This document shows, in pieces, positions 1 through 64,000 of a stretch of DNA of 64,000 nt. Position numbers and translations under genes: made by a program. Origin of the DNA: Deltaproteobacteria bacterium (GTDB lineage Bacteria > Myxococcota_A > Polyangia > Polyangiales > JADJMO01). The notes beneath the pieces are model-generated. The model was not told where the DNA came from. It saw only the letters and a program-made list of their open reading frames with translations, and searched no databases. How positions within the stretch are numbered: the stretch's first letter is position 1; each line of letters begins with the position of its first letter. Location of the stretch: the NCBI GenBank assembly GCA_025363655.1, contig JANYDK010000018.1:1-64000 (forward strand), written 5' to 3'.

Positions 1-1
1 G

Positions 2-1057
2 GCGGCGCACGCGCGCGGCATCGTCCATCGCGACGTCAAGCCGTCGAACCTCTTCCTCGCGCGACGTCCCGCGAGCGCGCCGACGCTGAAAATCCTCGAT
101 TTCGGCATCTCGACCGCGCCCGTCACCGACCTGCGCGACGACAGCCTGACCGGCACCGCGTCGATGCTCGGCTCGCCGCTTTACATGTCGCCCGAGCAGA
201 TTCGCGATCCGAAATCGGTCGATGCGCGCACCGACGTCTGGGCGCTCGGGGTCGTGCTCTTCCAGATGCTCACCGGCCGGATGCCCTTCCAAGGTGACGG
301 CACGAGCTCGACGCTCGCTTCCGTGATGGTCGACAAGACGCCGAAGGTCCGCGACCTCGTACACGAGCTCCCGAGCGAGATCGACCTCGTGATCGGCCGC
401 GCGCTCGAAAAATCAGCCAAATTTCGCTGCTCGAGTGTCGTCGAGATGGCGAGCTCGCTCGCTCCCTTCGCGTCGGTGCGGGGTCGAGAGCTCGCGGCGC
501 GATTGGCCGAGTCGGCGACGTCGTCGGGCGCTTCGAACGATCCTCGAGAGCTCGACCGGATGGACGCGACGGCGGTTGACGCTGCCAGCGACGAAGCCCT
601 GGCCAACACGTTCCAAGGCTCGACCGCCGAGCAGGATCCGACGCGACCTCGTCGATGGCGCATGGCCGCGATGGGCGCCATCGGGGTCGTCGCCGTGCTT
701 GGCGCAGTGCTCGCTCCGCTCTATTTCACGCGCGTCGCGCCTCCTTCGAGTGGCTCGACGAAGATGACCTCGGAGCCCGCATCGACGAGCGTCACCGAGA
801 AGACGACCGCGACGGGCACGAGCACGCCGCAGGAAGCGAGCACGTCCGCGATGCCCACGCCGATGATGGCAGGCGCGCCGCCTACGACGAACAAGCCGAC
901 GAAGCCGACGGCGACGGGAAAAAAACCGTTCGCGCCGTGGCCGAAGTCGACGGCCCTCGCCGCTCCGAAACCGTCCGCGAAACCGACGACCAACGTGGCC
1001 CCAGTCGCCGCGCCTTCGAAGAGCGCGCTCGGCACCGCGCTCGACAGTCACGAGTGA
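2..1057 (+). CDS. Ser/Thr protein kinase, 3' part (5' end outside window)
   Basis: The reading frame is open from base 2, so only the C-terminal part of the kinase is seen. The visible fragment begins in the catalytic loop (HRDVKPSN, fragment residues 9-16), followed by DFG (33-35) and the SPEQ form of the APE motif (63-66), so the catalytic core looks intact. A single membrane segment lies at about 662-733 bp, followed by an extracytoplasmic Thr/Pro/Ala/Lys-rich tail of about 110 residues without a recognisable sensor domain. This is a PknB-type transmembrane kinase of the myxobacterial style. Only 4 bp separate its stop from the next gene, so the two are probably cotranscribed. Substrate unknown. 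Confidence 0.9.
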   Translation, partial: AAHARGIVHRDVKPSNLFLARRPASAPTLKILDFGISTAPVTDLRDDSLTGTASMLGSPLYMSPEQIRDPKSVDARTDVWALGVVLFQMLTGRMPFQGDGTSSTLASVMVDKTPKVRDLVHELPSEIDLVIGRALEKSAKFRCSSVVEMASSLAPFASVRGRELAARLAESATSSGASNDPRELDRMDATAVDAASDEALANTFQGSTAEQDPTRPRRWRMAAMGAIGVVAVLGAVLAPLYFTRVAPPSSGSTKMTSEPASTSVTEKTTATGTSTPQEASTSAMPTPMMAGAPPTTNKPTKPTATGKKPFAPWPKSTALAAPKPSAKPTTNVAPVAAPSKSALGTALDSHE

Positions 1058-1061
1058 CAGC

Positions 1062-2039
1062 GTGATGCCGAGCGCACGAACTCGTCTCGTTCCTTCTTTG
1101 CTCGTCGCGAGCCTGCTCTTCGTTCCACGTCACGCCGTGCGCGCGGCGACGCCGAATGACGATGCCGAGCGCCTCTTCCAAGAAGCGAAGAAGCTGATGG
1201 ACGCGGGTGATTACGTCGACGCGTGTCCCAAGCTCGTCGAGTCGCAGCGCCTCCATCCCGGCGCCGGCACCTTGCTCGCGCTCGCCCTCTGTCGCGAAGG
1301 GGAAGGCAACGGCGCGACCGCGATGCGCTTGTTTCGCGATGCGCTCGCCGCCGCGCAGAAGGCCGGTCGTACCGATCGCGTCGCCGTCGCCACGGAAGAG
1401 CTCGCGAAGCTGGAGAAGAACGTCTCACGGCTCTTCCTCGTCCTCCGCGAAGCCGATCTCGCGCTCGCGGGGCTTTCGGTGCTCGTCGACGACGTGCCGA
1501 TCCCGATCGCCGAGGTCTCGACCGGTCTCCCCGTCGATCGCGGCGCACATCGCGTGGTGGTTCGCGCCGACGGACGGCGAAGTTGGTCGATCACCCTTGA
1601 AATCAAGGGTACAGGTGATTCACGACACCTCGACGTGCCGGCGCTCGAACGCGCGGAGAGCGCGGTCACGACCTCGCCATCGCTCGCCCTTCCGGTAGCG
1701 CTCCTTGGCTTCGGCGTCGTCGGTCTCGGCCTCGGCGGCATCTATGGCGCGCGCGCGTTGAAGAAGACGAGCGACTACAAATCGCTTTGTCCGGGCGGCC
1801 TCTGCACCGATGGACGCGGCGTCGATCTCCACGACCAAGCGAAGAGCGCGTCGATCATCTCGACGATCGGCTTCGGCGCTGGCGCGCTCCTCGTCGGTGG
1901 CGGGCTCGTGCTCCTCTTCTCGCGAGGTCCGCAGAGCACGCACGAGGGCAAGAGCGCAGAAGCACCGACGCTCACGCCGAAAATCACGCCCGAAGTCGGC
2001 TTCGGCCATCTCGGGGTGACCTTCGGCGGTTCGTTCTGA
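1062..2039 (+). CDS. Exported TPR/PEGA-like membrane protein paired with the kinase
   Basis: The 325-residue protein may start at GTG 1062 or ATG 1065. It has an N-terminal signal peptide ending near Arg-Ala-Ala, a helical tetratricopeptide-like stretch (about residues 30-125), a small beta-rich PEGA-like segment (about 128-195), then two hydrophobic segments (about 207-230 and 268-288). This layout is common for proteins encoded beside Ser/Thr kinases in Polyangiales, where they probably sit in the cell envelope. A role as kinase partner is inferred from the 4-bp spacing only. No catalytic residues were recognised. Confidence 0.75.
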   Translation: MMPSARTRLVPSLLVASLLFVPRHAVRAATPNDDAERLFQEAKKLMDAGDYVDACPKLVESQRLHPGAGTLLALALCREGEGNGATAMRLFRDALAAAQKAGRTDRVAVATEELAKLEKNVSRLFLVLREADLALAGLSVLVDDVPIPIAEVSTGLPVDRGAHRVVVRADGRRSWSITLEIKGTGDSRHLDVPALERAESAVTTSPSLALPVALLGFGVVGLGLGGIYGARALKKTSDYKSLCPGGLCTDGRGVDLHDQAKSASIISTIGFGAGALLVGGGLVLLFSRGPQSTHEGKSAEAPTLTPKITPEVGFGHLGVTFGGSF

Positions 2040-2040
2040 C

Positions 2041-2982
2041 TCAAAGATCGCCGCAGCAGCGGATGCCCATCTGCGAGGGCGCGCCTCCGACGTAGGAGAA
2101 GCCGCCCTGACCGGTGCACGAGTACGGCCCGTCGTTGAATCCGCCGCCGAGCATCCGGATGGTGTCGGTGCTGACGTAGTCGTCGGTCTCGGCGACGTTG
2201 CCGGTCATGTCGTAGAGCGTGTCGAACGGCGCGGCCTCGCCGTGACAAGCCGGGAAGGCGCCCGGCTTCTGCACCGAGCTCGCAGATGCGTCACCCGCTG
2301 GCGCGACGTTGCACGCGGCGTCGTCGAGCGTTGGACCGTAGGGGTACGGATCGTTCAATTTGCCGTTGGCGCAAGCGTATTTCCACTCGCTCTTGGAGTT
2401 GTCGTAGCCCGGCAAGGCGCCGCCGACGTCACGACAGAGGCGCTTGCCGACCCAGTGACAGTAGGCCGTCGCGTAGCACCAGTGCACGCCCGAGGCGGCG
2501 AGATCTTGGTGGCTCGGGTCGGGGTCGCGTAGCTGGCGAGGGCTGCGCTGCGACGCGCAGAACGGCGGCGCATCGAAGGGATCTCCTTCGGCGACGAGGA
2601 AGTCGTTGAACTGCTTCACCGTCGTCTCGTACTTGTCGATGCAGTACGACCAGGCCGGCGTCGTCACGTCGATGCGGAGCATTTCCGACGAGCCATGCAG
2701 CGCCGCGCAGTGTCCGACGCTCGGGTCCGTGTCGCGTCCTTCGTTGGTGTCGATGACGGTCGTGTCTTTGGTCCCGCCGTCGTCGCCACCGCCGGTCTCG
2801 TCACGCGCGTCTTTCGTCGTCGAATCGACGCGCGCGTCGCCCGCGAGCGAGACGTCCTCGATGCCGGCGAGCCACCAACACCCGGTGCCGAGCGCAGCCT
2901 GCGCCACCACCAACATGCTCCCGAGCGTGCTCCCGGTTCGTGACACACGACGAGGCGCCGACATCCATCTCGACGGTAGCAT
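2041..2982 (-). CDS. Formylglycine-generating-enzyme-like (SUMF1) lipoprotein
   Basis: The ATG at 2982 gives 313 residues; GTG 2988 and ATG 2964 are alternatives. A hydrophobic signal ends at a lipobox-like Cys (GTGC), followed by a Thr/Asp/Gly-rich linker. From about residue 110 the protein follows the FGE-sulfatase fold: an IDKYETTVKQF start, a GVHWCYATAYCHWVGKRL core, DMTGNVAE, and a GIRCC end. In this superfamily true FGEs oxidise sulfatase Cys to formylglycine, but many secreted bacterial members have other or no known activity. No sulfatase is encoded nearby, so a catalytic role is not implied. Confidence 0.8.
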   Translation of the reverse strand: MLPSRWMSAPRRVSRTGSTLGSMLVVAQAALGTGCWWLAGIEDVSLAGDARVDSTTKDARDETGGGDDGGTKDTTVIDTNEGRDTDPSVGHCAALHGSSEMLRIDVTTPAWSYCIDKYETTVKQFNDFLVAEGDPFDAPPFCASQRSPRQLRDPDPSHQDLAASGVHWCYATAYCHWVGKRLCRDVGGALPGYDNSKSEWKYACANGKLNDPYPYGPTLDDAACNVAPAGDASASSVQKPGAFPACHGEAAPFDTLYDMTGNVAETDDYVSTDTIRMLGGGFNDGPYSCTGQGGFSYVGGAPSQMGIRCCGDL

Positions 2983-2983
2983 G

Positions 2984-3008
2984 CTCACCGCTACTCACCG
3001 CTACTCAC
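2984..3008. repeat. 10-bp tandem direct repeat
   Basis: The unit CTCACCGCTA occurs twice in tandem, followed by half a third copy (CTCAC). It sits between the FGE-like gene start and the stop of the upstream BNR-repeat gene. It may be simple slippage; no function is assigned. Confidence 0.7.
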
Positions 3009-4282
3009 TCGGCGACCACGCGACGGAGGCCCTCCCAGTAGTTCGCCGAATAGAGCAGGTGATGGTCGGCGTCGTAGGCGAGGGTGGCGCCGCCGCTCGA
3101 CATCTTCGGGGAGTCGAGCGTCGTCCACGCCAGCGGCGCCGCCTGTACAGCCTGGTGATAGGGGAAAAATGGCGCGGGGCGATCGGGCGGATTGTAAGGG
3201 TAAGCCTCGCTCGACCAAACGTGCGTGTCGTCGCCAGCGACGCCTTGGATGAGGCGACCCGAGCCGGGAACGAGCGACCACTTCGCGCCATCGGGGCTGT
3301 AGAGCATGCCGTTCGCCGAGCCGAGAAAATAGGCGCCTTTCGACGTGCGGAAGAGCTGTCCGCTGCCGTGCGCGATGGTGGCGTCGGGGATCGACGTCCA
3401 GGTCCCGCCGCTGTCGACCGAGCGCCACATGCCGTTGCTCGACGACGAGAAGAGCCACGTCGTGCTCGTGAGGAACTGCAACGCTGCGCCTTCGCCGCCG
3501 ATCCATTCGGTGCGACCGTCACGCATCTTCCACGTCGCGCCGCCGTCCTTCGTCTCGCCATAACAAGACTTGGTGTGCGGGGCCGCACACTCGGCGTGCC
3601 AAGCGACGAGGAGGTGCAAGTGATCGCTCGGATCCATGTCGATGTGACCGACGAAGCCGCCGTAGGGCGCACCGGCGCGCACCTCGCCGTTGAGGATCTG
3701 CGTCCAATCGACGCCGCCGTTGATCGACTTGAAGAGGCCGTTGGTGCCGTAGAGGCTGCCCGTATAGAGGATGTTGGAATCGACCGGATCGATGAGCGGG
3801 CCGACCGAGCCTTTGTCGATGTCGGCGCCGAGCGTGCCGGTGTCGATGTGCACCCAGTGCGCGCCGCAATCGAGCGATTTGAAGAGACCCGAGAGCGAGG
3901 TGCCGAGGTAAATCGTCGACGTCTTGTTGGGGTCGACGAGGACGTGGGCGACGCCGAAGGTCGACTCGTCGACGCCGGGCGGGGTGACGTCGTCCCAGGT
4001 GCCTTTCGCTCCGAGCTTGTCGCACGAGCTCGCGACGTGCGTGTCGGGCGGCGTCATCGTGTCGGAGGGACCTGTGTCCGGCGTCGCGGAGGTGTCCGAG
4101 GTCGCGGTGTCGCGTGGCCCGCCTTCGTCATGACCGACGTCGTCGCCACCGATGTCATCGCCCGGGTGAGCGCCGCCAGCGTCGTCGGTCGGCCCATCGC
4201 CGCTGCCGCTTCCACAGCCCAACAGAGTCAGCGCAGAGACGAACATCACGCGATCGCGAAGAGCAGCCATGTCGACCGACAT
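3005..4282 (-). CDS. BNR/Asp-box beta-propeller lipoprotein
   Basis: A 425-residue protein from ATG 4282 (ATG 4270 also possible). The signal peptide ends at the lipobox LLGC, followed by an Asp/Gly/Thr-rich linker of about 70 residues. The rest is a WD40/YVTN/BNR-type propeller with repeated Asp-box motifs such as SINGGVDW, TKDGGATW and SVDSGGTW. The fold is shared by sialidases, sortilin-like receptors and photosystem assembly factors, so the enzymatic role is open; it should face outward on a lipid anchor. It is a clear paralogue of the divergent gene at 4472. A longer upstream reading in the same frame crosses the neighbour and was rejected. Confidence 0.85.
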   Translation of the reverse strand: MSVDMAALRDRVMFVSALTLLGCGSGSGDGPTDDAGGAHPGDDIGGDDVGHDEGGPRDTATSDTSATPDTGPSDTMTPPDTHVASSCDKLGAKGTWDDVTPPGVDESTFGVAHVLVDPNKTSTIYLGTSLSGLFKSLDCGAHWVHIDTGTLGADIDKGSVGPLIDPVDSNILYTGSLYGTNGLFKSINGGVDWTQILNGEVRAGAPYGGFVGHIDMDPSDHLHLLVAWHAECAAPHTKSCYGETKDGGATWKMRDGRTEWIGGEGAALQFLTSTTWLFSSSSNGMWRSVDSGGTWTSIPDATIAHGSGQLFRTSKGAYFLGSANGMLYSPDGAKWSLVPGSGRLIQGVAGDDTHVWSSEAYPYNPPDRPAPFFPYHQAVQAAPLAWTTLDSPKMSSGGATLAYDADHHLLYSANYWEGLRRVVAE

Positions 4283-4306
4283 CGCACGACGCGTGCCACC
4301 TCTCGC

Positions 4307-4330
4307 CGCTGACCTCGCCGCTGACCTCGC
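4307..4330. repeat. 12-bp tandem repeat in divergent intergenic region
   Basis: Two exact adjacent copies of CGCTGACCTCGC lie 25 bp upstream of the leftward BNR lipoprotein start. No function is assigned. Confidence 0.7.
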
Positions 4331-4364
4331 CGCGCGATCTTTGAAAAACTGCAAGATTGCGCGG

Positions 4365-4387
4365 GTTTCACGAGGTTTCAGTGAAAC
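4365..4387. promoter_or_regulatory. GTTTCA repeat/palindrome between divergent paralogues
   Basis: GTTTCAC at 4365-4371 is an inverted match to GTGAAAC at 4381-4387, and a second GTTTCA at 4375-4380 makes the 13-bp palindrome GTTTCAGTGAAAC. It lies in the 189-bp gap between two divergent paralogous lipoprotein genes, about 85 bp from each start. That placement suits a shared operator. It could also be a simple hairpin; no regulator is identified. Confidence 0.4.
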
Positions 4388-4471
4388 GCTCGCAAGCGTC
4401 CCGTGAGGCTGAACACCTGCGCGTTTTCCCCTGATTCGCCCGCGGATCGGAACTTGCGAAGTGCACCTGTC

Positions 4472-5812
4472 ATGATACGTCGCCTCCACCGTTCCACGTC
4501 TTCTGCTCTCGCTTTCCTCTTTCTCGGCTCGCTCGGGTCGCTCGCCTGTGGTTCGAGCGATGGCGCCGGTGATCCGACGGGGCCAGGTGGAAACGGCGAC
4601 GACGCGGGCATCGAGGACACCGCCAAGAACGACGGCGGCGGCAGCGACGCGATCGCGAGCGATACGCGGATCGTCGACAGCGGCTCGATACCTTCGGGCG
4701 ACGTCGGCAGCGACGTGACCGACGTGGGGGACGACGCCCACAAAGATCCTCCTCCGCCGCCCCCAATCGTCGGTGCGTGCGATGGGCTCGGTGCGATCGG
4801 CACCTTCGAGGACGTCACGCCGACCGAGTTGAAGAAGACGATGGGCGGAGGGAAGGGGACCTTCGCCTTCGCCGTCGATCCAGTGCACCAAGGCACCGTC
4901 TACCTCGGCACCAACATGCTCAAGGTGTGGAAGACGATCGACTGCGGCAAGACCTGGACGAACCCCAACACCGGGAAAAATGGCGCCGAGCTCGATCGTG
5001 GGATGAACTGGACCTTCAAGGTCGATCCGATCGATCCGAACATTCTCTATACGAACTCGGGATACGGCGCGAACGGGCTCTTCAAGTCGAAGAACGCGGG
5101 CGTCGATTGGGAAGTGGTGTGGCCGCCGGCGAAGCAGCCCGAGCTCGGCAAGGCGTTCACCTACAACTTCGCCAACGTCATCGCGATGGATCCGAGTGAT
5201 CACCAGCACGTGCTCCTCACGTTCCACGAGGGCTGTCTGCCGCCGCACACGCAGATGTGCATCGCCGAGACGCTCGACGGCGGGGACTCGTGGAAGCTGA
5301 TGGACGGCGATCCGAGCTGGTCGGGGAGTGAGGGGCAGATCATCTTCTTCCTCGACGATTCGAAGTCGTGGCTGTGGGGCTCGCAGACCAACGGCTTCTG
5401 GACGACCACCGACGGCGGCGCGAAATGGACTGCGATTTCTGGGGCGTCGCCGAGTCACCTGCAGAGCTCGGGGATGCTCCATGCCAAGACCGGGACGTAT
5501 CTCGCGGCCGCCAGCGAAGGCGTCTTCCGTCGCGAGGCGGCCAAGGGCTCGCCGTGGAAGCTCGTCTCCGGCACCGGTCCGATCGCCGGCGGCTTGGTCG
5601 ACGACGGCACCTCGCTCTACGTCAGCACTTGCTACTTCCCGAGCTTCTGCACGGCCGCCTCGCCCTACTTGGTCTCGAAGGACGACGGCCTGACGTGGAA
5701 GGTGATGCCGAGCCCGAAGATGCCGATGGGCGGCTCGATGGACTACGACGCCGGACACGGCCTCATGTACTCGTCGAACGGCGACGCGTTCTGGCGCGTG
5801 AAGGTGAAGTGA
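4472..5812 (+). CDS. BNR/Asp-box beta-propeller lipoprotein, paralogue of the divergent gene
   Basis: The start at ATG 4472 is preferred over ATG 4403 because it places a standard lipoprotein signal at the N-terminus, ending LACGSS; this gives 446 residues. An Asp/Gly/Ser-rich linker follows, then a BNR propeller with repeated units containing DCGKTW, KNAGVDW, LDGGDSW, TDGGAKW and KDDGLTW. Order of repeats, spacing and several phrases (e.g. AMDPSDHQH versus DMDPSDHLH) match the divergent gene at 3005-4282, so the two arose by inverted duplication. Ligand and activity unknown. Confidence 0.85.
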   Translation: MIRRLHRSTSSALAFLFLGSLGSLACGSSDGAGDPTGPGGNGDDAGIEDTAKNDGGGSDAIASDTRIVDSGSIPSGDVGSDVTDVGDDAHKDPPPPPPIVGACDGLGAIGTFEDVTPTELKKTMGGGKGTFAFAVDPVHQGTVYLGTNMLKVWKTIDCGKTWTNPNTGKNGAELDRGMNWTFKVDPIDPNILYTNSGYGANGLFKSKNAGVDWEVVWPPAKQPELGKAFTYNFANVIAMDPSDHQHVLLTFHEGCLPPHTQMCIAETLDGGDSWKLMDGDPSWSGSEGQIIFFLDDSKSWLWGSQTNGFWTTTDGGAKWTAISGASPSHLQSSGMLHAKTGTYLAAASEGVFRREAAKGSPWKLVSGTGPIAGGLVDDGTSLYVSTCYFPSFCTAASPYLVSKDDGLTWKVMPSPKMPMGGSMDYDAGHGLMYSSNGDAFWRVKVK

Positions 5813-5830
5813 CGAAGAGTCTCTTCCGAC

Positions 5831-7324
5831 TCAGACCGCGCAGCTCTGCAAGAAGTGCGTGCGGTCTCTCACGGTCGTCCACTTCTTGAAGATGTCGACC
5901 ACCGCCGGGTCGCCCGATCCGAGCTTCTCGAACAAGTAGTCCTGGATGCCCTTGTGCACCGCGCAGAGCGTGCTCTCGCGCATGCGCCCGAAGATGGTGC
6001 CTTGGCTCTTGTGGTTGTGCACCGGGCAGACGCCGCAATACGCCTGGTACGTGCAGTTCACGCAGTCGGGTTGGGCGTCGAGGTTCGAGGCGATGGCGAG
6101 CGCGCGCACCGTCTCGTGTCCCATCAGCTCGCGGTACGAGGTCTCGCCGACCTCGCCGATGAGAAAGGTGCTGTCGCCCATCTCGTGGAGCATGCGGCCC
6201 TCGTCGCAGGTGAAGATCTTCCCGTCGTAGTTGTAGGCGATCTGTCCGATGCCAGCGCCGCAGGGCGAACGGATGTCGAGGAAGTTCGGATCTTCCCCGC
6301 CGAGGATCTTGGTGAGGAAGATCGCGGCGAAGCGCTCGAGGATCTGCACGCCCTGCTTGTTCAGCTCGAGCATGTAGTCGACCGCGTCGCGATAGAACGT
6401 CATGTACTCGGCGCGCGGGTATTCGATGCGATGCCCTGTTTTGTCGGCGAATCCGAAGGGATCGACCGGGCGGAGGAAGAGCGCTTTGCAGCCGAGCGAC
6501 ACGTAGGTGTCGACGATCTCCTTCCATTGCGGGAGCGCCTCACGCGTCGTCGTGAGGAGCGCTTCCACGTGATAGAGCGTCGGATCGAGGCCGATGCGCG
6601 CGTACTCCTCGTTGATTCGCTTGATCCAGTGCGTCGCCTTCTGGTGCGCCGAGGCTTGCGGGAGACGACGTTGCTTGTCGTGGATGTGCTCGGGGCCGTC
6701 GATGCTGGTGCAGATTTGCACCTTCTTGCCGACGAGGTAGGCGACCTTCTCTTCGTCCATCAGCGAGAGGTTGCTCACCATCGTGAACTCGAGCTGCTTC
6801 TGCGCCTTCTCGTTCTGCTTCAGCGCGTAGTCGATGATGTGCTTCACCACCTCGAAGGCGACGAGCGGCTCGCCGCCCTGGAATTCGAGGGTGACGTGCG
6901 GGTTGGTGGTCTGGAGAATCTTGTCCACCGTCTGCTCGGCGATCTCTTTGGTCATGTCCGTTTGGACTTGATCCATGTTCGCGCGCGAGGCGTGGCAGTA
7001 GACGCACGTCTCGTTGCAACGAAGCGTGACGACGACGATGTGGAGGTTCGGCCCGTACGAGAGGAAGCCCTTGCGGGCGCGGAGCTGACTCGCCATCGCG
7101 TCGCGGTTCTCTTCGCCGCGGATGAAGTTGCGCTCGGCGAGGCGCTTCCAGTATTCGCTGCCGCGCGGAACGGTGCCCTCGGCGAAGAGTCGGAACTCTT
7201 CGTGCGAGAGGAGGAGGAAGCTCCCCTCGGTGTTGCTGATCAGCACCTTCTCTTTGCCGATCGCGCGATGCTTGAACGGGAGCGCGAAGGTGGTCGAGGG
7301 CTTGCGGATCTGCAGCAGGTTCAT
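5831..7324 (-). CDS. hxsB: HxsB-like radical SAM/SPASM peptide maturase
   Basis: A 497-residue rSAM enzyme whose ATG (7324) overlaps the previous stop as ATGA. The N-terminal 100 residues look like a PqqD-type RiPP recognition element. The cluster motif CNETCVYC (C103, C107, C110) binds the SAM-reducing 4Fe-4S cluster, and QGGEP lies at 149-153. The C-terminal third has a full SPASM Cys pattern, including CVNCTYQAYCGVC and a final Cys near 465, for two auxiliary clusters. Length, layout and two HxsD-like neighbours match the His-Xaa-Ser system maturase HxsB, which acts on HxS-repeat peptides. The likely substrate is the HGS-repeat peptide at 44507-44785. It is last in a five-gene operon. Confidence 0.75.
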   Translation of the reverse strand: MNLLQIRKPSTTFALPFKHRAIGKEKVLISNTEGSFLLLSHEEFRLFAEGTVPRGSEYWKRLAERNFIRGEENRDAMASQLRARKGFLSYGPNLHIVVVTLRCNETCVYCHASRANMDQVQTDMTKEIAEQTVDKILQTTNPHVTLEFQGGEPLVAFEVVKHIIDYALKQNEKAQKQLEFTMVSNLSLMDEEKVAYLVGKKVQICTSIDGPEHIHDKQRRLPQASAHQKATHWIKRINEEYARIGLDPTLYHVEALLTTTREALPQWKEIVDTYVSLGCKALFLRPVDPFGFADKTGHRIEYPRAEYMTFYRDAVDYMLELNKQGVQILERFAAIFLTKILGGEDPNFLDIRSPCGAGIGQIAYNYDGKIFTCDEGRMLHEMGDSTFLIGEVGETSYRELMGHETVRALAIASNLDAQPDCVNCTYQAYCGVCPVHNHKSQGTIFGRMRESTLCAVHKGIQDYLFEKLGSGDPAVVDIFKKWTTVRDRTHFLQSCAV

Positions 7325-7587
7325 TTCGCCTCTTGCTTCGCGGTCGCTGTCGTCTTCTCGGCGCGCCCGAGCTTCTTCGCCTGCGCGGCGATGGTGAGCC
7401 CGAGCGCATAGTTGGAGAGCTCGCCGGCGACGCGCTTCTCCCGCGCGCCATCGGCCGCCGAGAGACGGACGATCCAATGGGCGGTCTCCTCGGCTTGCTC
7501 GAAGCTCGCGTGGGGGCCGAAGATCTTCAGCGCCTCGTCGACGGACTTCCCGTCGTAGAGCTCGCGATGGAAACGGAGCTCGATCAC
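7321..7587 (-). CDS. Small HxsD-like protein
   Basis: An 88-residue protein starting at GTG 7587, which overlaps the stop of the preceding HxsD-like gene (GTGA); its own stop overlaps the HxsB start (ATGA). The order ELYDGKSVDEAL ... HWIVRL ... GELSNYALGLTI resembles the core of HxsD proteins, which have an LLNDYxLRE-like helix. The C-terminal tail is Lys/Ala-rich. HxsD proteins are small partners of HxsB/HxsC with no established enzymatic activity; a leader-binding or scaffold role is an inference. It looks like a shortened paralogue of the gene at 7584-8111. Confidence 0.6.
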   Translation of the reverse strand: MIELRFHRELYDGKSVDEALKIFGPHASFEQAEETAHWIVRLSAADGAREKRVAGELSNYALGLTIAAQAKKLGRAEKTTATAKQEAK

Positions 7588-8111
7588 TTTCCCGCCTCGG
7601 GCTTGGTGACGCTGCTCGTCGCCGCCTCGTCGTTCGGCGTCGGCGCGGTTGCCTTCGGATCGCCCTTTTTCTTCGCGTATTTCTCTTCCCACGACATCGC
7701 GATGCCGAGCGGATCTTCGAATGCGTCGTCGGAGAAGTCGAAGGCCTCGAGCTCTTCGAGACTGGGCGCGCCGCGGGCACCGGAGAGGGCCTGCGCGGTC
7801 ACCGCCTCGATGGTGGCGCGGTTTTCGCGCGCGATTTGCGAACGCCACGCGCACGAGAGGAGCTCGTTGGAGAACTCGCCGACCAGCTCGCGCGCAGCGT
7901 CTCCGGCGAGCGTGCCCTTCTTCGCGCTCAGCGTGACGCGCGTCTGTCCACTCGCCGGCTTGTCGAGGAGCACGTAGCAACGATCGATGAAGACGTAGGC
8001 GGCGGCGTAGACGGCTTCGAGAGGATAGAGACCGTCGTCGACCTTGAGGTGGACGGCGCCATCTTGGTCATCGAAGGAGACGAGGTCGCTCGGCAGCGAT
8101 TCGAGGGGCAT
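7584..8111 (-). CDS. hxsD: HxsD-like His-Xaa-Ser system protein
   Basis: A 175-residue protein from ATG 8111. Its N-terminal half has the HxsD pattern: DGLYPLEAVYAAAYVFIDRC followed by a beta stretch and then EFSNELLSCAWRSQIAREN with the helix running into ATIEAVTAQALSG. This corresponds to the LLNDYxLRE helix and the following Ile/Ala-rich helix of the family. The last 55 residues are acidic then Lys/Ala/Thr-rich and probably flexible. No cysteine cluster or catalytic motif is seen. It is cotranscribed with HxsB through a second, shorter HxsD-like gene. The assignment is by eye and a profile search would settle it. Confidence 0.65.
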   Translation of the reverse strand: MPLESLPSDLVSFDDQDGAVHLKVDDGLYPLEAVYAAAYVFIDRCYVLLDKPASGQTRVTLSAKKGTLAGDAARELVGEFSNELLSCAWRSQIARENRATIEAVTAQALSGARGAPSLEELEAFDFSDDAFEDPLGIAMSWEEKYAKKKGDPKATAPTPNDEAATSSVTKPEAGK

Positions 8112-8139
8112 CGCCTTCCATCTTACCGTGCTCTGCCGC

Positions 8140-9066
8140 TCATCGCGACGGACGTAGCGGCACCAATTCGCCTTCGCCGTGCAATCGGAGGTAGTCGGCG
8201 CGCGGCCCGGCGCATCGCGGGTGCGCGGAGCAGGTGGTGCAAATGGCGTGGTGCGAACCCTCGAAAGGCGACGTTTCCAGGGGAAAAGCCCGCCCGGAAG
8301 GATCGACCACCTCGAGCCGGAGGTCACGGACGCTCTGCCACCGCCCGCGCAAGTCGCTCGGCAGGGTGCAGGGGGGAGTGTGCAAGGTGACGAGCTCGAC
8401 CCCCGCCTCGGTCGCCGCCGCCGCCGCCTCGCGAAGGTAGGTGTGCAGCGACGCGATGCGCGGGACCTCGGCCTCGACCGCGGGATCGACGACGTCGTGC
8501 GCCGAGAGGAGCCAGAGCCAGAAGACGGTGACGCCGCGCTTCGCGAAGTCGCGCACGGTCTCTCCGAGGTCGGGCGCCGTCGTGCGCGTGACGAGGACGT
8601 CGGCGGATACACGAAGTTTCGACGAGGCCTGGTTGCACGCTGCGAGCACGTCGAGCGCGCGAAGAAGGAGCGCGTGGGCGCCTTCGCTGCCGCTCAGCGC
8701 GTCGTGGAACTCGGGCCGATGTGATTTGACGTTGAGGCGGACGTCGGTCACCCCCGCGCTCGCCAGCGCCTCGACGTAACGCGGGTAGGCGAGCCGCAGC
8801 CCGTTGGTCTGGAGGAGCCGTCGCTCGAAGCCGAGGCGCTTGGCGGTCGCGATCACGGCGAGCAAATCGGCTCGCAAAGTCGGCTCGCCGCCGCCAACCC
8901 ATAGTTTGGATATATTTCTTCGACGCGCGTCTTCGAGGAGCGCGCGGACCGTCTTGCCGTCGAGCGAATCCTCGCCACCTTCACATGCGCGGCAGCCGAT
9001 GCAACGGAGGTTGCAGCGATAGTCGAGGGCGAGCTCGAGCCATTCGACGGGCGCGCTCGAGGTCAC
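8140..9066 (-). CDS. Radical SAM protein (MoaA/twitch-like) in HXS operon
   Basis: A 308-residue rSAM protein starting at GTG 9066, overlapping the upstream stop by GTGA. The cluster motif is CNLRCIGC (C18, C22, C25), with a fourth Cys at 28, and GGGEPT lies at 58-63. The C-terminal segment CTTCSAHPRCAGPRADYLRL ends in GEGELVPL. This matches the CxxCx5CxG...EL.P signature repeated through the cluster, which probably holds one auxiliary Fe-S cluster. It is not an obvious HxsC. Its place in the operon suggests that it acts on the same peptide as HxsB; the reaction is unknown. Confidence 0.8.
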   Translation of the reverse strand: MTSSAPVEWLELALDYRCNLRCIGCRACEGGEDSLDGKTVRALLEDARRRNISKLWVGGGEPTLRADLLAVIATAKRLGFERRLLQTNGLRLAYPRYVEALASAGVTDVRLNVKSHRPEFHDALSGSEGAHALLLRALDVLAACNQASSKLRVSADVLVTRTTAPDLGETVRDFAKRGVTVFWLWLLSAHDVVDPAVEAEVPRIASLHTYLREAAAAATEAGVELVTLHTPPCTLPSDLRGRWQSVRDLRLEVVDPSGRAFPLETSPFEGSHHAICTTCSAHPRCAGPRADYLRLHGEGELVPLRPSR

Positions 9067-10367
9067 GAACCGCCGTCTCGGTCTGCGCGAAAGTCGAGGA
9101 AGATGGGCGCGGGTTCTTCGGGCGTGCCGGACGGGCCGGAGAGCAGGCGTCTTGCGAAGGCTAGGTCGAGCGCGTGGACGAAGGTGCCGTTCGGTGCGCG
9201 TCGCGGCGTGGCCCGGAGGATCGCGCCCGCCGCGTCACGACCGACGAGGACGCGCGCGCCTTCGCGATCGACTGCCACCTCGTGCGTGAGACGTCGCCGA
9301 AGACGCGCGGCCGCGAGGGGCGCCTCGGCGTCGACGTGGGCGAGCACGGCGTTGGCATAGGAGAGCGCGGCCGGGCATCGATAGCCACAAGGCGTGAAGG
9401 TGACGAGCGCACTTCCACACTCGAAAAGAAGGTGATTGAGCTTCCACGAGGGCGAGGGAACGTAGGCGCCCCTGGCGACCAAATACGCCTCGGAGAGCGC
9501 TTCACTCGGAGCGAGGCTGGGCGAGAGGGCGACGCGCTCGACGTAGGCATCGACGCAACAGCGCGGATATCCGAGGGCGATGCCGAGCTCGTGGTACTCG
9601 GCGGCGCGCGCTTGCACGCTGACCTTGGGGGCGAACGTCTTCGCCTCGACGGCGCGCACGTGCTCGGCGATCGCCATGGTGCGCGCGACGTAGACGAGCC
9701 GCAGCTTGCGTTCGTGATCGCCGTCGTCGTCGATGAAGAGGCCATCGCCTGCCGCGGCGACGAGCCCGAAGCGCGCGTATCTGGCGCGGAGCATGGCCTC
9801 GCCCTCCGATTCTTCTCGCGAGGTGCTCAGCCGCATGACGGGCTTGATGCCGGCAAGCACGGCCTGCAGCTCGGTGTCGATGCGCGTGTCGTCGTCCGTC
9901 GAGAGCGAGACCCCGAGCTCGGCGGCGGCGGCCTCGGCGAGCGCGATTTCCCGGGCGATTTCTCCCGGCGCGCGCGCGGTGAGCCCGTCAGGCACGAGGT
10001 CGAGGAGGTAGCGTCCGAGCTTCGGCGCCGCGCGGGCGAGACCATGGATGCGGCCGGCGACGGGAGCGAGCTCTTCGGCGACGGGCAGGACGACATCGAC
10101 GGGGATTCCGATGGCGGCGCCGCGCGCGAGGGTTCGCAAGAGCTCGCGTGGGCTTCCGGGCAAGCCGAGCTGGTCGTGCACTTCGGCGTCGAAGCTCGCC
10201 ACGGTCGCGCGCAATCGCACGCGGGTGAGGGCGCGGAGGTCGCGGAGCGTGGCGATCGCGACGGCACCGTCGGTGACGATCACGACTTCCTCTGCCCCGT
10301 CCGCGAGAGCGTCGCGCGCCGCGGCCGCGGGATCGTCGGAGGCCCTCGTTTCCACGACGCTGCGCAC
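9063..10367 (-). CDS. DUF483-like protein with an rSAM-like N-terminal half lacking the cluster motif
   Basis: A 434-residue protein starting at GTG 10367, first gene of the HXS operon. Residues 150-260 precede a C-terminal domain with GYPRCC (C270, C271) and CGYRC (C327, C331), resembling DUF483. The same CC plus CxxxC pattern recurs at the C-terminus of the 1439-residue rSAM fusion. The N-terminal 150 residues have the alternating alpha/beta rhythm of the rSAM barrels nearby, including a segment like the conserved HD....GSxxxxxxxL part (DQLGLPGSPRELLRTL), but no CxxxCxxC. It may be a degenerate rSAM partner. The four Cys could bind metal; function unknown. Confidence 0.65.
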   Translation of the reverse strand: MRSVVETRASDDPAAAARDALADGAEEVVIVTDGAVAIATLRDLRALTRVRLRATVASFDAEVHDQLGLPGSPRELLRTLARGAAIGIPVDVVLPVAEELAPVAGRIHGLARAAPKLGRYLLDLVPDGLTARAPGEIAREIALAEAAAAELGVSLSTDDDTRIDTELQAVLAGIKPVMRLSTSREESEGEAMLRARYARFGLVAAAGDGLFIDDDGDHERKLRLVYVARTMAIAEHVRAVEAKTFAPKVSVQARAAEYHELGIALGYPRCCVDAYVERVALSPSLAPSEALSEAYLVARGAYVPSPSWKLNHLLFECGSALVTFTPCGYRCPAALSYANAVLAHVDAEAPLAAARLRRRLTHEVAVDREGARVLVGRDAAGAILRATPRRAPNGTFVHALDLAFARRLLSGPSGTPEEPAPIFLDFRADRDGGS

Positions 10368-10398
10368 GGCAGGGTCGAGCGTACTACACTCGTGGAGG

Positions 10399-11949
10399 AT
10401 GGAGCCGGACCGCCAGATCGAGATTCAGCTCGGTCACATGTGCGGCAATCGCTGCGTCTTCTGCGTCAGTGGTCAGCGCACCGAGATGCGCGAGGCGTTC
10501 CCCATCGCCGCCGATCCGGTGATCGAGAAGCTCCGCGAGGCGCGCTCGAGCGGGATTTCCAAGCTCACGCTGCTCGGTGGCGAGCCGACCATCCAGCCCG
10601 AGTTTTTTCGGGTGGTGCGCGCCGCCGTCGAGCTCGGGTTCGGAGAAATCGTCGTCTTCACCAACGGCGTGAAGACGGCGCGAGGCTCCTTCGTCGACGA
10701 GGTGTTGGCGACTGGCGGCAACTTCACGTGGCGCCTCTCGTTCCAAGGTGCCGACGCGCGCAGCCACGATCGGACGACCCGCAAGCTCGGCTCCTTCGCG
10801 CGGCTCGTCGAGTCCCTCGAGAACTTGCGCGCACGCGGCCAACGCATCACCGTCAACATGTGCGTCGTCCGCTCGAACTACGAGTCGGTCCCGGCGTTCC
10901 CGGCGCTCCTCGTGCGCTACGGCGTCAGCCAGCTCCACCTCGACATGATTCGCCCGCTCGACGCCGGTGAGCGAAGCGAAGACGAGATGCGCGCGATGAT
11001 GCCGCGCTATCGCGACTTGGTGCCTGCGCTCGAGCAGATGATCGCGGGTTTTCCCCCAGATTTCGACGTCAACGTCGGCAACTTGCCGTACTGCGTGGCG
11101 CCGTCGCTCTTGCCCTTCATCCATCACGACGGCAGCCCGACCTTGACCGTCGCCATCGACGGCGACGACTCGCTGAGCGAGCCCTGGGACAAGTACGAGG
11201 TGAAGCGTCGCGACAAGGTGAAGGTCGACGCTTGCCGCACCTGCCTCTTCGACGATCGTTGCAGTGGCGTCTTCGACACCTATCGGCGCTTCTACGGCAC
11301 TGAAGAGCTCGTGCCCATCGACCGCATCCGGCTGCCGCTCGTCGATTCCGAGCGGCGCATGTTCACGATGCACGCCGAGCCGCTCGTTCATGCGCTCACC
11401 GAGATGGGCGCGATCATGCAACTCGACTCGCACGCGCAGCGTGTCTTTGCCAGCTTCGGCGAGATTCGTCTCGGTCTCGCGAGACCTGGCGTCGGCGCGG
11501 CCGGCACCGATCAGTTCTCGCTCTTCCTCGCGTCCGCTCCAGCCATCGACGCAACGACCCTCGCGCTTCTCCGCCGCGTCTTCGCCAAGTTGGTCGAGGT
11601 CTCGGGCGCACGCGCTCTTCACGAGGTCGGCGACGACGCCGCCCATCACGGCCCGATGCGCGCGCAGGCCGGCCTCGACGGGCGCATCGGCGGCGCCCTC
11701 GCGCGTCTTCGTGCGTCGGCGCCGTATCGGGAATTGACCTGGAAAAAAGCGAGAATCGGCGATCGCGGCCGCGCGGCTGCGGTCGTGCTGGAGCACGAAC
11801 AAGGCACCGTCGTGACGCTCTCGTGCGCGGTCGAAGATGCGGACGAACCGATGCGGTGCGGCTACCGACTCGATCGTCAGCTCGCCACGCCGCCGCCCGG
11901 GCTCGTCGAGGGCGTGCGCGCCGCGATGTCGGCGCTCGCGGGACGATGA
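10399..11949 (+). CDS. Radical SAM protein with unrecognised C-terminal domain
   Basis: The start is ATG 10399, preceded by GGAGG, giving 516 residues; the frame is open further upstream, but that part lies over the divergent gene. The cluster motif is CGNRCVFC (C15, C19, C22) and LLGGEPT lies at 58-63. CRTCLFDDRCSGVFDTYRRF with GTEELVPID is the shared C-terminal twitch signature, at about 280-310. A further 190 residues, without cysteine motifs, look like an independent alpha/beta domain that I cannot name. The gene is divergent from the HXS operon across 31 bp and meets the HExxH gene tail to tail. Substrate unknown; peptide modification is inferred from context. Confidence 0.8.
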   Translation: MEPDRQIEIQLGHMCGNRCVFCVSGQRTEMREAFPIAADPVIEKLREARSSGISKLTLLGGEPTIQPEFFRVVRAAVELGFGEIVVFTNGVKTARGSFVDEVLATGGNFTWRLSFQGADARSHDRTTRKLGSFARLVESLENLRARGQRITVNMCVVRSNYESVPAFPALLVRYGVSQLHLDMIRPLDAGERSEDEMRAMMPRYRDLVPALEQMIAGFPPDFDVNVGNLPYCVAPSLLPFIHHDGSPTLTVAIDGDDSLSEPWDKYEVKRRDKVKVDACRTCLFDDRCSGVFDTYRRFYGTEELVPIDRIRLPLVDSERRMFTMHAEPLVHALTEMGAIMQLDSHAQRVFASFGEIRLGLARPGVGAAGTDQFSLFLASAPAIDATTLALLRRVFAKLVEVSGARALHEVGDDAAHHGPMRAQAGLDGRIGGALARLRASAPYRELTWKKARIGDRGRAAAVVLEHEQGTVVTLSCAVEDADEPMRCGYRLDRQLATPPPGLVEGVRAAMSALAGR

Positions 11950-11951
11950 GC

Positions 11952-13115
11952 TCACCTCGGAAGGTTTTGAAAGTGTGCGTCCCAGCGCAACAGCTCGTCG
12001 AGCACTCCTTGCCCAATCGGCGTCGCCTTCGCGTGCTCTCGCAGCACCGAGGTGCCCTCGTGGTTGCCCTCGACGATGTCGGCGAATCGTGAAGCGAAGC
12101 TCGGGTGGCGGCTGAGAGGGTCTCCTTCCGCGAGCATCGACTCGTAGAGGCGCGCCACCGGCACGAAGGCGTGCACCGCCAGGAGGACGCCGTGAAGCGG
12201 GCGCGGGTCAGGGCGCACCGGGCTCGGATAGAGCGGCGCGTAGGCGTTGTAGAGAACGTCGTCGCTCTCGAAGAGTGCGTTCAACTTGTTGTGCGAGAAC
12301 TCGTGGATGACCGCCTCGGTCATGGTCATCGGCTGCGGATGCAACGTCAGGTAGATGGTGCCGATCGCCTCGCGGTACGACGCCGACAGATGCGCCTCGG
12401 CGTCGAAGCCCACGGGGACGAACTGCTGGACGTAGAGATCGATCTCGCGACGAAGATCCGGAAGATGACGCTCGATGCGGTCGAGCGCGTCGCGCAGCGA
12501 GTCACACCATTCTGCAGGTGTTTTCTCGCCCAAATCGATGCGATTGCCCGACTTGCGCGGATGCGCCTCGACCATGGAGAGCGGGTTGTCGTCTTCGAGC
12601 GCGAGGACGATGTCGCCGGCGACGTCGTGAAAGGCCGCGCTCGGCTTCGGCATCGTCTCGGGAGAGATCAGCGTCGGACGTTCGAGCACGAAGCGACCCG
12701 CGAGGGAGACGATTCTGGCCGGTGGCGACGTCAATCGAAGCTCGCCCAATGGCGCGCCGAGAACCGTCAGCTCGACGGCGATCGTCGCCACCAGCTCGGC
12801 CACGAGCGCATCGGTCGGAGCGACTCGAGCGCACCGAAGCAGCACGCCGACGTTGACCCGGCGGAGCACGGCCGCGAGGGCAGAGGCGCGATCGGGCATC
12901 CTCGCGATCGCGCGTGTGAGCGTGGCGATGTCGCGCCTTGGACCCTCATCCGACACGGGCGAAACGGGCGCGCGCAGCACGAGCCGGAGATCGTCGAGGA
13001 GCCGGCTCGTCGCACGCGAAAGAACCGTCCGCGCCGTCGTCGAACCCGGTTCCGGAAGCGTCAAATCGAACGGCGGAGCGAGCGCTCTCTTCATCGACGT
13101 GGGCGATGCGCTCAC
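11952..13115 (-). CDS. HExxH-type (alpha-ketoglutarate) putative peptide beta-hydroxylase
   Basis: Starting from GTG 13115, which overlaps the upstream stop (GTGA), gives 387 residues; ATG 13094 gives 380. The C-terminal third carries IHEFSHNKLNAL (HEFSH, 264-268 in the ATG numbering) and, about 30 residues on, RPDPRPLHGVLLAVHAF with His301. This is the pattern of the mod_HExxH family found beside rSAM RiPP maturases. Family members fused to rSAM enzymes have been shown to be Fe/2-oxoglutarate enzymes that hydroxylate a beta-carbon of the peptide. Here the protein is free-standing but coupled to two rSAM genes. Target residue not deducible; His or Ser of the repeat peptide are candidates. Confidence 0.8.
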   Translation of the reverse strand: MSASPTSMKRALAPPFDLTLPEPGSTTARTVLSRATSRLLDDLRLVLRAPVSPVSDEGPRRDIATLTRAIARMPDRASALAAVLRRVNVGVLLRCARVAPTDALVAELVATIAVELTVLGAPLGELRLTSPPARIVSLAGRFVLERPTLISPETMPKPSAAFHDVAGDIVLALEDDNPLSMVEAHPRKSGNRIDLGEKTPAEWCDSLRDALDRIERHLPDLRREIDLYVQQFVPVGFDAEAHLSASYREAIGTIYLTLHPQPMTMTEAVIHEFSHNKLNALFESDDVLYNAYAPLYPSPVRPDPRPLHGVLLAVHAFVPVARLYESMLAEGDPLSRHPSFASRFADIVEGNHEGTSVLREHAKATPIGQGVLDELLRWDAHFQNLPR

Positions 13116-13996
13116 CACGGCGCGAGCTCGCCATCGCCGTGGAGCGTGACGTAGGCGCGAAGAATCTCGCCCGAGCAGGCGGGGACGAAGCGGCACGTGC
13201 CTGCCTGCGGACAACGCACGAGCGGCGTGCGCGCGCCGATGCTCGCCGGATGCGCCGACGGAACGAGCATGCGCATGCGAGCCGCCTTGGCCTCGGAGGC
13301 GTGCGTAAGCCGCGTGTGGAGCGCGCAAGGCCAGAGACCGGAGACGCGCATCAGCTGCTCGACGTCGAGCCCGGTGGCGATCATCGCGTCGGCCACCTCG
13401 TGCTGCGTCGGCGTCACGCGACGATAGGGATCGTCGGGTGTCTCTCTCTCGGGGAACGGCAAATCGGCTGCAAAACCGATGTTGCGCGCGCGCGTGAGGG
13501 CGACGATTGCGGGGAGCGAGGGGAGCACGCGCAGAGTGCAGACGGTGTGCACGGTGACCGCGCGAGGTGCTTCGAGACGGGCGAGGACGTCGAGCGCAGC
13601 GAGCACGCGATCGAAGGCGCCGGTGACGCCGACCACCGCGTCGTGGCTCGCTGCGTCGGCGCCATAGAGGGGCACATGGTAGCGACGGTAGGGCGGCGCC
13701 GCCGTGAGGAGCGCACGCACGAAGGTCTCGTCGGAGAGCCGCACGCTCGGTCCATGGAGCTCGAGATGCGTGAAGCCGACGTCACGCGCGGTCTCGAGCA
13801 GCGCGAGAATTCCCGCAAATGCCAGCGGATCGATGCCGGTGATGCGAAGCGCGTGGACGCCCTCTTTCGCCGCGCCACGCACCCGCTCTTGCAAGGGCTC
13901 GAGGGAATCGGGCCGGATGCGATCGGTCGCGATCGAACAGAACTCGCACCGCTGTCCGCAGGGGCCATTGACGTTGAGCTTGAGCTCGGACGGCAC
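13112..13996 (-). CDS. Radical SAM protein with variant GIDP loop
   Basis: A 294-residue rSAM protein starting at GTG 13996, whose G is also the last base of the upstream TAG. The cluster motif is CGQRCEFC (C13, C17, C20). The usual GGEP loop, which contacts the SAM amino group, is replaced by GIDP at 54-57, unlike the cluster's other members. The C-terminus has CRFVPACSGEILRAYVTLHG and ends GDGELAPW, the shared twitch-type signature. It lies between the triple-rSAM fusion and the HExxH protein in one coupled operon. The loop change may mean altered SAM use or loss of activity. Confidence 0.78.
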   Translation of the reverse strand: MPSELKLNVNGPCGQRCEFCSIATDRIRPDSLEPLQERVRGAAKEGVHALRITGIDPLAFAGILALLETARDVGFTHLELHGPSVRLSDETFVRALLTAAPPYRRYHVPLYGADAASHDAVVGVTGAFDRVLAALDVLARLEAPRAVTVHTVCTLRVLPSLPAIVALTRARNIGFAADLPFPERETPDDPYRRVTPTQHEVADAMIATGLDVEQLMRVSGLWPCALHTRLTHASEAKAARMRMLVPSAHPASIGARTPLVRCPQAGTCRFVPACSGEILRAYVTLHGDGELAPW

Positions 13997-16900
13997 TACT
14001 CGCGCCTCTCTTCCGGGAGCTCGGCGAGCATCGGCAGCCGGCGCACGAGACGATCGCCGGTGAAATCGAGCAGCCAGGGCGGCTCTTCGGAGAAGCGAAG
14101 CTCGGCGACGAGCTGCTCGTCACGATCGATCCGGAAACTGCGGCCGATTCGCGTGAGGCGGTTTCCCTTCTCGAGCTGTGAGATCGTCTCGACGTAGAAG
14201 GTGCGGAAGCTCGCGCGACCGAGCATGCGATCGTTCACGCCGAGGTTTCGGTGCGAGAGGACGCGATCGTAGTGCCACGCCGCATTCCCACCCGCGGCTG
14301 CGTTCGAGCTCGCGGGCCGCGCGTTCTCGAGAAGCGCGTACTGTCCGTCGGGCGCCAGCACCGCCACCGAGCGAAGCGCGTTCACGAGAGCCTTGGCGAA
14401 CGTCGGCCTGTCCCGCGTGATCACCTCGAGCGTGCGACGCGCCAACTCGGCGGTACGCGCGCAGGTCGGCGTGCACGGAAACTGCGAAAAAAGGCGAAGA
14501 TCGGCCGCGGCCCAGTTGAGCTCGGGGGGAAGGGCGCCGAGCTGCTCATCGGCGAGCCGGGAGACGAGCGCGCCATCGGTTTGTTCGGCACTCTCCGCGA
14601 AACGCTCGACGCAGCACGAGGGATACCCGAGGAGCTCACCCATGCGGAGGACGAGCGGCAGACGCTCGCGGAACGACGTCACCAGCCGCGGCTCGATCTC
14701 CATCGCCTCGTCGACCGGCGCCTGCTCGAGGCCGATGAAGGCGATCGCCCGCGACGATCGAGGATCGGCGAAGACGCGCGCGAAGAGCCCGTTTTCTCGG
14801 GCTCTCTTCGCAGCTTGCTCGGCGCTCTCGACGTCACCGCGCTCGGTCTTGATGACCTGACGAAGACCGGCGCGGAGCTGCAAGAGCTCGCGATCGGCGA
14901 CGCCGGGGTTCTCGTCGGCCCAGGTTACGGGAAGGCGCGCGAACGCGGCGTCGTCGGTGACCTTGGCGGCCCTCGCGGCATTGGCGGCGGGGTTCTTCGC
15001 GCGCTTCGGTTCGAAGGCCACGACTTCTCCGCCACGCACCGGCCGCAGCTCGTCGACGCCGTACATCGTCGCGTACGTCGAGCGGATGCCGTAGCAGCGC
15101 TTGTCGAGCTCGCACTCGCCGCAGGCCTCGGACTTGGTGAAGCCCTTCGCGCGCGCGAGCTCTTCCGACGGTAAATCGTGTGCGAAATGCTCCTGCCGGA
15201 GCGCACGCGGGAGGTAACACGCGGGCACGCCGCACTTGGAGTCGAAGCCGGTCCAACGCAGCCCGCGCTCGGTCGCGCGCGAGTATGCCGTCTCGAGGGC
15301 CCAGGCGACGTCGCGAAAGCGTGGAATCAACTTGGTGTCGCGGGGCACGTTGTCGGTCGAGGCGGCGACGAAGGAGAAATTCGCCACCACCTTCCCCGGA
15401 TGCCCGAGCTCCCGATCGATGAAGTCCGGCAGGAGCGCCAGCTCGTCGACGTTGTAGCCGCAGAGCACGAAATTGAGACAAACGGCGACGCCCTCGGCGA
15501 GGAGGTTCTGCACGCCGGCGATGGTCTTCACGAAGGTGCCGGGCGCCGCGGTGACCCGATCGGAGACCGCGGCGGTGACGCCATGGAGGCTGATGAACGC
15601 CTGATTGAGACCAGCCTCGACGAGCTGATGGGCGAACGCGCGGTCGGCCATCTTGATGGCGTTGGTCTGCAAATCGAGCTCACGGACGCCGAGCTCGCGC
15701 GCGAGGCGGATGTACTCGGGGAGGCGCGGGTTGAGGGTGGGCTCGCCGCCGGAGAGATCGAGCTCCGCACCGCTGGCCGCGGCGTCGCGGATCTCTCGCT
15801 CGATGATCTCGTGCTCGATCGCCGGCAGTTCGCGCGAGACGAAGCAGAAGTCACACGCCTGGTTGCAGTGGAAGTTGACGCGGACGATGCGCCGCTCGAC
15901 GACGCCCTCCTTCGACTCGAGGAAGAAGCTGCTCCGATACTCTTGCAACATGCGCGTGCGCTCACGGCTGAGCTGCACCACGCCTTCGAGCGAGTCGGTT
16001 GCGTGCAACGTGCGCGCGATCCCAGCCACTTCGGCAGCGATCGAGGCCATCGGTCCCGGGCAGACGTCGCGCGCCGCGCATCCTTCGCATTGGGCAATGC
16101 GTCGGTGTTTGCCGTGATCGCGTTCGACGAGCGCACGACCGACGCGCAAAACGCCCTTGATCGCACTCGGATTCTCGAACACGCAAGGCGGCAGCTCGCC
16201 ATCGACCGCGGCGCTGACCGCAGTGCCCGTCTTCTCGAACGCGCGCACGGCGGCCTCGAGCTCGCGCGCGGCATCGGCGACGGCGAGCGCTCGAAAGCCG
16301 GGTGGACCGACGGCGACATGACGTGCGACCACTGCCTTCGCGAGCCCCGACTCGACGATGCGGGCGAGCTCGCCGCGATTGTCCGGCAGCATCGCGACGG
16401 CCAGCTCGACGCCGACGCCCGCATCTTTCAGCGCGCGCAAGCCCGCCATCGTCTGCGCATGTCCTCCCGGGTCCCGCGTGATGGCGTCGGAAATGCCCGG
16501 ATTCAGGCTATTGAGAGCCACTCGTACGCGATCGAGCCCAGCCTCGACGAGCGACGGAACGTCGAGGTCTTTGGCGTTGGTCTCGAGCACGACCTCGCCG
16601 ACGCCGAGATCGTGCGCCAGCTTGATGAGCTCGGGGAGGTACCACTCGAGGCTCGGCTCGGCGCCGGTGAGGACGACGCTGCGGACGCCCTCGCTCGCCG
16701 CCGCACGCACCGCCTGGATGGCCCGGGCCGCCCGCGCGCGATCGCCGTGGCTCTCGTCTCCACGATGCACGCAGAAGGTGCACGTCTGGTTGCAGCGCTT
16801 GTTGAGCGTGATTTGCTGCGTCGACGGGCCTTTCTTGGCGACGTCGTTCGGCGCCGGCGCCATCCGCTGCGGACGCCCTCTTTTCCCGCGTGCGACGCCC

Positions 16901-18315
16901 GCTGCTTCGTCGAGCGCGTGCTCGAAGACCTCGAAGAGCGCGCGCTCGTCGGACCCGGCGGCGGCGTCGAGCAGCTTGCGGTGAACCTCACCGACCTTCG
17001 GATGCAGGTAGCGCCACGGGTGATCGGCCTCATACCCCCGCCTCGACGCGTCGCTCTCGTCGTCCCGAGCGAAGCGATCGAGCAGCAGACCATCGCGCTT
17101 GGCGAGCCAGTAGAGCGGAAGGTGCGGATAGAGGCGCAGCCGTGAGAGGAGCGCCTTGCCACGGAAGCGCGCGAAGCCGAGCCGTCGCATGACGTCGGCG
17201 TTGACGCGGAGATCTTCGAGCGTCGTCCACGGCGTGAAGAGGATGAAGCCGCCGCTCGGGGTGACGCGAAATCGGCCGACAAAACGCTCGGACCACTCGT
17301 TCATGAGCGCGACCGAGCGTTCGAGCTGCGCGGCGCTCATGCCTTTGTTGAAGCGGACGAGCTCGGCGTCGGCGAAGTTCTCGAAGCCGATGAGATAGAA
17401 GCCGAGCTTGGCGGGGAACCTGCCGGCGAGCGCTTCCTCGATGTCGGCGCGCATCTCCAAGAGATAGTCGGCGCGCGCGGAGAGCAAAATTTCGCGATCG
17501 CCGAGGTCGAGCGGTCGGAGCGCGTCGCCGAGCCTCGCGATGAAGCGAACTGCGTAGTCGTCCTTGATGGCGATTTCGCGGACGCTCGGACGTTGTTCGA
17601 GGAGCGCGCGCACTTGCCGGACGAGGAGCGCGATGGCGTCGCCCTCGCTCATCCGCTCGTAGCCCGACGCGTCGCAGAAGGTGCAACCGGCGGTCGACAC
17701 CTCGCTCGGCATCTCGACGCCATCGAAGACGCCGGTCTTGTTCGGCACCCCCCGATAGGCGCAGCCGGAGTTGCTGAGCACGGTGGCGCGCGCTTCGTTG
17801 GCTCGCGACTTCGAGAGTGTCTTGCGCTGCGCGTAGGCGAACTCGGCGTCGGCGAGCTGCGAGAGCACGGTCAATCGCCGGGGTGCGCGCGCGTGGTGAA
17901 AGACGCCGTCGATACGTGTGGCGACACCGGGGACATGGGTGAGAGGCAAACCGTCGGCGATGGCGCGGGCCACGGCTCGGGCCGCCTCGCGTGTCGGCTC
18001 GACCACCGCCGCCGAGAGCACACCGCGCTCGACCAAATCTTCGGTCGCCCAGCCGACGAGCGGGAGACCACGCAACGCCTCGACGACGTCGTCGGACCAG
18101 ACGCGTTGGAGGAACAGGAGATCGAAGCGCTCGACGTCGAGGGCAGCGCGTAGCTCGCGGAGCTGATCGGCCTCGTTCCGAGCTGCATCGAAGACGTACT
18201 CGACCGCGTCGGCGTCGTGTCCGTCGAGGCGGAGATCGGCGATCGCCGCTGCCTCGATTGCCTCGACGAAGTAGTGATCGGCCATCTTGTACGGATGGAG
18301 AAACCCGATACGCAT
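13996..18315 (-). CDS. Giant fusion: three radical SAM domains plus a C-terminal DUF483-like domain
   Basis: A 1439-residue polypeptide. Residues 1-170 form an alpha/beta domain resembling a B12-binding region. Domain 1 (about 175-480) has an atypical cluster site: C185 in GCAYR, then C211 and C214 in GCTFC, with Ser where the first Cys of CxxxCxxC belongs. Domain 2 has CNQTCTFC (C508, C512, C515) with TGAEPS (550-555) and a CEGCAARDVCPG twitch motif. Domain 3 has CNQACDFC (C817, C821, C824), SGGEPT (855-860) and CGECELDKRCYG ending GVDELRPV. Residues 1160-1439 carry GYPSCC (C1234, C1235) and CTPTC (C1281, C1285), as in the 9063-10367 protein. No frameshift is needed; the frame is continuous. 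Possibly an assembly line acting on a repetitive substrate. Confidence 0.85.
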   Translation of the reverse strand: MRIGFLHPYKMADHYFVEAIEAAAIADLRLDGHDADAVEYVFDAARNEADQLRELRAALDVERFDLLFLQRVWSDDVVEALRGLPLVGWATEDLVERGVLSAAVVEPTREAARAVARAIADGLPLTHVPGVATRIDGVFHHARAPRRLTVLSQLADAEFAYAQRKTLSKSRANEARATVLSNSGCAYRGVPNKTGVFDGVEMPSEVSTAGCTFCDASGYERMSEGDAIALLVRQVRALLEQRPSVREIAIKDDYAVRFIARLGDALRPLDLGDREILLSARADYLLEMRADIEEALAGRFPAKLGFYLIGFENFADAELVRFNKGMSAAQLERSVALMNEWSERFVGRFRVTPSGGFILFTPWTTLEDLRVNADVMRRLGFARFRGKALLSRLRLYPHLPLYWLAKRDGLLLDRFARDDESDASRRGYEADHPWRYLHPKVGEVHRKLLDAAAGSDERALFEVFEHALDEAAGVARGKRGRPQRMAPAPNDVAKKGPSTQQITLNKRCNQTCTFCVHRGDESHGDRARAARAIQAVRAAASEGVRSVVLTGAEPSLEWYLPELIKLAHDLGVGEVVLETNAKDLDVPSLVEAGLDRVRVALNSLNPGISDAITRDPGGHAQTMAGLRALKDAGVGVELAVAMLPDNRGELARIVESGLAKAVVARHVAVGPPGFRALAVADAARELEAAVRAFEKTGTAVSAAVDGELPPCVFENPSAIKGVLRVGRALVERDHGKHRRIAQCEGCAARDVCPGPMASIAAEVAGIARTLHATDSLEGVVQLSRERTRMLQEYRSSFFLESKEGVVERRIVRVNFHCNQACDFCFVSRELPAIEHEIIEREIRDAAASGAELDLSGGEPTLNPRLPEYIRLARELGVRELDLQTNAIKMADRAFAHQLVEAGLNQAFISLHGVTAAVSDRVTAAPGTFVKTIAGVQNLLAEGVAVCLNFVLCGYNVDELALLPDFIDRELGHPGKVVANFSFVAASTDNVPRDTKLIPRFRDVAWALETAYSRATERGLRWTGFDSKCGVPACYLPRALRQEHFAHDLPSEELARAKGFTKSEACGECELDKRCYGIRSTYATMYGVDELRPVRGGEVVAFEPKRAKNPAANAARAAKVTDDAAFARLPVTWADENPGVADRELLQLRAGLRQVIKTERGDVESAEQAAKRARENGLFARVFADPRSSRAIAFIGLEQAPVDEAMEIEPRLVTSFRERLPLVLRMGELLGYPSCCVERFAESAEQTDGALVSRLADEQLGALPPELNWAAADLRLFSQFPCTPTCARTAELARRTLEVITRDRPTFAKALVNALRSVAVLAPDGQYALLENARPASSNAAAGGNAAWHYDRVLSHRNLGVNDRMLGRASFRTFYVETISQLEKGNRLTRIGRSFRIDRDEQLVAELRFSEEPPWLLDFTGDRLVRRLPMLAELPEERRE

Positions 18316-18322
18316 GGCTGGG

Positions 18323-18346
18323 TGGAAGTATAGCGCTAGTATTCAG
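18323..18346. promoter_or_regulatory. Compact divergent promoter region with palindrome
   Basis: Only 37 bp separate two divergent rSAM genes. TATACT on the minus strand lies 11 nt from the ATG of the giant fusion, and TAGTAT on the plus strand lies 10 nt from ATG 18353. Between them is the perfect 8-bp palindrome TAGCGCTA. Both genes could have very short or no 5' leaders, and a single regulator could control both. This is a reading by eye of weak motifs. Confidence 0.35.
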
Positions 18347-18352
18347 CTGCGG

Positions 18353-20152
18353 ATGAAGGCTCTGATCAAGGTCGGCTACGGGTGCAACAACCACTGCACC
18401 TTCTGCCACACGCTCGATGTCCGTGACGTCGACGGGGCCTCGGCCGAGGTCGAGGCGAAGATCGACCGCGCTGCACAGCTCGGCCACACGATGATCGTCC
18501 TCTCGGGTGGCGAGGTGACGATGCGCCCCGAGCTCCTTCGTTGGGCCACCCGCTCGGCGGCGCGCGGGCTCGACTTCGGGCTCGTCACCAACGGCAGGGC
18601 GCTGGCGTACCCGGAGCTGGTCGACAAGCTCCTCGAGCGCCGCCTTCGCTACGTCTACCTCTCGCTCCACGGCGGCGACGCCAAGATGCACAACCTCCTC
18701 GTGCGCGCCGACGCCTTCGAGCAGACGTACGCCGCGGTGAAGAATCTGGCAGGAATCGGGCTCGATTTCACCGTCAACACGGTGGTCACGCGGCAGAACC
18801 TTTCGCACCTCCGTCCCATCGTCGACGCGCTCTTGCCGCACCCCGATGTCGTCCTCAAGTTCTCGATGGTCCAGCCCAAGGGCGGCGGCGACAAACATTT
18901 CGACCGTCTGATTCCGCCGGTCGCGCAGGTCGCGGAGAAGGTTCGAGACGCGATCGAATACGGCCTCGCAGCGTCGTCCGGCCAAGGCCGCTACGCGCAC
19001 GACGGCATTCCCTTCTGCCTCTTGCCCGGCCATGAAGCGCGCTACGACGATTTGAAGACACACCGCTTCGCGACCATGATCGAGATCGGCGAGCCCGATT
19101 TTTTCCCCGTCGACGACCGCGCGAAGGTGCAACCGTCGACCTGCGACGACTGCTCGATTCGCGGCGCCTGCCCCGGCCTCTACCGTGGGTACGCGGAGGT
19201 CCACGGCGTCGAAGAGCTCCGCGCGGTGCGTGGTCTCCCTCGCTCCAACTCCTTCAACTTCGTCTTCGAGAAGGTCGTGGGCACCACCGACGCCGGCTGC
19301 CCGGTGCTGGCGGACGGGACCACGCCTTGGGATCGCGGACGCCACGTCTTCGTCCGCAAGCAAGGTCGGCTCGCGCGCTATCGCACGTCGTCGCGTGACT
19401 TCACCGATCACGAGATCGAGACCACCAAACACGAGCTCGGACAGCTCTACGTCGATGTGTCCGACAAACCCGCTCCCGACGATTTTGCTCGTGATTTACG
19501 GCAACTCCGGCGCAGCGAGGCGTGCACGGGGTGCGTCGCCGAGGGCTCGTGTGCAGGCATGTTCGAGGTCGTGCGCGACGACGTCTTCACCCCCGACGAT
19601 GCCCACGTGCGATCGCTCCTCGCCGGCCTCGAGGGCAGCGTCCTCGATCTCGGTTGCGGCGAAGCGCCCTACGCCGACGTGCTCGGTCCGCGCATCGCCG
19701 CCGGACTCGTCCGCTACGTCGGCATCGAGCCCGATGCGGCGCGCGTCGAGGTCTTGCGCAGGCGTCTCCTCGGCGCCGAACTCCGCGTCGGAGCGGCAGA
19801 AGACGGGCTCCGCGACGACGACCTCTTCGATCACGTCCTCTTTCTCCGGAGCTGGAACCACCTCGGCAATCCCGATCACGCGCTCGACGTCGTCCTCGCC
19901 AAGCTCCGGCCGGGCGGCAGCGTCGTCGTCGTCGACAACGTCGCGTTTGGTCTCCTGCGTGCGAAAGAGCAAGCCGCGCGCGCCGAGAGCGGCCCCGCGT
20001 TCTTCGAGCACCATCGCAACGACGACGCCCGGCTCGCAGCAGCGCGCCTCGAAAAACGTGGCCTCGTGCTCGTCGAACGCCGCGACGTCGGCAAGACCAC
20101 GAGCAACCAATGGCTGCTCCACTACACGACGCCGTCGGTCACGTCGGCCTGA
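18353..20152 (+). CDS. Radical SAM enzyme fused to a class I methyltransferase
   Basis: A 599-residue protein from ATG 18353. The rSAM half has CNNHCTFC (C11, C15, C18) and SGGEV at 51-55, where Pro of GGEP is replaced by Val. CDDCSIRGACPGLYRGYAEV with GVEELRAVRG at about 262-300 is the shared twitch signature. A linker with a second Cys group (CTGCVAEGSCAG) follows. From about residue 420 there is a Rossmann methyltransferase domain with SAM motif I VLDLGCGEAPYADVLG. The fusion joins radical chemistry to conventional methyl transfer in one protein, suggesting successive steps on one substrate. Confidence 0.85.
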   Translation: MKALIKVGYGCNNHCTFCHTLDVRDVDGASAEVEAKIDRAAQLGHTMIVLSGGEVTMRPELLRWATRSAARGLDFGLVTNGRALAYPELVDKLLERRLRYVYLSLHGGDAKMHNLLVRADAFEQTYAAVKNLAGIGLDFTVNTVVTRQNLSHLRPIVDALLPHPDVVLKFSMVQPKGGGDKHFDRLIPPVAQVAEKVRDAIEYGLAASSGQGRYAHDGIPFCLLPGHEARYDDLKTHRFATMIEIGEPDFFPVDDRAKVQPSTCDDCSIRGACPGLYRGYAEVHGVEELRAVRGLPRSNSFNFVFEKVVGTTDAGCPVLADGTTPWDRGRHVFVRKQGRLARYRTSSRDFTDHEIETTKHELGQLYVDVSDKPAPDDFARDLRQLRRSEACTGCVAEGSCAGMFEVVRDDVFTPDDAHVRSLLAGLEGSVLDLGCGEAPYADVLGPRIAAGLVRYVGIEPDAARVEVLRRRLLGAELRVGAAEDGLRDDDLFDHVLFLRSWNHLGNPDHALDVVLAKLRPGGSVVVVDNVAFGLLRAKEQAARAESGPAFFEHHRNDDARLAAARLEKRGLVLVERRDVGKTTSNQWLLHYTTPSVTSA

Positions 20153-20155
20153 GCT

Positions 20156-20785
20156 TCAGCTGCGTCGAAAGACCAAGAGATGCCCGGGTAGCTTTCCCAA
20201 CTCGGGAGGTCCGGTGATCAACGTCTCGCGCGCGACGAGCTCGAGGAGACTCGACGCGTCGTCGACGATCTCGTCGGCGCTCGCTTGTGCCCGAAACAGG
20301 CGCGTTCCATAGGGCGGTCGCCACTCCGTCGTGTGTACCGCGTCGACCGCGAGCACGAAGCGCCCGCGTGGTCGCAACGACTCCGCAATCTGCCGGAGCA
20401 AGGCGCGGTTTTCACGTCGACGACCGGCGACGAAGGCGAAGACGTCGACCATCAGCACGCGATCGAACGCCCGCGGCGCGAGCCCGAGCCTCCACGGTGG
20501 GCGCCACCGCACCGTCATCCGCGTCTCGTTTCGCTCCCTGCGCGTCGCCCCGAGCCGCAGGAACGCGCGCGGGCTCGCCTCGGTCGCGAGCACGTGCCCG
20601 TGCGGGCCGAGGCGCTCGGCGATCTTGAAGGCGAAGTATCCGAGCCCGGCGCCGACGTCGGCCACGCTCATCGCCGGTTCGAGCGCCAGCTGGTCCCAAA
20701 TGCGCACCGTCCGCGGCAGCTCGTCCCGCATCGGATTCTCCGTCGCCGCCCAGAGAAACGACCATTTCCGCTGCCAAGCGAACAT
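20156..20785 (-). CDS. Class I SAM-dependent methyltransferase
   Basis: A 209-residue protein with SAM-binding motif I ADVGAGLGYFAFKIAE (about residues 42-57), an acidic end of strand 2 (ATEAS), MVDVFAF as motif II, and a core of the usual length. The N-terminal MFAWQRKWSF...NPMRDELPRTVRIWDQL segment resembles membrane-associated bacterial methyltransferases of small molecules. It is last in the leftward operon with the JmjC, UbiA and two rSAM genes, 4 bp after the previous stop. Substrate unknown. Confidence 0.75.
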   Translation of the reverse strand: MFAWQRKWSFLWAATENPMRDELPRTVRIWDQLALEPAMSVADVGAGLGYFAFKIAERLGPHGHVLATEASPRAFLRLGATRRERNETRMTVRWRPPWRLGLAPRAFDRVLMVDVFAFVAGRRRENRALLRQIAESLRPRGRFVLAVDAVHTTEWRPPYGTRLFRAQASADEIVDDASSLLELVARETLITGPPELGKLPGHLLVFRRS

Positions 20786-20789
20786 GGGC

Positions 20790-21926
20790 TCATCCTTCTA
20801 GAAACGCGTAGTCCCCGCCACGAGGATTCACGCGAATGCCTCGTCTCTCGAACAGCGCACGCAACTCTTCGAACGTTGCCCGTTCGTCGGATTCGCTCGG
20901 CATCGATCGCCCGAGCGCTCGAAACATCGGCAGAGCGAGCGGCTTCTCGAAGAGAGGTCCCATGCGTACGGCGTCGACGAGGCCGTCGAGCGCGGCGACG
21001 AGCTTGCGGGGCGTGAGCGGCAACATCGGTTGGATGACCGCGAAGGTGACGACGCCCGCAGCACGGGCCAATCGCAAGGTGTCCAGTCGCGCGGAGATCG
21101 GCTCGGTGTTCGGCTCGAAGGCGGTGCGCACCGCGTCGTCGTCGGTGGGGACGCTGACCCCGAGAAATGCGCGAGGAAACGAGGCGAGAAGCGGCACGTC
21201 TTCGATCACCAGCGAGCTGCGCGTGAGCACGATTGGCGAGAACTCGCTGCCCACGAGCGCGCCGAGCACACCTCGCGTGACGCGATAGCGGCGCTCGATC
21301 GGTTGGTAGGGATCGGTGACGATCGGGCTCATGCGCACCGTGCCGGGAGGGAGCACCTTCACCTCGCGGGCGACGACCTCGGCGAGGTTGACCTTGACGT
21401 CGACCCACTTGCCCCACGGCACCGACGCGCGACCATCGAGGGCGCGGCTGAAGTCGGCGCGACCCTGCGCGTAGCAGAACGCGCATCCGAGCATGCAGCC
21501 GACGTAAGGGTTCGCGTAGTAGGCGCCCTCGCGTTCGCGGACGAGGCCACGATCGACCTCGATTTCCCGTACTGCCGAGCGTGCGCTGCCGGCGTCGTCG
21601 AAGCGCAGCTCGGCCTCGTTGGCGCGGACGACACGGACGACGGCGTCGACGAGCTGACCAACGTCGCGCAACGGGCCGTCGCGACCGCTGCCGTCGTAAT
21701 AGACGTTGAAGAGCGCCGTGGTCGCGAAGCACGCACGCGCGGGGTCGGCGCGCTCGAGCTCGACCCGGATGCGCCCCTCCGGCCCGCCGAGCGTGAGCGT
21801 GATGCCTTGCTCGGTCTCGATTTCCTCGACGAGGAAGCCGCGTGGCAACGCTCCGGGCACTCGCAGGGGCGCGAGCCAATGGCGTATGCGCGCATACAAT
21901 CCGTCGTGTTCACGCCTGACGCTCAT
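20790..21926 (-). CDS. SplB-like radical SAM protein with extra N-terminal domain
   Basis: A 378-residue protein. The cluster motif sits unusually late, ANPYVGCMLGCAFCYA (C144, C148, C151). The NPYxGCxxxCxYC-type context is typical of the spore photoproduct lyase/COG1533 branch rather than of the SPASM maturases nearby. The remaining barrel has SPIVTDPYQPIER and IVLTRSS segments expected for that branch. The first 130 residues are a separate beta-rich domain with one Cys (66) that I do not recognise. Most bacterial relatives outside true SplB have unknown function. It is coupled to the rSAM-UbiA-JmjC genes, so DNA repair is unlikely to be its job here. Confidence 0.75.
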   Translation of the reverse strand: MSVRREHDGLYARIRHWLAPLRVPGALPRGFLVEEIETEQGITLTLGGPEGRIRVELERADPARACFATTALFNVYYDGSGRDGPLRDVGQLVDAVVRVVRANEAELRFDDAGSARSAVREIEVDRGLVREREGAYYANPYVGCMLGCAFCYAQGRADFSRALDGRASVPWGKWVDVKVNLAEVVAREVKVLPPGTVRMSPIVTDPYQPIERRYRVTRGVLGALVGSEFSPIVLTRSSLVIEDVPLLASFPRAFLGVSVPTDDDAVRTAFEPNTEPISARLDTLRLARAAGVVTFAVIQPMLPLTPRKLVAALDGLVDAVRMGPLFEKPLALPMFRALGRSMPSESDERATFEELRALFERRGIRVNPRGGDYAFLEG

Positions 21927-21932
21927 GGCGCG

Positions 21933-22940
21933 CTACCGATACGAGCGCGCGGCGTCGAGCACGCTGCGCAATGGATGACGGAAGAGGAGGTTGGCCTCGA
22001 GCATCGGCCCGACGCTGCACTGCGTGCACGGCGTCTCGCCGGAGAAGCGGACGCGCCAGTCGTCGCGAAGGAGGTTGATCGGCGCGGTTTTGCCCTTGGT
22101 ATAGGCGCACGGATAGGCATCGCCGAGCGGATCGACGAAGAGGAAGCCGCGGCCGGCGGCGCAGCGCGCGTCGGGATCGGGGTGCGCCGAGACGAAGAAG
22201 TCGCGCCAGTTGGCGAGGAACTCGAGGTACCCAGTGGTGCTGGCGATGCTCTCCCCGGCGCGCTTCTTTTTCGCCAGCTCGGCGAAGAAGCCGCGCATTC
22301 GTTCGTTGGTGAGCGAGCGCGAGAGACTCCCGCGCACGATCGTCGTGTCGACGCACTGCGGTTGGAAGTGCACGCGCACGTCGAGCCGGGTGGCGAGGTC
22401 GAGGAGCGCGTCGGCGCGATCGATGGTCGCCTCGTTGACGACGCAGATCGCGATCACCGTCTTGCCGCGCCCCCGAAGCGCGGAAATCGCCGCGTGGACG
22501 CCGTCGAGCGAATGGGCGCCGCGGTTTATTCGGTGCGCTTCGGCGTCGCCGTCGAGGCTGGTGAAGACGAGGTCGACGTCGTCGAAGACCGGTTCGTTCT
22601 GCCGGTAGAGCATCAAGTGCGAGTTGAGCGAGACGAAGAAGCCGCGCGCGCGGGCGAGCGCGACGATCGCCCCGAGATCTTTGCGCACCAGCGGCTCACC
22701 GCCGACCAGCCCGAGCCGCACCACGCCGAGCGAGGCCAGCCGATCGAAGAGCCGCGCGATGTCGTCGAGGTCGAGGTGGGTCGGATCGAGGTGGGGGAAG
22801 TTGCAGTAGCTGCAGCGGAGGTTGCAACGATTGGTCACGGCGAACGACGCAGAAAATGGCCGTGGCGGCCCCTCGCGCGCGTATTCGACGAGGCTCGCGC
22901 CGAACGCGAGAGCGAGTCGGGCGCGGCTAGCGATGTCCAT
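21933..22940 (-). CDS. Radical SAM protein (PqqE/MoaA type) next to UbiA
   Basis: A 335-residue protein with CNLRCSYC (C39, C43, C46) and GGEPL at 80-84. The C-terminal part has CAAGRGFLFVDPLGDAYPCAY and a later TPCTQC, a shortened SPASM/twitch pattern of four Cys that differs from the signature shared by the cluster's other rSAM proteins. Its start overlaps the end of the UbiA gene by 14 bp, so the two are translated together. Such rSAM-UbiA pairs suggest modification of a lipid or quinone-like substrate, though a peptide cannot be excluded. Confidence 0.8.
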   Translation of the reverse strand: MDIASRARLALAFGASLVEYAREGPPRPFSASFAVTNRCNLRCSYCNFPHLDPTHLDLDDIARLFDRLASLGVVRLGLVGGEPLVRKDLGAIVALARARGFFVSLNSHLMLYRQNEPVFDDVDLVFTSLDGDAEAHRINRGAHSLDGVHAAISALRGRGKTVIAICVVNEATIDRADALLDLATRLDVRVHFQPQCVDTTIVRGSLSRSLTNERMRGFFAELAKKKRAGESIASTTGYLEFLANWRDFFVSAHPDPDARCAAGRGFLFVDPLGDAYPCAYTKGKTAPINLLRDDWRVRFSGETPCTQCSVGPMLEANLLFRHPLRSVLDAARSYR

Positions 22941-23709
22941 GCATTTGCCATAGCACCAGAAGCCACGCGAGGCCGAAGACGGCCTTGCTCGCCACCCAGG
23001 CGACGACGCTTCGGCGGAGGACGAGCGCCAGGGCGAGCGGGACGAAGCCGACGAACGCGAGGTTGCCGATGAGCGCGTGGAGGCCGCACGCGAGGACGAT
23101 GCAACATCCCCCGAGCACCGCGAGGGCGAGCGCGCGCGAGACGGCGGTGGTGGTGACGCCGGCTTCGAGATCGGCGTCGCGATCGCCCATCGCTTGGAAG
23201 ACGTGGCTGACCGCGGTCATCGCGCCGACGGCGACGACCACCGAGCAAGGTCCGACGAGGGACGCGAAGAGGGCTCCCCAGACGCCCACCAGCGCGACGT
23301 CGATCACCGGAATGCCCTTGAAAATGGCGGTATACGCGCCATTGGCGGCGAGCACGGCGGTCGTCAGCGCGGCGACGGTGGGACCGAGCGCGAAGGCGAC
23401 GCCGATGGCCGCGAGGTGCAAGACGAGGAGCACGACGCCGAACGGTCGACGGTGCGTCACCAACGTGCGAGCGAGGTCTCGATCTTTGCGCGGGTTCTTC
23501 GCGTCGTTTCTCGCGTCCCACCAATCGTTGAGCGCGTACATGAGCATGAGCACGGAGAGCGAGTGCGCCGCATGGGAAACGCCGCGGGCGACGCCGACTC
23601 GTTGAGCGACCAGGAGCGAGGCGTTGACGGCAAGGAGCATCCCCTCGGCGACCTGGAAGCGCCGAAGCAGAGGGAGCACGAGGCCGCGCGAAAAGACGCT
23701 CAGTCCCAT
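22927..23709 (-). CDS. UbiA-family membrane prenyltransferase
   Basis: A 260-residue polytopic protein of eight or nine membrane segments. The first aspartate-rich motif is NDWWDARNDAKNPRKDR (D62, D65, D69), the second is GDRDADLEAG (D176, D178, D180); both bind Mg-diphosphate in UbiA enzymes. Family members attach polyprenyl chains to aromatic or polar acceptors such as quinone precursors, haem, chlorophyllide or lipids. It overlaps the JmjC gene by 10 bp and the rSAM gene by 14 bp, forming a tight unit. The acceptor could be a cluster product needing a membrane anchor; this is inference. Confidence 0.85.
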   Translation of the reverse strand: MGLSVFSRGLVLPLLRRFQVAEGMLLAVNASLLVAQRVGVARGVSHAAHSLSVLMLMYALNDWWDARNDAKNPRKDRDLARTLVTHRRPFGVVLLVLHLAAIGVAFALGPTVAALTTAVLAANGAYTAIFKGIPVIDVALVGVWGALFASLVGPCSVVVAVGAMTAVSHVFQAMGDRDADLEAGVTTTAVSRALALAVLGGCCIVLACGLHALIGNLAFVGFVPLALALVLRRSVVAWVASKAVFGLAWLLVLWQMHGHR

Positions 23710-24542
23710 TCGCCGGGGTAGAGCGAGCGCGCACGTTTGAAGAGCTCGGCGGCCTGCGCGAGGGCACGGACGATGACGCCGCCGAACCAGAAATTGATCG
23801 CCGAGTTGTCGTCGAGCGAACGAACGTGATGCCAGGTGAAGCGAGGAATGAAGAGGACCTCTCCCGGCATGAGCACGCAGCCGAGCGGTTTTGCCGAAGA
23901 AAAACGGGGAAAGCGCGCGAGGTCAGGCCGCTCGGGATCGACGCCGGAGAAGTTGGGCGCGCGCGACCAAGGCGCGTTGCGGTAGACCGGCGATGCGGGT
24001 GGATAGAGCAGCCAGCGCTTGCGACCGAAGAGCTGTGCCGAGAAATTGTGGGGTAAATCTTGATGGAGCGGCGTCACCGTGCCCGCGGCCCCGAGCCAGA
24101 ATCGACTGCGCAGGTGCCACGCGCCTTGGCAGTAGGGGAGCGGCGAGAGCTCGTCGCGGAAGCTCCTCGGCATCCGTTCGACGGGGACGCTGACGTACGA
24201 GTCGCAGCTGCCGGCCCGCATCGCCGCGACGTGATCGGCGAGCCGCAGAGGACGAAAGACGCCGGTCTGATCTTCGTCGATGTCGAGCACACCATTGCGC
24301 GTCGAGAGCATGGCGATGCGGCTGTCACCGAAGCGACGATCGATGCTCTCGACCGTCCACGCGCGTGCTGGCCAGCGCTCGAGCGCGCCCGTGAGTACGA
24401 CCGGCCTCCCGCGGCGCAGATAGTCGCGCTCGAACTCGGTGACCGACGGCGCGGCGATGCGCTCGATCGGCTCGTAGTCCGGCCCGCCGTCCATCGGCGT
24501 CAGTATCCCAGATTTGCCGTAGAATTCAGCTCGGATCTTCAC
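23700..24542 (-). CDS. JmjC/cupin-8 Fe(II)/2-oxoglutarate oxygenase
   Basis: Start GTG 24542 overlaps the upstream stop (GTGA) and gives 280 residues; ATG 24494 gives 264. The double-stranded beta-helix signature is present: PLHQDLPHNFSAQLFGRKRW supplies H160 and D162, and FTWHHV supplies the distal His (238 or 239), making the HxD...H iron triad; Arg/Lys in GRKRW fits 2-oxoglutarate binding. Relatives include FIH-like peptide and tRNA hydroxylases and tailoring hydroxylases. The conserved FERDYLRRGRPVVLTGALERWPA start is typical of this family. It is in one operon with UbiA and rSAM enzymes. Confidence 0.85.
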   Translation of the reverse strand: MKIRAEFYGKSGILTPMDGGPDYEPIERIAAPSVTEFERDYLRRGRPVVLTGALERWPARAWTVESIDRRFGDSRIAMLSTRNGVLDIDEDQTGVFRPLRLADHVAAMRAGSCDSYVSVPVERMPRSFRDELSPLPYCQGAWHLRSRFWLGAAGTVTPLHQDLPHNFSAQLFGRKRWLLYPPASPVYRNAPWSRAPNFSGVDPERPDLARFPRFSSAKPLGCVLMPGEVLFIPRFTWHHVRSLDDNSAINFWFGGVIVRALAQAAELFKRARSLYPGEWD

Positions 24543-26212
24543 GGCGTGACCACCGCGAGGAGGAGCCCGCCTTCGTGGGAGACCACGCGCAGGCGCGGCG
24601 TCCAGATCGCCGGCGGGAGGAGAAGCTCGTTGCGCGGATCGTCGAACGTCGCGATCACGGTGCCGATCGGCACCTTTTCCGGCTGCAGCTCGGCGGGGAG
24701 GATGGCGTCGCCGAAGGTCGCGCGCGGAAGGGCGGCGAGCACCGCCTCGCGCTGTCCGTTCCTCGGGTTGGTCTGCGCGGTCATCTCCTCGTTCATGTCG
24801 GTGCCGACCATGAAGCGGACGCGCACGCCGGCGAGACGTCCGGTGCGCGCGAGATAGAGGGGCAGGGTGTGCGCGTTGGTGAGGACGCCCGCGCGAAGGA
24901 GCGCTGGATCGAGGGCTTCGAGCGCACGCGCCAACTCGGCAGGCGACCTTCGCGCCTTGGCCGCTTCGCGTGAGTACCCTTCGCGCGTCATCGCAGCGTG
25001 GGCAATCCAAGGGCCGAGGACGACGAGCCCGGCGATGGCGACACTCCCGAGCGAGGCTCGTCCTGCACGCGTCGCGGCGACCGCGAGCGCGAGCGCAACT
25101 CCGGATAGAAGCACGCCGGGTCCTGCACCCGAGCGCTTCGCGAAGACCCCGAGCGCGATGATTCCCACGAGAATTCCCAGCTCGCCGAGCTCTCGGACGC
25201 GCGCACGCTTCTGCCCTGCGTCTTCGATCGACTCCGCGGCACGGCCGAGGAGCAAAGCCGCCGCGGCGATCGGGAGCCCAGCGTTGCGCGCGGTGAAGCC
25301 GACGACGAAGAGCGGCCCGATCGGCAGCGCTCGGAAGTGGGTCGCCAAGTAGAGCCCGAAGTACGACAACGAGAAGACGGCGAGCAGTCGTTCCACCGTC
25401 GAGAGGGCGCGAAGGCGACAGAAGAAGAGCACCGTCAGCGCCGGTGAGACGCAGAGGAAGGACTCGATCGCGCTGCGGGCGTCGTGTTCGGCGAAGGCTT
25501 GCGCTTCGGCCGCGTGCCACGCCTGCAGTCCCGTCGCCGCCGGCTTGATCGTCACGAGCCACAATGGATCGCGGTGATAGAAGGCGCCGCCGACCGTGTA
25601 GAGGACTGGCCACACGAGAAGCCCGACGAAGAAGCGTCGATCGCGATCGCGCGTCCCCACGAAGATCGCCGCGAGGGCACAAAATACAGCCGATTCGAAG
25701 CGCACCCAGGGCAGGGCGCCGAGCACCAGGCCGGCGACGAAGCGCCAGCGACGCACCTCGAGCAGATAGAGGAAGAGGACGATGCCGACGACGCCGTCGC
25801 CGTTGGAGATGCCCGTCGCGCCGTTCCAGAGGAAGAGGGGTGACAGTCCCAGCACCAGCGGCGGTAGCCACGCGCGCCGCAGGTTCATCGACGCGGCGAC
25901 CCGCGCGAGGAGATAGACCGCGAGCGTACTGACCGCGAGGTGCATCACCAGATACGGCACGAACCCGAGGCGTGCCGGCAGCGCATAGACGAGCGCCAAC
26001 GCCGGCTTCGTCTTCTGGAAGAAAAGGCACGGCAAAAAAGCCTCGGAAAGCGATCGGCTGAAGCCGTACATCGCTTGCCCTTCGTCGTGCATGACAGAGT
26101 CGTCGAGCACGACGCGGAGGCCGAGGAGGACGTGCACCGTCGCGATCACGAGGCCGCACCAGCGCGCGGTGTTCCAGCGTGAGGTGCTCGAGGCGTCCTG
26201 CGGCGGAAGCAC
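24539..26212 (-). CDS. Polytopic membrane protein, possible GT-C glycosyltransferase
   Basis: A 557-residue protein with about ten to twelve membrane segments and a soluble C-terminal domain of about 130 residues. An HDEGQAMYGFSR segment in the first outer loop resembles the acidic motif of lipid-linked-sugar glycosyltransferases of the GT39/ArnT type, but I cannot identify further signatures. It is first in the leftward operon JmjC-UbiA-rSAM-rSAM-methyltransferase and overlaps the JmjC start. If it is a GT-C enzyme it would add a sugar from a polyprenyl carrier on the outer face of the membrane. Confidence 0.5.
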   Translation of the reverse strand: MLPPQDASSTSRWNTARWCGLVIATVHVLLGLRVVLDDSVMHDEGQAMYGFSRSLSEAFLPCLFFQKTKPALALVYALPARLGFVPYLVMHLAVSTLAVYLLARVAASMNLRRAWLPPLVLGLSPLFLWNGATGISNGDGVVGIVLFLYLLEVRRWRFVAGLVLGALPWVRFESAVFCALAAIFVGTRDRDRRFFVGLLVWPVLYTVGGAFYHRDPLWLVTIKPAATGLQAWHAAEAQAFAEHDARSAIESFLCVSPALTVLFFCRLRALSTVERLLAVFSLSYFGLYLATHFRALPIGPLFVVGFTARNAGLPIAAAALLLGRAAESIEDAGQKRARVRELGELGILVGIIALGVFAKRSGAGPGVLLSGVALALAVAATRAGRASLGSVAIAGLVVLGPWIAHAAMTREGYSREAAKARRSPAELARALEALDPALLRAGVLTNAHTLPLYLARTGRLAGVRVRFMVGTDMNEEMTAQTNPRNGQREAVLAALPRATFGDAILPAELQPEKVPIGTVIATFDDPRNELLLPPAIWTPRLRVVSHEGGLLLAVVTP

Positions 26213-26251
26213 GGCGACAACGTAGCGGAGTGGATGGCATGATGGGCGGAG

Positions 26252-26728
26252 ATGAACGATCGCGAAGAGCGCAAAGATCGCGTGCGCCTCGCGTTGCCCC
26301 TCGCGCTCGCTGCCATCGCGGGCCTCCTTGCGTTGCCGACTCGTTCGTCTTCATCGTCGTCGTCAGCATCTCCACCAGCGTCCGCGTCCGCCAGCGTCGA
26401 CTTCCAGCCCTGTTCCCCCGACGTGCTGACGTTGATCGGTGATTCGCGTCAGCTCGGCGGTTGGTCCGTCGTCCGCATCTCTTGTCCCGTTCCGCGCACC
26501 GCCGACCTCGAAATCTCGCAGGGCTTCGCGCAAGTAGAGCGTCGACTCCTGCTGACGGTGGCGGCGAAAGGAGCGCTCCCCCACTCGGCGCCGGCGAGCG
26601 TCGGCGCGGTCGAGCTCTTCTATGGAGGGGAGAAGGGCATGATCACCCCCGCGGAGATCGAGGCGCTCCTCGCGCAGCTCGCGGAACGTGTGCGTGCCCG
26701 TGCATCCACGTTGCCACCGTCTTGGTGA
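26252..26728 (+). CDS. Small exported hypothetical protein
   Basis: A 158-residue protein with an N-terminal membrane/signal segment (about 13-29), a Ser/Ala/Pro-rich linker (30-48) and a compact C-terminal domain with two Cys (54 and 77) that could form a disulfide. No family recognised. It stands alone on the plus strand between two leftward operons and diverges from the GT-C-like gene across 39 bp. Confidence 0.6.
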   Translation: MNDREERKDRVRLALPLALAAIAGLLALPTRSSSSSSSASPPASASASVDFQPCSPDVLTLIGDSRQLGGWSVVRISCPVPRTADLEISQGFAQVERRLLLTVAAKGALPHSAPASVGAVELFYGGEKGMITPAEIEALLAQLAERVRARASTLPPSW

Positions 26729-26746
26729 GCCGCTCGGCGCTTCGTG

Positions 26747-28699
26747 TCAGGGTCGTTCGTGCGCAGAGATCTGCTTCGCGCACCAACCCATCAGCTCGGC
26801 ATCGAAGACGCAGGGCAGGCCTTTCCACGCATTCGCATAGCTGACGTTGAAGTCGCGTGAGTGGGAAAAAGCAGGCGAATTCGCGTCGAGCGGATGCAGC
26901 TGAAGACAGAAGCGACGCTCACCGGTGGCGTCGAGGAAGACCACCGAGAGCCCACTGCGCGTCTTGCCTGCCCTCGCGACGTCGAAGGCCTCGAGCTTCC
27001 ATCCCTCGGGCGGCGTCGCTGCTTCGATTGCGACTCGAAGCGAATCGGTGCGCGGATCGCTCGGCACCGGGCGCACTACCGGCGTCAGTTGATCGAAGCT
27101 CCGACCGTAGCGCGCCATCCACGCGTCGAGCTCTTCGCGCGGCGTCTCCGGCAACATCGAAGGCAGCAATAGATGTGGCGGAAAGGGCGAATTCACGGGC
27201 ACGCGTCCGCCCACGAGCTCGAAGAGGCGCATGAAGCGTCGCGCGCGCGTCGCCGGATCTCCACCCGGTCCGGCGGTGCGCCAGAGGACGCCGCGACGCT
27301 CGCCGACGTTCTCCGCGCAGAGGTTCGCGTCCTGCGCCGTGAGGAAGAACGCATACGGGAGCACGGTGATGGTCTCGATCGTCCCCTCGAGCCGCAACGC
27401 GCGTTCGACGAAGCGCTCGGTCTCGGCGAAGTCCTCGTCGGTCTCGCCCGGGATGCCGACCGGGATGCCGAAGTGGAGACCGCCGTTGCCGACCCGATGG
27501 TAGGCCTCCATCGCTGCCGCTACCTGCGCCGCCGACGCCGGCTTGTCGAGGGCCCGCCGCAACCGATCGCTCCCGCTCTCGAGGCCGAAGAACGTCGAGC
27601 CGAAACAACCGTCACGCATGAGGCGCGCGCGCTCCTCGGTGACGCGCCCATCGAAGAGCGTCTGCCCGCGGAGGTGCGGACGCGTTGCCCACTTCGTCTT
27701 CCGATCGCGCACCGCGACGAGGAGATCGTCGAGTTGAGCGGGCAGAGCGTTGGTCGTCGCGTCGCTCAATTGCAGGGAAATTCCCGGTGGATCTCCGTCG
27801 TGCAGCTCGGCCCACGCGGTCATGATGGCGTCGATTTCTTCGAGCACGCGGCTGACGCTGCCGGCCTCGAAGCGGCTGTAGACGTTGCGGTTGGAGCAGA
27901 AGCCGCACTTGTACGGGCAGCCCCAGTTGAGGAGCAGCGGCATCGTCGCTTCCGGATCGCCGACCAAGAGCGCAGCAAGCGGCGCGTAGTCGATGGTCGG
28001 ATAGCCATCGGCGAACGCGGTGCTTGCCGTGAGCCCGAGTGAGCCTCGCCGAGACGCGCCCGGTGCAAGGGCCGGGTGCAACCAGACGCCGCGCAGATGA
28101 GCAGCTCGCTCCGGCTTGCGATCGAGCAGCGCGCGAACGAGCGACACCATCACCGCTTCGGCGTCGATGCTGACGACGGCATCGACGAAGGGCAATTGGA
28201 GCGAGGTCGGCTCTTCGATGGCCTCGGGCCCGCCGAGGATCACGCGCATCTCGGGCTTTCGCAGCTTCAGGAGTCGCGCGACCTGCAACGACACGTCGGC
28301 GTTGTTGCGAAAGAGCGAGAGGCCGACGACGCTCTCCCCGCCCGCGAGCAACTCGTCGACCATTTCATCGAAAAATGCGGGAGATGTGGCGTATTCTCGG
28401 TCCATCGCGGCGAGGCGCTGGTCGATCGTCGGATCGCGCGCGAAGGTCACGAGCGACGCATCGGCGACCCCTTCGGGCACCACGAAGGGCGCGTCGAGTG
28501 GACGAACGACTCGCGTGCGAATCCCAGCTTGCGCGAGCAGCGCCGAGTGGAGCACGACTCCCATGCTCAGCCACGGCTGCGTGCTGTAGGGCGGCAGACT
28601 GCAGAGCACGACGTCGCCGGAGGGGATCGAGTGTCTTCGCGCGCGCGCCGCGACTCCCGAGGGTAGCGACGACCTTCGACCGTGCGGATGCTGGATCAT
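26747..28699 (-). CDS. B12-binding-type radical SAM protein
   Basis: The start at ATG 28699 is set by the ATGA overlap with the upstream hydrolase and gives 650 residues; a longer upstream reading was rejected. The N-terminal 240 residues have the Rossmann-like layout of cobalamin-binding rSAM enzymes (VVGLSLFRNNADVSLQVARLL, RVILGGPEA), although the DxHxxG motif is not evident. The cluster motif is NWGCPYKCGFC (C261, C265, C268), followed by FFGLESGSDRLRRALDKP and GIPGETDEDF, typical of the B12-rSAM class that includes methylases. Residues 470-650 are an extra domain. It is last in the operon with two rSAM genes and the hydrolase. Confidence 0.82.
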   Translation of the reverse strand: MIQHPHGRRSSLPSGVAARARRHSIPSGDVVLCSLPPYSTQPWLSMGVVLHSALLAQAGIRTRVVRPLDAPFVVPEGVADASLVTFARDPTIDQRLAAMDREYATSPAFFDEMVDELLAGGESVVGLSLFRNNADVSLQVARLLKLRKPEMRVILGGPEAIEEPTSLQLPFVDAVVSIDAEAVMVSLVRALLDRKPERAAHLRGVWLHPALAPGASRRGSLGLTASTAFADGYPTIDYAPLAALLVGDPEATMPLLLNWGCPYKCGFCSNRNVYSRFEAGSVSRVLEEIDAIMTAWAELHDGDPPGISLQLSDATTNALPAQLDDLLVAVRDRKTKWATRPHLRGQTLFDGRVTEERARLMRDGCFGSTFFGLESGSDRLRRALDKPASAAQVAAAMEAYHRVGNGGLHFGIPVGIPGETDEDFAETERFVERALRLEGTIETITVLPYAFFLTAQDANLCAENVGERRGVLWRTAGPGGDPATRARRFMRLFELVGGRVPVNSPFPPHLLLPSMLPETPREELDAWMARYGRSFDQLTPVVRPVPSDPRTDSLRVAIEAATPPEGWKLEAFDVARAGKTRSGLSVVFLDATGERRFCLQLHPLDANSPAFSHSRDFNVSYANAWKGLPCVFDAELMGWCAKQISAHERP

Positions 28700-29463
28700 C
28701 GCGACGATCTCGAAAGGAACTCGTTCACCGCGAAGACGAAGCTCTCGGCCGCCTCGACGAACGGCGCGTGCCCGCATCGCTCGAGGAGGACGAGCTCGCC
28801 GCCGAGCAGTTCGGCCGTCTCGCGCGCCGTCGCGGTCGGGATCGGATCGTCCTCGCCGTGGATCACGAGCGTTGGAATCGCACGAAGCGAGGGCAGGCAC
28901 GATCGCAGGTCGAACCCGGCGAGGCCACGGTACGCCGCTTCGCCGATGGCCTCGTCGGACGCCACGAGGTGCAGCACGCGGACGCGCGAAGGGTCGAAGA
29001 GAAAGGCCCCGATCCGACGTGCGATGGGATCGTTCCCGAGCGCGAGGACCTCGGGCCGTGCCATGGCGAGCTCGACACGGGCGCGCACCTCCGCATCGGC
29101 CGCTCCGTGCACCGGTGGCGGCGAGACCAAGATCATGTTCGCGACGCCCTCCGGATGCTCGAGCGCGTAGAGCATCGCGAGCAGCGCGCCCCAGGAAAAC
29201 CCGAGCAGATCGACGCTCGTGGGCCCGAGGAGCCGACGCGCGCGATCGACATCGGCGACGTGCGCGTGATGATCGACCGGCTCGCGTCGTTGATCGTAGT
29301 AGACGACGCGCCGCCCTCGACCTTCTCTGGCGTCACGATTGTCGGCGCGATCGGCAGCGAGCGCGTCGAGGTGTGGCCGAAGCACGTGGTGCGTCTCGCC
29401 GGGCCCGCCATGGAGGACGAGGAGCGGTCGCCCCTCCGGCGGTCCATGCGCGATCAGCTCCAT
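28696..29463 (-). CDS. Alpha/beta hydrolase, proline-iminopeptidase (S33)-like
   Basis: A 255-residue protein with an intact catalytic set: HGGPGETHH as the oxyanion loop near residue 18, the nucleophile elbow GFSWG, Asp in GEDDPIP and His in CGHAPF. HGGPG plus a DQR segment (YYDQRREP) is typical of S33 proline iminopeptidases, which remove N-terminal proline or related residues from peptides. In this cluster it could trim a processed peptide or hydrolyse another cluster product. It lies 22 bp after an rSAM gene and overlaps the B12-rSAM start. Confidence 0.75.
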   Translation of the reverse strand: MELIAHGPPEGRPLLVLHGGPGETHHVLRPHLDALAADRADNRDAREGRGRRVVYYDQRREPVDHHAHVADVDRARRLLGPTSVDLLGFSWGALLAMLYALEHPEGVANMILVSPPPVHGAADAEVRARVELAMARPEVLALGNDPIARRIGAFLFDPSRVRVLHLVASDEAIGEAAYRGLAGFDLRSCLPSLRAIPTLVIHGEDDPIPTATARETAELLGGELVLLERCGHAPFVEAAESFVFAVNEFLSRSSR

Positions 29464-29485
29464 CGGCTCCCTCGGACTTCGCCCG

Positions 29486-30517
29486 CTACTTCGGCACCGG
29501 TGTCATTTCGTCCCAGCCGCGGCGCCGCAGATAGTTGCGCCAGACGCCTTCGCACTGCGCGTCGTACTTGCAGTTCGCGCACTCGGCGCGCTTGTCGCGC
29601 GTGGCGTCGTCGACGTCTTTGCGCGTGAGGAGCACGAGGCCGTTGGTCGGCTTTCGCTCCTCGGCGTCGACGCCTTCGAGCAGAGCCTTCTGCGTCGTTT
29701 CATAATGCGAATATGTTTCGACGAACCCCCGATTGAAATCGGGAATCCCTTCCGTCGTACACAGCGGAATGTCGACGAGAAAGGCCTTGGGCTCGTGCTC
29801 CGACTTCCCCGCCTCCTCGATGAACGCGCGGAAGCGCGCGGCGATGTCGGTGTACGTCGGAAAAATCTGCTCGAAGAACGTATTCGCCCGCCCATTCGCT
29901 TGCATGACGTTGAACACCACCTGATCGACCCCGTGCCCGCGGAGGAATCGATAGATCTCGCCGAGGTGGGGCAGGTTGCGATCGGTGAGCACCGTCGAGG
30001 TGTGCACCACCACGCCGAACCTCTTCAGCTGCGTCAGCGTGTCGAGCCCGGCGACCGTCTGCACGAAGCTCCCCGGCGTGCGCGTCAGACCCTCGTGCAG
30101 CTTGGCGTCGTGTCCGTGGATGGACACGTAGAAGCGCTTCATTCCCCGCTTCACCAGCGACGCCGCGTAGGGGAGGCTGGCGAGCCGTCGCCCGTTGGTC
30201 ATCATGCTGATGCGCTGGTAGCCGAGCTTCGTCGCCAGCTCGAGCATGTCTTTGAGGTCTTCGCGCGTCGTCGGCTCGCCGGAGGTGAAGCAGACCTCTT
30301 CGGCGCCGCGATGCTGCTCGAGGATCCAGCCGACGCGCTCGAGCGTCATCGCCGAGTTGTTGACGTAACGGCCATCGCGGTCCTCTTCCATGCAGAAGAG
30401 GCAATTGTTGTTGCAGATGGCGCCGATGGAGACGTGCAGTCGCTCTTGGCTCCGCCCGTCGCCTCGAAGCCGCTGCTCGAACGTCGGCGTCTTCGGCTCG
30501 TCGGCTTCGGCGCTCAT
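29486..30517 (-). CDS. Radical SAM protein, twitch type
   Basis: A 343-residue protein with CNNNCLFC (C35, C39, C42) and TSGEPT (78-83), where the first Gly of GGEP is Ser. FYVSIHGHDAKLHEGLTRTP with GSFVQTVAGL matches the barrel segment shared by most rSAM enzymes here. The C-terminus has CANCKYDAQCEGVWRNYLRR and ends DEMTPVPK, the common CxxCx5CxG signature. Its start follows the 610-residue rSAM stop by 3 bp. The two proteins are probably produced together and may cooperate. No reaction is assigned. Confidence 0.82.
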   Translation of the reverse strand: MSAEADEPKTPTFEQRLRGDGRSQERLHVSIGAICNNNCLFCMEEDRDGRYVNNSAMTLERVGWILEQHRGAEEVCFTSGEPTTREDLKDMLELATKLGYQRISMMTNGRRLASLPYAASLVKRGMKRFYVSIHGHDAKLHEGLTRTPGSFVQTVAGLDTLTQLKRFGVVVHTSTVLTDRNLPHLGEIYRFLRGHGVDQVVFNVMQANGRANTFFEQIFPTYTDIAARFRAFIEEAGKSEHEPKAFLVDIPLCTTEGIPDFNRGFVETYSHYETTQKALLEGVDAEERKPTNGLVLLTRKDVDDATRDKRAECANCKYDAQCEGVWRNYLRRRGWDEMTPVPK

Positions 30518-30520
30518 CGC

Positions 30521-32353
30521 CTACTCCGCCGCCAAATTCGTGCCCTTCGGCACCGGCTGCATCAGCGCGTACCCGTGCGCGCGGACGAAGTTGACGTGCA
30601 TCCCATCGCACTTCTCGTCGTGCGCGCAGCCTTTGCAGCGAAGCGATTTCGTCGAGTAGTGCTCCTTCAGATAGCGTCGCGCGTAGCGGAAGATCTCGAC
30701 GCGCCCCTCGGACGACATCATCGCCGTGTCGAGGACACGCGGCCTCTCGCGCGGCGGCCGACCGAGCACGCAGGCAGGCACCCCTTCGACCGGCACTTGG
30801 TGCGTGAAGTCGCCGAAGAACGCACGCAGATCGAGGTCGTGCTCGGAAGACTCGGTGAGACGCTCGTACGTCGGTTGTCGCAAGACGAGTCGGGCCGGCG
30901 CCGCGGTCATCGATCGCAAATATGGCTCGTTTTCTCGCGTCAAATCGAGCACGACCTCGAAGCTCGCGTGCATCGCCAAGAGCCGCTCGGCATCTTTCGC
31001 TTGACGGACGACGACGCGTTCGAGCCCCGGTACATCGGCGGTGATCGCGCTCGAGTCGTCGAGCTCGAGCTCGAGGCGACGAACCCGCGGAAAGCGTGCG
31101 ATCGCCTTCGTCGCCGTCGCCAGATCGGGCGCACGGACCCAGAGCACTTCGCTTCGACCTTCGACCTCGTCGAGCGAGAATGGCGCATGTTCGCGCATCG
31201 GCCCCGTCGGTCGGGACGGCAGCATGCGGAGGCGACGACCTTTCGCCAGCGGCTCGGGCGCAGACGCGAGCGGAGCTGATGCGACGGCTTCGACGGGTGC
31301 ACCTGCCGGACGCTTCTTCCGCGCCGTCGCCGGATCACCGCCATAGACCGCGGGCTGCTTCGCCTCCCACTCGGTGTCGACGCGAAGCACCGAGAACGAC
31401 TTCTCGTCGACCGTGTCGAGGACGCCTTCCAGCGTGTCGCAGAGACGCTCCAAATAGCAGTATTTGCAGCGCGCCGGCTCGCGACAGTCGAGCCACTCGC
31501 CGGCGTCGAGGAGCCGCGCGAACTCTTCCTTGCGACCGCGCACCTCGTCGTTGAGCTTGTACGGATCTTGAATCAGGTGCTCGAAGCCTTCGAGGTGCTG
31601 CGGCGGAAAACGATTCATCCAGATGTGGACGTCGTCGCGCTTCGAGTAGGCGAGTGCTTCCTGCAAGTACGGGCGCGCTTCTTCGAGATCGTAGAAGAGC
31701 GTGTCGCGACCATCGGTGAAGGCGCGCCCGAAGGGGATCACCTGCAACAGATCGAACTCCTTCACGCCCATCCCGATGAAGAGCGCGAGCATCTCGGGCA
31801 GATGCTTCACGTTGGCGCGGTTGATGACGATGTCGATGTTGACGATCGGCCGGCCATCGCTCAGCGCGTTGCGGAGCCCCGTCATCTCCTCTTCCCAAGC
31901 GCCTTTGGTGCCGACCAGCGCGTCGTGGACCTTGGCGCTCGGACCATGAATCGAGAACGTGATTTCGGAGAGCCCTTCGTCGATGGCGCGGCGGATGAAG
32001 TCGCCGTACGCGAAGAGCCGACCGTTGGTCACCGTCTGGATCTTGCTGTAGCCGGCGAGGCGTCCGAGGCGCACGAAGTCGACGAAATTTGGGTGAATCG
32101 TCGGTTCGCCGCCCGACAAGATGAGCCGCGTCGCGCCCTTCTTCCGACCATCGAGCACCTGCGCTTTCACCTCGTCGCGATCGCGCATCTGGCCATCGTG
32201 CGCGTGGGCATCGAGACAGAAGACGCAGTGATCGTTGCAATCGAAGGTGAGCCGCACCCAGTTGCGCTTCTCGTGGGCCGCGTCCTCGTGCTCGGCGATC
32301 TTCGCCGCCTCGAGAGACGTCTCTTTGTACGGCTCATCGGCCGACGACTGCAT
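30521..32353 (-). CDS. Radical SAM protein fused to a degenerate second rSAM-like half
   Basis: A 610-residue protein from ATG 32353. The N-terminal half is a complete rSAM enzyme: CNDHCVFC (C39, C43, C46), SGGEPT (80-85), a SIHGPSAKVHDALVG segment, and CKYCYLERLC at about 294-303. After a Pro/Ala-rich linker (about 340-390), residues 400-610 have barrel-like alternation without CxxxCxxC, but end in CKGCAHDEKCDGMHVNFVRA and ALMQPVPK, the same C-terminal signature as the other cluster rSAM proteins. This suggests an ancestral duplication in which the second copy lost its SAM cluster but kept the auxiliary one. Its role may be structural or substrate-binding. Confidence 0.82.
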   Translation of the reverse strand: MQSSADEPYKETSLEAAKIAEHEDAAHEKRNWVRLTFDCNDHCVFCLDAHAHDGQMRDRDEVKAQVLDGRKKGATRLILSGGEPTIHPNFVDFVRLGRLAGYSKIQTVTNGRLFAYGDFIRRAIDEGLSEITFSIHGPSAKVHDALVGTKGAWEEEMTGLRNALSDGRPIVNIDIVINRANVKHLPEMLALFIGMGVKEFDLLQVIPFGRAFTDGRDTLFYDLEEARPYLQEALAYSKRDDVHIWMNRFPPQHLEGFEHLIQDPYKLNDEVRGRKEEFARLLDAGEWLDCREPARCKYCYLERLCDTLEGVLDTVDEKSFSVLRVDTEWEAKQPAVYGGDPATARKKRPAGAPVEAVASAPLASAPEPLAKGRRLRMLPSRPTGPMREHAPFSLDEVEGRSEVLWVRAPDLATATKAIARFPRVRRLELELDDSSAITADVPGLERVVVRQAKDAERLLAMHASFEVVLDLTRENEPYLRSMTAAPARLVLRQPTYERLTESSEHDLDLRAFFGDFTHQVPVEGVPACVLGRPPRERPRVLDTAMMSSEGRVEIFRYARRYLKEHYSTKSLRCKGCAHDEKCDGMHVNFVRAHGYALMQPVPKGTNLAAE

Positions 32354-32432
32354 GACCTACATGATAGCCGACATTTCCGCGGATCCGCCGGGGCGGGACG
32401 TGGGTATGTGAAATTCCAGGTAGGCTTCGCTC

Positions 32433-33989
32433 GTGGCGGCCCCTCGGTCGATCGGCGTCATCGGTGGCGGAACGGCCGGATATTTCGTGGCGCTGGCGAT
32501 TCGTCGCGCCTTCCCCGACGTCGCGGTCACCGTCGTCGAGTCGAAAGACATCCCGATCATCGGCGTCGGCGAGGCATCGACCACGCTGATGCCGCCGTTC
32601 CTCCACACGCAGCTCGGCCTCTCGCCGATCGACCTCTTTCGCAAGGTCGGCGTCACCTTCAAGCTCGGCATCGACTTCCAGTGGGGACCGGCGGGCGAGG
32701 ACTTCACCTATCCCTTCGGCGACGCCGATCCGATCGACGCCTTCGCCTTCGACGGACATCTCCGCGAGCAGTCCCTCGTCTCGCAGCTGATGACGCAGGG
32801 AAAAGCACCCATTTTGCGTGGGCCCGACGGCGACGTGCTCTCGCTCTTGCCGCGTCTCAAGTTCGCCTACCACCTCGACAACGCGCCCTTCGTCACCTTC
32901 CTCGCCGATGCGGCGCGCGCGGCGGGCATCGTCCACCTCGAGGCGACGCTCGAAGCGGCGGTCGCTCGCGAAGATGGACGAGGCATCGATCACCTTCGCA
33001 CCAAGGACCGCCGCGAGCTTCGCTTCGACGTCTACGTCGACGCCACCGGCTTTCGCTCGCTGCTCCTCGAAGGGGCAGCTGGCTCGCCTTTCCTCAGCTA
33101 TGCCGGCAGCCTCTTCTGCGATCGCGCGCTGGTGGCGACGGTCCCTCAGGCCAACGGTCTCATTCGGCCGGCCACCACTGCCGAGACGATGGACGCCGGT
33201 TGGTGTTGGCGCATCCCCGTGCGCGGGGAAGATCATCGCGGCTACGTCTACTCCTCGGCGTTCCTCGACGAGGCCGGCGCCGAACGAGAAATGCGCTCGA
33301 AAAACCATGGAATGGGCACGCCATCGACGGTGCGCTTTCGCTCCGGAAGACACCGCGACTTCTGGATCGGCAACACCGTCGCCGTCGGCAACGCCTATGG
33401 CTTCGTCGAGCCGCTGGAGTCGACCGCGCTCCACATGGTCATCCTCGAGCTCGCGTGGGTACTCGAAGGGGTGCGCATCATGTCGAACGACGACGAAGCA
33501 GCCACCTCGCGATTCCAAACGCGCGCCAACGAAGCCGTCGGCGGGCACTGGGACTACCTCCGATGGTTCCTCGGCACGCACTACAAGTTCAACCAGCGAC
33601 TCGACACGCCCTTCTGGCGCGCGGCCCGTGCCGACGTCGACGTCTCCGGTCTCTCTGCCGAGCTCGCGCGCTTCTCCCGCGAAGGCCCTTATCTCGCGGA
33701 AGGCGCGCGCACGCTCCCGGTCGCCGATCCGGCCTTCCACTATTCGGGCCTGATGATGCTCCTCCTCGGTCAACGCGCACCGTCGCCGCCAATCACTCGC
33801 TCGAGGACGTCGATCACGGAAGCCGCGTGGCGGGTCCGCAAAGACAAAGAGCGCCAAGTGCTCTCTCGCGCGCTCTCTCATGCCGAAGCGTTGCGACTGC
33901 TCGACGAACGACCAGAGCTCTTGCAAGCGCTCCTCGACGACCCGTCGTCGTGGCTACGCGGCGCGGCCGAACGCGTGACCGTCACGTAG
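32433..33989 (+). CDS. Flavin-dependent tryptophan-halogenase-type enzyme
   Basis: A 518-residue protein from GTG 32433. FAD binding is shown by GGGTAGY (11-17), with VGEASTT after the second strand. The Lys that carries the haloamine or HOX intermediate in this family is present in TFKLGIDF (K77). WCWRIP (W257, W259) is the WxWxIP halogenase motif, and GNAYGFVEPLESTALHM (320-335) contains the conserved acidic residue region. All key positions are therefore kept. Known members halogenate free Trp or aromatic moieties, including residues of some peptides. The terminal Trp of the HGS-repeat peptide is a natural candidate. It leads a three-gene rightward operon. Confidence 0.88.
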   Translation: MAAPRSIGVIGGGTAGYFVALAIRRAFPDVAVTVVESKDIPIIGVGEASTTLMPPFLHTQLGLSPIDLFRKVGVTFKLGIDFQWGPAGEDFTYPFGDADPIDAFAFDGHLREQSLVSQLMTQGKAPILRGPDGDVLSLLPRLKFAYHLDNAPFVTFLADAARAAGIVHLEATLEAAVAREDGRGIDHLRTKDRRELRFDVYVDATGFRSLLLEGAAGSPFLSYAGSLFCDRALVATVPQANGLIRPATTAETMDAGWCWRIPVRGEDHRGYVYSSAFLDEAGAEREMRSKNHGMGTPSTVRFRSGRHRDFWIGNTVAVGNAYGFVEPLESTALHMVILELAWVLEGVRIMSNDDEAATSRFQTRANEAVGGHWDYLRWFLGTHYKFNQRLDTPFWRAARADVDVSGLSAELARFSREGPYLAEGARTLPVADPAFHYSGLMMLLLGQRAPSPPITRSRTSITEAAWRVRKDKERQVLSRALSHAEALRLLDERPELLQALLDDPSSWLRGAAERVTVT

Positions 33990-34014
33990 CCTGGAAATGT
34001 CCTAGACTTTGCCG

Positions 34015-36324
34015 ATGCTGCGCGTCGTCGTGATTTTTCCGCCGCTCTCGGTGGCGCGGGATTTCATCGACTACCCCTACATGAGCGATCTCGGCGCGGT
34101 TCAAGCCGCTGCCGTACTTCGGGCTCGAGATGCCGAATTCGAAGTGACGCTGGTGAATGCGTTCGCGCTTCCCGGCTCGGGTCTCGGCATGCGAGACGAT
34201 GGTCGGCTCCTCATGGGTGCGAGCGTCGACGAGGTGCTCGCGAAGACCCCCGACGCCGACGTCTACGTCGTCGCCTACACGCCGTTTCATCGCCCGCCCC
34301 ATCGTGACGAGCTCCTCGGTGCCCTGCTCGTCGGCCTCGCCGCGCGCACGAGTGGGCGTCGCATCGTGCTCGCCGACCTGTACCAATCGGGCCAGCACTA
34401 CGTCGAGACGGACGGCGTCCTCGACGCCTATCCCGAGGCCGTCGCATGGCTGAAATACGAGGCTGAGGTCACGCTTCCGCAGCTCGTGACGAGCATCGTG
34501 AACGACGTCGTCACGGGCCACCCGAAGGGCATCGTGCGGGGCGTCGCGCCGACCGATCTCGATGCGCTGCCGCTGCCCGCGTGGGATCTCGTCGATCTCT
34601 CCGCACGCGACCTCTTCCTCTCGCGCGTGGTCCGCGATCTCGGTCGTGGCGCGTGGGCCTTCCCCGTCGCGGGTCGCACGTTGCCCGTCGTCACCTCACG
34701 AGGCTGTCCTTTCACCTGCGTCCACTGCAGCTCGAACCCGGGTCGGCTCGCGGGCGAAGCGAAGACGCAGCGTCGCCTCTCGGCAGCTCGAATGCGCGAG
34801 CTCTTCGCACATCTCGCGTCCCTCGGCGCCACGCGGCTCGAGGTGCTCGACGAGCTGGTGAACGTCAACGAGCGTCATTTCGAGGCGTTTCTCGATTCGA
34901 TCGAGGCCGCGAACGTGGCCTTCGACGTGCCCAACGGGATGCGCGCCGACTACCTCTCGGCCGAGCACCTGCGTCGCATGCGAGGCCGCGTCGCCACCGT
35001 CAGTGTCAGCGCCGAGAGCGGCGTGCAACGCGTCGTCACCGAGGTGGTCGGCAAGCGACTCGAGCTCACGGAGGTGACGCGCGTCGCCGAAGACGCCCAT
35101 CGCGAAGGCGTCCCGTTGATGATCCACTTCATCATCGGCTTGCCCGGAGAGCGCGCCGAGGAGATCAACGGCACGCTCGCCTATGCGCTCGACCTCTGGG
35201 ATCGATTTCGCGCTTTCCCCGCCGTGCAATTCGCGACGCCGCTCCCCGGCACGCAGCTCGCGCACGGCCGTGCGTTGCCCGTCCTTCACGACGGCGATTG
35301 GGGCCCCATGTTCCAGACCGCGCCTTCGCAGCCGGGCGCGCTCGTCTCTGCCGACGAGCTGCGAAAGTTCAAGTGGACCTTCGACGCGCGTCTCGCTGCC
35401 TCCAACGGTCCGTCGAAGGTGATCATGAACGTCACCTACGTCTGCAACAACCGCTGCACCTTCTGCGCGGTCGGCACGCGGACGCAGGTCGATGGCCACC
35501 CCACGCGCCAACGCGAAGCGCTCGAAGAATACCGGCGTCGTGGCGTACGGATGGTCGACTTCGACGGCGGCGAACCGACGCTCAACCCCGAGCTCATTCC
35601 GCTCGTCCACCACGCGCGTCGCATCGGCTACGAGCGGGTCAACGTCACCACCAACGGGCGGATGTGCTTCTACGAGGACTTCGCGAAGAAGCTCGTGCAC
35701 TCGGGGCTGACGACGCTCCTCTTCAGCGTCCACGGTCCCGACGCCAAGAGCCACGCTCGCGAGGTCGGCGTCGCCGAGGCCTTCGAGCAGACGGTCGGCG
35801 GCATCAAGCACGCGCGCGCGCACGCACCTTCGGGCGTCGAATTGGGGATGAACGTCACCGTCACCAAAGGCAATTGGAACAAGCTCGAAGAGATCGCGCT
35901 CCTCGCCCTCGAGCTCGGGCTCCCGTGGCTCAACGTCCAGTTCCTCACGCCGTTCGGTCGCGCCACCACCCACGTTGCGCCCGACACCCAAGCTGCGGCC
36001 GACGAAGCTCGTCGGGTGATCGATCGCTACCGCGATCGGATGAAGTTCCAGCTCATCAACCTCCCGTTCTGCTTCATGCCCGGCTACGAAGATCTGCTCA
36101 CCGGCGATCTGCTGAAGCTCGAGCGGCAGATGATCTTCGTGAACAACGACGAGGTGAACCTCGCGCAGTACCTCGCCGAGCGGCGCTCCAAGAAGCCGGT
36201 CTGCGCGACCTGTCCGCACGCTTGTTTTTGCGGCGGTTTCTACGAGCTGGAGAGCGCGCCCGAGCCGCCTTGGCTGATCACTCCCGAAGATCTCCTCCGG
36301 CCGATTCGGCGCGCGGAATCGTGA
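34015..36324 (+). CDS. Double radical SAM fusion: B12-type rSAM plus twitch-type rSAM
   Basis: A 769-residue protein from ATG 34015 (TTG 34009 is in frame). Residues 1-220 resemble a B12-binding domain. The first rSAM domain has SRGCPFTCVHC (C231, C235, C238) with IIGLPGERAEE, typical of B12-rSAM enzymes. A second rSAM domain starts near 465 with CNNRCTFC (C477, C481, C484), DGGEPT (517-522), SVHGPDAKSHAREVG and a C-terminal CATCPHACFCGGF auxiliary site. Two SAM-cleaving sites in one chain suggest a coupled pair of reactions, for example methylation followed by cross-linking; this is inference. Its stop overlaps the next start (GTGA). Confidence 0.85.
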   Translation: MLRVVVIFPPLSVARDFIDYPYMSDLGAVQAAAVLRARDAEFEVTLVNAFALPGSGLGMRDDGRLLMGASVDEVLAKTPDADVYVVAYTPFHRPPHRDELLGALLVGLAARTSGRRIVLADLYQSGQHYVETDGVLDAYPEAVAWLKYEAEVTLPQLVTSIVNDVVTGHPKGIVRGVAPTDLDALPLPAWDLVDLSARDLFLSRVVRDLGRGAWAFPVAGRTLPVVTSRGCPFTCVHCSSNPGRLAGEAKTQRRLSAARMRELFAHLASLGATRLEVLDELVNVNERHFEAFLDSIEAANVAFDVPNGMRADYLSAEHLRRMRGRVATVSVSAESGVQRVVTEVVGKRLELTEVTRVAEDAHREGVPLMIHFIIGLPGERAEEINGTLAYALDLWDRFRAFPAVQFATPLPGTQLAHGRALPVLHDGDWGPMFQTAPSQPGALVSADELRKFKWTFDARLAASNGPSKVIMNVTYVCNNRCTFCAVGTRTQVDGHPTRQREALEEYRRRGVRMVDFDGGEPTLNPELIPLVHHARRIGYERVNVTTNGRMCFYEDFAKKLVHSGLTTLLFSVHGPDAKSHAREVGVAEAFEQTVGGIKHARAHAPSGVELGMNVTVTKGNWNKLEEIALLALELGLPWLNVQFLTPFGRATTHVAPDTQAAADEARRVIDRYRDRMKFQLINLPFCFMPGYEDLLTGDLLKLERQMIFVNNDEVNLAQYLAERRSKKPVCATCPHACFCGGFYELESAPEPPWLITPEDLLRPIRRAES

Positions 36325-38174
36325 TCGGCGCCCGCGTCGCCCTCTTCCTCGTCGTCGTCCTCTTCGCCGGATTCGCCCACGCCGAGCGATGCGGCGACGA
36401 AGCCCGCGCGTGGATCGATCGCTGCGCAGAGACCACCGGCGTCGCCCTCGAGCTCGAGTCGTGCCCCGCCGGCGTCGCCATCGTTCGCACGCCGGAGGTA
36501 CGCATCGAGATCTCGACCTCGGACAAAGCCTTCGCCCGCGCCGGCGCCTATGGTCTCTCGCCGATCGGCAGTTTTCCCGATTGGAAGTCGGAGCCAGCGC
36601 CGCGTCGTGCTGCCTTCGACGCGGTCTTGCGATGTGTCTCGGCCGAGGCACCGATGGCGCTCCTCGCCCCCGACGCGTCCGCACCGCCTTCCGGGTCGAA
36701 CGCAAATTCGGACGCAAGTTCGGACGCGAGCCCGAACGCGAGGACGTGGTCGCGGCCTTGGCTCTTCGTCGCCGCCGTCGTTGCCGCGCTCCTCGCGTTG
36801 ATCCCGAGCATGCGCCGCGCGCGCCCCATCGCCATCGCCGTCGTGGGCGTCGCCGTCGTCTTCATCCTGCGTCGCGCGCTCGGCCCCTTCGCGTTCTTCC
36901 ATCAGAACGGGCAGGGACCAGTCTGGATCGAGTTCGCCTTCGGCGGTGACGCCGGCGAGTACGGCCCCGGCTATCCCGAGCTCTTCGGCTTCGCGGCGCG
37001 CGTGCATCGCCCCGACCGCGGCGTCGCCTTCTTCCAAGAGGCGCTCGCCGCGACGGTGCCGCTCTCGGCCTACGCGATCGCGCGCGCCGCCAGTGCTAGG
37101 CGAAGGACGGCCGCGCTTCTCTTCGTCGCCTTCGCGCTCGATCCCGTGCTCACCCGCGTCGCCGGCAGCGAGTCGTATTTTTCCGCGATCGGCGCGCTCC
37201 TCTTCGCGGCCGCGGCGGTGCTCGCCGAGAGCGATCGACGCTCTTTGGGCCTGCATCGCGCACTCGGCATCGTCGCCGCCGCGCTCCTCGTCGGGCAGGC
37301 GGCGCGCATCCATCCGCTCGCATGGGTCCCGAGCGCGCTCGTCCCGCTGGTGATCTTCTGTCGGCCCGGGCGCGTCCGCGATCGCGCCAGGCGCACGCTC
37401 GTCGCCGCCATCTCCATCGCGGCGCTGGTGACGCCCCTCGTCCTCCCCACCCTCCGCGCCGGGCTCACCGGTCGCATCGGCGGCGAATTCCTTCCCGGCG
37501 TCCGCCACCTGCTCGTCGAGCGAGGCGTGTGGGCAGCGATTTTCATCGTCGTCGCGGGCGTCCTCGCCGTTCTCCCTTCCACGCGGAGTCGCGGCTCGCG
37601 CATCTTCGTCCTCGTGGTCGTCGTCGCCGTCGCGGCGCTCTCCGACATGCTCGCGAACGACGCCCGCGTCGTCCACGCCGCCCACCTACACCTTTTTGCG
37701 CCCGCCGCCGTCGCCGGAATTGCCTATTTTCGTGCTCGTTGGGATGCTGTGGCTGTCGGTGCGCTCGTCGCTGCGCATTTCTTCTCCGAGCGCGGACTCC
37801 TCGTCCTTCCCACCGACGCGCGCGAGGAAGCATGGGCGCTCGAATGGCGTGAGCAGCTCCCTCGAGGCTCCGAGATCGCATCGGTCTCCCGCGCTGGCCT
37901 TCGACTCCTCCTCTTGCCCCTCCTCGGCGAAGGTCTCCCGCGCTGGCAGCCGATCGATGAAGGCGGCCACGCCAGCTTTGGCGAAGGCGCACACTACTAC
38001 TACCGCGGCTCGCTCTGCGTCACGCCCGAGGGCGCTCCGACGTGTGCGCGCTTCGAATCCGAGCACACGCTGCGCCTCGTCGACTCGCGTCGTTTCCCCT
38101 CCATCGCCAGCCTCCCATGGGCCCCGATGCCTCCCGGCGAGGTCGAGGTCGCGCTCTTCGCCATCGAGAAGTGA
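36321..38174 (+). CDS. Polytopic membrane protein with exported N-terminal domain
   Basis: Start GTG 36321 is chosen because it overlaps the upstream stop as GTGA and places a clean signal peptide (ending FAHAER) at the N-terminus; this gives 617 residues. An exported domain of about 110 residues with several Cys is followed by a Ser/Asp/Asn-rich linker, then ten or so membrane segments (about 150-500) and a C-terminal soluble part. A loop with FFHQNGQGPVWIEFAFGGDAG could be the acidic outer loop of a GT-C-like enzyme, but no family is assigned. Coupling to the halogenase and double-rSAM genes links it to the cluster's product, perhaps in transfer or display at the membrane. Confidence 0.7.
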   Translation: MIGARVALFLVVVLFAGFAHAERCGDEARAWIDRCAETTGVALELESCPAGVAIVRTPEVRIEISTSDKAFARAGAYGLSPIGSFPDWKSEPAPRRAAFDAVLRCVSAEAPMALLAPDASAPPSGSNANSDASSDASPNARTWSRPWLFVAAVVAALLALIPSMRRARPIAIAVVGVAVVFILRRALGPFAFFHQNGQGPVWIEFAFGGDAGEYGPGYPELFGFAARVHRPDRGVAFFQEALAATVPLSAYAIARAASARRRTAALLFVAFALDPVLTRVAGSESYFSAIGALLFAAAAVLAESDRRSLGLHRALGIVAAALLVGQAARIHPLAWVPSALVPLVIFCRPGRVRDRARRTLVAAISIAALVTPLVLPTLRAGLTGRIGGEFLPGVRHLLVERGVWAAIFIVVAGVLAVLPSTRSRGSRIFVLVVVVAVAALSDMLANDARVVHAAHLHLFAPAAVAGIAYFRARWDAVAVGALVAAHFFSERGLLVLPTDAREEAWALEWREQLPRGSEIASVSRAGLRLLLLPLLGEGLPRWQPIDEGGHASFGEGAHYYYRGSLCVTPEGAPTCARFESEHTLRLVDSRRFPSIASLPWAPMPPGEVEVALFAIEK

Positions 38175-38205
38175 ACTGCGAATCCAGGTCTCGCAGGTGG
38201 AGGCC

Positions 38206-38709
38206 TCAGAGCCCTGTCGGCGGAGTGGCCGTCGCTTCGACCGAGCGCACGCGATCGGCGATGAGCTTCATCATCTTCGGCCCCGCGCCCTCGGGGATCG
38301 GGTCTCCGTACACTCGCGGCGAGCCGTAGGCGAGGTCGTAGCGCGCCGTCGAAAGGGGCGGGTTTTTCCCATTCCCTTTGCGCGTGACCCAAATGGTGAT
38401 GCCCGAGCCGAGCCGCTCGAGGTCGACCGCGAGCTGCGGCTTCTGCTCGGGAGACTGGTTCACGATCATCCGCGTCACCGTCCACTCGTCGAGCCTCTCG
38501 CCTACTCGGAGATCGCCGAGGAGCGCCAGCGGCTCACCCGTCGGGGTGGGCACTGGCACGGCCGAAGGCAGCGGCGCACTCGCGCTCGCCTCGCCGGGAC
38601 CGTTGCCGCTCGGGGCAGGGCGCTTGCTCGAGCCGGACGCGAAATGAAAGAGCAGCGCCGCGCCGGCCACGAGCCCAGGGAACCAGAGGCGACGCCACGA
38701 GCGCTCCAC
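38206..38709 (-). CDS. Membrane-anchored hypothetical protein
   Basis: Start GTG 38709 gives 167 residues with one N-terminal membrane segment (FPGLVAGAALLFHF) followed by a Ser/Ala/Pro linker and a soluble domain containing GDLRVGERLDEWTVTRM and a beta-rich stretch. The open frame extends further upstream over the divergent lipoprotein gene, which has better coding features, so the longer version is rejected. Family unknown. It points toward the stop of the membrane protein at 38174. Confidence 0.5.
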   Translation of the reverse strand: MERSWRRLWFPGLVAGAALLFHFASGSSKRPAPSGNGPGEASASAPLPSAVPVPTPTGEPLALLGDLRVGERLDEWTVTRMIVNQSPEQKPQLAVDLERLGSGITIWVTRKGNGKNPPLSTARYDLAYGSPRVYGDPIPEGAGPKMMKLIADRVRSVEATATPPTGL

Positions 38710-38737
38710 GACGCTCAGCGTATACTCGCTGGGAGAG

Positions 38738-39862
38738 ATGCGCGCTGCCCTCTTTCTCGCCGCCAGGCCGGTTCTTCGCTTCGCTTCGCTGGTCTCGCTC
38801 ACGTGCATCGCGTGCAGCAACAGCGTCAACAAGGCGGGGACGCCGGTCGACAGCGGGGTGTTCGACACGTCCCCCGGCTTCGAGGCCAGCGTCGGTGACG
38901 CCGATGCCGGAGGCTGCGCGCGCGGACAAAGCGAAGCCCGCCGCGTCCCCGTCGATCTCGTCTTCGCCATCGATCAATCCGACTCGATGGACGCGGAAAT
39001 CGCGCAGGTGAAGGCGAACATCAACAAGCTCACCGATCTGCTCGGCAAGACCAACCTCGACTACCGCGTGGTGATGATCGCGCGCCCCGGTCCCGACACC
39101 TTCGGCGTCTGCATTCCGCCTCCGCTCGGCGCCGCCGCGTGTGGCGACAATCTCCCGCGCTTCAAGCGCTCGGCGCAGGAGGTCCTCTCCAACGACGCGC
39201 TCGCGCTCTTCCTCAAAACCTACGACAGCACCGACCCGACCATCGGCTGGTCGAAATACATTCGCGCCGATTCGATCAAGGCCTTCATCCCCATCACCGA
39301 CGACAACGCGCTGCAGCCCCCGCCGGCCCCGTACTGGCAGACGTTCGATCAAGAAATCCTCAAGCGAGGCGCCGGCTCCTTCGGCACCGCAGCCGATCGA
39401 AACTACGTGTTTTTCCCGATCGTCGGCGCGGTTCAGGGCGCCGACGTGACCACCACCAAGTGCTCGACCGACGTCGTCAGCGAAGGCCCCGAATACCAAG
39501 AGCTGGCGAAGCTCACCGGCGGCGCGCACTTCGCCGTCTGCGCCACCGACTACGGCCCGACGTTCACGTCGATGGCCAATCGCATCGCCACCAAGGTCCT
39601 CTGCACGCTCCCCGTGCCGGCAGCACCCTCGGGTGAGACCATCGATCCGACGTTGGTCAATGTCAGCGCCACGCCTCCAGGGGGCCCCACCGTCGATTTT
39701 CTCCAAGACGTTTCGAAGGCCTGCGACGAAGGCGCGAACGGCTGGCAATACAACGCCGGCCAGACGAAAATCTTGCTCTGCGGCGACGCCTGTCAAAAGA
39801 TCGTCGACAAGCCCGAGACGCGCGTCGATGTCGTCTTCGGCTGCAAGACGCGCATTCGCTAG
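38738..39862 (+). CDS. Lipoprotein with von Willebrand factor A-like domain
   Basis: A 374-residue protein from ATG 38738, with GGGAGAG just upstream as ribosome site. The signal peptide ends at a lipobox (LTCIAC). From about residue 68 there is a VWA fold: DLVFAIDQSDSMD carries the DxSxS metal-dependent adhesion motif, followed by helices and FIPITDDNA. Eight or so Cys suggest disulfides in the periplasm or outside. VWA lipoproteins with this layout are frequent in Polyangiales; their ligands are unknown. No link to the rSAM enzymes is visible except position. Confidence 0.8.
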   Translation: MRAALFLAARPVLRFASLVSLTCIACSNSVNKAGTPVDSGVFDTSPGFEASVGDADAGGCARGQSEARRVPVDLVFAIDQSDSMDAEIAQVKANINKLTDLLGKTNLDYRVVMIARPGPDTFGVCIPPPLGAAACGDNLPRFKRSAQEVLSNDALALFLKTYDSTDPTIGWSKYIRADSIKAFIPITDDNALQPPPAPYWQTFDQEILKRGAGSFGTAADRNYVFFPIVGAVQGADVTTTKCSTDVVSEGPEYQELAKLTGGAHFAVCATDYGPTFTSMANRIATKVLCTLPVPAAPSGETIDPTLVNVSATPPGGPTVDFLQDVSKACDEGANGWQYNAGQTKILLCGDACQKIVDKPETRVDVVFGCKTRIR

Positions 39863-39887
39863 TTCGCTCGTCCGCTAGTCTCGTTTC

Positions 39888-39913
39888 GCCAAAGATTGCT
39901 TCGCAACTTTGGC
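39888..39913. terminator. Hairpin between convergent genes, possible bidirectional terminator
   Basis: GCCAAAG (39888-39894) pairs with CTTTGGC (39907-39913), and the inner TTGC/GCAA pair extends the stem around a TTC loop with one bulged A. It lies between the convergent ends of the VWA lipoprotein and the MopE-like gene. There is no U-tract, so intrinsic termination is uncertain. A second, longer-loop inverted repeat (GCTTCGG...CCGAAGC) follows. Confidence 0.5.
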
Positions 39914-39949
39914 CGCTTCGGTCAATCTCGCTCCGCTCGGTTGCCGAAG

Positions 39950-41704
39950 CTAATTCGAGAAGTTGAGCGTGTACGGCAGGCACGTCGCCGCCACGCTGGC
40001 CTTGTAGAAGACGCGCACGAAGACCGTCGCGTTCGCGGTCGACGTCGGCACGTAGGCGCCAGCGAGGATCGGTGTGTAGAGAGGATCGGTCGAGACGCCC
40101 GTCGCCGACGCGAGGTACGTGTTCTTCCAATCGGTGATGCCGGTCGCCGTGGTGCCGCCCGAGCCGCACGCCGGCACCGTTCCGCCGCAGCTTCCGAAGA
40201 CGACTTCGAACTGGAAGACGCCTCCCGGGTTGGTGGTGAACTGGATGCGCGGGGTCGCCAACTTGTCGATCTTGGTGTTGAGGAAGACGACGCGAATCCA
40301 GTCGTCGCGCCCGACGACCGGCGCGTTGCCGGTGAACACCTTGGAGGAGCCGACGCCGACCGTGCCGACGTCGGACGTCGAGCCTGCCGTCGCCGCGCAG
40401 CTGTGCGGCGTGGTCGAGTCGGCGCACTCGCAGCCGTCGGCGAAGGTGCCGTCGACCTCGACCCACCCGGTGGTGCAGTCCTTCGTCTTGCACGCGCCGA
40501 CCGAGCACGACGTGGTGTCGGTGTGAGCCGGCGGCGGGCAGAGCGCCGCCGACGACCCATCGTCGGAAACGCCGTTGCAGTCGTTGTCTTTTCCGTCGCA
40601 AATTTCCGCGGTTCCGCCGCCGGGCAAGCAAACCTGCGTCTTGCCACCGAAGCAGCTCGGTATCGTCGTCGAGCAGACGCCGAGGCCGCAGCTGAGGAGC
40701 GGCAGCCCGTCGTCGATGACGCCGTTGCAGTCGTTGTCCTTGCCGTCGCAGACCTCGATGGACGGCGACTTCGCGCTGCAGGTGCCAGGCGCGCCGCCGA
40801 CGCAGGCCGGTGCCGTGTTGAGACACTCACCGACGCCGCACGAGAGCGGCGTGAGCCCGTTGTCGGGAGTGCCGTCGCAGTCGTTGTCTTTGCCGTCGCA
40901 CTTCTCGAAGCTCGGCGTGCCCGGGACGCACGTCTGCGGAACGCCGGCGACGCACTTGTCGACCGTCTTCGCGCACTCGCCGACGCCGCAGGAGCTGGTG
41001 CCGAACGCGGTGTCGATGACGCCGTCGCAGTCGTTGTCTTTGCCGTTGCAGATCGGCGTGCCGGGCGTCTTTGGAGTGCACGTCTTCGGCGCGCCACCTT
41101 CACAGTTGCTGACGGTGACCGTGCACTCGCCCTTGCCACACGTGGTGGTGGAGAAGCCGTTGTCGATCGTGCCGTCGCAGTCGTCGTCTTTTCCGTTGCA
41201 GACCTCGGCCGTTCCGGTGAGCGGCTTGCAGGTCTTCGGTGAGCCGTCGACGCAGTTTTTCTGGGTGATTTTGCACTCACCGACGCCGCAGGTGGTGTCG
41301 CCGAGGTCTTCGTCGATCTTGCCGTTGCAGTCGTTGTCCTTGCCGTCGCAGACCTCGGGCGAGGGCTCCTTCGGTCGACAGGTGGTAGGCACGCCGGCCT
41401 CGTCGCACGCGTTCACCGTCGTCGTACACTCGCCGATGCCGCAGGAAATCGTCAGCCCGCCGCCGGGATCGCAGGGTCCTGCGTCGTTGGTGTCGGGCTT
41501 GTTGCTGTCGGCCGGAGCTGAGTCGCTGACGTCGGCAGCGCTCGTGTCGCCGGTTCCCGTGTCGCCGACGCTGGTGTCGGGGGGGCTGCTGCCTGAATCG
41601 ATCTCTTCGGTGGCGCTCGCGCCGGTCGCACAGCCGAAGCTGCAAAGACCGAGACCGAAGAGGACCGCGGGCACGAACGATGAGTACAGTCGACGAGACT
41701 CCAT
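39950..41704 (-). CDS. Lipoprotein with six MopE-type Cys/Asp-rich repeats
   Basis: Start ATG 41704 gives 584 residues and a signal peptide ending at lipobox SFGC (the frame also opens at 41722). After an Asp/Thr/Ser linker there are six tandem repeats of about 50 residues, each with CGxGEC and a C(D/N)GKDxDCxGxxD(D/N)G core. These match the putative metal-binding motif of MopE-like surface proteins, where Asp side chains bind Ca or Cu. The C-terminal 170 residues form a beta-rich domain ending in YTLNFSN, shared with the lipoprotein at 44881-45597. Probably surface exposed. Confidence 0.85.
   Translation of the reverse strand: MESRRLYSSFVPAVLFGLGLCSFGCATGASATEEIDSGSSPPDTSVGDTGTGDTSAADVSDSAPADSNKPDTNDAGPCDPGGGLTISCGIGECTTTVNACDEAGVPTTCRPKEPSPEVCDGKDNDCNGKIDEDLGDTTCGVGECKITQKNCVDGSPKTCKPLTGTAEVCNGKDDDCDGTIDNGFSTTTCGKGECTVTVSNCEGGAPKTCTPKTPGTPICNGKDNDCDGVIDTAFGTSSCGVGECAKTVDKCVAGVPQTCVPGTPSFEKCDGKDNDCDGTPDNGLTPLSCGVGECLNTAPACVGGAPGTCSAKSPSIEVCDGKDNDCNGVIDDGLPLLSCGLGVCSTTIPSCFGGKTQVCLPGGGTAEICDGKDNDCNGVSDDGSSAALCPPPAHTDTTSCSVGACKTKDCTTGWVEVDGTFADGCECADSTTPHSCAATAGSTSDVGTVGVGSSKVFTGNAPVVGRDDWIRVVFLNTKIDKLATPRIQFTTNPGGVFQFEVVFGSCGGTVPACGSGGTTATGITDWKNTYLASATGVSTDPLYTPILAGAYVPTSTANATVFVRVFYKASVAATCLPYTLNFSN
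40541..41443 (-). repeat. Six tandem ~150-bp coding repeats
   Basis: The repeats encode the six Cys-rich units of the MopE-like lipoprotein. Copies differ throughout, including synonymous positions, so they are old rather than recent slippage products. Confidence 0.85.
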
Positions 41705-41909
41705 CGAAGGCCTCCCCGGCACATCGAGCCAGCCTTCGAGGCTAACAGACGCACGTCCTCATGGAGGAACGAACTGCGCCGGACGGACGATCGCGCCTTC
41801 GCGAGTAGGGCGATGTGCGCCTGCTCGTTCGCGTCGTCTGCTTGTCGATCGCGCGTCGCGTCCGCTACACTCGAAGGACGCGCGCGCACGTGGCGCCGTC
41901 GGAGGCACG

Positions 41910-42458
41910 ATGACAGCACGCAAGGCCGCGTCGCGACGAGAGATCTTGCAGGTGGCAGCGGCCGGTGTCGCGGGCCTCGGCCTCGGTCGTCACCTGACGT
42001 CGAATACGTCGAATACGTCGAACGCGCTGACGAAGCCCGCAGTCGATGTCGAAGCGGCGCAGCGCCCAGCAACTGCGACGAGCGCTCGCGAGGACGCCGA
42101 GAGCTACCTCGGTGATCTGGTCGGCGAGCACCTCGGTCGCTATCGCGTGGTCTCGATCGGCAAGCTCGAGCGCGGCGGCATCCCCGTCGTCATGAGCGTG
42201 GCGAGCGGCGCCACCTTTCGCGTCGACGTCCTCCGCTTCGATCCCACCGAAGGTCGCCAAGGCATCGGCGCCGCCAGCTCGGTCTCGGTCTACCTCCGCA
42301 ACGGTGGCGATGGTCGCAAGGCCACCGACGAAGAGCACGGTCTCGGCGCCATGGCGCTCGCGAACACGCTCGCTCGTCGGGAGAAGGCCGGCACGAAGCC
42401 GCCGAGCGGTCTCCTGACGATGGACGAGCGCGCGGCGTACGACGCGTCGCTCACGTGA
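41910..42458 (+). CDS. Tat-signal exported protein upstream of an rSAM pair
   Basis: Start ATG 41910 is preceded by GGAGG (41901-41905), giving 182 residues; the longer open frame to the left is a shadow of the MopE gene. SRREIL at about 8-13 followed by a hydrophobic Ala/Gly/Leu stretch is a twin-arginine signal, implying export after folding. Next comes the short tandem TSNTSNTSN, then a domain of about 110 residues without Cys (YLGDLVGEHLGRYRVVSIGKL...). It lies 4 bp before the rSAM gene at 42463 and two rSAM genes form its operon, so it may be a modified protein substrate or a binding partner. Family not recognised. Confidence 0.7.
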   Translation: MTARKAASRREILQVAAAGVAGLGLGRHLTSNTSNTSNALTKPAVDVEAAQRPATATSAREDAESYLGDLVGEHLGRYRVVSIGKLERGGIPVVMSVASGATFRVDVLRFDPTEGRQGIGAASSVSVYLRNGGDGRKATDEEHGLGAMALANTLARREKAGTKPPSGLLTMDERAAYDASLT

Positions 42459-42462
42459 TCAA

Positions 42463-43545
42463 GTGACCGAGAGCGCGCGGAGCGTCGTTCGACTCGGCTC
42501 CGCGTGTGACAACGCCTGCGTATTTTGCGGTCAAAACGGCGCTCCCGAGCTGGTATTGGAGCGGGCAGCGATCGACCTCGCGCTGACGACGGCTCGCGTA
42601 CGATCGTGCGAGGTCACCCTCACCGGGGGCGAGCCGACCTTGCGCGCAGACCTCGACGACATCGTCCGCGCGGCTCGCGCGCTCGGCTTCGATCGCGTCG
42701 GCATCCAGACCAACGGACGACGACCCGAGAGGATGCGCCCGCTCGTCGCCGCCGGCCTCACCGACGTCCACCTTTCGATTCATGGTGGAGTCGCGGCCGC
42801 GCACGACTACCACACCGGCATTCCCGGCAGCTTCACCGCCGCGAGCGCCACGCTCTCGGAGGCCCGCGCGCTCGGCATCGACGCCGTCGTCACCACCGTG
42901 CTCACTCGCTCGAACGCCCGCTCGCTCGCCGAAACCGCGCGGCTGGTCATCGACCGACGCGCCAGCGCTTGGTGTCTCGCGGTGCCACGCATTCGTGGAC
43001 GCGCGGCCGAGCACTTCGATCGCATCGTCCCACGCCTCGGCATCGTCATTCCCTTCGCGCTCCACGCCATGCAAGTCGCCATCGCCGCGAAGATCCCTGT
43101 CTTCGTCCGCGGCGCGCCGCTCTGCCTCCTCGGTCCTTTCGCCAAACATTCGCTCGCCGAAGAAGGACGCGCTTTCGGTGAAGCTTGCGAAGGATGCGCG
43201 GCGCGGCCTTCGTGTCCCGGCGTCGAGCCGACCTACCTGCGACGTTTCGCCGGCGACGAGCTCTCGGCGAACCCGAAGAGTTCCGCGGCAGAGCTCAATC
43301 CCATCGCCCGCCTCTTCGTGGGGCCGGGAGAGCTCGCTCCGGCGGTCGAGCGCGTCGTCGCCGAGGCTCCTGCCGCCGCGCGCGTCGCGCTCCCGATGCT
43401 CGGCAAGGTGCAGCCGGCCCGCGAAGAAGTACCGCGCGCGGTCGAGAAAAAGTCTGGTCCAGCGCTGCGTGAGCTCTTCAAAGAGCTGTTCGTCGAGAAG
43501 CAGGCGAACGCCGCGGGCGAGCGCGCGGGAGAGGATCGCGACTGA
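42463..43545 (+). CDS. Radical SAM protein, twitch type
   Basis: A 360-residue protein from GTG 42463. The cluster motif is CDNACVFC (C15, C19, C22), with TGGEPT at 54-59 and LSIHGGVAAAHDYHTGIPG with GSF as in its paralogues. CEGCAARPSCPGVEPTYLRR and GDELSANP at about 244-275 give the shared auxiliary-cluster signature. The last 80 residues are a Lys/Glu/Ala-rich helical tail absent from the other copies. Its stop overlaps the next rSAM start (TGATG). With the Tat-signal gene these form a three-gene operon aimed at the HGS-repeat peptide gene. Confidence 0.82.
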   Translation: MTESARSVVRLGSACDNACVFCGQNGAPELVLERAAIDLALTTARVRSCEVTLTGGEPTLRADLDDIVRAARALGFDRVGIQTNGRRPERMRPLVAAGLTDVHLSIHGGVAAAHDYHTGIPGSFTAASATLSEARALGIDAVVTTVLTRSNARSLAETARLVIDRRASAWCLAVPRIRGRAAEHFDRIVPRLGIVIPFALHAMQVAIAAKIPVFVRGAPLCLLGPFAKHSLAEEGRAFGEACEGCAARPSCPGVEPTYLRRFAGDELSANPKSSAAELNPIARLFVGPGELAPAVERVVAEAPAAARVALPMLGKVQPAREEVPRAVEKKSGPALRELFKELFVEKQANAAGERAGEDRD

Positions 43546-44483
43546 TGGCCAACATCGGCTACATGCAGATCGTCCGGCACTGCAACCAATACTGCCGCTT
43601 CTGCTCCAACCCCTCGTCGGGCTACATGCTCGACCTCGACACCGCCAAGCGCGAGATCGACGACTTCGCCGAACGCGGATATTTCGGCGTCATTCTCACC
43701 GGCGGCGAGCCCTCGCTCTCCGATTTGATCCCCGAGATCACGCGCTATGCGGTTTCGAAGAGGCTCCACGTGCGGATGATCACCAACGGCTCGCGCCTCG
43801 GCAGCGATCCCGACTTGGCGCGCAGCTACGTCGAGGCGGGGCTGGCGCACTTCCACGTCAGCATCCACTCCTGTCGCGATGAGCTCGAAGATTTCCTCAC
43901 CGGCGTGCGCGGCAGTCACGAGCTGGCGATGAAGGCGCTCGCGAACCTCGGCGCTGCAGGGGCGACGGTCAACATCAACACCGTCATCAACAAGTTCAAC
44001 GCCGATCACCTCGACGAGAACGTGAAGGCGTTCACCGCGCGCTTCCCGTTCCTCCGGCACTTCGTCTGGAACAACCTCGATCCGTCGATGGGCCGCGCCG
44101 AGACCAACCGCGACACCGCGCACCGGCTGGCCGACTTCGAGCTCTCCCTCGCGCGCGCGATGCGCTACCTCCACAAGACGGGCCGCACCTTCCGCGTCGA
44201 ACGCGTGCCGCTCTGTTACATGACCGAGTTCGCGCACTGCTCGACCGAGACGCGAAAAATCGTCAAAGGCGAAGAGCGCATCGTCCATTTCCTCGACGAA
44301 AAAGGGACGATTCGACAAACTGACTTCCGCCACCCGAAGGCCGCGACCTGCACGCACTGCTCGCTCGACGACGTCTGCGGCGGTCTCTTCGAGCTCGGCG
44401 CGCACTACGACTTGGGGGAGCTACACCCGGTGTTCGTCTCGAAAGACGACATCGTCCGGAAGGTGCGCGCCGACGTCGATTGA
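43545..44483 (+). CDS. Radical SAM protein adjacent to the HGS-repeat precursor
   Basis: A 312-residue protein with CNQYCRFC (C13, C17, C20), TGGEPS (52-57), a VSIHSCRDELEDFLTGVRG segment, and CTHCSLDDVCGGLFEL with GELHPVF at the C-terminus, the compact auxiliary signature. It has a second Cys pair region (PLCYMTEFAHC) as in several relatives. Its stop is 23 bp from the converging stop of the HGS-repeat gene, making it the rSAM enzyme closest to the putative precursor and a first candidate to modify it. I could not confirm that it is HxsC. Confidence 0.82.
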   Translation: MANIGYMQIVRHCNQYCRFCSNPSSGYMLDLDTAKREIDDFAERGYFGVILTGGEPSLSDLIPEITRYAVSKRLHVRMITNGSRLGSDPDLARSYVEAGLAHFHVSIHSCRDELEDFLTGVRGSHELAMKALANLGAAGATVNINTVINKFNADHLDENVKAFTARFPFLRHFVWNNLDPSMGRAETNRDTAHRLADFELSLARAMRYLHKTGRTFRVERVPLCYMTEFAHCSTETRKIVKGEERIVHFLDEKGTIRQTDFRHPKAATCTHCSLDDVCGGLFELGAHYDLGELHPVFVSKDDIVRKVRADVD

Positions 44484-44506
44484 GATCGATTGCGACCGAG
44501 ACGCGA

Positions 44507-44785
44507 CTACCAGCTGCCGTGCGAGCCGTGGCTGCCGTGGGAACCGTGCGAGCCGTGACTGCCGTGCGAACCGTGGCTGCCGTGTGAACCATGGCTGCCG
44601 TGCGAGCCGTGCGAGCCGTGCGAGCAGTGCTGCCCGAACAAGTTGCCGCCGCCGGGGCCTGCGCCCTGCTCACGGTTCGAAGCGTCGAGGGCGGTCTTGG
44701 AGATCCGATGCTCGGTCTCCGAGAGCATGCCGCTGGCCTTTCGCTTGAATGTCGGAAGGTCGTCTTTTCCGCTTCCGTCGGCCAT
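44507..44785 (-). CDS. Putative RiPP precursor: leader plus Cys-Ser-(His-Gly-Ser)x12-Trp
   Basis: A 92-residue peptide from ATG 44785. The start is fixed by GGAGGA at 44792-44797, 6 nt upstream; GTG 44803 would place that site inside the coding region. Residues 1-53 form a charged leader (LPTFKRKASGMLSETEHRISKTALD at about 10-34) followed by a Gly-rich linker. C54 and S55 precede exactly twelve HGS units (56-91) and a final Trp92. HxS spacing is the substrate type of HxsB maturases and fits three-residue cyclophane chemistry on His. Ser codons vary (TCG 5, AGC 4, and one each of TCC, AGT, TCA), so the repeat is kept at protein level. A metal-binding His-rich protein is the main alternative. 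Confidence 0.85.
   Translation of the reverse strand: MADGSGKDDLPTFKRKASGMLSETEHRISKTALDASNREQGAGPGGGNLFGQHCSHGSHGSHGSHGSHGSHGSHGSHGSHGSHGSHGSHGSW
44513..44620 (-). repeat. Twelve tandem 9-bp units encoding His-Gly-Ser
   Basis: The 108-bp array encodes HGS twelve times without interruption. Gly is GGC nine times and GGT three times; His is CAC eleven times and CAT once; Ser uses five different codons. This synonymous variety argues against a young microsatellite and for selection on the peptide. Confidence 0.95.
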
Positions 44786-44791
44786 CGCGTT

Positions 44792-44797
44792 TCCTCC
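44792..44797 (-). promoter_or_regulatory. Strong ribosome binding site of the HGS-repeat gene
   Basis: GGAGGA lies 6 nt upstream of ATG 44785 and decides the start over the in-frame GTG at 44803. It is one of the clearest Shine-Dalgarno sites in the window, as expected for a highly expressed precursor. Confidence 0.8.
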
Positions 44798-44823
44798 AGA
44801 CACTTGGTGCTGTCAGCCTGCTC

Positions 44824-44829
44824 AGTATA
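44824..44829 (-). promoter_or_regulatory. Possible -10 box (TATACT) of the HGS-repeat gene
   Basis: TATACT on the minus strand matches five of six positions of a sigma70-type -10. It would start transcription about 32 nt before the start codon. No convincing -35 at 16-18 bp was found (TTGCGT lies 21 bp upstream), so activation by a regulator is possible. Confidence 0.4.
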
Positions 44830-44880
44830 TCGAAGCCCGTCTCGGTCTGCACGCAATCACGGACGCGCTGGTATTGGCGC

Positions 44881-45597
44881 TCAGTTGCTCAAATCGAGGG
44901 TGAAGCCTTTGCAATCGGTAGGCGTGCCGCCGCTGCGGAAGACGCGGAGGTACATGACGCCCCCGGTGCCGAAGGGGAGGGGCACGAACGCGTCGGCGTC
45001 GGGATCGTCCGGCGGGGCCGCGTCGGTGTACGTCGACTCGAACGAGGTGAGCGAGGTCGACGTCGCGTCTTCGGTCTCGCCGCAGGTGAACGCCTCACGT
45101 CCGCAGCTCTTGGTGATTTCGAAGTGGAAGCCGAACGCGCCTGTCGGACCGGTGATCGCGATGTGCGGGCGCGCCTTGGTGTCGGTGTAGCCGTCGAAGG
45201 TGACTTTGTACCAGACGTCGCCGCCCTTCAGCGGCACGTTGCCGTCGACCGACTTGGTCGAGCCGATGGCGATCGAGCCCAAATCGGTGACCGAGTCGCA
45301 GGTGTTGAAGGTGCCTGCGTCGTCGCAGACGAGCTCGGTGTCGAAGAGCGAGATCGTGTCGTGGGCGCCATCGCCGCTCGGTTTGCCGGTGTCGATGAGC
45401 GCACCATCGGGGAGCCGCGCGTCGGCGCCGATCGTCGAGTCGGACTTGCCCGAGTCTCCTGCAGGCACCGATGGCGTCTCTTCGCCGCTCGCGCATCCGG
45501 GCGAACCCAAGAGTCCAAGCGCTCCGATCGCTCCCAACGCGAGGGCGGCGAGCGCGAGGGAAGCACGCAAAGTCGCCGAAGCACCTCGAACGGGCAT
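44881..45597 (-). CDS. Lipoprotein sharing a C-terminal domain with the MopE-like protein
   Basis: Start ATG 45597 gives 238 residues and a signal peptide ending at GSPGC; an ATG further upstream would bury it. A Ser/Asp/Gly linker leads to a beta-rich domain of about 150 residues with CGREAFTCGE and ending FTLDLSN. Order and phrases (SIAIGSTKSVDGNVPLKGGDVWYKVTF; ...DLSN) parallel the end of the protein at 39950-41704, so the two share a domain, perhaps a prepilin- or pre-peptidase C-terminal-like beta sandwich. It sits directly upstream of the HGS-repeat gene on the same strand, with an independent promoter likely between them. Confidence 0.75.
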   Translation of the reverse strand: MPVRGASATLRASLALAALALGAIGALGLLGSPGCASGEETPSVPAGDSGKSDSTIGADARLPDGALIDTGKPSGDGAHDTISLFDTELVCDDAGTFNTCDSVTDLGSIAIGSTKSVDGNVPLKGGDVWYKVTFDGYTDTKARPHIAITGPTGAFGFHFEITKSCGREAFTCGETEDATSTSLTSFESTYTDAAPPDDPDADAFVPLPFGTGGVMYLRVFRSGGTPTDCKGFTLDLSN

Positions 45598-45743
45598 CTC
45601 TCGCAAGTCTAGCACTCGCCACTCACGCCTCGACAACTCCTCCGCGAAGAGAGCACGAGCGTCTCAGGGCATCTGCGTGCATGTGGGTGACGCGGCATGG
45701 CGAGTCTCGACGGCTCCGGCCGCCAGCGCTAGAAACCTCCGCC

Positions 45744-46358
45744 ATGGCCAAGCCCAAGCTGACGTATTTCGATGCTCCCGTGAGTCGCGGCGAAGAATGT
45801 CGCCTCGCTCTCCACCTCGCGAACGTCGACTTCGACGACAACCGCATCAAGGGCGCCGACTGGCCCGCGTTGAAGCCGAAGACGCCGTTCGGCTCGATGC
45901 CGGTGCTCGAGATGCCGGGCCAGCCGCCCCTCGCGCAGACCAACGCCATCCTCGTGCTCATCGGTCGGCTCCATGGGCTGCACCCGAAGGACGAGTTCGA
46001 GGCCGCGCGCCACGAGGCGATGATGAGCCACGTCGAAGACCTGCGAAACCTCATCGGGCCCACCCTCCGCATCAAGGACGAGGCCGAAAAGAAGGCCGCT
46101 CGTGAGCTCCTCGCGTCGACGTCACTCAAGGCCTGGGGCGCAGCGGCCGAGCACCACATCGCCGAGGGCGGTCCGTTCTTCGGCGGCGAAAAGCTCAGCG
46201 TCGTCGACCTGAAGCTGATGGTCGGGACCCGTTGGGTGAAGTCGGGCGCGCTCGATCACATCCCGGCGAGCACGTTCGACGCGTTTCCCAAGCTCAATCG
46301 CGTCCACGACGCGGTGCGGGAGCACGCCGGCGTGATGGCCTGGTACGCCAAGGCCTGA
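45744..46358 (+). CDS. Glutathione S-transferase
   Basis: A 204-residue protein from ATG 45744 with the two-domain GST fold: a thioredoxin-like N-terminal half (KLTYFDAPVSRGEECRLAL; Tyr8 is the likely catalytic residue; GSMPVLEM holds the cis-Pro; QTNAILVLIGR is the glutathione-site region) and an all-helical C-terminal half with LSVVDLKLM, the N-capping box. It resembles sigma/pi-class enzymes of animals and Proteobacteria. The product would conjugate or reduce electrophiles using glutathione. No operon partner; VgrG follows 163 bp downstream. Confidence 0.88.
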   Translation: MAKPKLTYFDAPVSRGEECRLALHLANVDFDDNRIKGADWPALKPKTPFGSMPVLEMPGQPPLAQTNAILVLIGRLHGLHPKDEFEAARHEAMMSHVEDLRNLIGPTLRIKDEAEKKAARELLASTSLKAWGAAAEHHIAEGGPFFGGEKLSVVDLKLMVGTRWVKSGALDHIPASTFDAFPKLNRVHDAVREHAGVMAWYAKA

Positions 46359-46520
46359 ACGAGACAAGGCCGACTCGGTCGTCGTGGACATGCCCAGCGC
46401 TGGCGGCGATGATGCGCGTGCGTTCTCGCCGTGTCGAACGCGTTGAAACATCGGCTGGGCCTGCGCGACCCATGGGTGCAGCGCTTGCCGTCGTCCGAGT
46501 CAGAGAAAGGCTCCCCATCG

Positions 46521-48839
46521 ATGCCCGTTGAAGGACACCACCACGCGCTCACGATCGACGGCATCAGCTCCGAAATTCGCGTCGTCGTCTTCGACGGGCA
46601 TGAAGGCATCTCCGAGCTCTTCCAGTTCGAAGTGGTGATCGCGAGCGACGACCACGCCATCGATTTCGACGACGTCCTCGGCAAGAAGTCGCTGCTGACG
46701 ATCGGCAACGGCGACAACATCCGCCACGTGCACGGCATCGTCGCGCGCTTCGAGATGGCCGAGCAGTTCGCGACGGGGCGGGGGGTCACGGTCTATCGCG
46801 TGACCCTCGTGCCGCTGGCGCACGAGCTTCGATTCCGTCGTGACAACCGCATCTTCCAAGAGCTCAAGGTGCCCGAGGTGGTGAAGAAGGTGCTCGAGGG
46901 TGCGGGGCTCGCCAGCAACACCGACTTCAAGCTGTCGCTGCAAGGCACCTACGCCGCGCGTGAATACTGCGTGCAGTACCACGAGAGCGATTGGGACTTC
47001 GTCTGCCGGCTCCTCGAAGAAGAGGGCATCTTCTATTTCTTCGAGCATCACGAAGACAAGCACGTGATGGTCATCGCCGACAAAAACGCGGTCTTCGCGC
47101 CGATCACCGGCGAGGCCACGCTCGCCTACAACCCCTCGGCGGGCGCGCTCGGATCGATCGACGGCAACGACAACCGCGTCACGCGCTTCTCGCTCTCGCG
47201 GTCGATGCGCACCGGCAAGGTGACGATTCGCGACTACGATTTCAAGAAGCCGAGCCTCAAGCTCGAGTCGACGAAGGCCAGCGCCAAGTTCGCGGCGCTC
47301 GAGGCCTACGACTGGCCCGGCGAGTACGTGCTGCCGGCCGACGGCGACGGCATCGCCCAAATTCGCAGCGAAGAGCACAGCCGCATGGCGGTGGTGGCGA
47401 TGGGGAGCAGCATCTGCCCACGGCTCGTCCCGGGCTGGCTCTTCACGCTCAGCGAGCACCCGCGCGACGCGGTCAACGAGGAGTATCTCGTCACGCACGT
47501 CGAGCATCACGGGATGGAGCCGGGCGAGTCGATGACCTCGTCCGGTCGTGGCCCGTACACCAACAGCTTCGAGATCATTCCCAAGACGGTCGTCTATCGA
47601 CCGGCGCGAGTGACGCAGCGTCCGACGGTGAAAGGGGTGCAGACGGCGATCGTGGTCGGGCCCGCCGGGGAAGAGATCCACGTCGACGAGCACGCGCGCG
47701 TGAAGGTGCAATTCCACTGGGATCGCCTGGGAAAGCACGACGAGAAATCGTCGTGCTGGGTGCGCGTCAGTCAGATTTGGGCGAGCGGCGCCTTCGGCGG
47801 CATGTTCATCCCGCGCATCAAGGACGAGGTGGTCATCTCCTTCGAAGACGGCGATCCCGATCGGCCGCTGATCGTCGGTCGGGTCTATCACGGCACCAAC
47901 GTTCCGCCGTACCCGCTCCCTGCCAACAAGACCCGTAGCACCATCCTCTCGCGCTCGACTCCCAACGGCGAGGCCGGCAACGAGCTGCGCTTCGAGGACA
48001 AGAAGGGGAACGAAGAGGTCTACATCCACGCGCAGAAGGACGAGACCATCCTCGTCGAGAACGACAAGAACCAGACCATCGTCCACGACGAGACGCTGCT
48101 GGTGAAGCACGATCGCACCAAGACGATCAAGAACGACCAGACGCTGACCGTCGAGCACGACGACAAAATCACGGTCAAGAACGACCGCACCGAGACCATC
48201 GAGCACGACGAGACGGTGACGGTGAAGAACGACCGCACGATGACGGTCGAGAACGATCACACCGAGACGGTCAAGAACAACCAGACCATCCACGTCGAGG
48301 CCGATCAGACCGAGAAGGTCGACGGCAACGAGTCGCTGACGGTAGGCGGCGATCAGACGATCAAGATCAGCGGTGCGCGCGCGCTCCACGTCACCGGTGA
48401 CACCACCGAGAAGATCGACGGCAAGCTGACGCAGACCCTGACCGGCGACGTGGCGGCCGAGCTGAAGGGCAAGTCGGACACCAAGATCACCGGTGACGTC
48501 ACCACCAAGTACAGCGCCAAGCTCACCTCCGAGGTCGACGCCGACGTCACGCTCACCCACAAGGCGAAGCACACCCTCAAGGTCACCGATACGTTCACCA
48601 TCGAGTGCGGCTCGGCCAAGATCGTCCTCAAGGCCGACGGCACGGTGCAAATCACCGGCGTGAAAATCGAGGTCAAGGGCAGCGCCTCGGTGAAGGTCGC
48701 CGGGGCCCAGGTCGAGATCAAGGCCGACGCGACTGCCAAGATCGAGGCCGGCGCCAAGCTCGACTTGAAGGGCGCGCTCGTCGATCTCAACGGCTCGGGA
48801 CCGGTCAAGGTCGCCGGCGCGATCGTCGGTATCGGGTAG
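46521..48839 (+). CDS. vgrG: VgrG-type type VI secretion spike protein
   Basis: Start ATG 46521 gives 772 residues; upstream frame without features was left out. The N-terminal gp27-like half begins with HHALTIDGISSEIRVVVFDG, contains REYCVQYHESDWDFVCRLLEEEGIFYFFEH, and is followed by the gp5-OB fold (RVKVQFHWDRLGKHDEKSSCWVRVSQ). The C-terminal third is a long series of beta-helix repeats (NDxTxTVxHDxT type, then KITGDVTTKY and AKIEAGAKLDLKG units), forming the needle. No effector domain is fused, and no T6SS core, PAAR or effector gene lies in the window, so it is an orphan here. Confidence 0.92.
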   Translation: MPVEGHHHALTIDGISSEIRVVVFDGHEGISELFQFEVVIASDDHAIDFDDVLGKKSLLTIGNGDNIRHVHGIVARFEMAEQFATGRGVTVYRVTLVPLAHELRFRRDNRIFQELKVPEVVKKVLEGAGLASNTDFKLSLQGTYAAREYCVQYHESDWDFVCRLLEEEGIFYFFEHHEDKHVMVIADKNAVFAPITGEATLAYNPSAGALGSIDGNDNRVTRFSLSRSMRTGKVTIRDYDFKKPSLKLESTKASAKFAALEAYDWPGEYVLPADGDGIAQIRSEEHSRMAVVAMGSSICPRLVPGWLFTLSEHPRDAVNEEYLVTHVEHHGMEPGESMTSSGRGPYTNSFEIIPKTVVYRPARVTQRPTVKGVQTAIVVGPAGEEIHVDEHARVKVQFHWDRLGKHDEKSSCWVRVSQIWASGAFGGMFIPRIKDEVVISFEDGDPDRPLIVGRVYHGTNVPPYPLPANKTRSTILSRSTPNGEAGNELRFEDKKGNEEVYIHAQKDETILVENDKNQTIVHDETLLVKHDRTKTIKNDQTLTVEHDDKITVKNDRTETIEHDETVTVKNDRTMTVENDHTETVKNNQTIHVEADQTEKVDGNESLTVGGDQTIKISGARALHVTGDTTEKIDGKLTQTLTGDVAAELKGKSDTKITGDVTTKYSAKLTSEVDADVTLTHKAKHTLKVTDTFTIECGSAKIVLKADGTVQITGVKIEVKGSASVKVAGAQVEIKADATAKIEAGAKLDLKGALVDLNGSGPVKVAGAIVGIG
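48031..48350 (+). repeat. Degenerate coding repeats of the VgrG beta-helix
   Basis: About ten units of 8-10 codons with the pattern (N/H)D.T.T(V/I) encode the triangular beta-helix of the spike. They are diverged at DNA level. Confidence 0.75.
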
Positions 48840-48868
48840 CCGACGCGAGCTCGCCTCGAAAAATAGGT

Positions 48869-51667
48869 CTAGAACGTCTTCATCAGCTCCACCACCGCGC
48901 GCTCGTCGGCCGCGGTCATCTCCAACTCTTGCTGCACGTTCTTGAAGTGGACGACCTCTTCCATGGAAGAGAAGCGGCCGTCGTGGAAGAAGACGACGTT
49001 GTCCCAGGTGTCGACGAGGCTCGGCGCCTTGAACATGCCCGCGTCGCGATCGGGACGAGGCCGGAAATCGAGCTTCTGCTGCATCGGGTCCTTGCTCCCG
49101 AGCTCGCGATCGCCGCGGAGGCCGTGGAAAATCTCGGCGTCGCCGGCGGGGAAGAGGCTCTCGAAGAAGGTGCCGAGGATGACGTGCGCGTTGTCGGTCT
49201 TGGTCCCGATGTCGTAGAGCATGGGCTCGCCTTTGGGATCGCCGCCGCCGAGCGGTGACGTCGGATCGGGCTCGCCACTCGTGTACTGAGCGCCGTAGTG
49301 ACACGCGCTGCACTTGTCGGCGAAGACCTTCTTTCCCCGAGCGACGAGCAAGTCATCGACCTTCGGACCTTGCAAGCGCGGGATGCCGACGGCGACCCAC
49401 TTTGCCATCGCCTGCACGTCGTCCTCGGGGAGATCTCCGCCGAGTCTTTCGTGGACGATGGTGCGGACGAACTCGTCCGCGCTCGCGTGCGTCGCCGAGG
49501 CGTGGAGCCAGCCGCGACCCATGACGCCGCCACGAAGCGACATCGTGCGACGCTCGCCCTCCATCGTCCCCCACATCGAGCCATCGGTGCCGCCGTCGGG
49601 GTGACAGGTGACGCAGGCGCCGAGCGGGCTCGCCGTCAGCTTTGGGTACTTGTCGGGGTTCGACGATTCGAAGAGGATGCGCCCGCGGCGCAGGATGGGA
49701 TCGAGCGGATCGACATCCACCACCTTGATTTTAGCCACTTCGGTGATCGCGGGACGCTCCGGAATCCCGGCGACGTCGCGCACCAGTTGCTGATTCGTGA
49801 TGCCGTTGCCGCCGCGCGGGAGCTCGGGCACGTCGCGAAATTCGTAGGGCACGAACGACGGAGTCGGGAGCTTGCCGGGCTCGGCGTAGGCCGACAGATC
49901 GAGCGCGGAGACGAAGGTCGAGCTCTCGTAGACGACGTACCCCTTGCGACCATCGGGCGTGAGCGCGAGGCCGAGCGGTTGGCTTCCGTCGAGCGTGAAG
50001 TGACGTTGGGTCACCGGGTGCTTGGTGGCGGCGTCGTAGACGACGAGGTCGTCGGAGGCATAGGCGAGCATGAGCGCGCGTCGACCTCCGCGTGAGAATG
50101 CGACGAAGCGCGAGACCCCGGCCCCGCTGAGTCCGTCGACGTAGGTCGGGAAGGCGGGGAAGCGCGCCACCTGTTCGGTCGGTTTTCCGGGGATCATCTC
50201 GCGATCGACGATCTCCATCTCGAGCTGGAATCGTTCGCACTGGAGATACGAGAGCGGCACCGGCCTCTCGACGGCGCCCGGAGAGAGCATTCGATCGGCC
50301 TCCGCCGGGACGCGGGTGTCGAAGAGGAAGTAGAGCGCGGCCGCGAACTCGCCGGGTCGCACGTCGGCGGCGGCGGAGAGCGAGATGCTCTTCGGTCCCT
50401 TCTCGAAGATGGGCGCCGGTGCGATGCGCGCGCCCGGGGTCCAACCTTCGCTGCCGCCGGGATTGAGGAAGAGGCCGGCCAATTGGGTCGCGGTGCCTTC
50501 GGTGGTCAGCCGCTGCGCCGAGACGCCGAAGACGTCGGCGAGGCAGTGCGCCCGATCGAGGTTGAGCGAATCGAGCACCGCGATTTGTCTGGTCTCGGTG
50601 AGCGATTCGATGGCGACCACGCTCACCCAGCCTTCGTTCGCGAGGATCGGTCCGCGCGGCAAAAAATGGGTCACGAAGAGGGTCTTCGAATCGGGCGAGA
50701 CCGAGAGGCCGGCCGGCCGACGACCGATGTCGAGCGTGCGCTCGAGCCGAAAGTGATCCCCGTTGCGAACGAAGGAGGTGATCGCGTCGCCGACGTAGGC
50801 GCTGACGAACGCGCGACCGCCGTCGGGGGTGACGACGACGTGGCGTGGTTCGCGTCCGAGGCCGTCGAATTCACCGAACGTCTGCACGACCTTGCGCGCG
50901 CGGCGATCGATGATCGAAAGGCGGTTGATCGTCGGCTCTGTCACGAGCACGAAGGCGCCGTCGGGCGTGACGGCGAGACTGCTCGGGTGTCCCTCGAGCG
51001 GAATCGACGCGATGCGTGTGTCGGAGGCGGTGTCGATGACCGCGAGGGCATCGAAATCACCGAGCGCTGCCCAGGCTTCCTTGCCGTCCGGCGTGACGAC
51101 GATCGGGCTCGACGCCGTCGACGTGCGCGCGGTGGTGGTGCCGCCGATGTCCAACGTCATCGTCGTCACGTCGCCGTCGGGGACGCCGATCGAAAAGCGC
51201 GCGATGCCTTCGGGACCGACGCCCCCGAGGTCGATCGTGCGTGCGACGGTCGGCTCGGCGAACGGATCGTTGGTGAAGTCGTAGAGCGCGTTCGCCGAGA
51301 GGTCACGCATGCTCGCGCGCATCGCCGCGAGCCCGAGCGCATGGGTGTTCTCGACGTAGAGCTCGATCCAGAGGATCCCCGGACGAGCGGCGAGACGCTT
51401 CGCGAATGCAGTCAGTCGTAGCTGCGATCCACCGGTGATTTTCAGTGGATCGGCGCTCGGAGCGAGCGTCGGTCGAGCGAGCGAGGGGCTCTTCGGATCG
51501 ATGGTCAGCTGGAAAGTCTCCCGCACGAGCGCGGGCCTGACGTCGGGCACCGTCGTCGGCGGCTCGAGCGACTCGACCTCGTTCTTGCTGCACCCATCGA
51601 GCGCCATCGCGCCGACGGCGGCCCACGCAAGACAAGCGATGCGCCCGATCTGTCTCCACCTGACCAT
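48869..51667 (-). CDS. YVTN beta-propeller/di-haem cytochrome c peroxidase-like lipoprotein
   Basis: A 932-residue protein with a lipoprotein signal (ALDGC). The middle is a YVTN-type propeller with repeated VVTPDGKEAW, AVTPDGAFVLV, VVTPDGGRAFV and ALTPDGRKGYVV blades. The C-terminal 260 residues have two haem c sites, CVTCH (near 682) and CSACH (near 785), plus DTWDNVVFFHDGRF and a distal region as in MauG/CcpA-like di-haem peroxidases. The family reduces peroxide or oxidises protein or small substrates. The propeller could bind a partner. The protein should face the periplasm or cell surface and needs the cytochrome c maturation system. Confidence 0.85.
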   Translation of the reverse strand: MVRWRQIGRIACLAWAAVGAMALDGCSKNEVESLEPPTTVPDVRPALVRETFQLTIDPKSPSLARPTLAPSADPLKITGGSQLRLTAFAKRLAARPGILWIELYVENTHALGLAAMRASMRDLSANALYDFTNDPFAEPTVARTIDLGGVGPEGIARFSIGVPDGDVTTMTLDIGGTTTARTSTASSPIVVTPDGKEAWAALGDFDALAVIDTASDTRIASIPLEGHPSSLAVTPDGAFVLVTEPTINRLSIIDRRARKVVQTFGEFDGLGREPRHVVVTPDGGRAFVSAYVGDAITSFVRNGDHFRLERTLDIGRRPAGLSVSPDSKTLFVTHFLPRGPILANEGWVSVVAIESLTETRQIAVLDSLNLDRAHCLADVFGVSAQRLTTEGTATQLAGLFLNPGGSEGWTPGARIAPAPIFEKGPKSISLSAAADVRPGEFAAALYFLFDTRVPAEADRMLSPGAVERPVPLSYLQCERFQLEMEIVDREMIPGKPTEQVARFPAFPTYVDGLSGAGVSRFVAFSRGGRRALMLAYASDDLVVYDAATKHPVTQRHFTLDGSQPLGLALTPDGRKGYVVYESSTFVSALDLSAYAEPGKLPTPSFVPYEFRDVPELPRGGNGITNQQLVRDVAGIPERPAITEVAKIKVVDVDPLDPILRRGRILFESSNPDKYPKLTASPLGACVTCHPDGGTDGSMWGTMEGERRTMSLRGGVMGRGWLHASATHASADEFVRTIVHERLGGDLPEDDVQAMAKWVAVGIPRLQGPKVDDLLVARGKKVFADKCSACHYGAQYTSGEPDPTSPLGGGDPKGEPMLYDIGTKTDNAHVILGTFFESLFPAGDAEIFHGLRGDRELGSKDPMQQKLDFRPRPDRDAGMFKAPSLVDTWDNVVFFHDGRFSSMEEVVHFKNVQQELEMTAADERAVVELMKTF

Positions 51668-51720
51668 GTCTCGTCTCCGTTTCGCTTTTTCGCTTTTTCG
51701 CTTCTTCGTCGTTGAACGGA

Positions 51721-52248
51721 TCAGTCGTGCCCAGCGTCGGCACCCGAAGCGTCCGGGATCACCACTTCGGTGGTGAGTGTGTCGTTGCCGACGATGTCGA
51801 TCGGCATCGAGGCCCCCAGCAAATCTTCCGGGCCCGGCCTCAGCGCGCCCGGGCTCAGCGGCGGAAGATCGATCACCGCGACGACCCAGTAGTGCCCGGG
51901 CTCGATGTCACGAAGGGTCGCGGTGTACGGAAACGAAGGTGTCGTCGCGGTATCGAACGAAACCGGCGGCCGCGTCTTCGGCGGGTTCTCGGAGAAGACG
52001 CCGACCGAGAGCGGCCCCTTCTGGGTTCCCGCGAAGTTCACGGTCGCCGTGATTTTCCCGAGCGCGAGCGGGCTGGTGTCACCGCTCGCGTCTTTGGTCA
52101 CTGCGACCTCCGCGACGTCCGCGCCGCCGTCTCCGGGCAGCGCGTCGTCGCTCTTGCTGCTGCACGCGGTGGCGAAGACGGCGAGCGAGGCGCCGATCAA
52201 GAAAGATCGCATCGGTTTCCTCGAGCTCATCGGCGTCATCGCTTTCAT
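51721..52248 (-). CDS. Small lipoprotein with beta-sandwich domain
   Basis: From ATG 52248, which overlaps the upstream stop (TGATG), the protein has 175 residues; ATG 52212 gives 163. A signal peptide ends at ATAC, followed by an Asp/Ala/Gly linker and a beta-rich domain of about 110 residues (KITATVNFAGTQKGPLSVGVF ... DIEPGHYWVVAVIDLPP) that resembles carboxypeptidase regulatory-like or transthyretin-like folds. No catalytic residue seen. Cotranscribed with the Cys-rich lipoprotein upstream. Confidence 0.7.
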   Translation of the reverse strand: MKAMTPMSSRKPMRSFLIGASLAVFATACSSKSDDALPGDGGADVAEVAVTKDASGDTSPLALGKITATVNFAGTQKGPLSVGVFSENPPKTRPPVSFDTATTPSFPYTATLRDIEPGHYWVVAVIDLPPLSPGALRPGPEDLLGASMPIDIVGNDTLTTEVVIPDASGADAGHD

Positions 52249-52919
52249 CAGAAGGGGCACTTGCCGCCGGCGACGCACATCTGGAACGCGGGCCCGCCGC
52301 CTGGCGTCGAGCACATCTTGCAGGTCTTGCCCGCGCTGCAGCCGGCGTCGGTGTGACAGAGCTCGGCGGTGCCGAACCCGCTGCAACCGCTCAGCGCCTT
52401 GCACGAAGCGCCGCTGGGAAAACCTGCGCAACAGATGTTGCCGCCGCTGCAATCTTCGACGCCGTCGCACGTCGCCGCTGCGGTGCCGCCCGTGCAGCCG
52501 CCTGCCTTCGGACTGCACGCATACGAGGCCGAGCCGGAGAACCCGATGCAGCAGACCTGCGCCGAGGTGCACGTCAGCGTGTCGCCACACTTCACCTCGC
52601 CCGCGGCTCCCGAGCCGCTCGACGTGTCGCTGCCCGCAGTGCCGGAGTCGGTCGTCGACGTCCCCGAATCGACGCCCGGCGAGCTGCTGTCCGTGCCTCC
52701 GCTGCCGGTGTCGAACGTCGGCCCGCCCGAGTCCTTGCCCGGGTCCCTGGTGCCGCCGGTGTCACTGCCCGGCGTGCTCGACGAATCGGTGCCGGGGCTC
52801 GTACCCGTGTCGGTGCCCGCTTTGCCCGAGTCGGTCTCGCTGAATCCGGAATCGGTGCTGCCCCCACAGGCGGCGACGGTCACGATCAAGAGCGCACCGC
52901 AGAGCTGCATCGTCTTCAT
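52248..52919 (-). CDS. Cys-rich lipoprotein
   Basis: A 223-residue protein with lipobox VAAC and a long Ser/Thr/Asp/Gly linker (about 20-107). The C-terminal domain has about 18 Cys in units such as CTSAQVCCIG, CSGGNICCAG and CSAGKTCKMC, suggesting a disulfide-knotted surface module. Similar proteins are common in Polyangiales and have no known function. It lies in a leftward group with the neighbouring esterase and the beta-sandwich lipoprotein. Confidence 0.75.
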   Translation of the reverse strand: MKTMQLCGALLIVTVAACGGSTDSGFSETDSGKAGTDTGTSPGTDSSSTPGSDTGGTRDPGKDSGGPTFDTGSGGTDSSSPGVDSGTSTTDSGTAGSDTSSGSGAAGEVKCGDTLTCTSAQVCCIGFSGSASYACSPKAGGCTGGTAAATCDGVEDCSGGNICCAGFPSGASCKALSGCSGFGTAELCHTDAGCSAGKTCKMCSTPGGGPAFQMCVAGGKCPF

Positions 52920-52968
52920 GGTCGTCTCCTATTTTCTTTCGTTTTCCCTGAAATTTCTCGGCGGTGGT

Positions 52969-54216
52969 TCACTGCTGAAGGCTCGCGACCGTGTCGCCGA
53001 AGCACTTGCTGGCGGCGTCGTCGAGCCCGACCGCGAGCTTCTCGCCGGCCGGGCTTCCGAGCGCTGCGCGCAGCTCGGCGGTGACGAAGTGATCGATCAC
53101 CTTCCAACCCTTCGCGACGTCGAGGAACGGCGCGCCGCCCTTCTGCAGACCGCAACCGTCGGTGGCGAGCTGCGCGACGAGCGGGCTCACCTCGAGCCCA
53201 TGGCTGATCGCGATCTGGAGGACGCCGCCCTTGTCCTGACCGATGGCGCAGAGATCGGTGAAGGCCATGTGCCCACCGTCTCGCAGCGAGATGCCGCGCT
53301 TGGTCCCTGCCGGTTGCTTGTCGTAGCTCTGCTGCACGGCCGATGGCTTGGCGACGCCGTCGGCGGTGCCCCACATCAGCATCAGCGGCTTCGGCGGCAT
53401 GTCACCGAAGCCAGGGCTCGCGAGGAGGATGCCTACGCGGACATCGTCGTCGCCGAAGATCTCGGCGACCGTCGCCCCGCCCATCGAGTGACCGATCGCC
53501 CCGACGTGCGAGAAATCGAGCGCCTTCTCGAAGCGACCGCCGGCGGCCGCGTCCTCCGATTTCATCCGCGCGAGGGCTGCGCGCATCTGCGGGGCGGCCT
53601 TCGTCGTGTCGATCTTGCTCGTGTCGCCGCCGAGGACGATCGCGAGCCCACGCTCGTCGTGATCGGGCGCGACGACGACGTATCCCCACGACGCGAGGTG
53701 CGTCATCAAGAACGACGTCTGCATCCGATAGCCACCGAGCCCGTGGCTGAAGAGGACGACCGGGAAGCGACGCGTCTTGCCCACGATGCTCGTCGCCAAA
53801 TCGCGATAGGCATCCATCTCGTGGAGCGGCGACTCGGCGTCGGGGATCTTCGCCGCCGAGTCCTTCGGCAGCCACGCGCGCATGTCGTAGGTGTCCTTCT
53901 TCTTGCCGGTCGCGCTCGCTGGGTCGGCCGGGTACCACACCTCCGTCTTCACCTTGGCCCCGTCGACCTCGACCTCGAGGGTGGTGACGCCGGAGACGAA
54001 GGGACCATGATCGGCGAAGGGTGCTGCGGCGCAGGTCGGAGTGGTGGCGGCGTCGTCGCTCGAAGACCCATCCGGCGCACCAGACGCCGAGGACGCAGAG
54101 GACGAGCCGCAGCCGCCCGCCGCGAGAGGGACCGTGAGGATCGTCGTCAGCGCAGTGAGAAGCGCGGTGAGCGTTCCGAACTGATGGACCGTGCGATGCG
54201 TGCCGGGCTGCTTCAT
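52969..54216 (-). CDS. Alpha/beta hydrolase lipoprotein (PAF-acetylhydrolase/PETase-like)
   Basis: A 415-residue protein starting at ATG 54216, overlapping the MerR stop (ATGA). A signal peptide ends at AGGC, followed by a Ser/Asp linker. The hydrolase domain has TEVWYPAD near its start, FSHGLGGYRM as oxyanion loop, the nucleophile elbow GHSMGG and a His in RDGGHMAF. This set is typical of secreted chlorophyllase/PAF-acetylhydrolase/polyester-hydrolase relatives that cleave esters. Coupling to the MerR-type gene suggests inducible expression by its substrate or by stress. Confidence 0.82.
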   Translation of the reverse strand: MKQPGTHRTVHQFGTLTALLTALTTILTVPLAAGGCGSSSASSASGAPDGSSSDDAATTPTCAAAPFADHGPFVSGVTTLEVEVDGAKVKTEVWYPADPASATGKKKDTYDMRAWLPKDSAAKIPDAESPLHEMDAYRDLATSIVGKTRRFPVVLFSHGLGGYRMQTSFLMTHLASWGYVVVAPDHDERGLAIVLGGDTSKIDTTKAAPQMRAALARMKSEDAAAGGRFEKALDFSHVGAIGHSMGGATVAEIFGDDDVRVGILLASPGFGDMPPKPLMLMWGTADGVAKPSAVQQSYDKQPAGTKRGISLRDGGHMAFTDLCAIGQDKGGVLQIAISHGLEVSPLVAQLATDGCGLQKGGAPFLDVAKGWKVIDHFVTAELRAALGSPAGEKLAVGLDDAASKCFGDTVASLQQ

Positions 54217-55091
54217 GACGGCTCCTTGTGGTTCGAGGACTGCGACGACTGCGAGACCTGCGAGGACTCCGAGACACGACGTGATTTTCCGAGGCGCGGC
54301 GCGCGTCTTCGGGGCGGGGGCTCCGAGGGCATGCGTTGGTGCGCGCGCCGACTCAGCTGTTCGCTCTCGACGATCTGGCGCAGCGTCGGCACCAGCATCT
54401 TTCGGCGCACGAGGACGACGAGCTGCTCCGAAAGCTTGGTCGCCGCCTCGGTCAGCTCCGGGAGGTGCTTGCCTGCGCGCGGCACCACGCCCTCTCGGAA
54501 GAGCTCGAGCTCCGTGCGCACCAGCTCGCGAATCGCTTGCACGTACGCTTCGACGATCGACGGCGGGAGCATCTCCGAGGTCATTCCGGCGCGTCGCGAG
54601 GCTCCGAGCGTGCGCAGGAGCGTGAGATCGTCGCCGGTGAAACGCTCCGTTTCGCCGAAGCCCTCGGGAGTGATGAGCCCGAGCGCGGTGAACGCATCGA
54701 GCAGGCTCGCGGGCATCCCTCCGTCGAGGAGCTGCTCACGCGAGCGCGATTCGCGTGGCGCCTGCTGGTCGAGCGCGCGCTCGATCGCGGCCACGGTCTC
54801 GCCGTCGACGTCCTTGACGGTGCCGTCGAGGACGCCCTTGATCACCTTGAGCGGGAGGAAGTGCTTGCGTTGCAGGTCTTTGATCGCGCGGATGCGCTCG
54901 ACCAGCGACGCCTCGTAGAACGCCATGTTCTTCGAGGTCCGCACCCACGGCTGCGGGAGGAGCCCCTCGCGCAGGTAGTGCTTGATGGTCGCCGCCGGGA
55001 CGCCGCTCAGCTGCGCCAGCGTCGACATCTTCACGAGCGTCGGGCGTGGGGGTTTCGCGTCGCTCTCGGCTGCCAGGGTCGGGTCGAGCAT
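54213..55091 (-). CDS. MerR-family transcriptional regulator
   Basis: Start ATG 55091 gives 292 residues; upstream in-frame starts lack support. The N-terminal winged helix is clear: TLAQLSGVPAATIKHYLREGLLPQP is the MerR HTH with wing, followed by VERIRAIKDLQRKHFLPLKVIKGVL. A long helical effector region (about 100-245) and a Ser/Arg-rich tail follow. There is no Cys metal site, so it is a drug- or stress-type rather than metal-type member. It is translationally coupled to the esterase gene and probably controls its own operon. Confidence 0.88.
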   Translation of the reverse strand: MLDPTLAAESDAKPPRPTLVKMSTLAQLSGVPAATIKHYLREGLLPQPWVRTSKNMAFYEASLVERIRAIKDLQRKHFLPLKVIKGVLDGTVKDVDGETVAAIERALDQQAPRESRSREQLLDGGMPASLLDAFTALGLITPEGFGETERFTGDDLTLLRTLGASRRAGMTSEMLPPSIVEAYVQAIRELVRTELELFREGVVPRAGKHLPELTEAATKLSEQLVVLVRRKMLVPTLRQIVESEQLSRRAHQRMPSEPPPRRRAPRLGKSRRVSESSQVSQSSQSSNHKEPS

Positions 55092-55358
55092 CTGCACCAC
55101 CGGTGAGTGAGAAGTTGAACTGTCTACTAATCGACATTCCTTCATACGTAAAGGACCCAGGCGCAGGCCGCCGCCCGGGCTGGATCTTTTGCGGTCACCG
55201 GCGACGGAAATGGTCACGTGGGGAACGGTGCGAAGTGAGCCGCGATGTCGGCTGCGACGACGAGCCCTCGGAAATTTCAGAGCCTTTGCGATCGGCCGAG
55301 CGCGAGGAGCAGGCGTTCGTGAGCGGATTTCGCGTGGTCCGCAGATTGCTGCTCAACT
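55092..55358. other. 267-bp intergenic region between MerR and pilin genes
   Basis: This divergent gap should hold promoters for both genes. A locally AT-rich stretch lies at about 55110-55150, next to the regulator's start, but I see no clear MerR dyad with 19-bp spacing and no small ORF or RNA. Confidence 0.4.
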
Positions 55359-55907
55359 GTGCGCATGACCAAGCCTTCGTCTCGCGGCTTCACGCTCATC
55401 GAGCTGATGATCACCGTCGCGATCATCGGCGTGCTCTCGCTCTTGGCGATGCTCGGGTATGCGCGCTGGGTCCGGGTCTCGAAGTCGGCCGAGGCGACCG
55501 CGGTGATCGCGTCGATCAAAGCAGGTCAGCAGTCGTATCGCGCCGAGACGTTCCTCTTCCTCGACTGCTCGGGGAGCAAGAGCCTAACGACGCACTATCC
55601 GAGCGGCACCCCGAACGCGGCGAAGAAGGCGTTCAACCTGGCGGCGTGCGGTTCCGATCCGGTCTGCATCTCGTTCAAGAAGCTCGGCGTCGTCGCCGAT
55701 GGGCAGGTCAATTACGTCTATTCGTGCTCGGCCGGTCGCGCCGACGCGACCGCGATCACGGGCTTCGGCGGTCGCATCTACGGCACCGCCAACGACACCT
55801 GGAACATCGTCCGCGCGGTCGGCGATCTCAACGGCGACGGCACGATGGCGACGTTCGAAAGCTCGTCGCTCGACAACGCGATCTGGAGCGACAACACCTA
55901 CGATTGA
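55359..55907 (+). CDS. Type IV pilin / pseudopilin-like protein
   Basis: A 182-residue protein from GTG 55359 (ATG 55365 also possible). The class III signal is classical: a short basic leader, cleavage G/F in SRGFTLIELM with Glu5, then a 20-residue hydrophobic helix (TVAIIGVLSLLAMLGYARW). The globular part has four Cys, including a C-terminal-type pair CGSDPVC, and a DLNGDG Ca-binding-like loop. This is a PilA-like major or minor pilin; whether it is the major pilin cannot be told, as no pil assembly genes are present. Confidence 0.88.
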   Translation: MRMTKPSSRGFTLIELMITVAIIGVLSLLAMLGYARWVRVSKSAEATAVIASIKAGQQSYRAETFLFLDCSGSKSLTTHYPSGTPNAAKKAFNLAACGSDPVCISFKKLGVVADGQVNYVYSCSAGRADATAITGFGGRIYGTANDTWNIVRAVGDLNGDGTMATFESSSLDNAIWSDNTYD

Positions 55908-55923
55908 GCTGCGCGTACCCTCG

Positions 55924-58900
55924 ATGGGGCACATGGCGTCCGTTCCCTCTCTGCGCCCTCGTCTGCTCATGGAGCTCGGACGCGGCGGAATGGGCACCGT
56001 CTACCTGGCGATTCGACGCGGGCTCTCGGGCTTCACCAAGCTCACCGTCGTCAAGTATCTCCACGTCGGCCTCGCCCGTGATCCGCGCTATCTCCACATG
56101 TTCCTCGACGAGGCGCGGCTCTCGGCGCGGCTGCAACACCCGAACATCGTCGCCACGCACGACGTCGTGCAGGACGAGCGCACGTACTTTCTCGAGATGG
56201 AGTACCTCGAAGGTGTCTCCTTCGCCGACGCGCTTCCGGCGCTGCTCGCAACGGGTGACGAAGGTCGCGATCTCGCCGTCTTCGCGCTCGCGGAGGTCCT
56301 CGCCGGGCTCCACCATGCGCACGAGCTCTGCGACCTCGAGGGGAAGCCGCTCCTCTGCGTCCATCGCGACGTCTCGCCGACCAACGTGATGGTGACCTAT
56401 CGAGGAGAGGTGAAGCTCCTCGACTTCGGCGTCGCCAAGACCACCGAGTCCACGCTCGAGACTGCCGCGGGGTTCGCCAAGGGAAAGCTGGCCTACATGG
56501 CACCGGAGCAGGCCCTCGGACTGGCGGTCGACCGGCGCGCCGACGTCTTCGCAGTCGGGGTCATGTTGCACCGCATCATCACCGGCGACGATCTCTGGCT
56601 GACCGACGACGACAGCGAGCTCGTGCGTGCCCTGCGCGAGGGCGACATTCCTCTCGTCCCCGACGGCGCGCACCCGGTGCTCCTCCGGGCGTGTCGCCGC
56701 GCGCTCGAGTGGCACCCCGACGAGCGCTTCGAGTCGGCCGAGGCGATGCGTCTGGCGCTCGAGGGGTATCTCGAAGAACACGCGCCGCGCGCCGGCGCCC
56801 GCTCGCTCGCGCGCCGGCTCGAAGAGATCTTCGGCGACGAACGCCGCACGATGCGCACCGAGCTCGAGCGCCTGCAGAAGAGCACGGACGATCTCCCCGT
56901 CGCTCTCGATCCGATGCTCGTCGACTCGAAGCGCTTCGAGTCGGGGAGGATGCGCGGGACGGCAACGACGTCGCCGACGCCTCTCTCGGCGCTCCCTCGG
57001 GCGACGCTCCCTCCACGAGGCAAGCAGCGAGCCCTGGCGACGATTCTCCATCTGCGCGACGTCTCTCCGTCGGCGCGCGCGTTCGTCGGCACGCTCGTCG
57101 GTGGATTCGGACGGGTGGTGCCCTCCGAGTCCGTCCTCGTCGTGGTCCACGGTCGTGGCAGCGCGAAGGAGCAGGTGGTGCTCGCCGCGCGTTGGGCGCT
57201 CCTTCTGCGCGCTCGTTTTCCCGGCATTTGCGCGGCGATCGCGACGTCGGTGACCGATCTGCACGTCGCCGATGCGCGCCCCGAAGGCACCGCCGCGCAG
57301 GTGGCGGCGAGGCTCGTCGCGCGCGCCGAGACTTTCGAAGCGGTCCTCGTCGATTCCCTCTCCGCCGCCTTCCTCGAAGGAGGCTTCGTCGTCGATCGCC
57401 AAGACGATCTGCGTCTCCTCCGAGGCGGTCGCGAGCAGGGCGACGTCGAGCGATTGGTGCATGGTCGCGAGCCTCCCCTGCTCGGTCGTGACGACGAGCT
57501 GAACAGCGTGCTCTCGCTCAACGCTCGCGTCGTCGCGGAGGCCTCTCCCGCCGCGGTGTGGATCGACGGAGAGCCGGGAATCGGCAAATCGCGGCTCCTG
57601 CGCGCGTTCCTGCAGAGATCGGCGAACGTCGAGGGTGCTGCACGCGCAAAGGCGATCTGGAGCGCAGCGGGCGATCCACTCGGCGGCAGCGCGCCCTATC
57701 GACTCGTCCGCGATCTCCTGACGCGCGCGCTCGGGCTCGATCTCACGCAAAGCGCCGACGACAAGCGCCGCGCGGTGATGCACTTCGGCGCTGACGTCCG
57801 CGGTGAGTTCCTCTGCGAGCTCCTCGGCGTCCCGGCCGACGGCGCGACCAGCCCTCCACTCCGCGCCGCGCGCCTCGATCCGCGCCTCATGCACGCGCAG
57901 CTCGCGCTCGCGTTCTCCGACCTCGTCGCCGCACAGCTGCGACGCGGTCCGCTGGTGATCGCGGTCGACGACGCGCAGAGCGCCGATGCACCTTCGCTGC
58001 AGCTCCTCTCCGATCAGGTGAAATCACGGGAAGGAGCGCTCTTCCTCGTCGTCGCGGCGAGCGGCCGTCGCACCGCCTCGATGTTCGACGCGCCTGAGCA
58101 AGCCTGCGTCGATTTCGTCCTCGCGCCGCTCGCGCGCGAGGTGTGTGCGCGGCTCGTAGGGGTGATGCTCCCCGCCGCAAGTCTCCAGACCGCCAACACC
58201 TTCGCGGAATCGTCGGCCGGCTCCCCGGCGCACCTCGAAGAGCTGGTCCGCGCCTACGTGCGTGGCTCGCCGCCGACCACGGTGCTCGCGATGATTCAAG
58301 CGCGTATCGGCCCTCTGCCCGATCACGAACGGCGCGTCCTCTGCACGGCGAGCATCCTCGGTCAGAACTTCGACCTCGACGGCGTCTCTTCGATGCTCGG
58401 CGATCTCTCGCTCGACGACGTCTCCGTCGCGCTCGACGCGCTCGTGCACCGCGAGCTCCTCGTCGAGCGAAAGGTGATGCTCGGTCGTGAGCTCTCTTTT
58501 CGCAGCGCGCTCGTGCGTGAAGCGGCGCACGCGCTCCTCTCCGAAGAGGCTCGCGCGGCAGCGCACGCGCTCGCCGCCGATCGACTCTCGCGCACCGCCG
58601 ACGTCAGCCCACTCGCCATCGCCAGGCATTGGACCGCCGCGATGTGGCCGGCGCGCGCGATGCCGGCGTTCGAGCGCGCCGCGGCCTCGAGCCTCGCGGC
58701 CGGTGACGTCGCCCAGGCCGAGGCCATCGTCGCCGAAGCAGAGGTCTGCTCGCCGAAGGAGGCCGATGGCGGAAGCTTCCACGCCCTGCGTGCTCAAATT
58801 CATCATTTTCGCGGCAAAAACAAAGAGATTCTCGGCTCGGCGCTGCGGGCCCTCGAGCAGCTCTTGCCGGGGGTGGGCCGCTGGTTCGATGTCGTCGGTC

Positions 58901-59910
58901 TCGCTGCGGTCGGTGCCGGCGCGAGCGGAGATCGGCAAGAGCTTCGAAGGTGCGACGATCGACTCCGCGCCCACGGACCGGTCGACCACGACGCACGTCT
59001 CTCCCAACTGCGCGCGATCTGCCGCGTCGCGGGTGAGCTCCATGCGGTCGGCGAGGGCGAGGCGGCAGAGCAACTGCTCGGCTACCTCGACGACGTCGCC
59101 CGCGACGTGCTCTCCCGCGAGCCGGGAATCGCAGCCATGCGTGCGCATGTGAAGGCCGGTCGAGCCCTCTCGAGCGGAGACAACGAGTCGGCGCTCGGCC
59201 TCCTCGTCGCCGCCGCCGAAGCCTTCGATCAAGTGCACGATCTCCGCGGCTCGTGCCTCGAGCGTTGCAACGCCAGCTACGCCTGCTCCGAGCTCGGGCT
59301 CGCGAAGCGCGCCGCTGAGCTCGCGCTGGAGTCGATCGCCCTCGCCGAGCGCGCCGGCATTCTCTACGTCGCCTTCGGAGCAAGAGCCAACCTCGCCCTC
59401 GCGCTCTTGCGCGGTGGCCGCCATCGCGAGGCCGTCGAACAAGCCGAAAGGGTTGCCCGCTACACCGACGCACGCGGCGATCGCTACCTCGGCGGCGCGG
59501 CGCACCTCTACCGCGCCCTCGGCCTCGCCGGTCTCGGCGACTACGCCGGCGCCGAACGCGACGTCCGCATCGCCCTCGAAGCGCGCGACTATCCCTCTTG
59601 GGCCGCGTACCAATTGGCCCTCCTCGCCCGCCTCTTGCTGCGGCGCAGCGACGTCGCCGGCGCGCTTGCCGCAGCTGCGGAAGGAGCCGAAATCCTCGCC
59701 CGTCTCGGCGGCATGGAGTCCGGAGAGTCCTTCGTCCGGCTAGCGCACTTCGAAGCACTGCGCGCCGCCGGCCAAGAAGACGAAGCCCGAAGGGCACTCG
59801 ACGTCGCCCGTACCATCCTCGAGACCCGCGCCGCCGCCATCCGCGACGTCTCGGTGCGCGAAGCCTTCCTCGCCATCGACGAGCACCGCGCCACGCTCAC
59901 CGGCGGGTGA
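55924..59910 (+). CDS. Ser/Thr kinase-AAA ATPase-TPR signalling protein
   Basis: A 1328-residue protein from ATG 55924 (ATG 55933 also possible). The kinase domain (about 13-290) keeps its key residues: GRGGMGTVY, Lys44, Glu63, HRDVSPTN (146-153) and DFG (166-168). After a linker and a class-III-cyclase-like segment (about 370-510) comes an AAA/STAND-type ATPase with GEPGIGKSRL (about 549-558). The last 450 residues are TPR-like helices. This kinase-ATPase-TPR layout is typical of large myxobacterial signalling proteins. No membrane segment, so cytoplasmic. It begins 16 bp after the pilin stop and may be cotranscribed. Confidence 0.85.
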   Translation: MGHMASVPSLRPRLLMELGRGGMGTVYLAIRRGLSGFTKLTVVKYLHVGLARDPRYLHMFLDEARLSARLQHPNIVATHDVVQDERTYFLEMEYLEGVSFADALPALLATGDEGRDLAVFALAEVLAGLHHAHELCDLEGKPLLCVHRDVSPTNVMVTYRGEVKLLDFGVAKTTESTLETAAGFAKGKLAYMAPEQALGLAVDRRADVFAVGVMLHRIITGDDLWLTDDDSELVRALREGDIPLVPDGAHPVLLRACRRALEWHPDERFESAEAMRLALEGYLEEHAPRAGARSLARRLEEIFGDERRTMRTELERLQKSTDDLPVALDPMLVDSKRFESGRMRGTATTSPTPLSALPRATLPPRGKQRALATILHLRDVSPSARAFVGTLVGGFGRVVPSESVLVVVHGRGSAKEQVVLAARWALLLRARFPGICAAIATSVTDLHVADARPEGTAAQVAARLVARAETFEAVLVDSLSAAFLEGGFVVDRQDDLRLLRGGREQGDVERLVHGREPPLLGRDDELNSVLSLNARVVAEASPAAVWIDGEPGIGKSRLLRAFLQRSANVEGAARAKAIWSAAGDPLGGSAPYRLVRDLLTRALGLDLTQSADDKRRAVMHFGADVRGEFLCELLGVPADGATSPPLRAARLDPRLMHAQLALAFSDLVAAQLRRGPLVIAVDDAQSADAPSLQLLSDQVKSREGALFLVVAASGRRTASMFDAPEQACVDFVLAPLAREVCARLVGVMLPAASLQTANTFAESSAGSPAHLEELVRAYVRGSPPTTVLAMIQARIGPLPDHERRVLCTASILGQNFDLDGVSSMLGDLSLDDVSVALDALVHRELLVERKVMLGRELSFRSALVREAAHALLSEEARAAAHALAADRLSRTADVSPLAIARHWTAAMWPARAMPAFERAAASSLAAGDVAQAEAIVAEAEVCSPKEADGGSFHALRAQIHHFRGKNKEILGSALRALEQLLPGVGRWFDVVGLAAVGAGASGDRQELRRCDDRLRAHGPVDHDARLSQLRAICRVAGELHAVGEGEAAEQLLGYLDDVARDVLSREPGIAAMRAHVKAGRALSSGDNESALGLLVAAAEAFDQVHDLRGSCLERCNASYACSELGLAKRAAELALESIALAERAGILYVAFGARANLALALLRGGRHREAVEQAERVARYTDARGDRYLGGAAHLYRALGLAGLGDYAGAERDVRIALEARDYPSWAAYQLALLARLLLRRSDVAGALAAAAEGAEILARLGGMESGESFVRLAHFEALRAAGQEDEARRALDVARTILETRAAAIRDVSVREAFLAIDEHRATLTGG

Positions 59911-59924
59911 GAATCACGCGCGGG

Positions 59925-60308
59925 TCACTCCCAAGCAGCGCAGCTGGAGACGACCGAGCGCACATCACGATCGAGGCTCGCCTTCGAAGCGTCGTTGCAA
60001 TCCTCGACGATCGGATAGCAAGCCGGCCGCGCCTCGCCCGTCTCGACGAACGTGTAGCAATAGGCCACCGGCTGGGGCGCGCACGGCGAGGTCGAGATCC
60101 CCTCCGAGGCGAGCCCCTGACGGAGCATGTCGCAGCGCTGTGCCGTGCGGAGACAGAGCGCGCCGGTACCGTCATTCGAATCGCGCGTGCACATCCAACC
60201 CTTGCCCGGCGGACGCAACGCATCATTGGGCGGCCCCACGGTGCCCCCGCAGCCGATCACACCCGACAACACGCCACACACGAGGCCGAGCCGAACGAGA
60301 GACCACAT
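59925..60308 (-). CDS. Small Cys-containing lipoprotein
   Basis: Start ATG 60308 gives 127 residues (GTG 60317 also in frame). The signal peptide ends at lipobox VIGC. The mature domain, of about 105 residues, has eight further Cys (e.g. WMCTRD, CLRTAQRC, CYTFVETG, CYPIVEDC), suggesting four disulfides. No family recognised. It stands alone, converging with the kinase gene. Confidence 0.65.
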   Translation of the reverse strand: MWSLVRLGLVCGVLSGVIGCGGTVGPPNDALRPPGKGWMCTRDSNDGTGALCLRTAQRCDMLRQGLASEGISTSPCAPQPVAYCYTFVETGEARPACYPIVEDCNDASKASLDRDVRSVVSSCAAWE

Positions 60309-60328
60309 GCCACGCACTCTACTTCACG

Positions 60329-61461
60329 TCACCGCTTCTTGCGCGCCCGACTCCCACTCTCCCGCGCTGCAGCAGACGGCACGGCGCGGCGCACCACTTC
60401 GGTTTCACGTTCCCTCCGAACGCCTCCCGGACGTTGTTCCCAGAACTCGGCGATCTTCGGCCACAGCCCGCGCGAGGCCGAGCGTGACACCATCGCGCCG
60501 ACGTGACCGCCGGGGAGATGCACGTGCTCCTTGTCGGTGGCGCCGACCTGCTCGACGAGCACGCTCGCCATCGCCTTGGGCACGATGGCGTCGTGCTCGA
60601 AGGTCACCGCCAAGGTCGGTGCGACGATCGACGAGAGCTGCGCCGGCCGTCCATTGAGCGCGAAAGTGCCACGAAACAAGCGGTCTTCGCGGTAGAGCTC
60701 GCGAATGTAGCGGCGCCACGCCGCGCCGGGAAACGAGACGTTGTCGTTGCCCCAGGTCTCGAGCGCGAGGAAGCCGTCGAGGAACTCGTCGTCCCAGGCT
60801 TTGCCCGCGCGATCCATCAGGTGCACGGCCTTCGAGAGCTGCATCGTCGGTCGCAAGAGGAGAAACGTCGACTGCATCAGCTCCCACGGCATGTTGCCGA
60901 CGCCGGCGACGACCGCATCGAGCTCGACCGTCGGCGAACGCGACCACGCGGCGAGGAGCCCGTCGTCGCCCCCGGAGTCGAAACGAATCGGCGCGGCGAC
61001 TGCCACCAGCGAGGCGAACCGCTCTGGGTGCGCCGCAGCATGAATCGCTGCCATCGTCCCGCCCATGCAGTACCCGAGCACGTGCACCTTCGCTCGCGGG
61101 TCGCCGGTGCTCGTCTTCGCGGCGACGCGCAACGCACGCCCGAGGTAGCCGTCGACGATGTCGTCGAAGCCGAGGTAGCGATCTTCGTCCCCCGGCGTGC
61201 CGTGGTCGATGACGTAGACGTCGTGCCCCCGCGAGACGAGAAACTCGACGAAGCTCTTCCCCGGCATCAAATCGAGCACGTACCAACGGTTGATGAGCGA
61301 CGGCACGAGGAGAATCGGCGTCGCATGTGCGAGCCCCGCCGCCCGCGGGCGAAAGCGCAGGAGCTTCCATTTGTTCTCGGCGTGCACCACGTCGGCCGGC
61401 GTCGCGCCGACGGCTGGTTTTCGACGGGTCAAGAGGCCGGCGAGGTTCATCAAGCGGCCGA

Positions 61462-61465
<4 letters not shown>
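60329..61465 (-). CDS. PhaC-like polyhydroxyalkanoate synthase
   Basis: A 378-residue alpha/beta-hydrolase-fold enzyme starting at ATG 61465, overlapping the ligase stop (ATGA). The lipase-like box GYCMGG carries the Cys nucleophile that replaces Ser in PHA synthases; Asp in FEHDAIVP and His in GGHVGAM complete the triad, and NKWKLLRFRP and LVPSLINRWYVLDL match the family. Length suits class III PhaC (about 355 residues). It would polymerise hydroxyacyl-CoA into storage granules. Its genes for acyl-CoA ligase and a PhaE/phasin-like protein lie directly upstream. Confidence 0.82.
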
Positions 61466-63218
<1,753 letters not shown>

Positions 63219-63228
<10 letters not shown>

Positions 63229-63533
63229 GGCCGGTCTCCCCTGCTCTTGTCTGCCTCGAGATCTTCCAGCTTCTCTTCCAGGTCCATCACGCGCGACTGC
63301 ATCTGGTTCAACAGGTGCAGCGTGCGTTCCTGATCACGCCTCGTCGGCAGGCCGAGCCCCGAGGCGACCTTCGACTTGACGTCGTCCACCTTCGCCTTCG
63401 CCTTCATCGCCGCCGTCATCATCACCCCCGCCGGGCCGAGGAGGAGCGGACTCTTCAGCCACTGTTCGAGATGGCGCGCGGTCGCGTTCTCCCAGACGTC
63501 GAAGCTCTTCTTCCACTCGTCCCAACCGAGCAT
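63219..63533 (-). CDS. PhaE/phasin-like small coiled-coil protein
   Basis: Start ATG 63533 gives 104 residues. The protein is helical with a WDEWKKSFDVWENATARHLEQWL start, a short hydrophobic stretch, and a C-terminal heptad-like coiled coil (LLNQMQSRVMDLEEKLEDLEADK). The layout resembles PhaE subunits of class III synthases or poly(hydroxyalkanoate) granule-associated proteins. It overlaps the ligase gene. A function as synthase partner is inferred from context. Confidence 0.65.
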
Positions 63534-63573
63534 GGCTCCCCCTCTCACCGTCTCTGCCGACGGTCTCGTTTCG

Positions 63574-64000
63574 TCACTGCCCGAGTCGTCGCAGCTCTGT
63601 TGCAGTGCCAAAATCCGGGTTCGGCTCATTGGCGGCGCTGGTCACCCGCGTCACCTCGCCGAAGCACTCGGCGATGAAGGAGACCTGCCGCTGCACCGTG
63701 CTCGCACCCGCGGCGGGCGCGACGGTGACCTTGGTGCGCAGCCGATGCACCTGCTGGAAGGTGTAGTCGTGAAGCACGAGCTGACCGAGCTCCACGTCCT
63801 CGACCTCGTAGGTGTCCTTGCCGGCGTAGGGAAGCCCGCGCAGCGTCGCGCCGGTCACGCTCCCCGCAGCGACCCAGCTACTCCCCGCCGTCAGCGGCAG
63901 CTTGATCACCGGGATCGGCACGTCGTAGACGAGCAGCGTCTTCCCCTCCGGCGCGTCAGGCCGAGTCGAGGCGACACCCAACAAAAATAGACCTGAATCG
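63574..64000 (-). CDS. Exported protein, partial (5' end outside window)
   Basis: The frame runs off the right end of the window; 142 residues are seen. The visible N-terminal part (SGLFLLGVAS) looks like the end of a signal peptide. The rest is beta-rich (KTLLVYDVPIPVIKLPLTAGSSW ... ELGQLVLHDYTFQQVHRLRTKVTV) with one Cys. No family recognised; possibly a lipoprotein of unknown role. Confidence 0.6.
   Translation of the reverse strand, partial: DSGLFLLGVASTRPDAPEGKTLLVYDVPIPVIKLPLTAGSSWVAAGSVTGATLRGLPYAGKDTYEVEDVELGQLVLHDYTFQQVHRLRTKVTVAPAAGASTVQRQVSFIAECFGEVTRVTSAANEPNPDFGTATELRRLGQ

Follow-up and report, generated by a model that had tools for sequence, protein, structure and literature searches.

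Our results indicate that the island at positions 5831-44785 of the window (the whole 64,000-nucleotide stretch analysed here) is most probably an expanded His-Xaa-Ser RiPP pathway of the HxsA4/HxsC4 type, with many old, distinct HxsC-type enzymes. The case for assigning it to the Hxs system is strong. Judged by sequence, HxsA4, HxsB, HxsC4, HxsD and the HxsD-like protein are members of the families after which they are named (Table 1). The island contains a HxsA4-type precursor with tandem His-Xaa-Ser repeats, together with HxsB, HxsD and, through HxsC4, an HxsC-type radical SAM (rSAM) enzyme, all above NCBIfam cut-offs, and precursor and enzymes co-occur across genomes. The boundaries proposed in the initial annotation are correct, and the one at 44785 coincides with the start codon of hxsA4.

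Characterised RiPP clusters contain one to a few rSAM enzymes, and hence 14 around one precursor would shift what seems possible per peptide. The island presents the Hxs system in its most elaborate form, with a clear substrate. The HxsB and HxsC families were defined in silico and, according to a passage in PMC9062424, trace to Haft and Basu. In the literature, we found no account of the change that either enzyme makes to the peptide, or of a product of either. Likewise, no published description of the island locus or its product was found, though the families are named in NCBIfam.

Table 1. Genes of the island, with the evidence for each assignment (rSAM, radical SAM).
Feature	Position	Strand	Evidence
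HxsB, 497-aa rSAM with all SPASM cysteines (start shifted relative to listed ORF)	5831..7324	-	TIGR03978 570 bits, cut-off 370
HxsD-like protein, 88 aa	7321..7587	-	NF038315 71.9 bits, cut-off 41
HxsD, 175 aa	7584..8111	-	TIGR03976 59.8 bits, cut-off 50
rSAM B, HxsC-type	8140..9066	-	PF04055; best NCBIfam model HxsC4, below cut-off; ortholog clade, 16 genomes
Protein of 434 aa; cysteine-free N-terminus weakly rSAM-like, C-terminus DUF483-like (LGYPxCC)	9063..10367	-	weak Pfam matches only
rSAM C, HxsC-type (exact start uncertain, but lies downstream of 10048)	10368..11949	+	PF04055; best model HxsC4
aKG-HExxH peptide beta-hydroxylase (start uncertain)	11952..13111	-	TIGR04267 89.3 bits, cut-off 40
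rSAM D, HxsC-type	13112..13996	-	PF04055; best model HxsC
rSAM E, 1439 aa, with two HxsC-type domains between a variant rSAM-like N-terminus and a DUF483-like C-terminus	13996..18315	-	two PF04055 stretches; two NF038332 stretches; cysteines
rSAM F, HxsC-type fused to C-terminal methyltransferase	18287..20152	+	PF04055, PF13489; ortholog clade, 14 genomes, support 0.999
SAM-dependent methyltransferase	20156..20785	-	PF08242 1.4e-10
rSAM G, PA0069/Rv2578c-like	20790..21926	-	NF033668 1.4e-23, below cut-off
rSAM H, StsB/PTO1314-like	21933..22940	-	PF04055 1.5e-18
UbiA-family membrane prenyltransferase	22927..23709	-	PF01040 1.4e-14; nearest named models include decaprenyl-phosphate phosphoribosyltransferase
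Cupin_8/JmjC-like oxygenase	23700..24539	-	PF13621 3.6e-38
Polytopic membrane protein, resembling glycosyltransferases in the look of its sequence only	24539..26212	-	codon-position GC; no Pfam/NCBIfam family match
rSAM I, B12-binding class (start uncertain)	26747..28690	-	PF04055, PF02310; best model ApyD, below cut-off
Alpha/beta hydrolase, proline iminopeptidase type	28696..29463	-	PF00561 6.5e-20; TIGR01250 77 bits, below cut-off
HxsC4, rSAM bearing twitch cysteines	29486..30517	-	NF038332 567 bits, cut-off 500
rSAM K, HxsC-type, second twitch-like domain without second CxxxCxxC	30521..32353	-	PF04055; ortholog clade, 14 genomes
Tryptophan-halogenase family protein	32433..33989	+	PF04820 3.5e-102
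rSAM L, two domains: the first an AprD4/HpnJ-like rSAM, the second HxsC-type	34009..36324	+	two PF04055 domains
Membrane protein overlapping end of rSAM L	36321..38174	+	ORF; no family match
Conserved 182-aa partner protein of rSAM M, carrying a Tat-like signal	41910..42458	+	homologs in islands or loci of at least 10 other genomes
rSAM M, HxsC-type	42463..43545	+	PF04055; best model HxsC4
rSAM N, HxsC-type	43545..44483	+	PF04055 4.4e-24
HxsA4 precursor, 92 aa	44507..44785	-	NCBIfam NF038313 96.7 bits, cut-off 55

The precursor

HxsA4 consists of a leader (...LPTFKRKASGMLSETEHRISKTALDAS...) followed by the core QHCS(HGS)12W, which comprises 13 His-X-Ser triads (HCS, then 12 HGS) and closes with an invariant Trp. 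A Shine-Dalgarno-like GGAGG lies ahead of its ATG. The 12 HGS units are spelled in six ways that leave the amino acids unchanged. Across 43 arrays the units differ synonymously only, with 195 switches between TCN and AGY, and the C-terminal Trp is found in 39 of 39 distinct precursors. In 36 of 80 loci, less than 10 kb separates the precursor from HxsC4; in the window the two are 14 kb apart, and in many relatives they adjoin.

Radical SAM enzymes

The initial annotation counted 14 rSAM proteins with 17 domains. The number of proteins is borne out by the Pfam search, which found 16 PF04055 domains on 14 proteins (6665-44021 of the window), and by the CxxxCxxC motif, whose 16 sites fall in 14 proteins. 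The 14 proteins, located at 5831-44483, comprise 10 HxsC-type proteins (HxsC4 among them), HxsB and three other rSAM proteins (G, H and I), and hold 16 canonical domains and a plausible 17th. The likeliest place for the latter, a variant site, is the N-terminal third of rSAM E, where C185, C211 and C214 (C-x25-C-x2-C) are followed by rSAM-like sequence. Pfam gave no match to this third, and hence it is only plausibly a rSAM domain.

The whole genome of 9.04 Mb has 54 PF04055 matches, which would predict 0.23 domains in a stretch of this length, versus the 16 observed (Poisson p = 2.5e-24). Recent tandem duplication is ruled out as the source of this density: for 16 of 16 domains in the window, the nearest relative is a domain from another genome's island rather than a paralog in the window. 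This points to old, distinct enzymes instead of recent copies, and the sequences show the HxsC-type enzymes to be old paralogs that accompany the precursor across the phylum. Proteins B, C, D, E, F, K, L, M and N all score well under the cut-offs of TIGR03977 and NF038332, and are classed from these scores as HxsC-type relatives, not as HxsC or HxsC4 equivalogs. HxsC4 itself reaches 87 bits with the plain HxsC model TIGR03977, below the cut-off of 268.

HxsB has cysteines in the SPASM arrangement (C355, C373, C421, C424, C430, C433 and C454), and falls far under the model cut-offs of the cyclophane-forming families YhhB, XyeB and AmcB. The AlphaFold2 model of HxsD has a pLDDT of about 95 over residues 11-90. 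A role of HxsD as a leader binder of the PqqD/RRE type gained no support from Foldseek: the best match had an E of 0.011, short of the 0.001 limit, and PqqD and RRE proteins were absent from the 50 matches listed. The C-terminal half of rSAM K matches the C-terminus of HxsC4 (hhalign E 9e-8). It was rejected as a full second rSAM domain, because this match is confined to the twitch-like end; the first domain took up the structure comparison.

Accessory genes

The hydroxylase, oxygenase, halogenase, prenyltransferase and methyltransferases that had been reported amid the rSAM genes are indeed present (TIGR04267, Cupin_8/JmjC, PF04820, UbiA family and two methyltransferases). However, few or no orthologs of G, H, I, C, UbiA, the cupin and the halogenase occur in the islands of other genomes, so that these genes are linked to the system by proximity only. 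Among the island's genes we recognised neither an exporter nor a leader peptidase of a typical kind; the alpha/beta hydrolase is a candidate processing enzyme. The Tat-signal protein adjoining rSAM M matched no family in Pfam or NCBIfam. A MopE-like repeat protein at 39950-41722 was considered as a linked copper partner and rejected: with 34 occurrences of its motif in the genome and about 146 in two relatives, its adjacency is uninformative.

Distribution and co-occurrence

The HGS peptide and the enzymes occur together in about a third of the Myxococcota genomes sampled. In 377 Myxococcota genomes, the co-occurrence counts (both/enzyme only/array only/neither) were 120/5/9/243 for HxsB with a HGS array and 52/0/77/248 for HxsC4, with the array present in 52 of 52 HxsC4-positive genomes; the statistics on both tables ignore shared ancestry. 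Among 56 relatives, rSAM N was present in 23 of the 24 genomes with HxsC-type enzymes and rSAM L in 22 of the 24, whereas both were absent from all 32 genomes without such enzymes. Of the island's enzymes, N is conserved best (55-90% identity in 23 of 24 Hxs relatives), and L shows 51-76% identity over its full length in most Hxs relatives. A core shared across the phylum (HxsA4, HxsB, HxsC4, HxsD, L, K and N) can thereby be told apart from additions that are local.

Dense rSAM islands were also found elsewhere with a local model built from the window's own rSAM domains: an Archangium MAG has 16 domains within 24 kb, Minicystis rosea has 15 within 46 kb, and two further genomes (G015 and G030) have 16-18. 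Strains that have been both cultured and sequenced carry the system (Minicystis rosea DSM 24000, Nannocystis and Polyangium), which makes a long-standing prediction directly testable.

Proposed pathway and alternative explanations

In the proposed pathway, HxsD and the HxsD-like protein would help to present the leader, while HxsB (SPASM) and HxsC4 (twitch) would work repeatedly along the triads. The bond formed would most likely join the His ring to the beta-carbon of the Ser at position +2, in the manner of three-residue-cyclophane enzymes; this cross-link chemistry is a tentative guess by analogy. The other conserved rSAM enzymes (L, K, N, F, E, M and B) would contribute further steps, among which the B12-type and methyltransferase-fused members would carry out methylation. 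The version particular to this species would come from local tailoring genes, namely the HExxH hydroxylase, the cupin oxygenase and the halogenase, the last perhaps targeting the C-terminal Trp. Conceivably, though we would not yet bet on it, all or most of the about 10 conserved rSAM enzymes act in order on HxsA4, and yield a rigid, poly-cross-linked His-Gly-Ser ladder that is further modified. If true, this would be a RiPP class for which more radical enzymes are used than is known for any other peptide, and a core trait conserved in many Myxococcota.

The initial annotation left open whether the island makes one heavily modified product or collects related pathways. Our results favour the former, as a HxsA4-type system, since the genome contains a single HGS array, inside the island, and neither the window nor the other islands compared yielded a second ORF with a HxsA4 leader. 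Several pathways might nevertheless share the island, with HxsB, HxsC4 and HxsD maturing HxsA4 and some rSAM enzymes acting elsewhere. For instance, M could act on the adjoining Tat-signal protein, which is conserved, precedes M and has homologs in many other islands; a second substrate is thus possible for some enzymes. G, H and I come from unrelated rSAM families, and H and I lack island orthologs. Yet, no obvious precursor was seen in the gap at 26213-26746, the sole sizeable stretch without a confident gene, while N and L are confined to Hxs genomes even when far from the Hxs genes. On balance, we consider separate pathways unlikely. Chance aggregation of unrelated rSAM genes would fit the spread-out genes in a Polyangium draft genome and in Nannocystis poenicansa, where HxsA4, HxsB, HxsC4 and further HxsC-type genes are scattered over about 1.6 Mb. 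However, all of these are present together in N. poenicansa, and co-occurrence is strict even where the genes are dispersed. The pattern that the initial annotation had named as its refutation, dispersal lacking any co-occurrence, is not what these genomes show. With the excess over the expected number of domains and the recurrence of dense islands of orthologous genes in other genera, this makes chance aggregation extremely improbable.

A different question is whether the mature peptide of the expanded Hxs pathway diffuses away or is retained, with a metal-binding, redox or structural role, as a modified His-rich scaffold or a peptide-borne cofactor. This concerns the role of the product, and is compatible with the Hxs assignment. 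Unlike most RiPP antibiotics, the core is very regular and invariant, without a variable region; the Gly at every third residue gives a weak collagen-like match. Retention would also agree with the lack of a recognised exporter and the very wide conservation in the phylum. Conversely, the halogenase, hydroxylases and similar tailoring genes vary by species, as in natural-product clusters, and no metal-handling partner with a specific linkage was found, MopE motifs being common in these genomes. Retention thus seems somewhat unlikely.

Comparison with known systems

The island resembles the named Hxs system (HxsA4/HxsC4; NF038313, NF038332, TIGR03978, TIGR03976) in its HxS-repeat precursor and in HxsB, the HxsC-type rSAM, HxsD and the HxsD-like protein, each of which scores above its curated cut-off. 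It differs in that the named pair is one HxsB and one HxsC, whereas the island has its 10 HxsC-type and three other rSAM proteins, oxygenases, a halogenase and methyltransferases. Among the triceptide enzymes, HaaB and YhhB join His C2 to a beta-carbon, and MscB joins Phe to Ser C-beta (PMC11002830). Triceptide systems (XncB, MscB, HaaB, YhhB) likewise use a SPASM rSAM on aromatic-X-X triads, which the H-G-S spacing fits. However, they are described with one cyclophane-forming rSAM; HxsB and HxsC are separate families, and their cross-link is a predicted one.

In polytheonamide-type proteusins and bottromycin, one core peptide is modified by several rSAM enzymes, some acting repeatedly (PMC5682303). 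These rely on an epimerase with two methyltransferases, or on three methyltransferases, in contrast to the 14 rSAM proteins of the island, and their leader is unrelated. In the poly-cyclopropylglycine RiPP TvgA/TvgB, a rSAM modifies short TVGG repeats, and an iron/aKG enzyme is present in the cluster (PMC9062424, PMC11002830). It therefore shares with the island a repeated short motif modified by rSAM chemistry and a nearby iron/aKG enzyme, but has one rSAM and another motif and residue.

Radical SAM content and Hxs assignment

The initial annotation had counted 14 radical SAM (rSAM) proteins with 16 CxxxCxxC sites, and Pfam models and a motif count gave the same numbers, with 16 rSAM domains spread over 14 proteins from 6665 to 44021. 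A claimed 17th, variant site fits the C185-x25-C-x2-C cysteines in the N-terminal region of protein E (1439 aa), but no model confirmed an rSAM domain there. The claimed hydroxylase, oxygenase, halogenase and methyltransferases were all found in the window, as was a UbiA-family protein for the claimed prenyltransferase. The window covers the opening 64 kb of contig 4 in an assembly of 9.04 Mb. The whole genome has 54 rSAM domains, from which 0.23 would be expected in the island stretch, versus the 16 seen (p = 2.5e-24). Against the 14 rSAM proteins of the island, the polytheonamide and bottromycin pathways, established examples of RiPPs made with more than one rSAM enzyme, have about three each (PMC5682303).

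HxsC4 or HxsC was the best NCBIfam match for 10 of the 14 rSAM proteins, although nine of these ten score under the cut-offs. A twitch auxiliary cluster pattern (C ... CxxCx5C, C-terminal cysteines) is common to 10 of 11 HxsC-type domains, rSAM D has a variant form of it, and HxsB has a complete SPASM cysteine set. The first domain of L is AprD4/HpnJ-like, while K carries a second C-terminal twitch-like domain that matches HxsC4 (hhalign E 9e-8) without a second CxxxCxxC. A second CxxCx5C set is present in F too. Protein 9063-10367 and the C-terminus of E share a DUF483-like LGYPxCC motif; the former, with a weak rSAM-like N-terminus lacking cluster cysteines, is perhaps a dead rSAM paralog.

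The HxsA4, HxsB, HxsC4 and HxsD families are already in NCBIfam, and maturation of His-Xaa-Ser peptides by HxsB/HxsC is putative (PMC9062424). We found no description of HxsA4, HxsC4 or such a locus in the open-licence literature.

Features of the island and its surroundings (NCBIfam scores, cut-offs in brackets)
Feature	Position	Strand	Assignment
HxsB	5831-7324	-	570 bits (370)
HxsD			59.8 (50); small gene upstream of hxsB
HxsD-like			71.9 (41); small gene upstream of hxsB
rSAM B	8140-9066	-
rSAM-like	9063-10367	-
rSAM C	10368-11949	+
rSAM D	13112-13996	-
rSAM E	13996-18315	-
rSAM F	18287-20152	+
rSAM G	20790-21926	-	PA0069-like, outside HxsC-type group
rSAM H	21933-22940	-	StsB/PTO1314-like, outside HxsC-type group
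UbiA-family	22927-23709
Membrane protein	24539-26212
rSAM I	26747-28690	-	B12-binding type, outside HxsC-type group
Alpha/beta hydrolase	28696-29463
HxsC4	29486-30517	-	567 bits (500)
rSAM K	30521-32353	-
rSAM L	34009-36324	+
Membrane protein	36321-38174
Tat-signal protein	41910-42458	+
rSAM M	42463-43545	+
rSAM N	43545-44483	+
HxsA4 precursor	44507-44785	-	96.7 (55)
VgrG (TssI)	46431-48839	+

The precursor peptide

The HxsA4 precursor reads MADGSGKDDLPTFKRKASGMLSETEHRISKTALDASNREQGAGPGGGNLFGQHCS(HGS)12W. Codon usage indicates that it is under selection as a peptide, because its 12 HGS units have six spellings and nine TCN/AGY serine codon switches with zero amino-acid changes; 195 such switches occur across 43 distinct HGS arrays. 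Trp is the last residue in each of the 39 distinct precursors collected. Most of them have an LP(S/T)F-type motif in the leader, and their cores start with HCS (28), HAS (8) or HGS (3). Repeat number ranges from 8 to 19. Two tandem precursors of 12 and 17 HGS units, with HxsC4 directly after, occur at loci L031 (13120-13770) and L086 (9313-9963; genome G053). Three genomes (G071, G162, G304) have 53-71 overlapping (HGS)4 matches each versus the usual 4-15, which would reflect either very long arrays or many precursors.

Distribution and origin of the enzyme set

The (HGS)4 array was present in 129 of 377 genomes across the phylum, with a reversed-pattern control near zero. In raw counts that include shared ancestry, HxsB and the array were both present in 120 genomes, HxsB only in 5, the array only in 9 and neither in 243; for HxsC4 these counts were 52, 0, 77 and 248. 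The five genomes with HxsB only (G009, G057, G131, G284, G316) possibly use other HxS precursor types. Among 56 relatives, 20 have an HxsC4 score above the cut-off. A screen of GTDB species genomes yielded 80 loci, almost all in Myxococcota, 36 of them with an HGS precursor within 10 kb. A second HxsC4-like clade (L103-L112, about 42% identical) includes Oligoflexales and Bradymonadales MAGs; several have four consecutive HxsC-type genes, and no (HxS)4 array was found in the locus DNA examined.

As to which genes travel together, a question raised by the initial annotation, enzymes N and L were found in 23 and 22, respectively, of the 24 relatives with HxsC-type hits; the other 32 relatives lack both enzymes. 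The degree of clustering differs between genomes while co-occurrence persists, since the set is dispersed in the complete genome of Nannocystis poenicansa (precursor and HxsC4 at 5.41 Mb, HxsB at 5.80 Mb, HxsC-type genes at 5.34-5.35, 5.79 and 6.97 Mb) and dense in Minicystis rosea (15 domains in 46 kb, precursor adjoining HxsB), an uncultured Archangium (16 in 24 kb), G015 (16 in 45 kb) and G030 (18 in 60 kb). In the close relative G003, the domains are split over two contigs (13 and 4).

Sequence comparison further indicates that the island is a collection of old, distinct enzymes, because for each of the 16 window domains the closest match lies in another genome and not among the window paralogs (50-87% identity for most orthologs, 24-35% for window paralogs). 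Matches of C, D, H and I in other genomes are distant only, and 14 of the 16 domains sit in multi-genome clades without a second window domain. The core set comprises HxsA4, HxsB, HxsC4, HxsD, HxsD-like, L, K, N, F, E, B and M; C, D, G, H, I, the halogenase, UbiA, the cupin and the hydroxylase are local or rarer members. The hydroxylase gene is present in seven other loci too.

Possible maturation and product

The substrate family, the enzyme families and their co-inheritance are established here at the sequence level. The leader would bring HxsB, HxsC4 and the HxsD proteins into position at the repeats. Three-residue-cyclophane enzymes link a ring carbon (C2 of His, C4 of Phe) with the beta-carbon of the residue two positions further along, which can be Ser (PMC11002830). 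His-Gly-Ser has exactly this spacing and by analogy might be cross-linked in a similar way, although the window HxsB falls outside the named families of such enzymes (NCBIfam). Since enzymes of the HEXXH type are able to hydroxylate several repeated residues in a row (PMC12636437), the HEXXH hydroxylase could likewise act along the HGS core. The halogenase could modify the invariant C-terminal Trp, but such a gene lies near HxsC4 in only 2 of the 80 other loci. The alpha/beta hydrolase is a candidate processing enzyme; no exporter was recognised in the island.

At least one enzyme, M, may have its own substrate, because a conserved 182-aa protein with a twin-arginine-like (Tat) signal directly precedes it and homologs (33-48% identical) recur in many other islands, several near an M-like gene; this protein matched no Pfam or NCBIfam family. 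The UbiA-family protein, which scores near decaprenyl-phosphate phosphoribosyltransferase, and the two polytopic membrane proteins, which have no family match, possibly belong to a lipid-linked sugar pathway instead of peptide prenylation. The HxsA4 product itself might serve as a diffusible natural product, bind metal as a peptide, or act as a cofactor carried on the peptide. Its chemistry can be tested in cultured strains.

Beyond the island, the 3' part of the gene for VgrG (TssI), a type VI secretion tip protein, contains tandem repeats of 24/48/72 bp.

Follow-up and report, generated by a model that had tools for sequence, protein, structure and literature searches.

The window, a 64,000-nucleotide stretch of Deltaproteobacteria DNA, encodes a protein in which a DUF483-like tail follows three radical-SAM units on one chain. 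The gene is located in what is, as judged from sequence, a peptide-modification cluster of the His-Xaa-Ser (HXS) kind, type 4. There is about an even chance that the triple protein is a multi-site maturase of this HXS4 pathway, and its likely substrate is the repetitive precursor HxsA4.

Reading frame and integrity of the triple gene

The open reading frame starts with ATG and encodes 1439 amino acids in a single frame. Along the chain, three radical-SAM units (D1, D2, and D3) are followed by D4, a DUF483-like tail with four cysteines of metal-binding type. An earlier note had described one continuous frame with three radical-SAM units and cluster sites near residues 211, 508, and 817. The frame was found exactly as described. 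Pfam Radical_SAM recognized two stretches, D2 and D3 (E 2.5e-37), D1 was identified by AF2 modeling and fold comparison, and the cysteine sets are 185/211/214, 508/512/515, and 817/821/824. The C-terminal CC/CxxxC domain that the note had called DUF483-like is also present, with cysteines 1234/1235/1281/1285 in D4. However, its view that chains with several radical-SAM domains are rare fails in the Myxococcota, because tandem pairs related to D2-D3 are common in the phylum.

Could assembly or annotation have fused separate genes into this frame? Every independent four-unit copy found comes from a draft assembly in which a contig breaks off within or just past D2, which speaks for an artefact. 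However, third-position GC is high throughout the frame and the coding signal is continuous, with no frame break. Furthermore, both joins are present in another genome. In G419, D1 continues into D2 on one contig (63% identity to the triple protein) and D2-D3-D4 lie on a second (57% identity); the two contig ends overlap by 107 bp at 96%. D2-D3-D4 also share a single frame in G376, and D1-D2-D3 do so in five further genomes. Because of these joins, an assembly error, which would have undone the original proposal, is very improbable.

As for homologues, parts of the chain are fused in the five genomes and in G376. The idea that D1, D2-D3, and D4 always occur together failed: among 21 rows extending 5 kb or more to each side, only 6 had D1 and D4 within 7 kb of the D2-D3 pair, and at least one place is counted twice.

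Table 1. Features of the triple gene and its surroundings, in window coordinates.
Feature	Position	Strand	Basis
Triple radical-SAM + DUF483-like protein	13996..18315	-	ORF, domain search, structure prediction, relatives
D1 (residues 1-480), cobalamin-type Rossmann domain + radical-SAM barrel	16876..18315	-	AF2, Foldseek, VIA
D1 cluster motif C185-x25-C211-x2-C214	17674..17763	-	Cys positions, conservation in relatives
D2 (496-790), radical-SAM CNQTCTFC (508-515), GAE replacing GGE, auxiliary Cys 711/743/746/752	15946..16830	-	
D3 (801-1100), radical-SAM CNQACDFC (817-824), GGE, auxiliary Cys 1033/1065/1068/1074	15016..15915	-	
D4 (1196-1439), DUF483-like, GYPSCC ... CTPTC	13999..14730	-	profile search
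HxsB radical-SAM maturase	5831..7453 (start as searched)	-	TIGR03978, 570.9 bits, cut-off 370
HxsD	7584..8135 (limits as searched)	-	TIGR03976, 59.6 bits, cut-off 50
Radical-SAM gene	8140..9066	-	
DUF483-like protein; N-terminal stretch weakly radical-SAM-barrel-like, without Cys motif	9063..10367	-	
Radical-SAM gene	10384..11949	+	
aKG-HExxH-type peptide beta-hydroxylase; overlaps 13112..13996 gene (GTGA)	11952..13115	-	TIGR04267, 91.5 bits, cut-off 40
Radical-SAM gene; overlaps stop codon of triple gene (TAGTG)	13112..13996	-	
Radical-SAM + methyltransferase gene, divergent from triple gene	18356..20152	+	
Methyltransferase	20156..20785	-	
PA0069/Rv2578c-like radical-SAM gene	20790..21926	-	
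Radical-SAM gene	21933..22940	-	
B12-binding + radical-SAM gene (N-terminal start uncertain)	26747..28900	-	
HxsC4	29486..30517	-	NF038332, 567.4 bits, cut-off 500
Radical-SAM gene, second half without CxxxCxxC; conserved core member	30521..32353	-	
Double protein, B12-type radical-SAM + second radical-SAM; part of the conserved core (relatives score about 1000 bits)	34009..36324	+	
Radical-SAM gene	42463..43545	+	
Radical-SAM gene, conserved core member	43545..44483	+	
HxsA4 precursor, 92 aa, ending HCS(HGS)12W; GGAGG upstream of ATG	44507..44785	-	NF038313, 96.4 bits, cut-off 55, on slightly longer stretch 44507-44803

The four units of the chain

D1 matched no Pfam family at E<=1, and neither a PF04055 match nor a CxxxCxxC motif was found in it. 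Structure prediction, which the earlier note had proposed as a check, gave an AF2 model (pLDDT 85.6, pTM 0.84) with a radical-SAM barrel behind an N-terminal Rossmann domain. The top seven Foldseek matches of this model were all cobalamin radical-SAM enzymes (E down to 2.1e-12), and VIA fold comparison ranked OxsB (Z 21.2), CysS (20.0), and MgmA (19.1) highest. Residues 1-480 superimposed on OxsB at 4.2 A over 404 aligned residues, with the Rossmann domain preceding the barrel as in the cobalamin type. D1 thus aligns end to end with cobalamin radical-SAM enzymes (OxsB, TsrM, CysS, and MgmA), but it shares only about 12-16% sequence identity with them, has no Pfam match, and carries C-x25-C-x2-C in place of CxxxCxxC. 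The note had correctly seen that the canonical first cysteine is missing and that C185 might replace it. Its other option, a site with only two cysteines, is ruled out because C185 is conserved together with C211 and C214 in 20 of 22 related frames examined. The barrel fold and the three conserved cysteines place D1 among radical-SAM proteins. D1 as modeled is a cobalamin-type radical-SAM module with an expanded cysteine motif and not a broken barrel.

D2 and D3 scored 70.7 and 58.8 bits against PF04055 (cut-off 29.5), each with a CxxxCxxC motif (at 508 and 817), and are radical-SAM domains by both measures. They resemble HxsC/HxsC4 and the twitch/SPASM-type peptide maturases (SuiB, SkfB, and PqqE) in pairing a CxxxCxxC barrel with a second C ... 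CxxC-x5-C set, but differ in standing in tandem within one chain. D3 is not HxsC4 itself, scoring 139.3 bits against the HxsC4 model NF038332 where 500 is required; HxsC4 proper is the gene at 29486. Both CxxxCxxC motifs of the pair are present in 23 of 26 frames, the remaining three being cut by contig ends, and D2 retains its auxiliary Cys4 sets in 25 of the 26. In a radical-SAM tree, D2 groups with the D2s of other genomes (SH-aLRT 94) and D3 with the D3s (93), each just below the tool's mark of 95; the tree was built quickly, has long branches, and many of its forks are weak, and of the 20 non-cluster loci fetched only 11 rows entered it. It did not support a single origin of all cluster genes (SH-aLRT 80, with one non-cluster row inside). 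D2 and D3 form a tandem of old standing, and each of the two units has its radical-SAM cysteines and an auxiliary cysteine set.

The tail D4 shares its GYPxCC core with Pfam DUF483 (PF04467). Its own score stays under the cut-off (18.7-23 bits against 25), whereas related tails in other clusters exceed it: cluster relatives passed in 4 of 7 genomes. No PDB sequence matched D4 at E<=10. Modeled as part of D2-D3-D4, it was predicted with modest confidence, and the fold list of that model barely bears on it.

Do all three radical-SAM units react? The ortholog in G420 argues against three essential active sites: its D1 lacks every motif cysteine and the first cysteine of its D2 is serine, so three active sites do not appear to be required everywhere. 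This ortholog also speaks for a less likely reading, in which the protein is mostly a scaffold: D3 would react alone or with D1, and D2 and D4, joined by D1 in certain species, would have turned into peptide-holding modules. Such a scaffold would fit the state of D2. In the window, this unit carries GAE instead of the usual GGE and its branch is long; in the D1-D2-D3 frames of G314, G286, G085, and G249, it keeps CxxxCxxC but not GGE. It would also fit the uneven conservation of the chain, as D3 is the best-conserved unit (72% identity to G419, against 63% for D1, 46-60% for D2, and 48% for D4). However, all radical-SAM cysteines of D1, D2, and D3 are kept in the window protein and in G419, and the near-universal auxiliary sets of D2 also speak against a purely structural role.

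The His-Xaa-Ser cluster and its precursor

The cluster was assigned to the HXS kind from its genes: HxsA4, HxsB, HxsC4, and HxsD all exceed their NCBIfam cut-offs. Radical-SAM genes are strikingly dense here, with 14 in 37 kb (the triple gene and thirteen others). With 54 Pfam radical-SAM matches in the genome, 0.22 would be expected in these 37 kb, but 16 were counted. UbiA, Cupin_8/JmjC, and halogenase proteins are also encoded in the cluster. One idea was that a tryptophan halogenase modifies the C-terminal Trp of HxsA4, but it would be a local addition at most, because none of 12 other genomes has a halogenase near the cluster; matches at E<=1e-20 occurred in two of the 12, both megabases away. 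Promoter and terminator scans found nothing above shuffles.

HxsA4 ends with the repeat and a Trp in 30 of 30 relatives read. Its 12 HGS units are written in six distinct DNA spellings that include both serine codon families. Thus, the protein repeat itself is, on this sequence evidence, maintained by selection. Among genomes of the phylum picked for a match to the triple protein, 45 of 50 had HxsA4 above its cut-off, against 7 of 50 genomes without such a match (Fisher p 4.6e-15; the two sets were not matched for genome size). The HxsA4 gene lies 26 kb from the triple gene, which makes a shared transcript impossible.

Haft and Basu reportedly wrote the founding paper on HXS systems. No product of such a system was described in the papers searched. 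The window shares HxsA4, HxsB, HxsC4, and HxsD with the named HXS systems (here of the A4/C4 type of NCBIfam), but differs in having at least ten more radical-SAM genes, fusions of two and of three units, DUF483-like proteins, and the HExxH hydroxylase. A known fusion of two radical-SAM units is FbiC, the fused form of FO synthase. By description only, FbiC resembles the triple protein in having more than one radical-SAM active site per enzyme; it has two units rather than three, and its substrate is a small molecule. The two domains of FO synthase are mentioned in PMC11917521.

Proposed role and meaning

In the maturase reading, the triple protein would act on HxsA4, or an HxsA4 intermediate, with the core HCS(HGS)12W. 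D3, whose CxxxCxxC and GGE are intact, would make the 5'-deoxyadenosyl radical and functionalise the repeat, either by desaturation or by forming a link of the C-C, C-N, or C-O type. D1 may add methyl groups or perform other cobalamin-assisted chemistry. D2 would be the older partner barrel of D3 and may or may not still react, and D4 may hold a metal and either position the peptide or pass electrons. Because one polypeptide carries all the enzyme units and the substrate repeats a single motif over and over, the same residue would probably be treated in every HGS unit. The HExxH hydroxylase, encoded in the row of overlapping genes that includes the triple gene, would add beta-hydroxylation after or alongside the radical-SAM modification.

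Several observations favor the maturase reading: the domains and cysteine sets, the folds of D1 and D2, the HXS genes, the co-occurrence, the radical-SAM density, the conserved repeat of HxsA4, the overlapping genes, and the conserved D2-D3 pair. Weighing against it are a tie to HxsA4 made of co-location and co-occurrence, the 26-kb distance, the G420 ortholog, the GAE and long branch of D2, the 6 of 21 rows, and the modest confidence for D4. A different substrate, for example a peptide other than HxsA4 or a small molecule of cofactor type made by the same cluster, is unlikely. The tie to HxsA4 is indirect, the nearest folds of D1 include small-molecule enzymes (OxsB and AprD4), and the UbiA, Cupin_8/JmjC, and halogenase genes would suit such a product. 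On the contrary, the co-occurrence with HxsA4, the placement of the triple gene in an overlapping row with a peptide hydroxylase gene, and the nearest fold of the D2 barrel, the RiPP maturase SuiB (Z 16.0 by model comparison), all speak against a different substrate.

The earlier suggestion of action on a repetitive substrate has gained support and is plausible, because an (HGS)12 precursor is encoded in the window and the triple gene is linked to the HExxH hydroxylase gene through a radical-SAM gene that overlaps both; processive action along the repeat stays at the level of hypothesis. A bolder and doubtful version of the maturase reading is a radical-SAM assembly line, in which fused cobalamin-type and auxiliary-cluster sites, with the D1 cluster bound by C-x25-C-x2-C, would walk along a perfect (HGS)n-W peptide and modify its units one after another. 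The pathway to which this line belongs would comprise 14 radical-SAM genes and be widespread in the Myxococcota.

D1 brings in a radical-SAM unit that goes unrecognized by family models and whose cluster motif is unusual. The gene cluster offers a concrete HXS product to chase: its H-C-S-(H-G-S)n-W core hardly varies, its enzyme set is conserved, and three radical-SAM units share one chain. It would also test whether radical enzymes can be arranged as an assembly line on a repetitive peptide.

Domain composition of the triple radical-SAM protein

The triple gene is a 1439-aa ORF in the ORF reading of the window. It starts with ATG and its third-position GC is high along the entire length, which bears out the single long frame described in the earlier note. 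The three radical-SAM domains claimed there were recovered by two routes. A Pfam search matched Radical_SAM (PF04055) twice, at D2 (70.7 bits) and D3 (58.8 bits), and D1 was recognized by an AF2 model and fold comparison.

D2 and D3 are 35% identical across 154 residues. AF2 structure prediction, a check suggested with the claim, gave two confident barrels for them (overall pLDDT 76.9, pTM 0.49, 25 rows). The closest fold to the D2 barrel was SuiB (Z 16.0, 3.6 A, 260 aligned), with viperin and SkfB tied. Both CxxxCxxC motifs are present in 23 of 26 frames related to D2-D3, the remaining three being truncated by contig ends, and a C ... CxxC-x5-C set occurs twice in 25 of the 26. GGE is retained in D3; D2 has GAE. 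In a tree, D2 clusters with the D2s and D3 with the D3s of genes from three other genomes, G177, G353 and G403 (SH-aLRT 94 and 93).

D1 matched no Pfam family at E<=1 and no NCBIfam family over its cut-off (best E 0.0028, far short of it). Its relatives share a GC[AP][YF] ... GCxFC motif, present in 20 of 22 frames examined from other genomes; the exceptions are a partial frame that ends short of the motif (L055) and the ortholog in genome G420. The D1 model (pLDDT 85.6, pTM 0.84, 22 aligned rows) had seven PDB matches at E<=0.001 in Foldseek, all cobalamin-dependent radical-SAM chains (OxsB, TsrM, CysS). VIA-align comparisons spanning about residues 1-480 placed it near OxsB (Z 21.2, 4.2 A, 404 aligned), CysS (20.0, 5.3 A, 403), MgmA (19.1, 4.1 A, 350), AprD4 (19.0, 4.3 A, 391) and TsrM (17.2, 4.1 A, 386). 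By its conserved Cys motif, the model and these fold matches, D1 is a radical-SAM module of the cobalamin type whose Cys motif is expanded; it is a candidate for cobalamin binding.

The DUF483-like tail proposed earlier stands: D4 has its Cys set and a sub-threshold DUF483 match, which scores 18.7 bits against a cut-off of 25. The window and the loci examined contain 34 distinct stretches with GYPxCC and, after it, CxxxC. DUF483 (PF04467) matches occurred at E<=0.1 in all seven genomes searched and exceeded the cut-off in four; those of the window genome, G177, G353, G372 and G085 sit in regions with HXS or radical-SAM genes.

Features of the window and of compared loci
Feature	Location	Strand	Detail
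Triple gene	13996-18315	-
D1	residues 1-480		Cys 185/211/214
D2	residues 496-790		Cys 508/512/515; 711/743/746/752
D3	residues 801-1100		Cys 817/821/824; 1033/1065/1068/1074
D4	residues 1196-1439		Cys 1234/1235/1281/1285
10384 gene	10384-11949	+	radical-SAM
HExxH gene	11952-13115	-	TIGR04267, 91.5 bits
PF04055 span	6665-44021		16 matches, 14 genes
Between radical-SAM genes	22927-26212		UbiA-type; Cupin_8/JmjC-type; 557-aa protein without Pfam match
Tryptophan halogenase	32433-33989		inside cluster
Double chain	34009-36324		B12-type + ordinary radical-SAM
Past cluster's right end	46431-48839, 55699-59910		Type VI secretion/phage-baseplate spike protein; 1403-aa kinase-AAA protein
G177 PF04055 span	414164-459511
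G420 ortholog (L155)	16003-17544
Different triple frame, Byssovorax MAG (L060)	8657-11920		10384-like, D2-like, D3-like
Different triple frame, Minicystis rosea (L061)	3917-6877		10384-like, D2-like, D3-like
Repeat peptide, Verrucomicrobia MAG (L107)	6333-6773		HxsA4-like HGSW; variable unit (HTS, HSS)

Unit arrangements in other genomes

Counting the window's own genome, the triple protein was matched in 77 of 377 genomes of the phylum (E<=1e-30) and 39 of 183 of the order (E<=1e-60). Do the units occur as separate neighbors in homologues? They do in part. In G403, which belongs to the family of the window genome, matches to all four lie in adjacent, partly overlapping frames, and a D1-D4 fusion gene lies near a D2-D3 gene in G177, G353, G372, Minicystis rosea and one Archangium-named MAG. 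D1-D2-D3 form a single chain in five genomes (G314, G286, G085, G249, G377). D2-D3-D4 share a frame in G376 and G419. D1 and D2 are continuous in G419 and also, in a degenerate form, in G420, and the order in G401 is D4-D2-D3. Of 21 rows with 5 kb or more on each side, only 6 have both D1 and D4 no more than 7 kb from D2-D3.

The HXS cluster and its precursor

The window holds type 4 HXS genes over their NCBIfam cut-offs: HxsA4 (96.4 bits, cut-off 55), HxsB (570.9, 370), HxsC4 (567.4, 500) and HxsD (59.6, 50). PF04055 has 54 matches genome-wide; 16 of them lie between 6665 and 44021, with 0.22 expected for that span. G177, a complete genome, has 55 PF04055 matches, and 19 of these (17 over cut-off) fall at 414164-459511, in and around a contiguous HxsC4-HxsA4-HxsB-HxsD block. 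Of 50 genomes of the phylum chosen for a triple-protein match (50 of the 77, window's own included), 45 had HxsA4 over its cut-off, versus 7 of 50 chosen without one, the sets being unmatched in genome size.

The triple gene and the next radical-SAM gene overlap, TAG of the former with GTG of the latter; this second gene overlaps the HExxH gene likewise, TGA with GTG. HExxH enzymes are able to hydroxylate several residues in a row within a single peptide (PMC12636437). The double chain has relatives of about 1000 bits in other clusters, and may serve better than the triple protein as an entry to the pathway.

The window's HxsA4 has 92 aa, GGAGG ahead of its ATG and the C-terminus HCS(HGS)12W. 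Among 30 HxsA4 frames of other genomes, W follows the repeat in all (HGSW 26, HGQW 4) and HCS opens it in 29. The 12 HGS units have six DNA spellings and use both TCN and AGY serine codons, so they are alike by selection on the peptide, not recent copying. The C-terminal residue is Trp; a halogenase at an HXS cluster was found in the window genome only, among 13 searched.

Proposed role

HxsA4 and HxsC4 have NCBIfam names, so the kind of system is known. The literature searched, mostly outside subscription journals, did not show the triple and double fusions, the D1 motif or a radical-SAM set of this size. What speaks most strongly against all three sites working is the G420 ortholog, which lacks the D1 motif Cys and the first Cys of D2 (SHQRCVYC); its start codon is uncertain and the gene is divided between two contigs. 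It is a natural inactivation series.

We think that the triple protein is a multi-site HXS4 maturase, and the HGS repeat of HxsA4 would be its target. D3 would be the unit most surely catalytic, D1 would probably contribute cobalamin-assisted chemistry such as methylation, a catalytic part for D2 is doubtful, and D4 may be a metal site that serves binding or supplies electrons.

Follow-up and report, generated by a model that had tools for sequence, protein, structure and literature searches.

A His-Gly-Ser repeat peptide of the HxsA4 family as a probable RiPP precursor within an island of rSAM genes

The window, that is, the whole stretch of 64,000 nucleotides analyzed here, contains on its minus strand (44507–44785) a gene for a His-Gly-Ser repeat peptide, which is very probably an HxsA4 RiPP precursor modified by the enzymes of the island around it, judging from sequence comparisons. 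This island spans 39 kb (5.8 to 44.8 kb) and carries 14 rSAM genes, encoding 16 rSAM domains with 16 intact CxxxCxxC motifs. The open reading frame of 92 codons begins with the ATG at 44785 and ends with the TAG at 44507–44509. The encoded peptide of 92 aa, MADGSGKDDLPTFKRKASGMLSETEHRISKTALDASNREQGAGPGGGNLFGQHCS(HGS)12W, is composed of a leader with an LPTFKR motif, a Gly-rich hinge, and an HCS-(HGS)12-W core, and the last residue is the sole Trp of the precursor. The sequence upstream of the gene, ...CTGGAGGAAACGCG-ATG, contains a strong Shine–Dalgarno site (GGAGG; region 44786–44799, minus strand). Upon re-reading of the sequence, the description given in the earlier note (a 92-aa frame with a strong RBS and CS-(HGS)12-W, lying 23 bp from an rSAM gene) was found to be exact. 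The rSAM gene in question, rS12 (stop at 44483), is arranged tail to tail with the precursor gene across the 23-bp gap; owing to this convergent orientation, the two genes do not form one operon and are not co-transcribed.

The peptide scored 96.7 bits against the NCBIfam profile NF038313 (His-Xaa-Ser repeat protein HxsA4; profile positions 2–93), for which the curated cut-off is 55 bits. Low-complexity matching of the repeat alone was ruled out as the cause of this score, since the 55-residue leader, with the repeats removed, still matched NF038313 at E 5e-4, and 58 of 74 homologues carry the motif [LIV]P.[hydrophobic or K].[RKC] in the leader, where shuffled sequences would be expected to give 1.4. 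The canonical HxsA models gave no match to the peptide at E 1, the HxsA2 and HxsA3 models scored it under their cut-offs, and no other HxsA4 match over cut-off was present in the genome of 9.0 Mb. The profile comparisons show that the window peptide is a member of the named HxsA4 family, not of a new family or a new class of locus. The novelty that the earlier note had attached to the peptide was therefore not retained: the family already has a name, and the Cys and Trp caps as well as the variable repeat number are family-wide. Likewise, the terminal Trp and the single core Cys, which had been regarded as departures, turned out to be the HxsA4 norm, as all of the 76 distinct homologues end in Trp and 68 of them carry HCS ahead of the repeat. 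In the literature searched, we found no paper on HxsA4 and no report by anyone of its modification.

The repeat itself is strikingly uniform. Across the 76 homologues, 1224 HGS, 10 HAS, and 2 HSS were counted among 1236 units, and the number of units per peptide ranged from 8 to 52, with 8–19 in most members. The leaders of the same-genus genomes G178 and G355 are identical, and their peptides have 11 and 13 units, respectively. HxsA4 peptides with 41 to 48 HGS units adjoin HxsB at four loci (L123, L124, L144, and L143). A further locus, L211, in which HxsA4 adjoins HxsB/HxsD, belongs to the cultured strain Plesiocystis pacifica SIR-1. In the window gene, six different 9-mers encode the 12 HGS units, all of the differences between units are silent, and Ser codons of the TCN and AGY classes alternate; both classes are mixed in 54 of the 76 homologues. 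Because the Ser codon classes are mixed and the unit differences are silent only, a recent slippage artefact or chance was ruled out as the origin of the repeat, which, to judge from its codons, is maintained at the protein level. With Gly at every third residue, the repeat could also be read as a collagen-like structural element, in which (G-S-H)n would serve as a Gly-X-Y strand of a fibre or triple helix, and Pfam Collagen (PF01391) did give a weak match of 21.9 bits. This score, however, is under the gathering cut-off of 27.2, the repeat lacks Pro and reaches only 8–19 units in most members, and HxsA4 is tightly associated with rSAM maturases, so that we consider the collagen-like reading scarcely credible.

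HXS systems have reportedly been defined computationally, from gene neighbourhoods, and no chemistry of an HXS system was found in the literature searched. In the island, HxsB (5831–7324, minus strand, ATG at 7324; TIGR03978, 570 bits against a cut-off of 370) is an SPASM-type rSAM maturase with a predicted N-terminal beta3-alpha3 (RRE-like) domain. Directly upstream of it lie, with overlapping ends, an HxsD-like gene whose start and stop overlap its neighbours (7324–7587, minus strand; NF038315, 71.9 bits against 41) and hxsD (7584–8111, minus strand; TIGR03976, 59.8 bits against 50). HxsC4, an rSAM maturase named for HxsA4 systems (29486–30517, minus strand; NF038332, 567 bits against 500), takes the place of canonical HxsC in the island; for the latter (TIGR03977, cut-off 267.9), the highest value among the scanned proteins was 111.5 bits, obtained by adding the scores of two domains of a 1439-aa protein. 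The earlier note had correctly assigned HxsB/HxsD-like genes to the same island, all three at 5.8–8.1 kb scoring over their cut-offs, and its distance of about 37 kb between the precursor and HxsB agreed with the measured 37.2 kb (from the HxsB start at 7324). Its picture of the HXS gene set was only partly right, in that HxsB and HxsD had been seen and the matching HxsC4 at 29486–30517 had been missed, as had the fact that the precursor and HxsC4 make up a pair with a name of its own.

At the precursor end of the island, the gene for the rSAM protein rS11 (42463–43545, plus strand; NF038332, 100.7 bits, under the cut-off of 500) overlaps the start of that for rS12 (43545–44483, plus strand; PF04055, 85.9 bits), a 312-aa rSAM protein with a C-terminal Cys cluster that is convergent with HxsA4. 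In alignments, rS12 was the most conserved enzyme of the set, with 90% identity in the nearest relative and 81–82% in another family of the order, and rS11 is paired with rS12 in G178 and G355 and in the nearest relative. As a marker specific for HxsA4, rS12 was rejected, because many of its relatives, with identities of about 60%, are found by themselves: such proteins occur away from any HxsA4 or HxsB in many Myxococcota (L206, L224–L238, L256–L260, and others), which suggests a second role for this rSAM family. Relatives of rS12 with 68–73% identity and rS11, rS9, and HExxH neighbours were also seen in MAGs (L189, L196–L200, and L253), several of which are labelled Elusimicrobia; at L196, HxsB adjoins an HGS peptide whose leader is different and longer. 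A MAG contig labelled Klebsiella pneumoniae (L203) carries a myxobacteria-like HxsB/HxsD/rS12 island and is probably mis-binned or mislabelled.

The rest of the island is made up largely of further rSAM genes. Single rSAM proteins are encoded at 8140–9066 (minus strand; PF04055, intact CxxxCxxC), 10048–11949 (plus strand, start uncertain; PF04055), 13112–13996 (minus strand; PF04055, 39 bits), 21933–22940 (minus strand; PF04055, 68 bits), and 30521–32353 (rS9, minus strand; PF04055), along with a PA0069/Rv2578c-like rSAM protein assigned by profile matches (20790–21926, minus strand). The 1439-aa protein (13996–18315, minus strand) has two complete rSAM domains, seen as two PF04055 stretches and two CxxxCxxC motifs, and rS10 (34009–36324, plus strand) likewise has two rSAM domains in two PF04055 stretches. 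An rSAM-methyltransferase fusion (18287–20152, plus strand; PF04055 and PF13489) and a B12-binding, C-methyltransferase-like rSAM protein (26747–28900, minus strand; PF04055, with ApyD/RiPP C-methyltransferase as the best NCBIfam matches, under cut-offs) complete the rSAM complement. Besides the halogenase described below, the accessory genes encode an aKG-HExxH-type peptide beta-hydroxylase with an HEFSH motif (11952–13328, minus strand; TIGR04267, 89.3 bits against a cut-off of 40; PDB matches 22nu and ChlH 8s5f), a SAM-dependent methyltransferase (20156–20785, minus strand; PF08242), a UbiA-type prenyltransferase (22927–23709, minus strand; PF01040, 54.5 bits), and an alpha/beta hydrolase. 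Weak DUF483 matches were noted in the protein at 9063–10367 and in the C-terminus of that at 13996–18315, and these segments are possibly a substrate-binding module shared within the island. A VgrG spike protein and a beta-propeller/cytochrome c-like protein are encoded just outside the island (46431–51667).

The co-occurrence of the precursor with maturases was examined across the phylum. HxsA4 was found over cut-off in 115 of 379 genomes and HxsC4 in 34, and 30 of these 34 also had HxsA4 over cut-off (Fisher p 2e-13); some lineages have HxsA4 without HxsC4. We read 60 HxsA4 regions with about 10 kb on each side, together with 20 control regions taken mostly from the same complete genomes. 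An rSAM domain occurred within about 10 kb, mostly at less than 400 bp, in 43 of the 60 regions and in none of the 20 controls (p 4e-9), proportions that do not represent a random sample because the 60 regions were drawn from the stronger HxsA4 matches, mostly on longer contigs. Using tblastn with the window proteins, we detected HxsB in 37 of the 60 regions, HxsD in 36, rS12 in 22, rS11 in 21, HxsC4 and rS9 in 18 each, the HExxH enzyme in 14, and the rSAM-methyltransferase in 12, with no hit to any of them in the controls; since paralogues were assigned by best hit, these counts are loose for the rSAM proteins. The search for homologues beside rSAM genes that the earlier note had proposed, carried out here within the phylum, hence placed 43 of 60 near such genes and 17 away, so that they do not lie mainly away from them. 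Taken with the HxsA4, HxsB, HxsD, HxsD-like, and HxsC4 scores over cut-off, this strongly supported the assignment of the peptide as an rSAM-associated RiPP precursor of HXS type. The 17 loci whose flanks of about 10 kb lacked an rSAM domain were L073, L075, L076, L083, L085, L086, L088, L107, L115–L118, L120, L121, L136, L137, and L139. HxsC4 is encoded elsewhere in several of these genomes, and none was found in others; modification of the precursors at such loci could fall to enzymes acting in trans or to unknown ones. The only HxsC4 of a near-complete genome of 13.2 Mb (L072 and L092, G339:C1) is separated by about 9 Mb from the locus that holds HxsA4, HxsB, and HxsD.

These neighbourhoods also bear on the reading of the repeat as a metal-binding peptide (for Cu, Ni, or Zn), modified or not, with the nearby rSAM genes serving other substrates. 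Twelve regularly spaced His residues would suit that function, and a 590-residue Cys-rich MopE-like protein with six Cu-binding MopE motifs (PF11617) is encoded between the island halves (39950–41722). The MopE-like protein was nevertheless rejected as a part of the system, as its occurrence beside 18 of the 60 HxsA4 regions and 2 of the 20 controls was not significant (p 0.08). In addition, the rSAM association is specific, no metal transporter was recognized among the scanned neighbours, and metal binding would not need an invariant Ser. We therefore regard the metal-binding reading as improbable.

The nearest relative (L087/L181, JALHOE010000022.1) has the gene order MopE-like, rS11, rS12, HxsA4, HxsB, HxsD, HExxH, and rS2. 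The window keeps the rS11-rS12/HxsA4 junction of this relative, but HxsB is 37 kb off; because the arrangement is intact in the relative, the simplest account of the HxsA4–HxsB separation in the window would be a rearrangement. The distance from HxsB, taken by the earlier note as a distinguishing mark, loses that meaning here, as HxsA4 lies directly between the rS11-rS12 pair and HxsB in the nearest relative.

To which chemistry the HGS units would be subjected was considered from the properties of HxsB. Its AlphaFold model (pLDDT 85) has a predicted beta3-alpha3 N-terminus that aligned with CteB over its length, and the best PDB match of the full model was CteB, followed by AnSME, TigE, and the cyclophane synthase ChlB. 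This fold neighbourhood is compatible with thioether, formylglycine, and cyclophane chemistry alike and does not decide among them. In profile searches, HxsB scored 96 bits against TIGR03942 (anaerobic sulfatase-maturating enzymes) and 56, 51, and 49 bits against the known cyclophane formers YhhB, AmcB, and XyeB, which are under the cut-offs of 425–450; thioether/nif11 maturases scored higher than the known cyclophane formers. As the thioether/nif11 profiles score more strongly and yet the core has one Cys, the chemistry of HxsB cannot be read from homology. HxsD was also considered as a leader-binding RRE and rejected, since its AlphaFold model did not resemble an RRE and gave no PDB match at E 0.001 or better.

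The closeness of HxsB to CteB, a thioether former, together with the HCS conserved in 68 of 76 homologues, would fit a system in which HxsB and HxsC4 modify the single Cys only, forming a thioether like that of SCIFF/ranthipeptides, and in which the repeat serves as a passive spacer. Against this stand several HxsB-adjoining members that have no Cys (for example L141, L142, and L211, all three with GDPGHGS, and L255, with QHASHGS) and the invariance of the repeat units, which is unlike a spacer, and we judge such a Cys-restricted modification very improbable. Oxidation of Ser without a cross-link, to formylglycine or a dehydro/keto form, would instead give a rod of modified serines with free His. 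This is consistent with the matches of HxsB to anaerobic sulfatase-maturating enzymes (the TIGR03942 score and AnSME as second-best PDB fold), which convert Ser or Cys to formylglycine, and with a Ser as invariant as the His of the units. The equal invariance of His and the intervening Gly is left unexplained, however, and AnSME recognizes another sequence motif, so that Ser oxidation alone appears unlikely. Since H, G, and S are all fixed, His-donor and Ser-acceptor enzymes are known, and there is an HExxH precedent on a cyclophane peptide, we tentatively favour a His-Ser cyclophane, on the analogy of these systems, as a possible though still doubtful product. The known three-residue cyclophanes include those with His donors (HaaB and YhhB), Phe/Ser pairs, and the Ser acceptor MscB (PMC11002830), and an HExxH enzyme hydroxylates His on a cyclophane peptide (PMC12636437).

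The invariant C-terminal Trp draws attention to the flavin-dependent tryptophan halogenase of MibH type encoded in the island (32433–33989, plus strand; PF04820, 343 bits), which has the GGGTAG motif and the WxWxIP motif in the form WCWRIP. Its best PDB match was 5UAO (407 bits, against 192 for the chain ranked next), the structure of MibH, an enzyme that chlorinates a Trp of a lanthipeptide, and SrpI brominates a C-terminal Trp (PMC12518702). Relatives of the halogenase (E below 1e-70) were detected in 7 of the 379 genomes of the phylum, and all seven had HxsA4 over cut-off (chance 7e-4 without the genome of the window itself), although related genomes are not independent in this comparison. 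Only two other genomes (G374 and G116) have the halogenase and HxsA4 on one contig, about 20 kb or less apart, and the remaining relatives are unlinked or on short contigs, without rSAM genes around. The co-occurrence is thus suggestive, not proof, of a tie between the halogenase and HxsA4. This link points to the invariant terminal Trp as a modification site in some lineages, and we would put halogenation of the terminal Trp of HxsA4 in this organism at an even chance, given the gene content. A second precursor, or a Trp-ending peptide beside halogenases elsewhere, was sought, and no convincing candidate emerged. While the island halogenase is nearest to MibH, and HxsA4 would present a C-terminal Trp as the SrpI substrate does, the halogenase is not in a lanthipeptide or proteusin cluster as MibH and SrpI are (PMC12518702), and HxsA4 is its presumed substrate.

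Among known systems, the closest is HxsA4/HxsC4 itself (NF038313/NF038332), since the window precursor and maturase are over the curated cut-offs and the leader and (HGS)n-W core are conserved. In contrast to many relatives, in which the two genes are directly adjacent, the window has them 14 kb apart, HxsB is 37 kb from the precursor, and halogenase, UbiA, and B12-rSAM genes are extra. With the canonical HXS systems (HxsA, HxsB, HxsC, and HxsD; Haft and Basu, as cited in PMC9062424), the window shares HxsB, HxsD, and a His-x-Ser repeat substrate, whereas it has no canonical HxsA match, no rSAM protein at the HxsC cut-off, and a single fixed HGS unit with a Trp cap. As in triceptides, an aromatic residue is followed two places on by a potential beta-carbon partner and rSAM enzymes are at hand, the aromatic-x-x motif being H-G-S in 1224 of 1236 units of the family; the review reports no His-Ser pair, however, and HxsA4 has many tandem units and several rSAM enzymes instead of one (PMC11002830). 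The island further pairs the same enzyme types as ChlB/ChlH, an rSAM enzyme and an aKG-HExxH enzyme hydroxylating Asp and His on a cyclophane peptide (cited in PMC12636437), and matches to the solved ChlB/ChlH chains were obtained both with the fold of HxsB and with the HExxH protein; here they are separate genes in a larger set, and the substrate sequence is unrelated. TvgA/TvgB likewise combines a tandem-repeat precursor (TVGG) with repeated modification by an rSAM enzyme, differing in the unit and in the chemistry, which is cyclopropylglycine formation (PMC9062424).

From the genes described above, which were read directly along with their family membership and co-occurrence, we infer the enzymes acting on HxsA4, the recognition of its leader, the order of the steps, and the exact bonds, as follows. 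The RRE-like domain of HxsB would bind the N-terminal leader (LPTFKR...GML), and HxsB together with HxsC4, the HxsD proteins, and the rS11/rS12 pair would modify the His-Gly-Ser units in succession, most likely by a C-C or similar oxidative cross-link per unit, from the His side chain to the Ser beta carbon. The aKG-HExxH enzyme would mark the His beta carbons, and the MibH-like halogenase would, in this lineage, act on the sole Trp at the C-terminus.

What is new here, in terms of gene content, is the presence of 16 rSAM domains in 14 genes, an aKG-HExxH peptide hydroxylase, and a MibH-like halogenase in one HxsA4 island. In its full and admittedly speculative form, which we consider unlikely to hold in every part, the proposal is that several rSAM enzymes build a rigid rod of His-Ser cross-linked units with beta-hydroxylated His and a halogenated C-terminal Trp cap. 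The resulting RiPP would resemble a polymer, with the number of repeats (8 to 52 in the family) fixing its length, and it might be a metal- or redox-active cofactor rather than an antibiotic, given that no transporter or immunity gene was recognized in the scanned part. The locus is of interest because its rSAM set is large, because of its link to the halogenase, and because it can easily be tested directly: it offers a simple, testable form of an HXS system, with one precursor, one repeated unit, the core HxsB, HxsD, HxsD-like, HxsC4, and rS11/rS12 proteins, and two accessory enzymes whose action could be read from mass shifts (+16 for the HExxH enzyme and +34 for Cl or +78 for Br for the halogenase). 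If several of the rSAM enzymes do act on HxsA4, the product would be, to our knowledge, among the most heavily rSAM-processed RiPPs.
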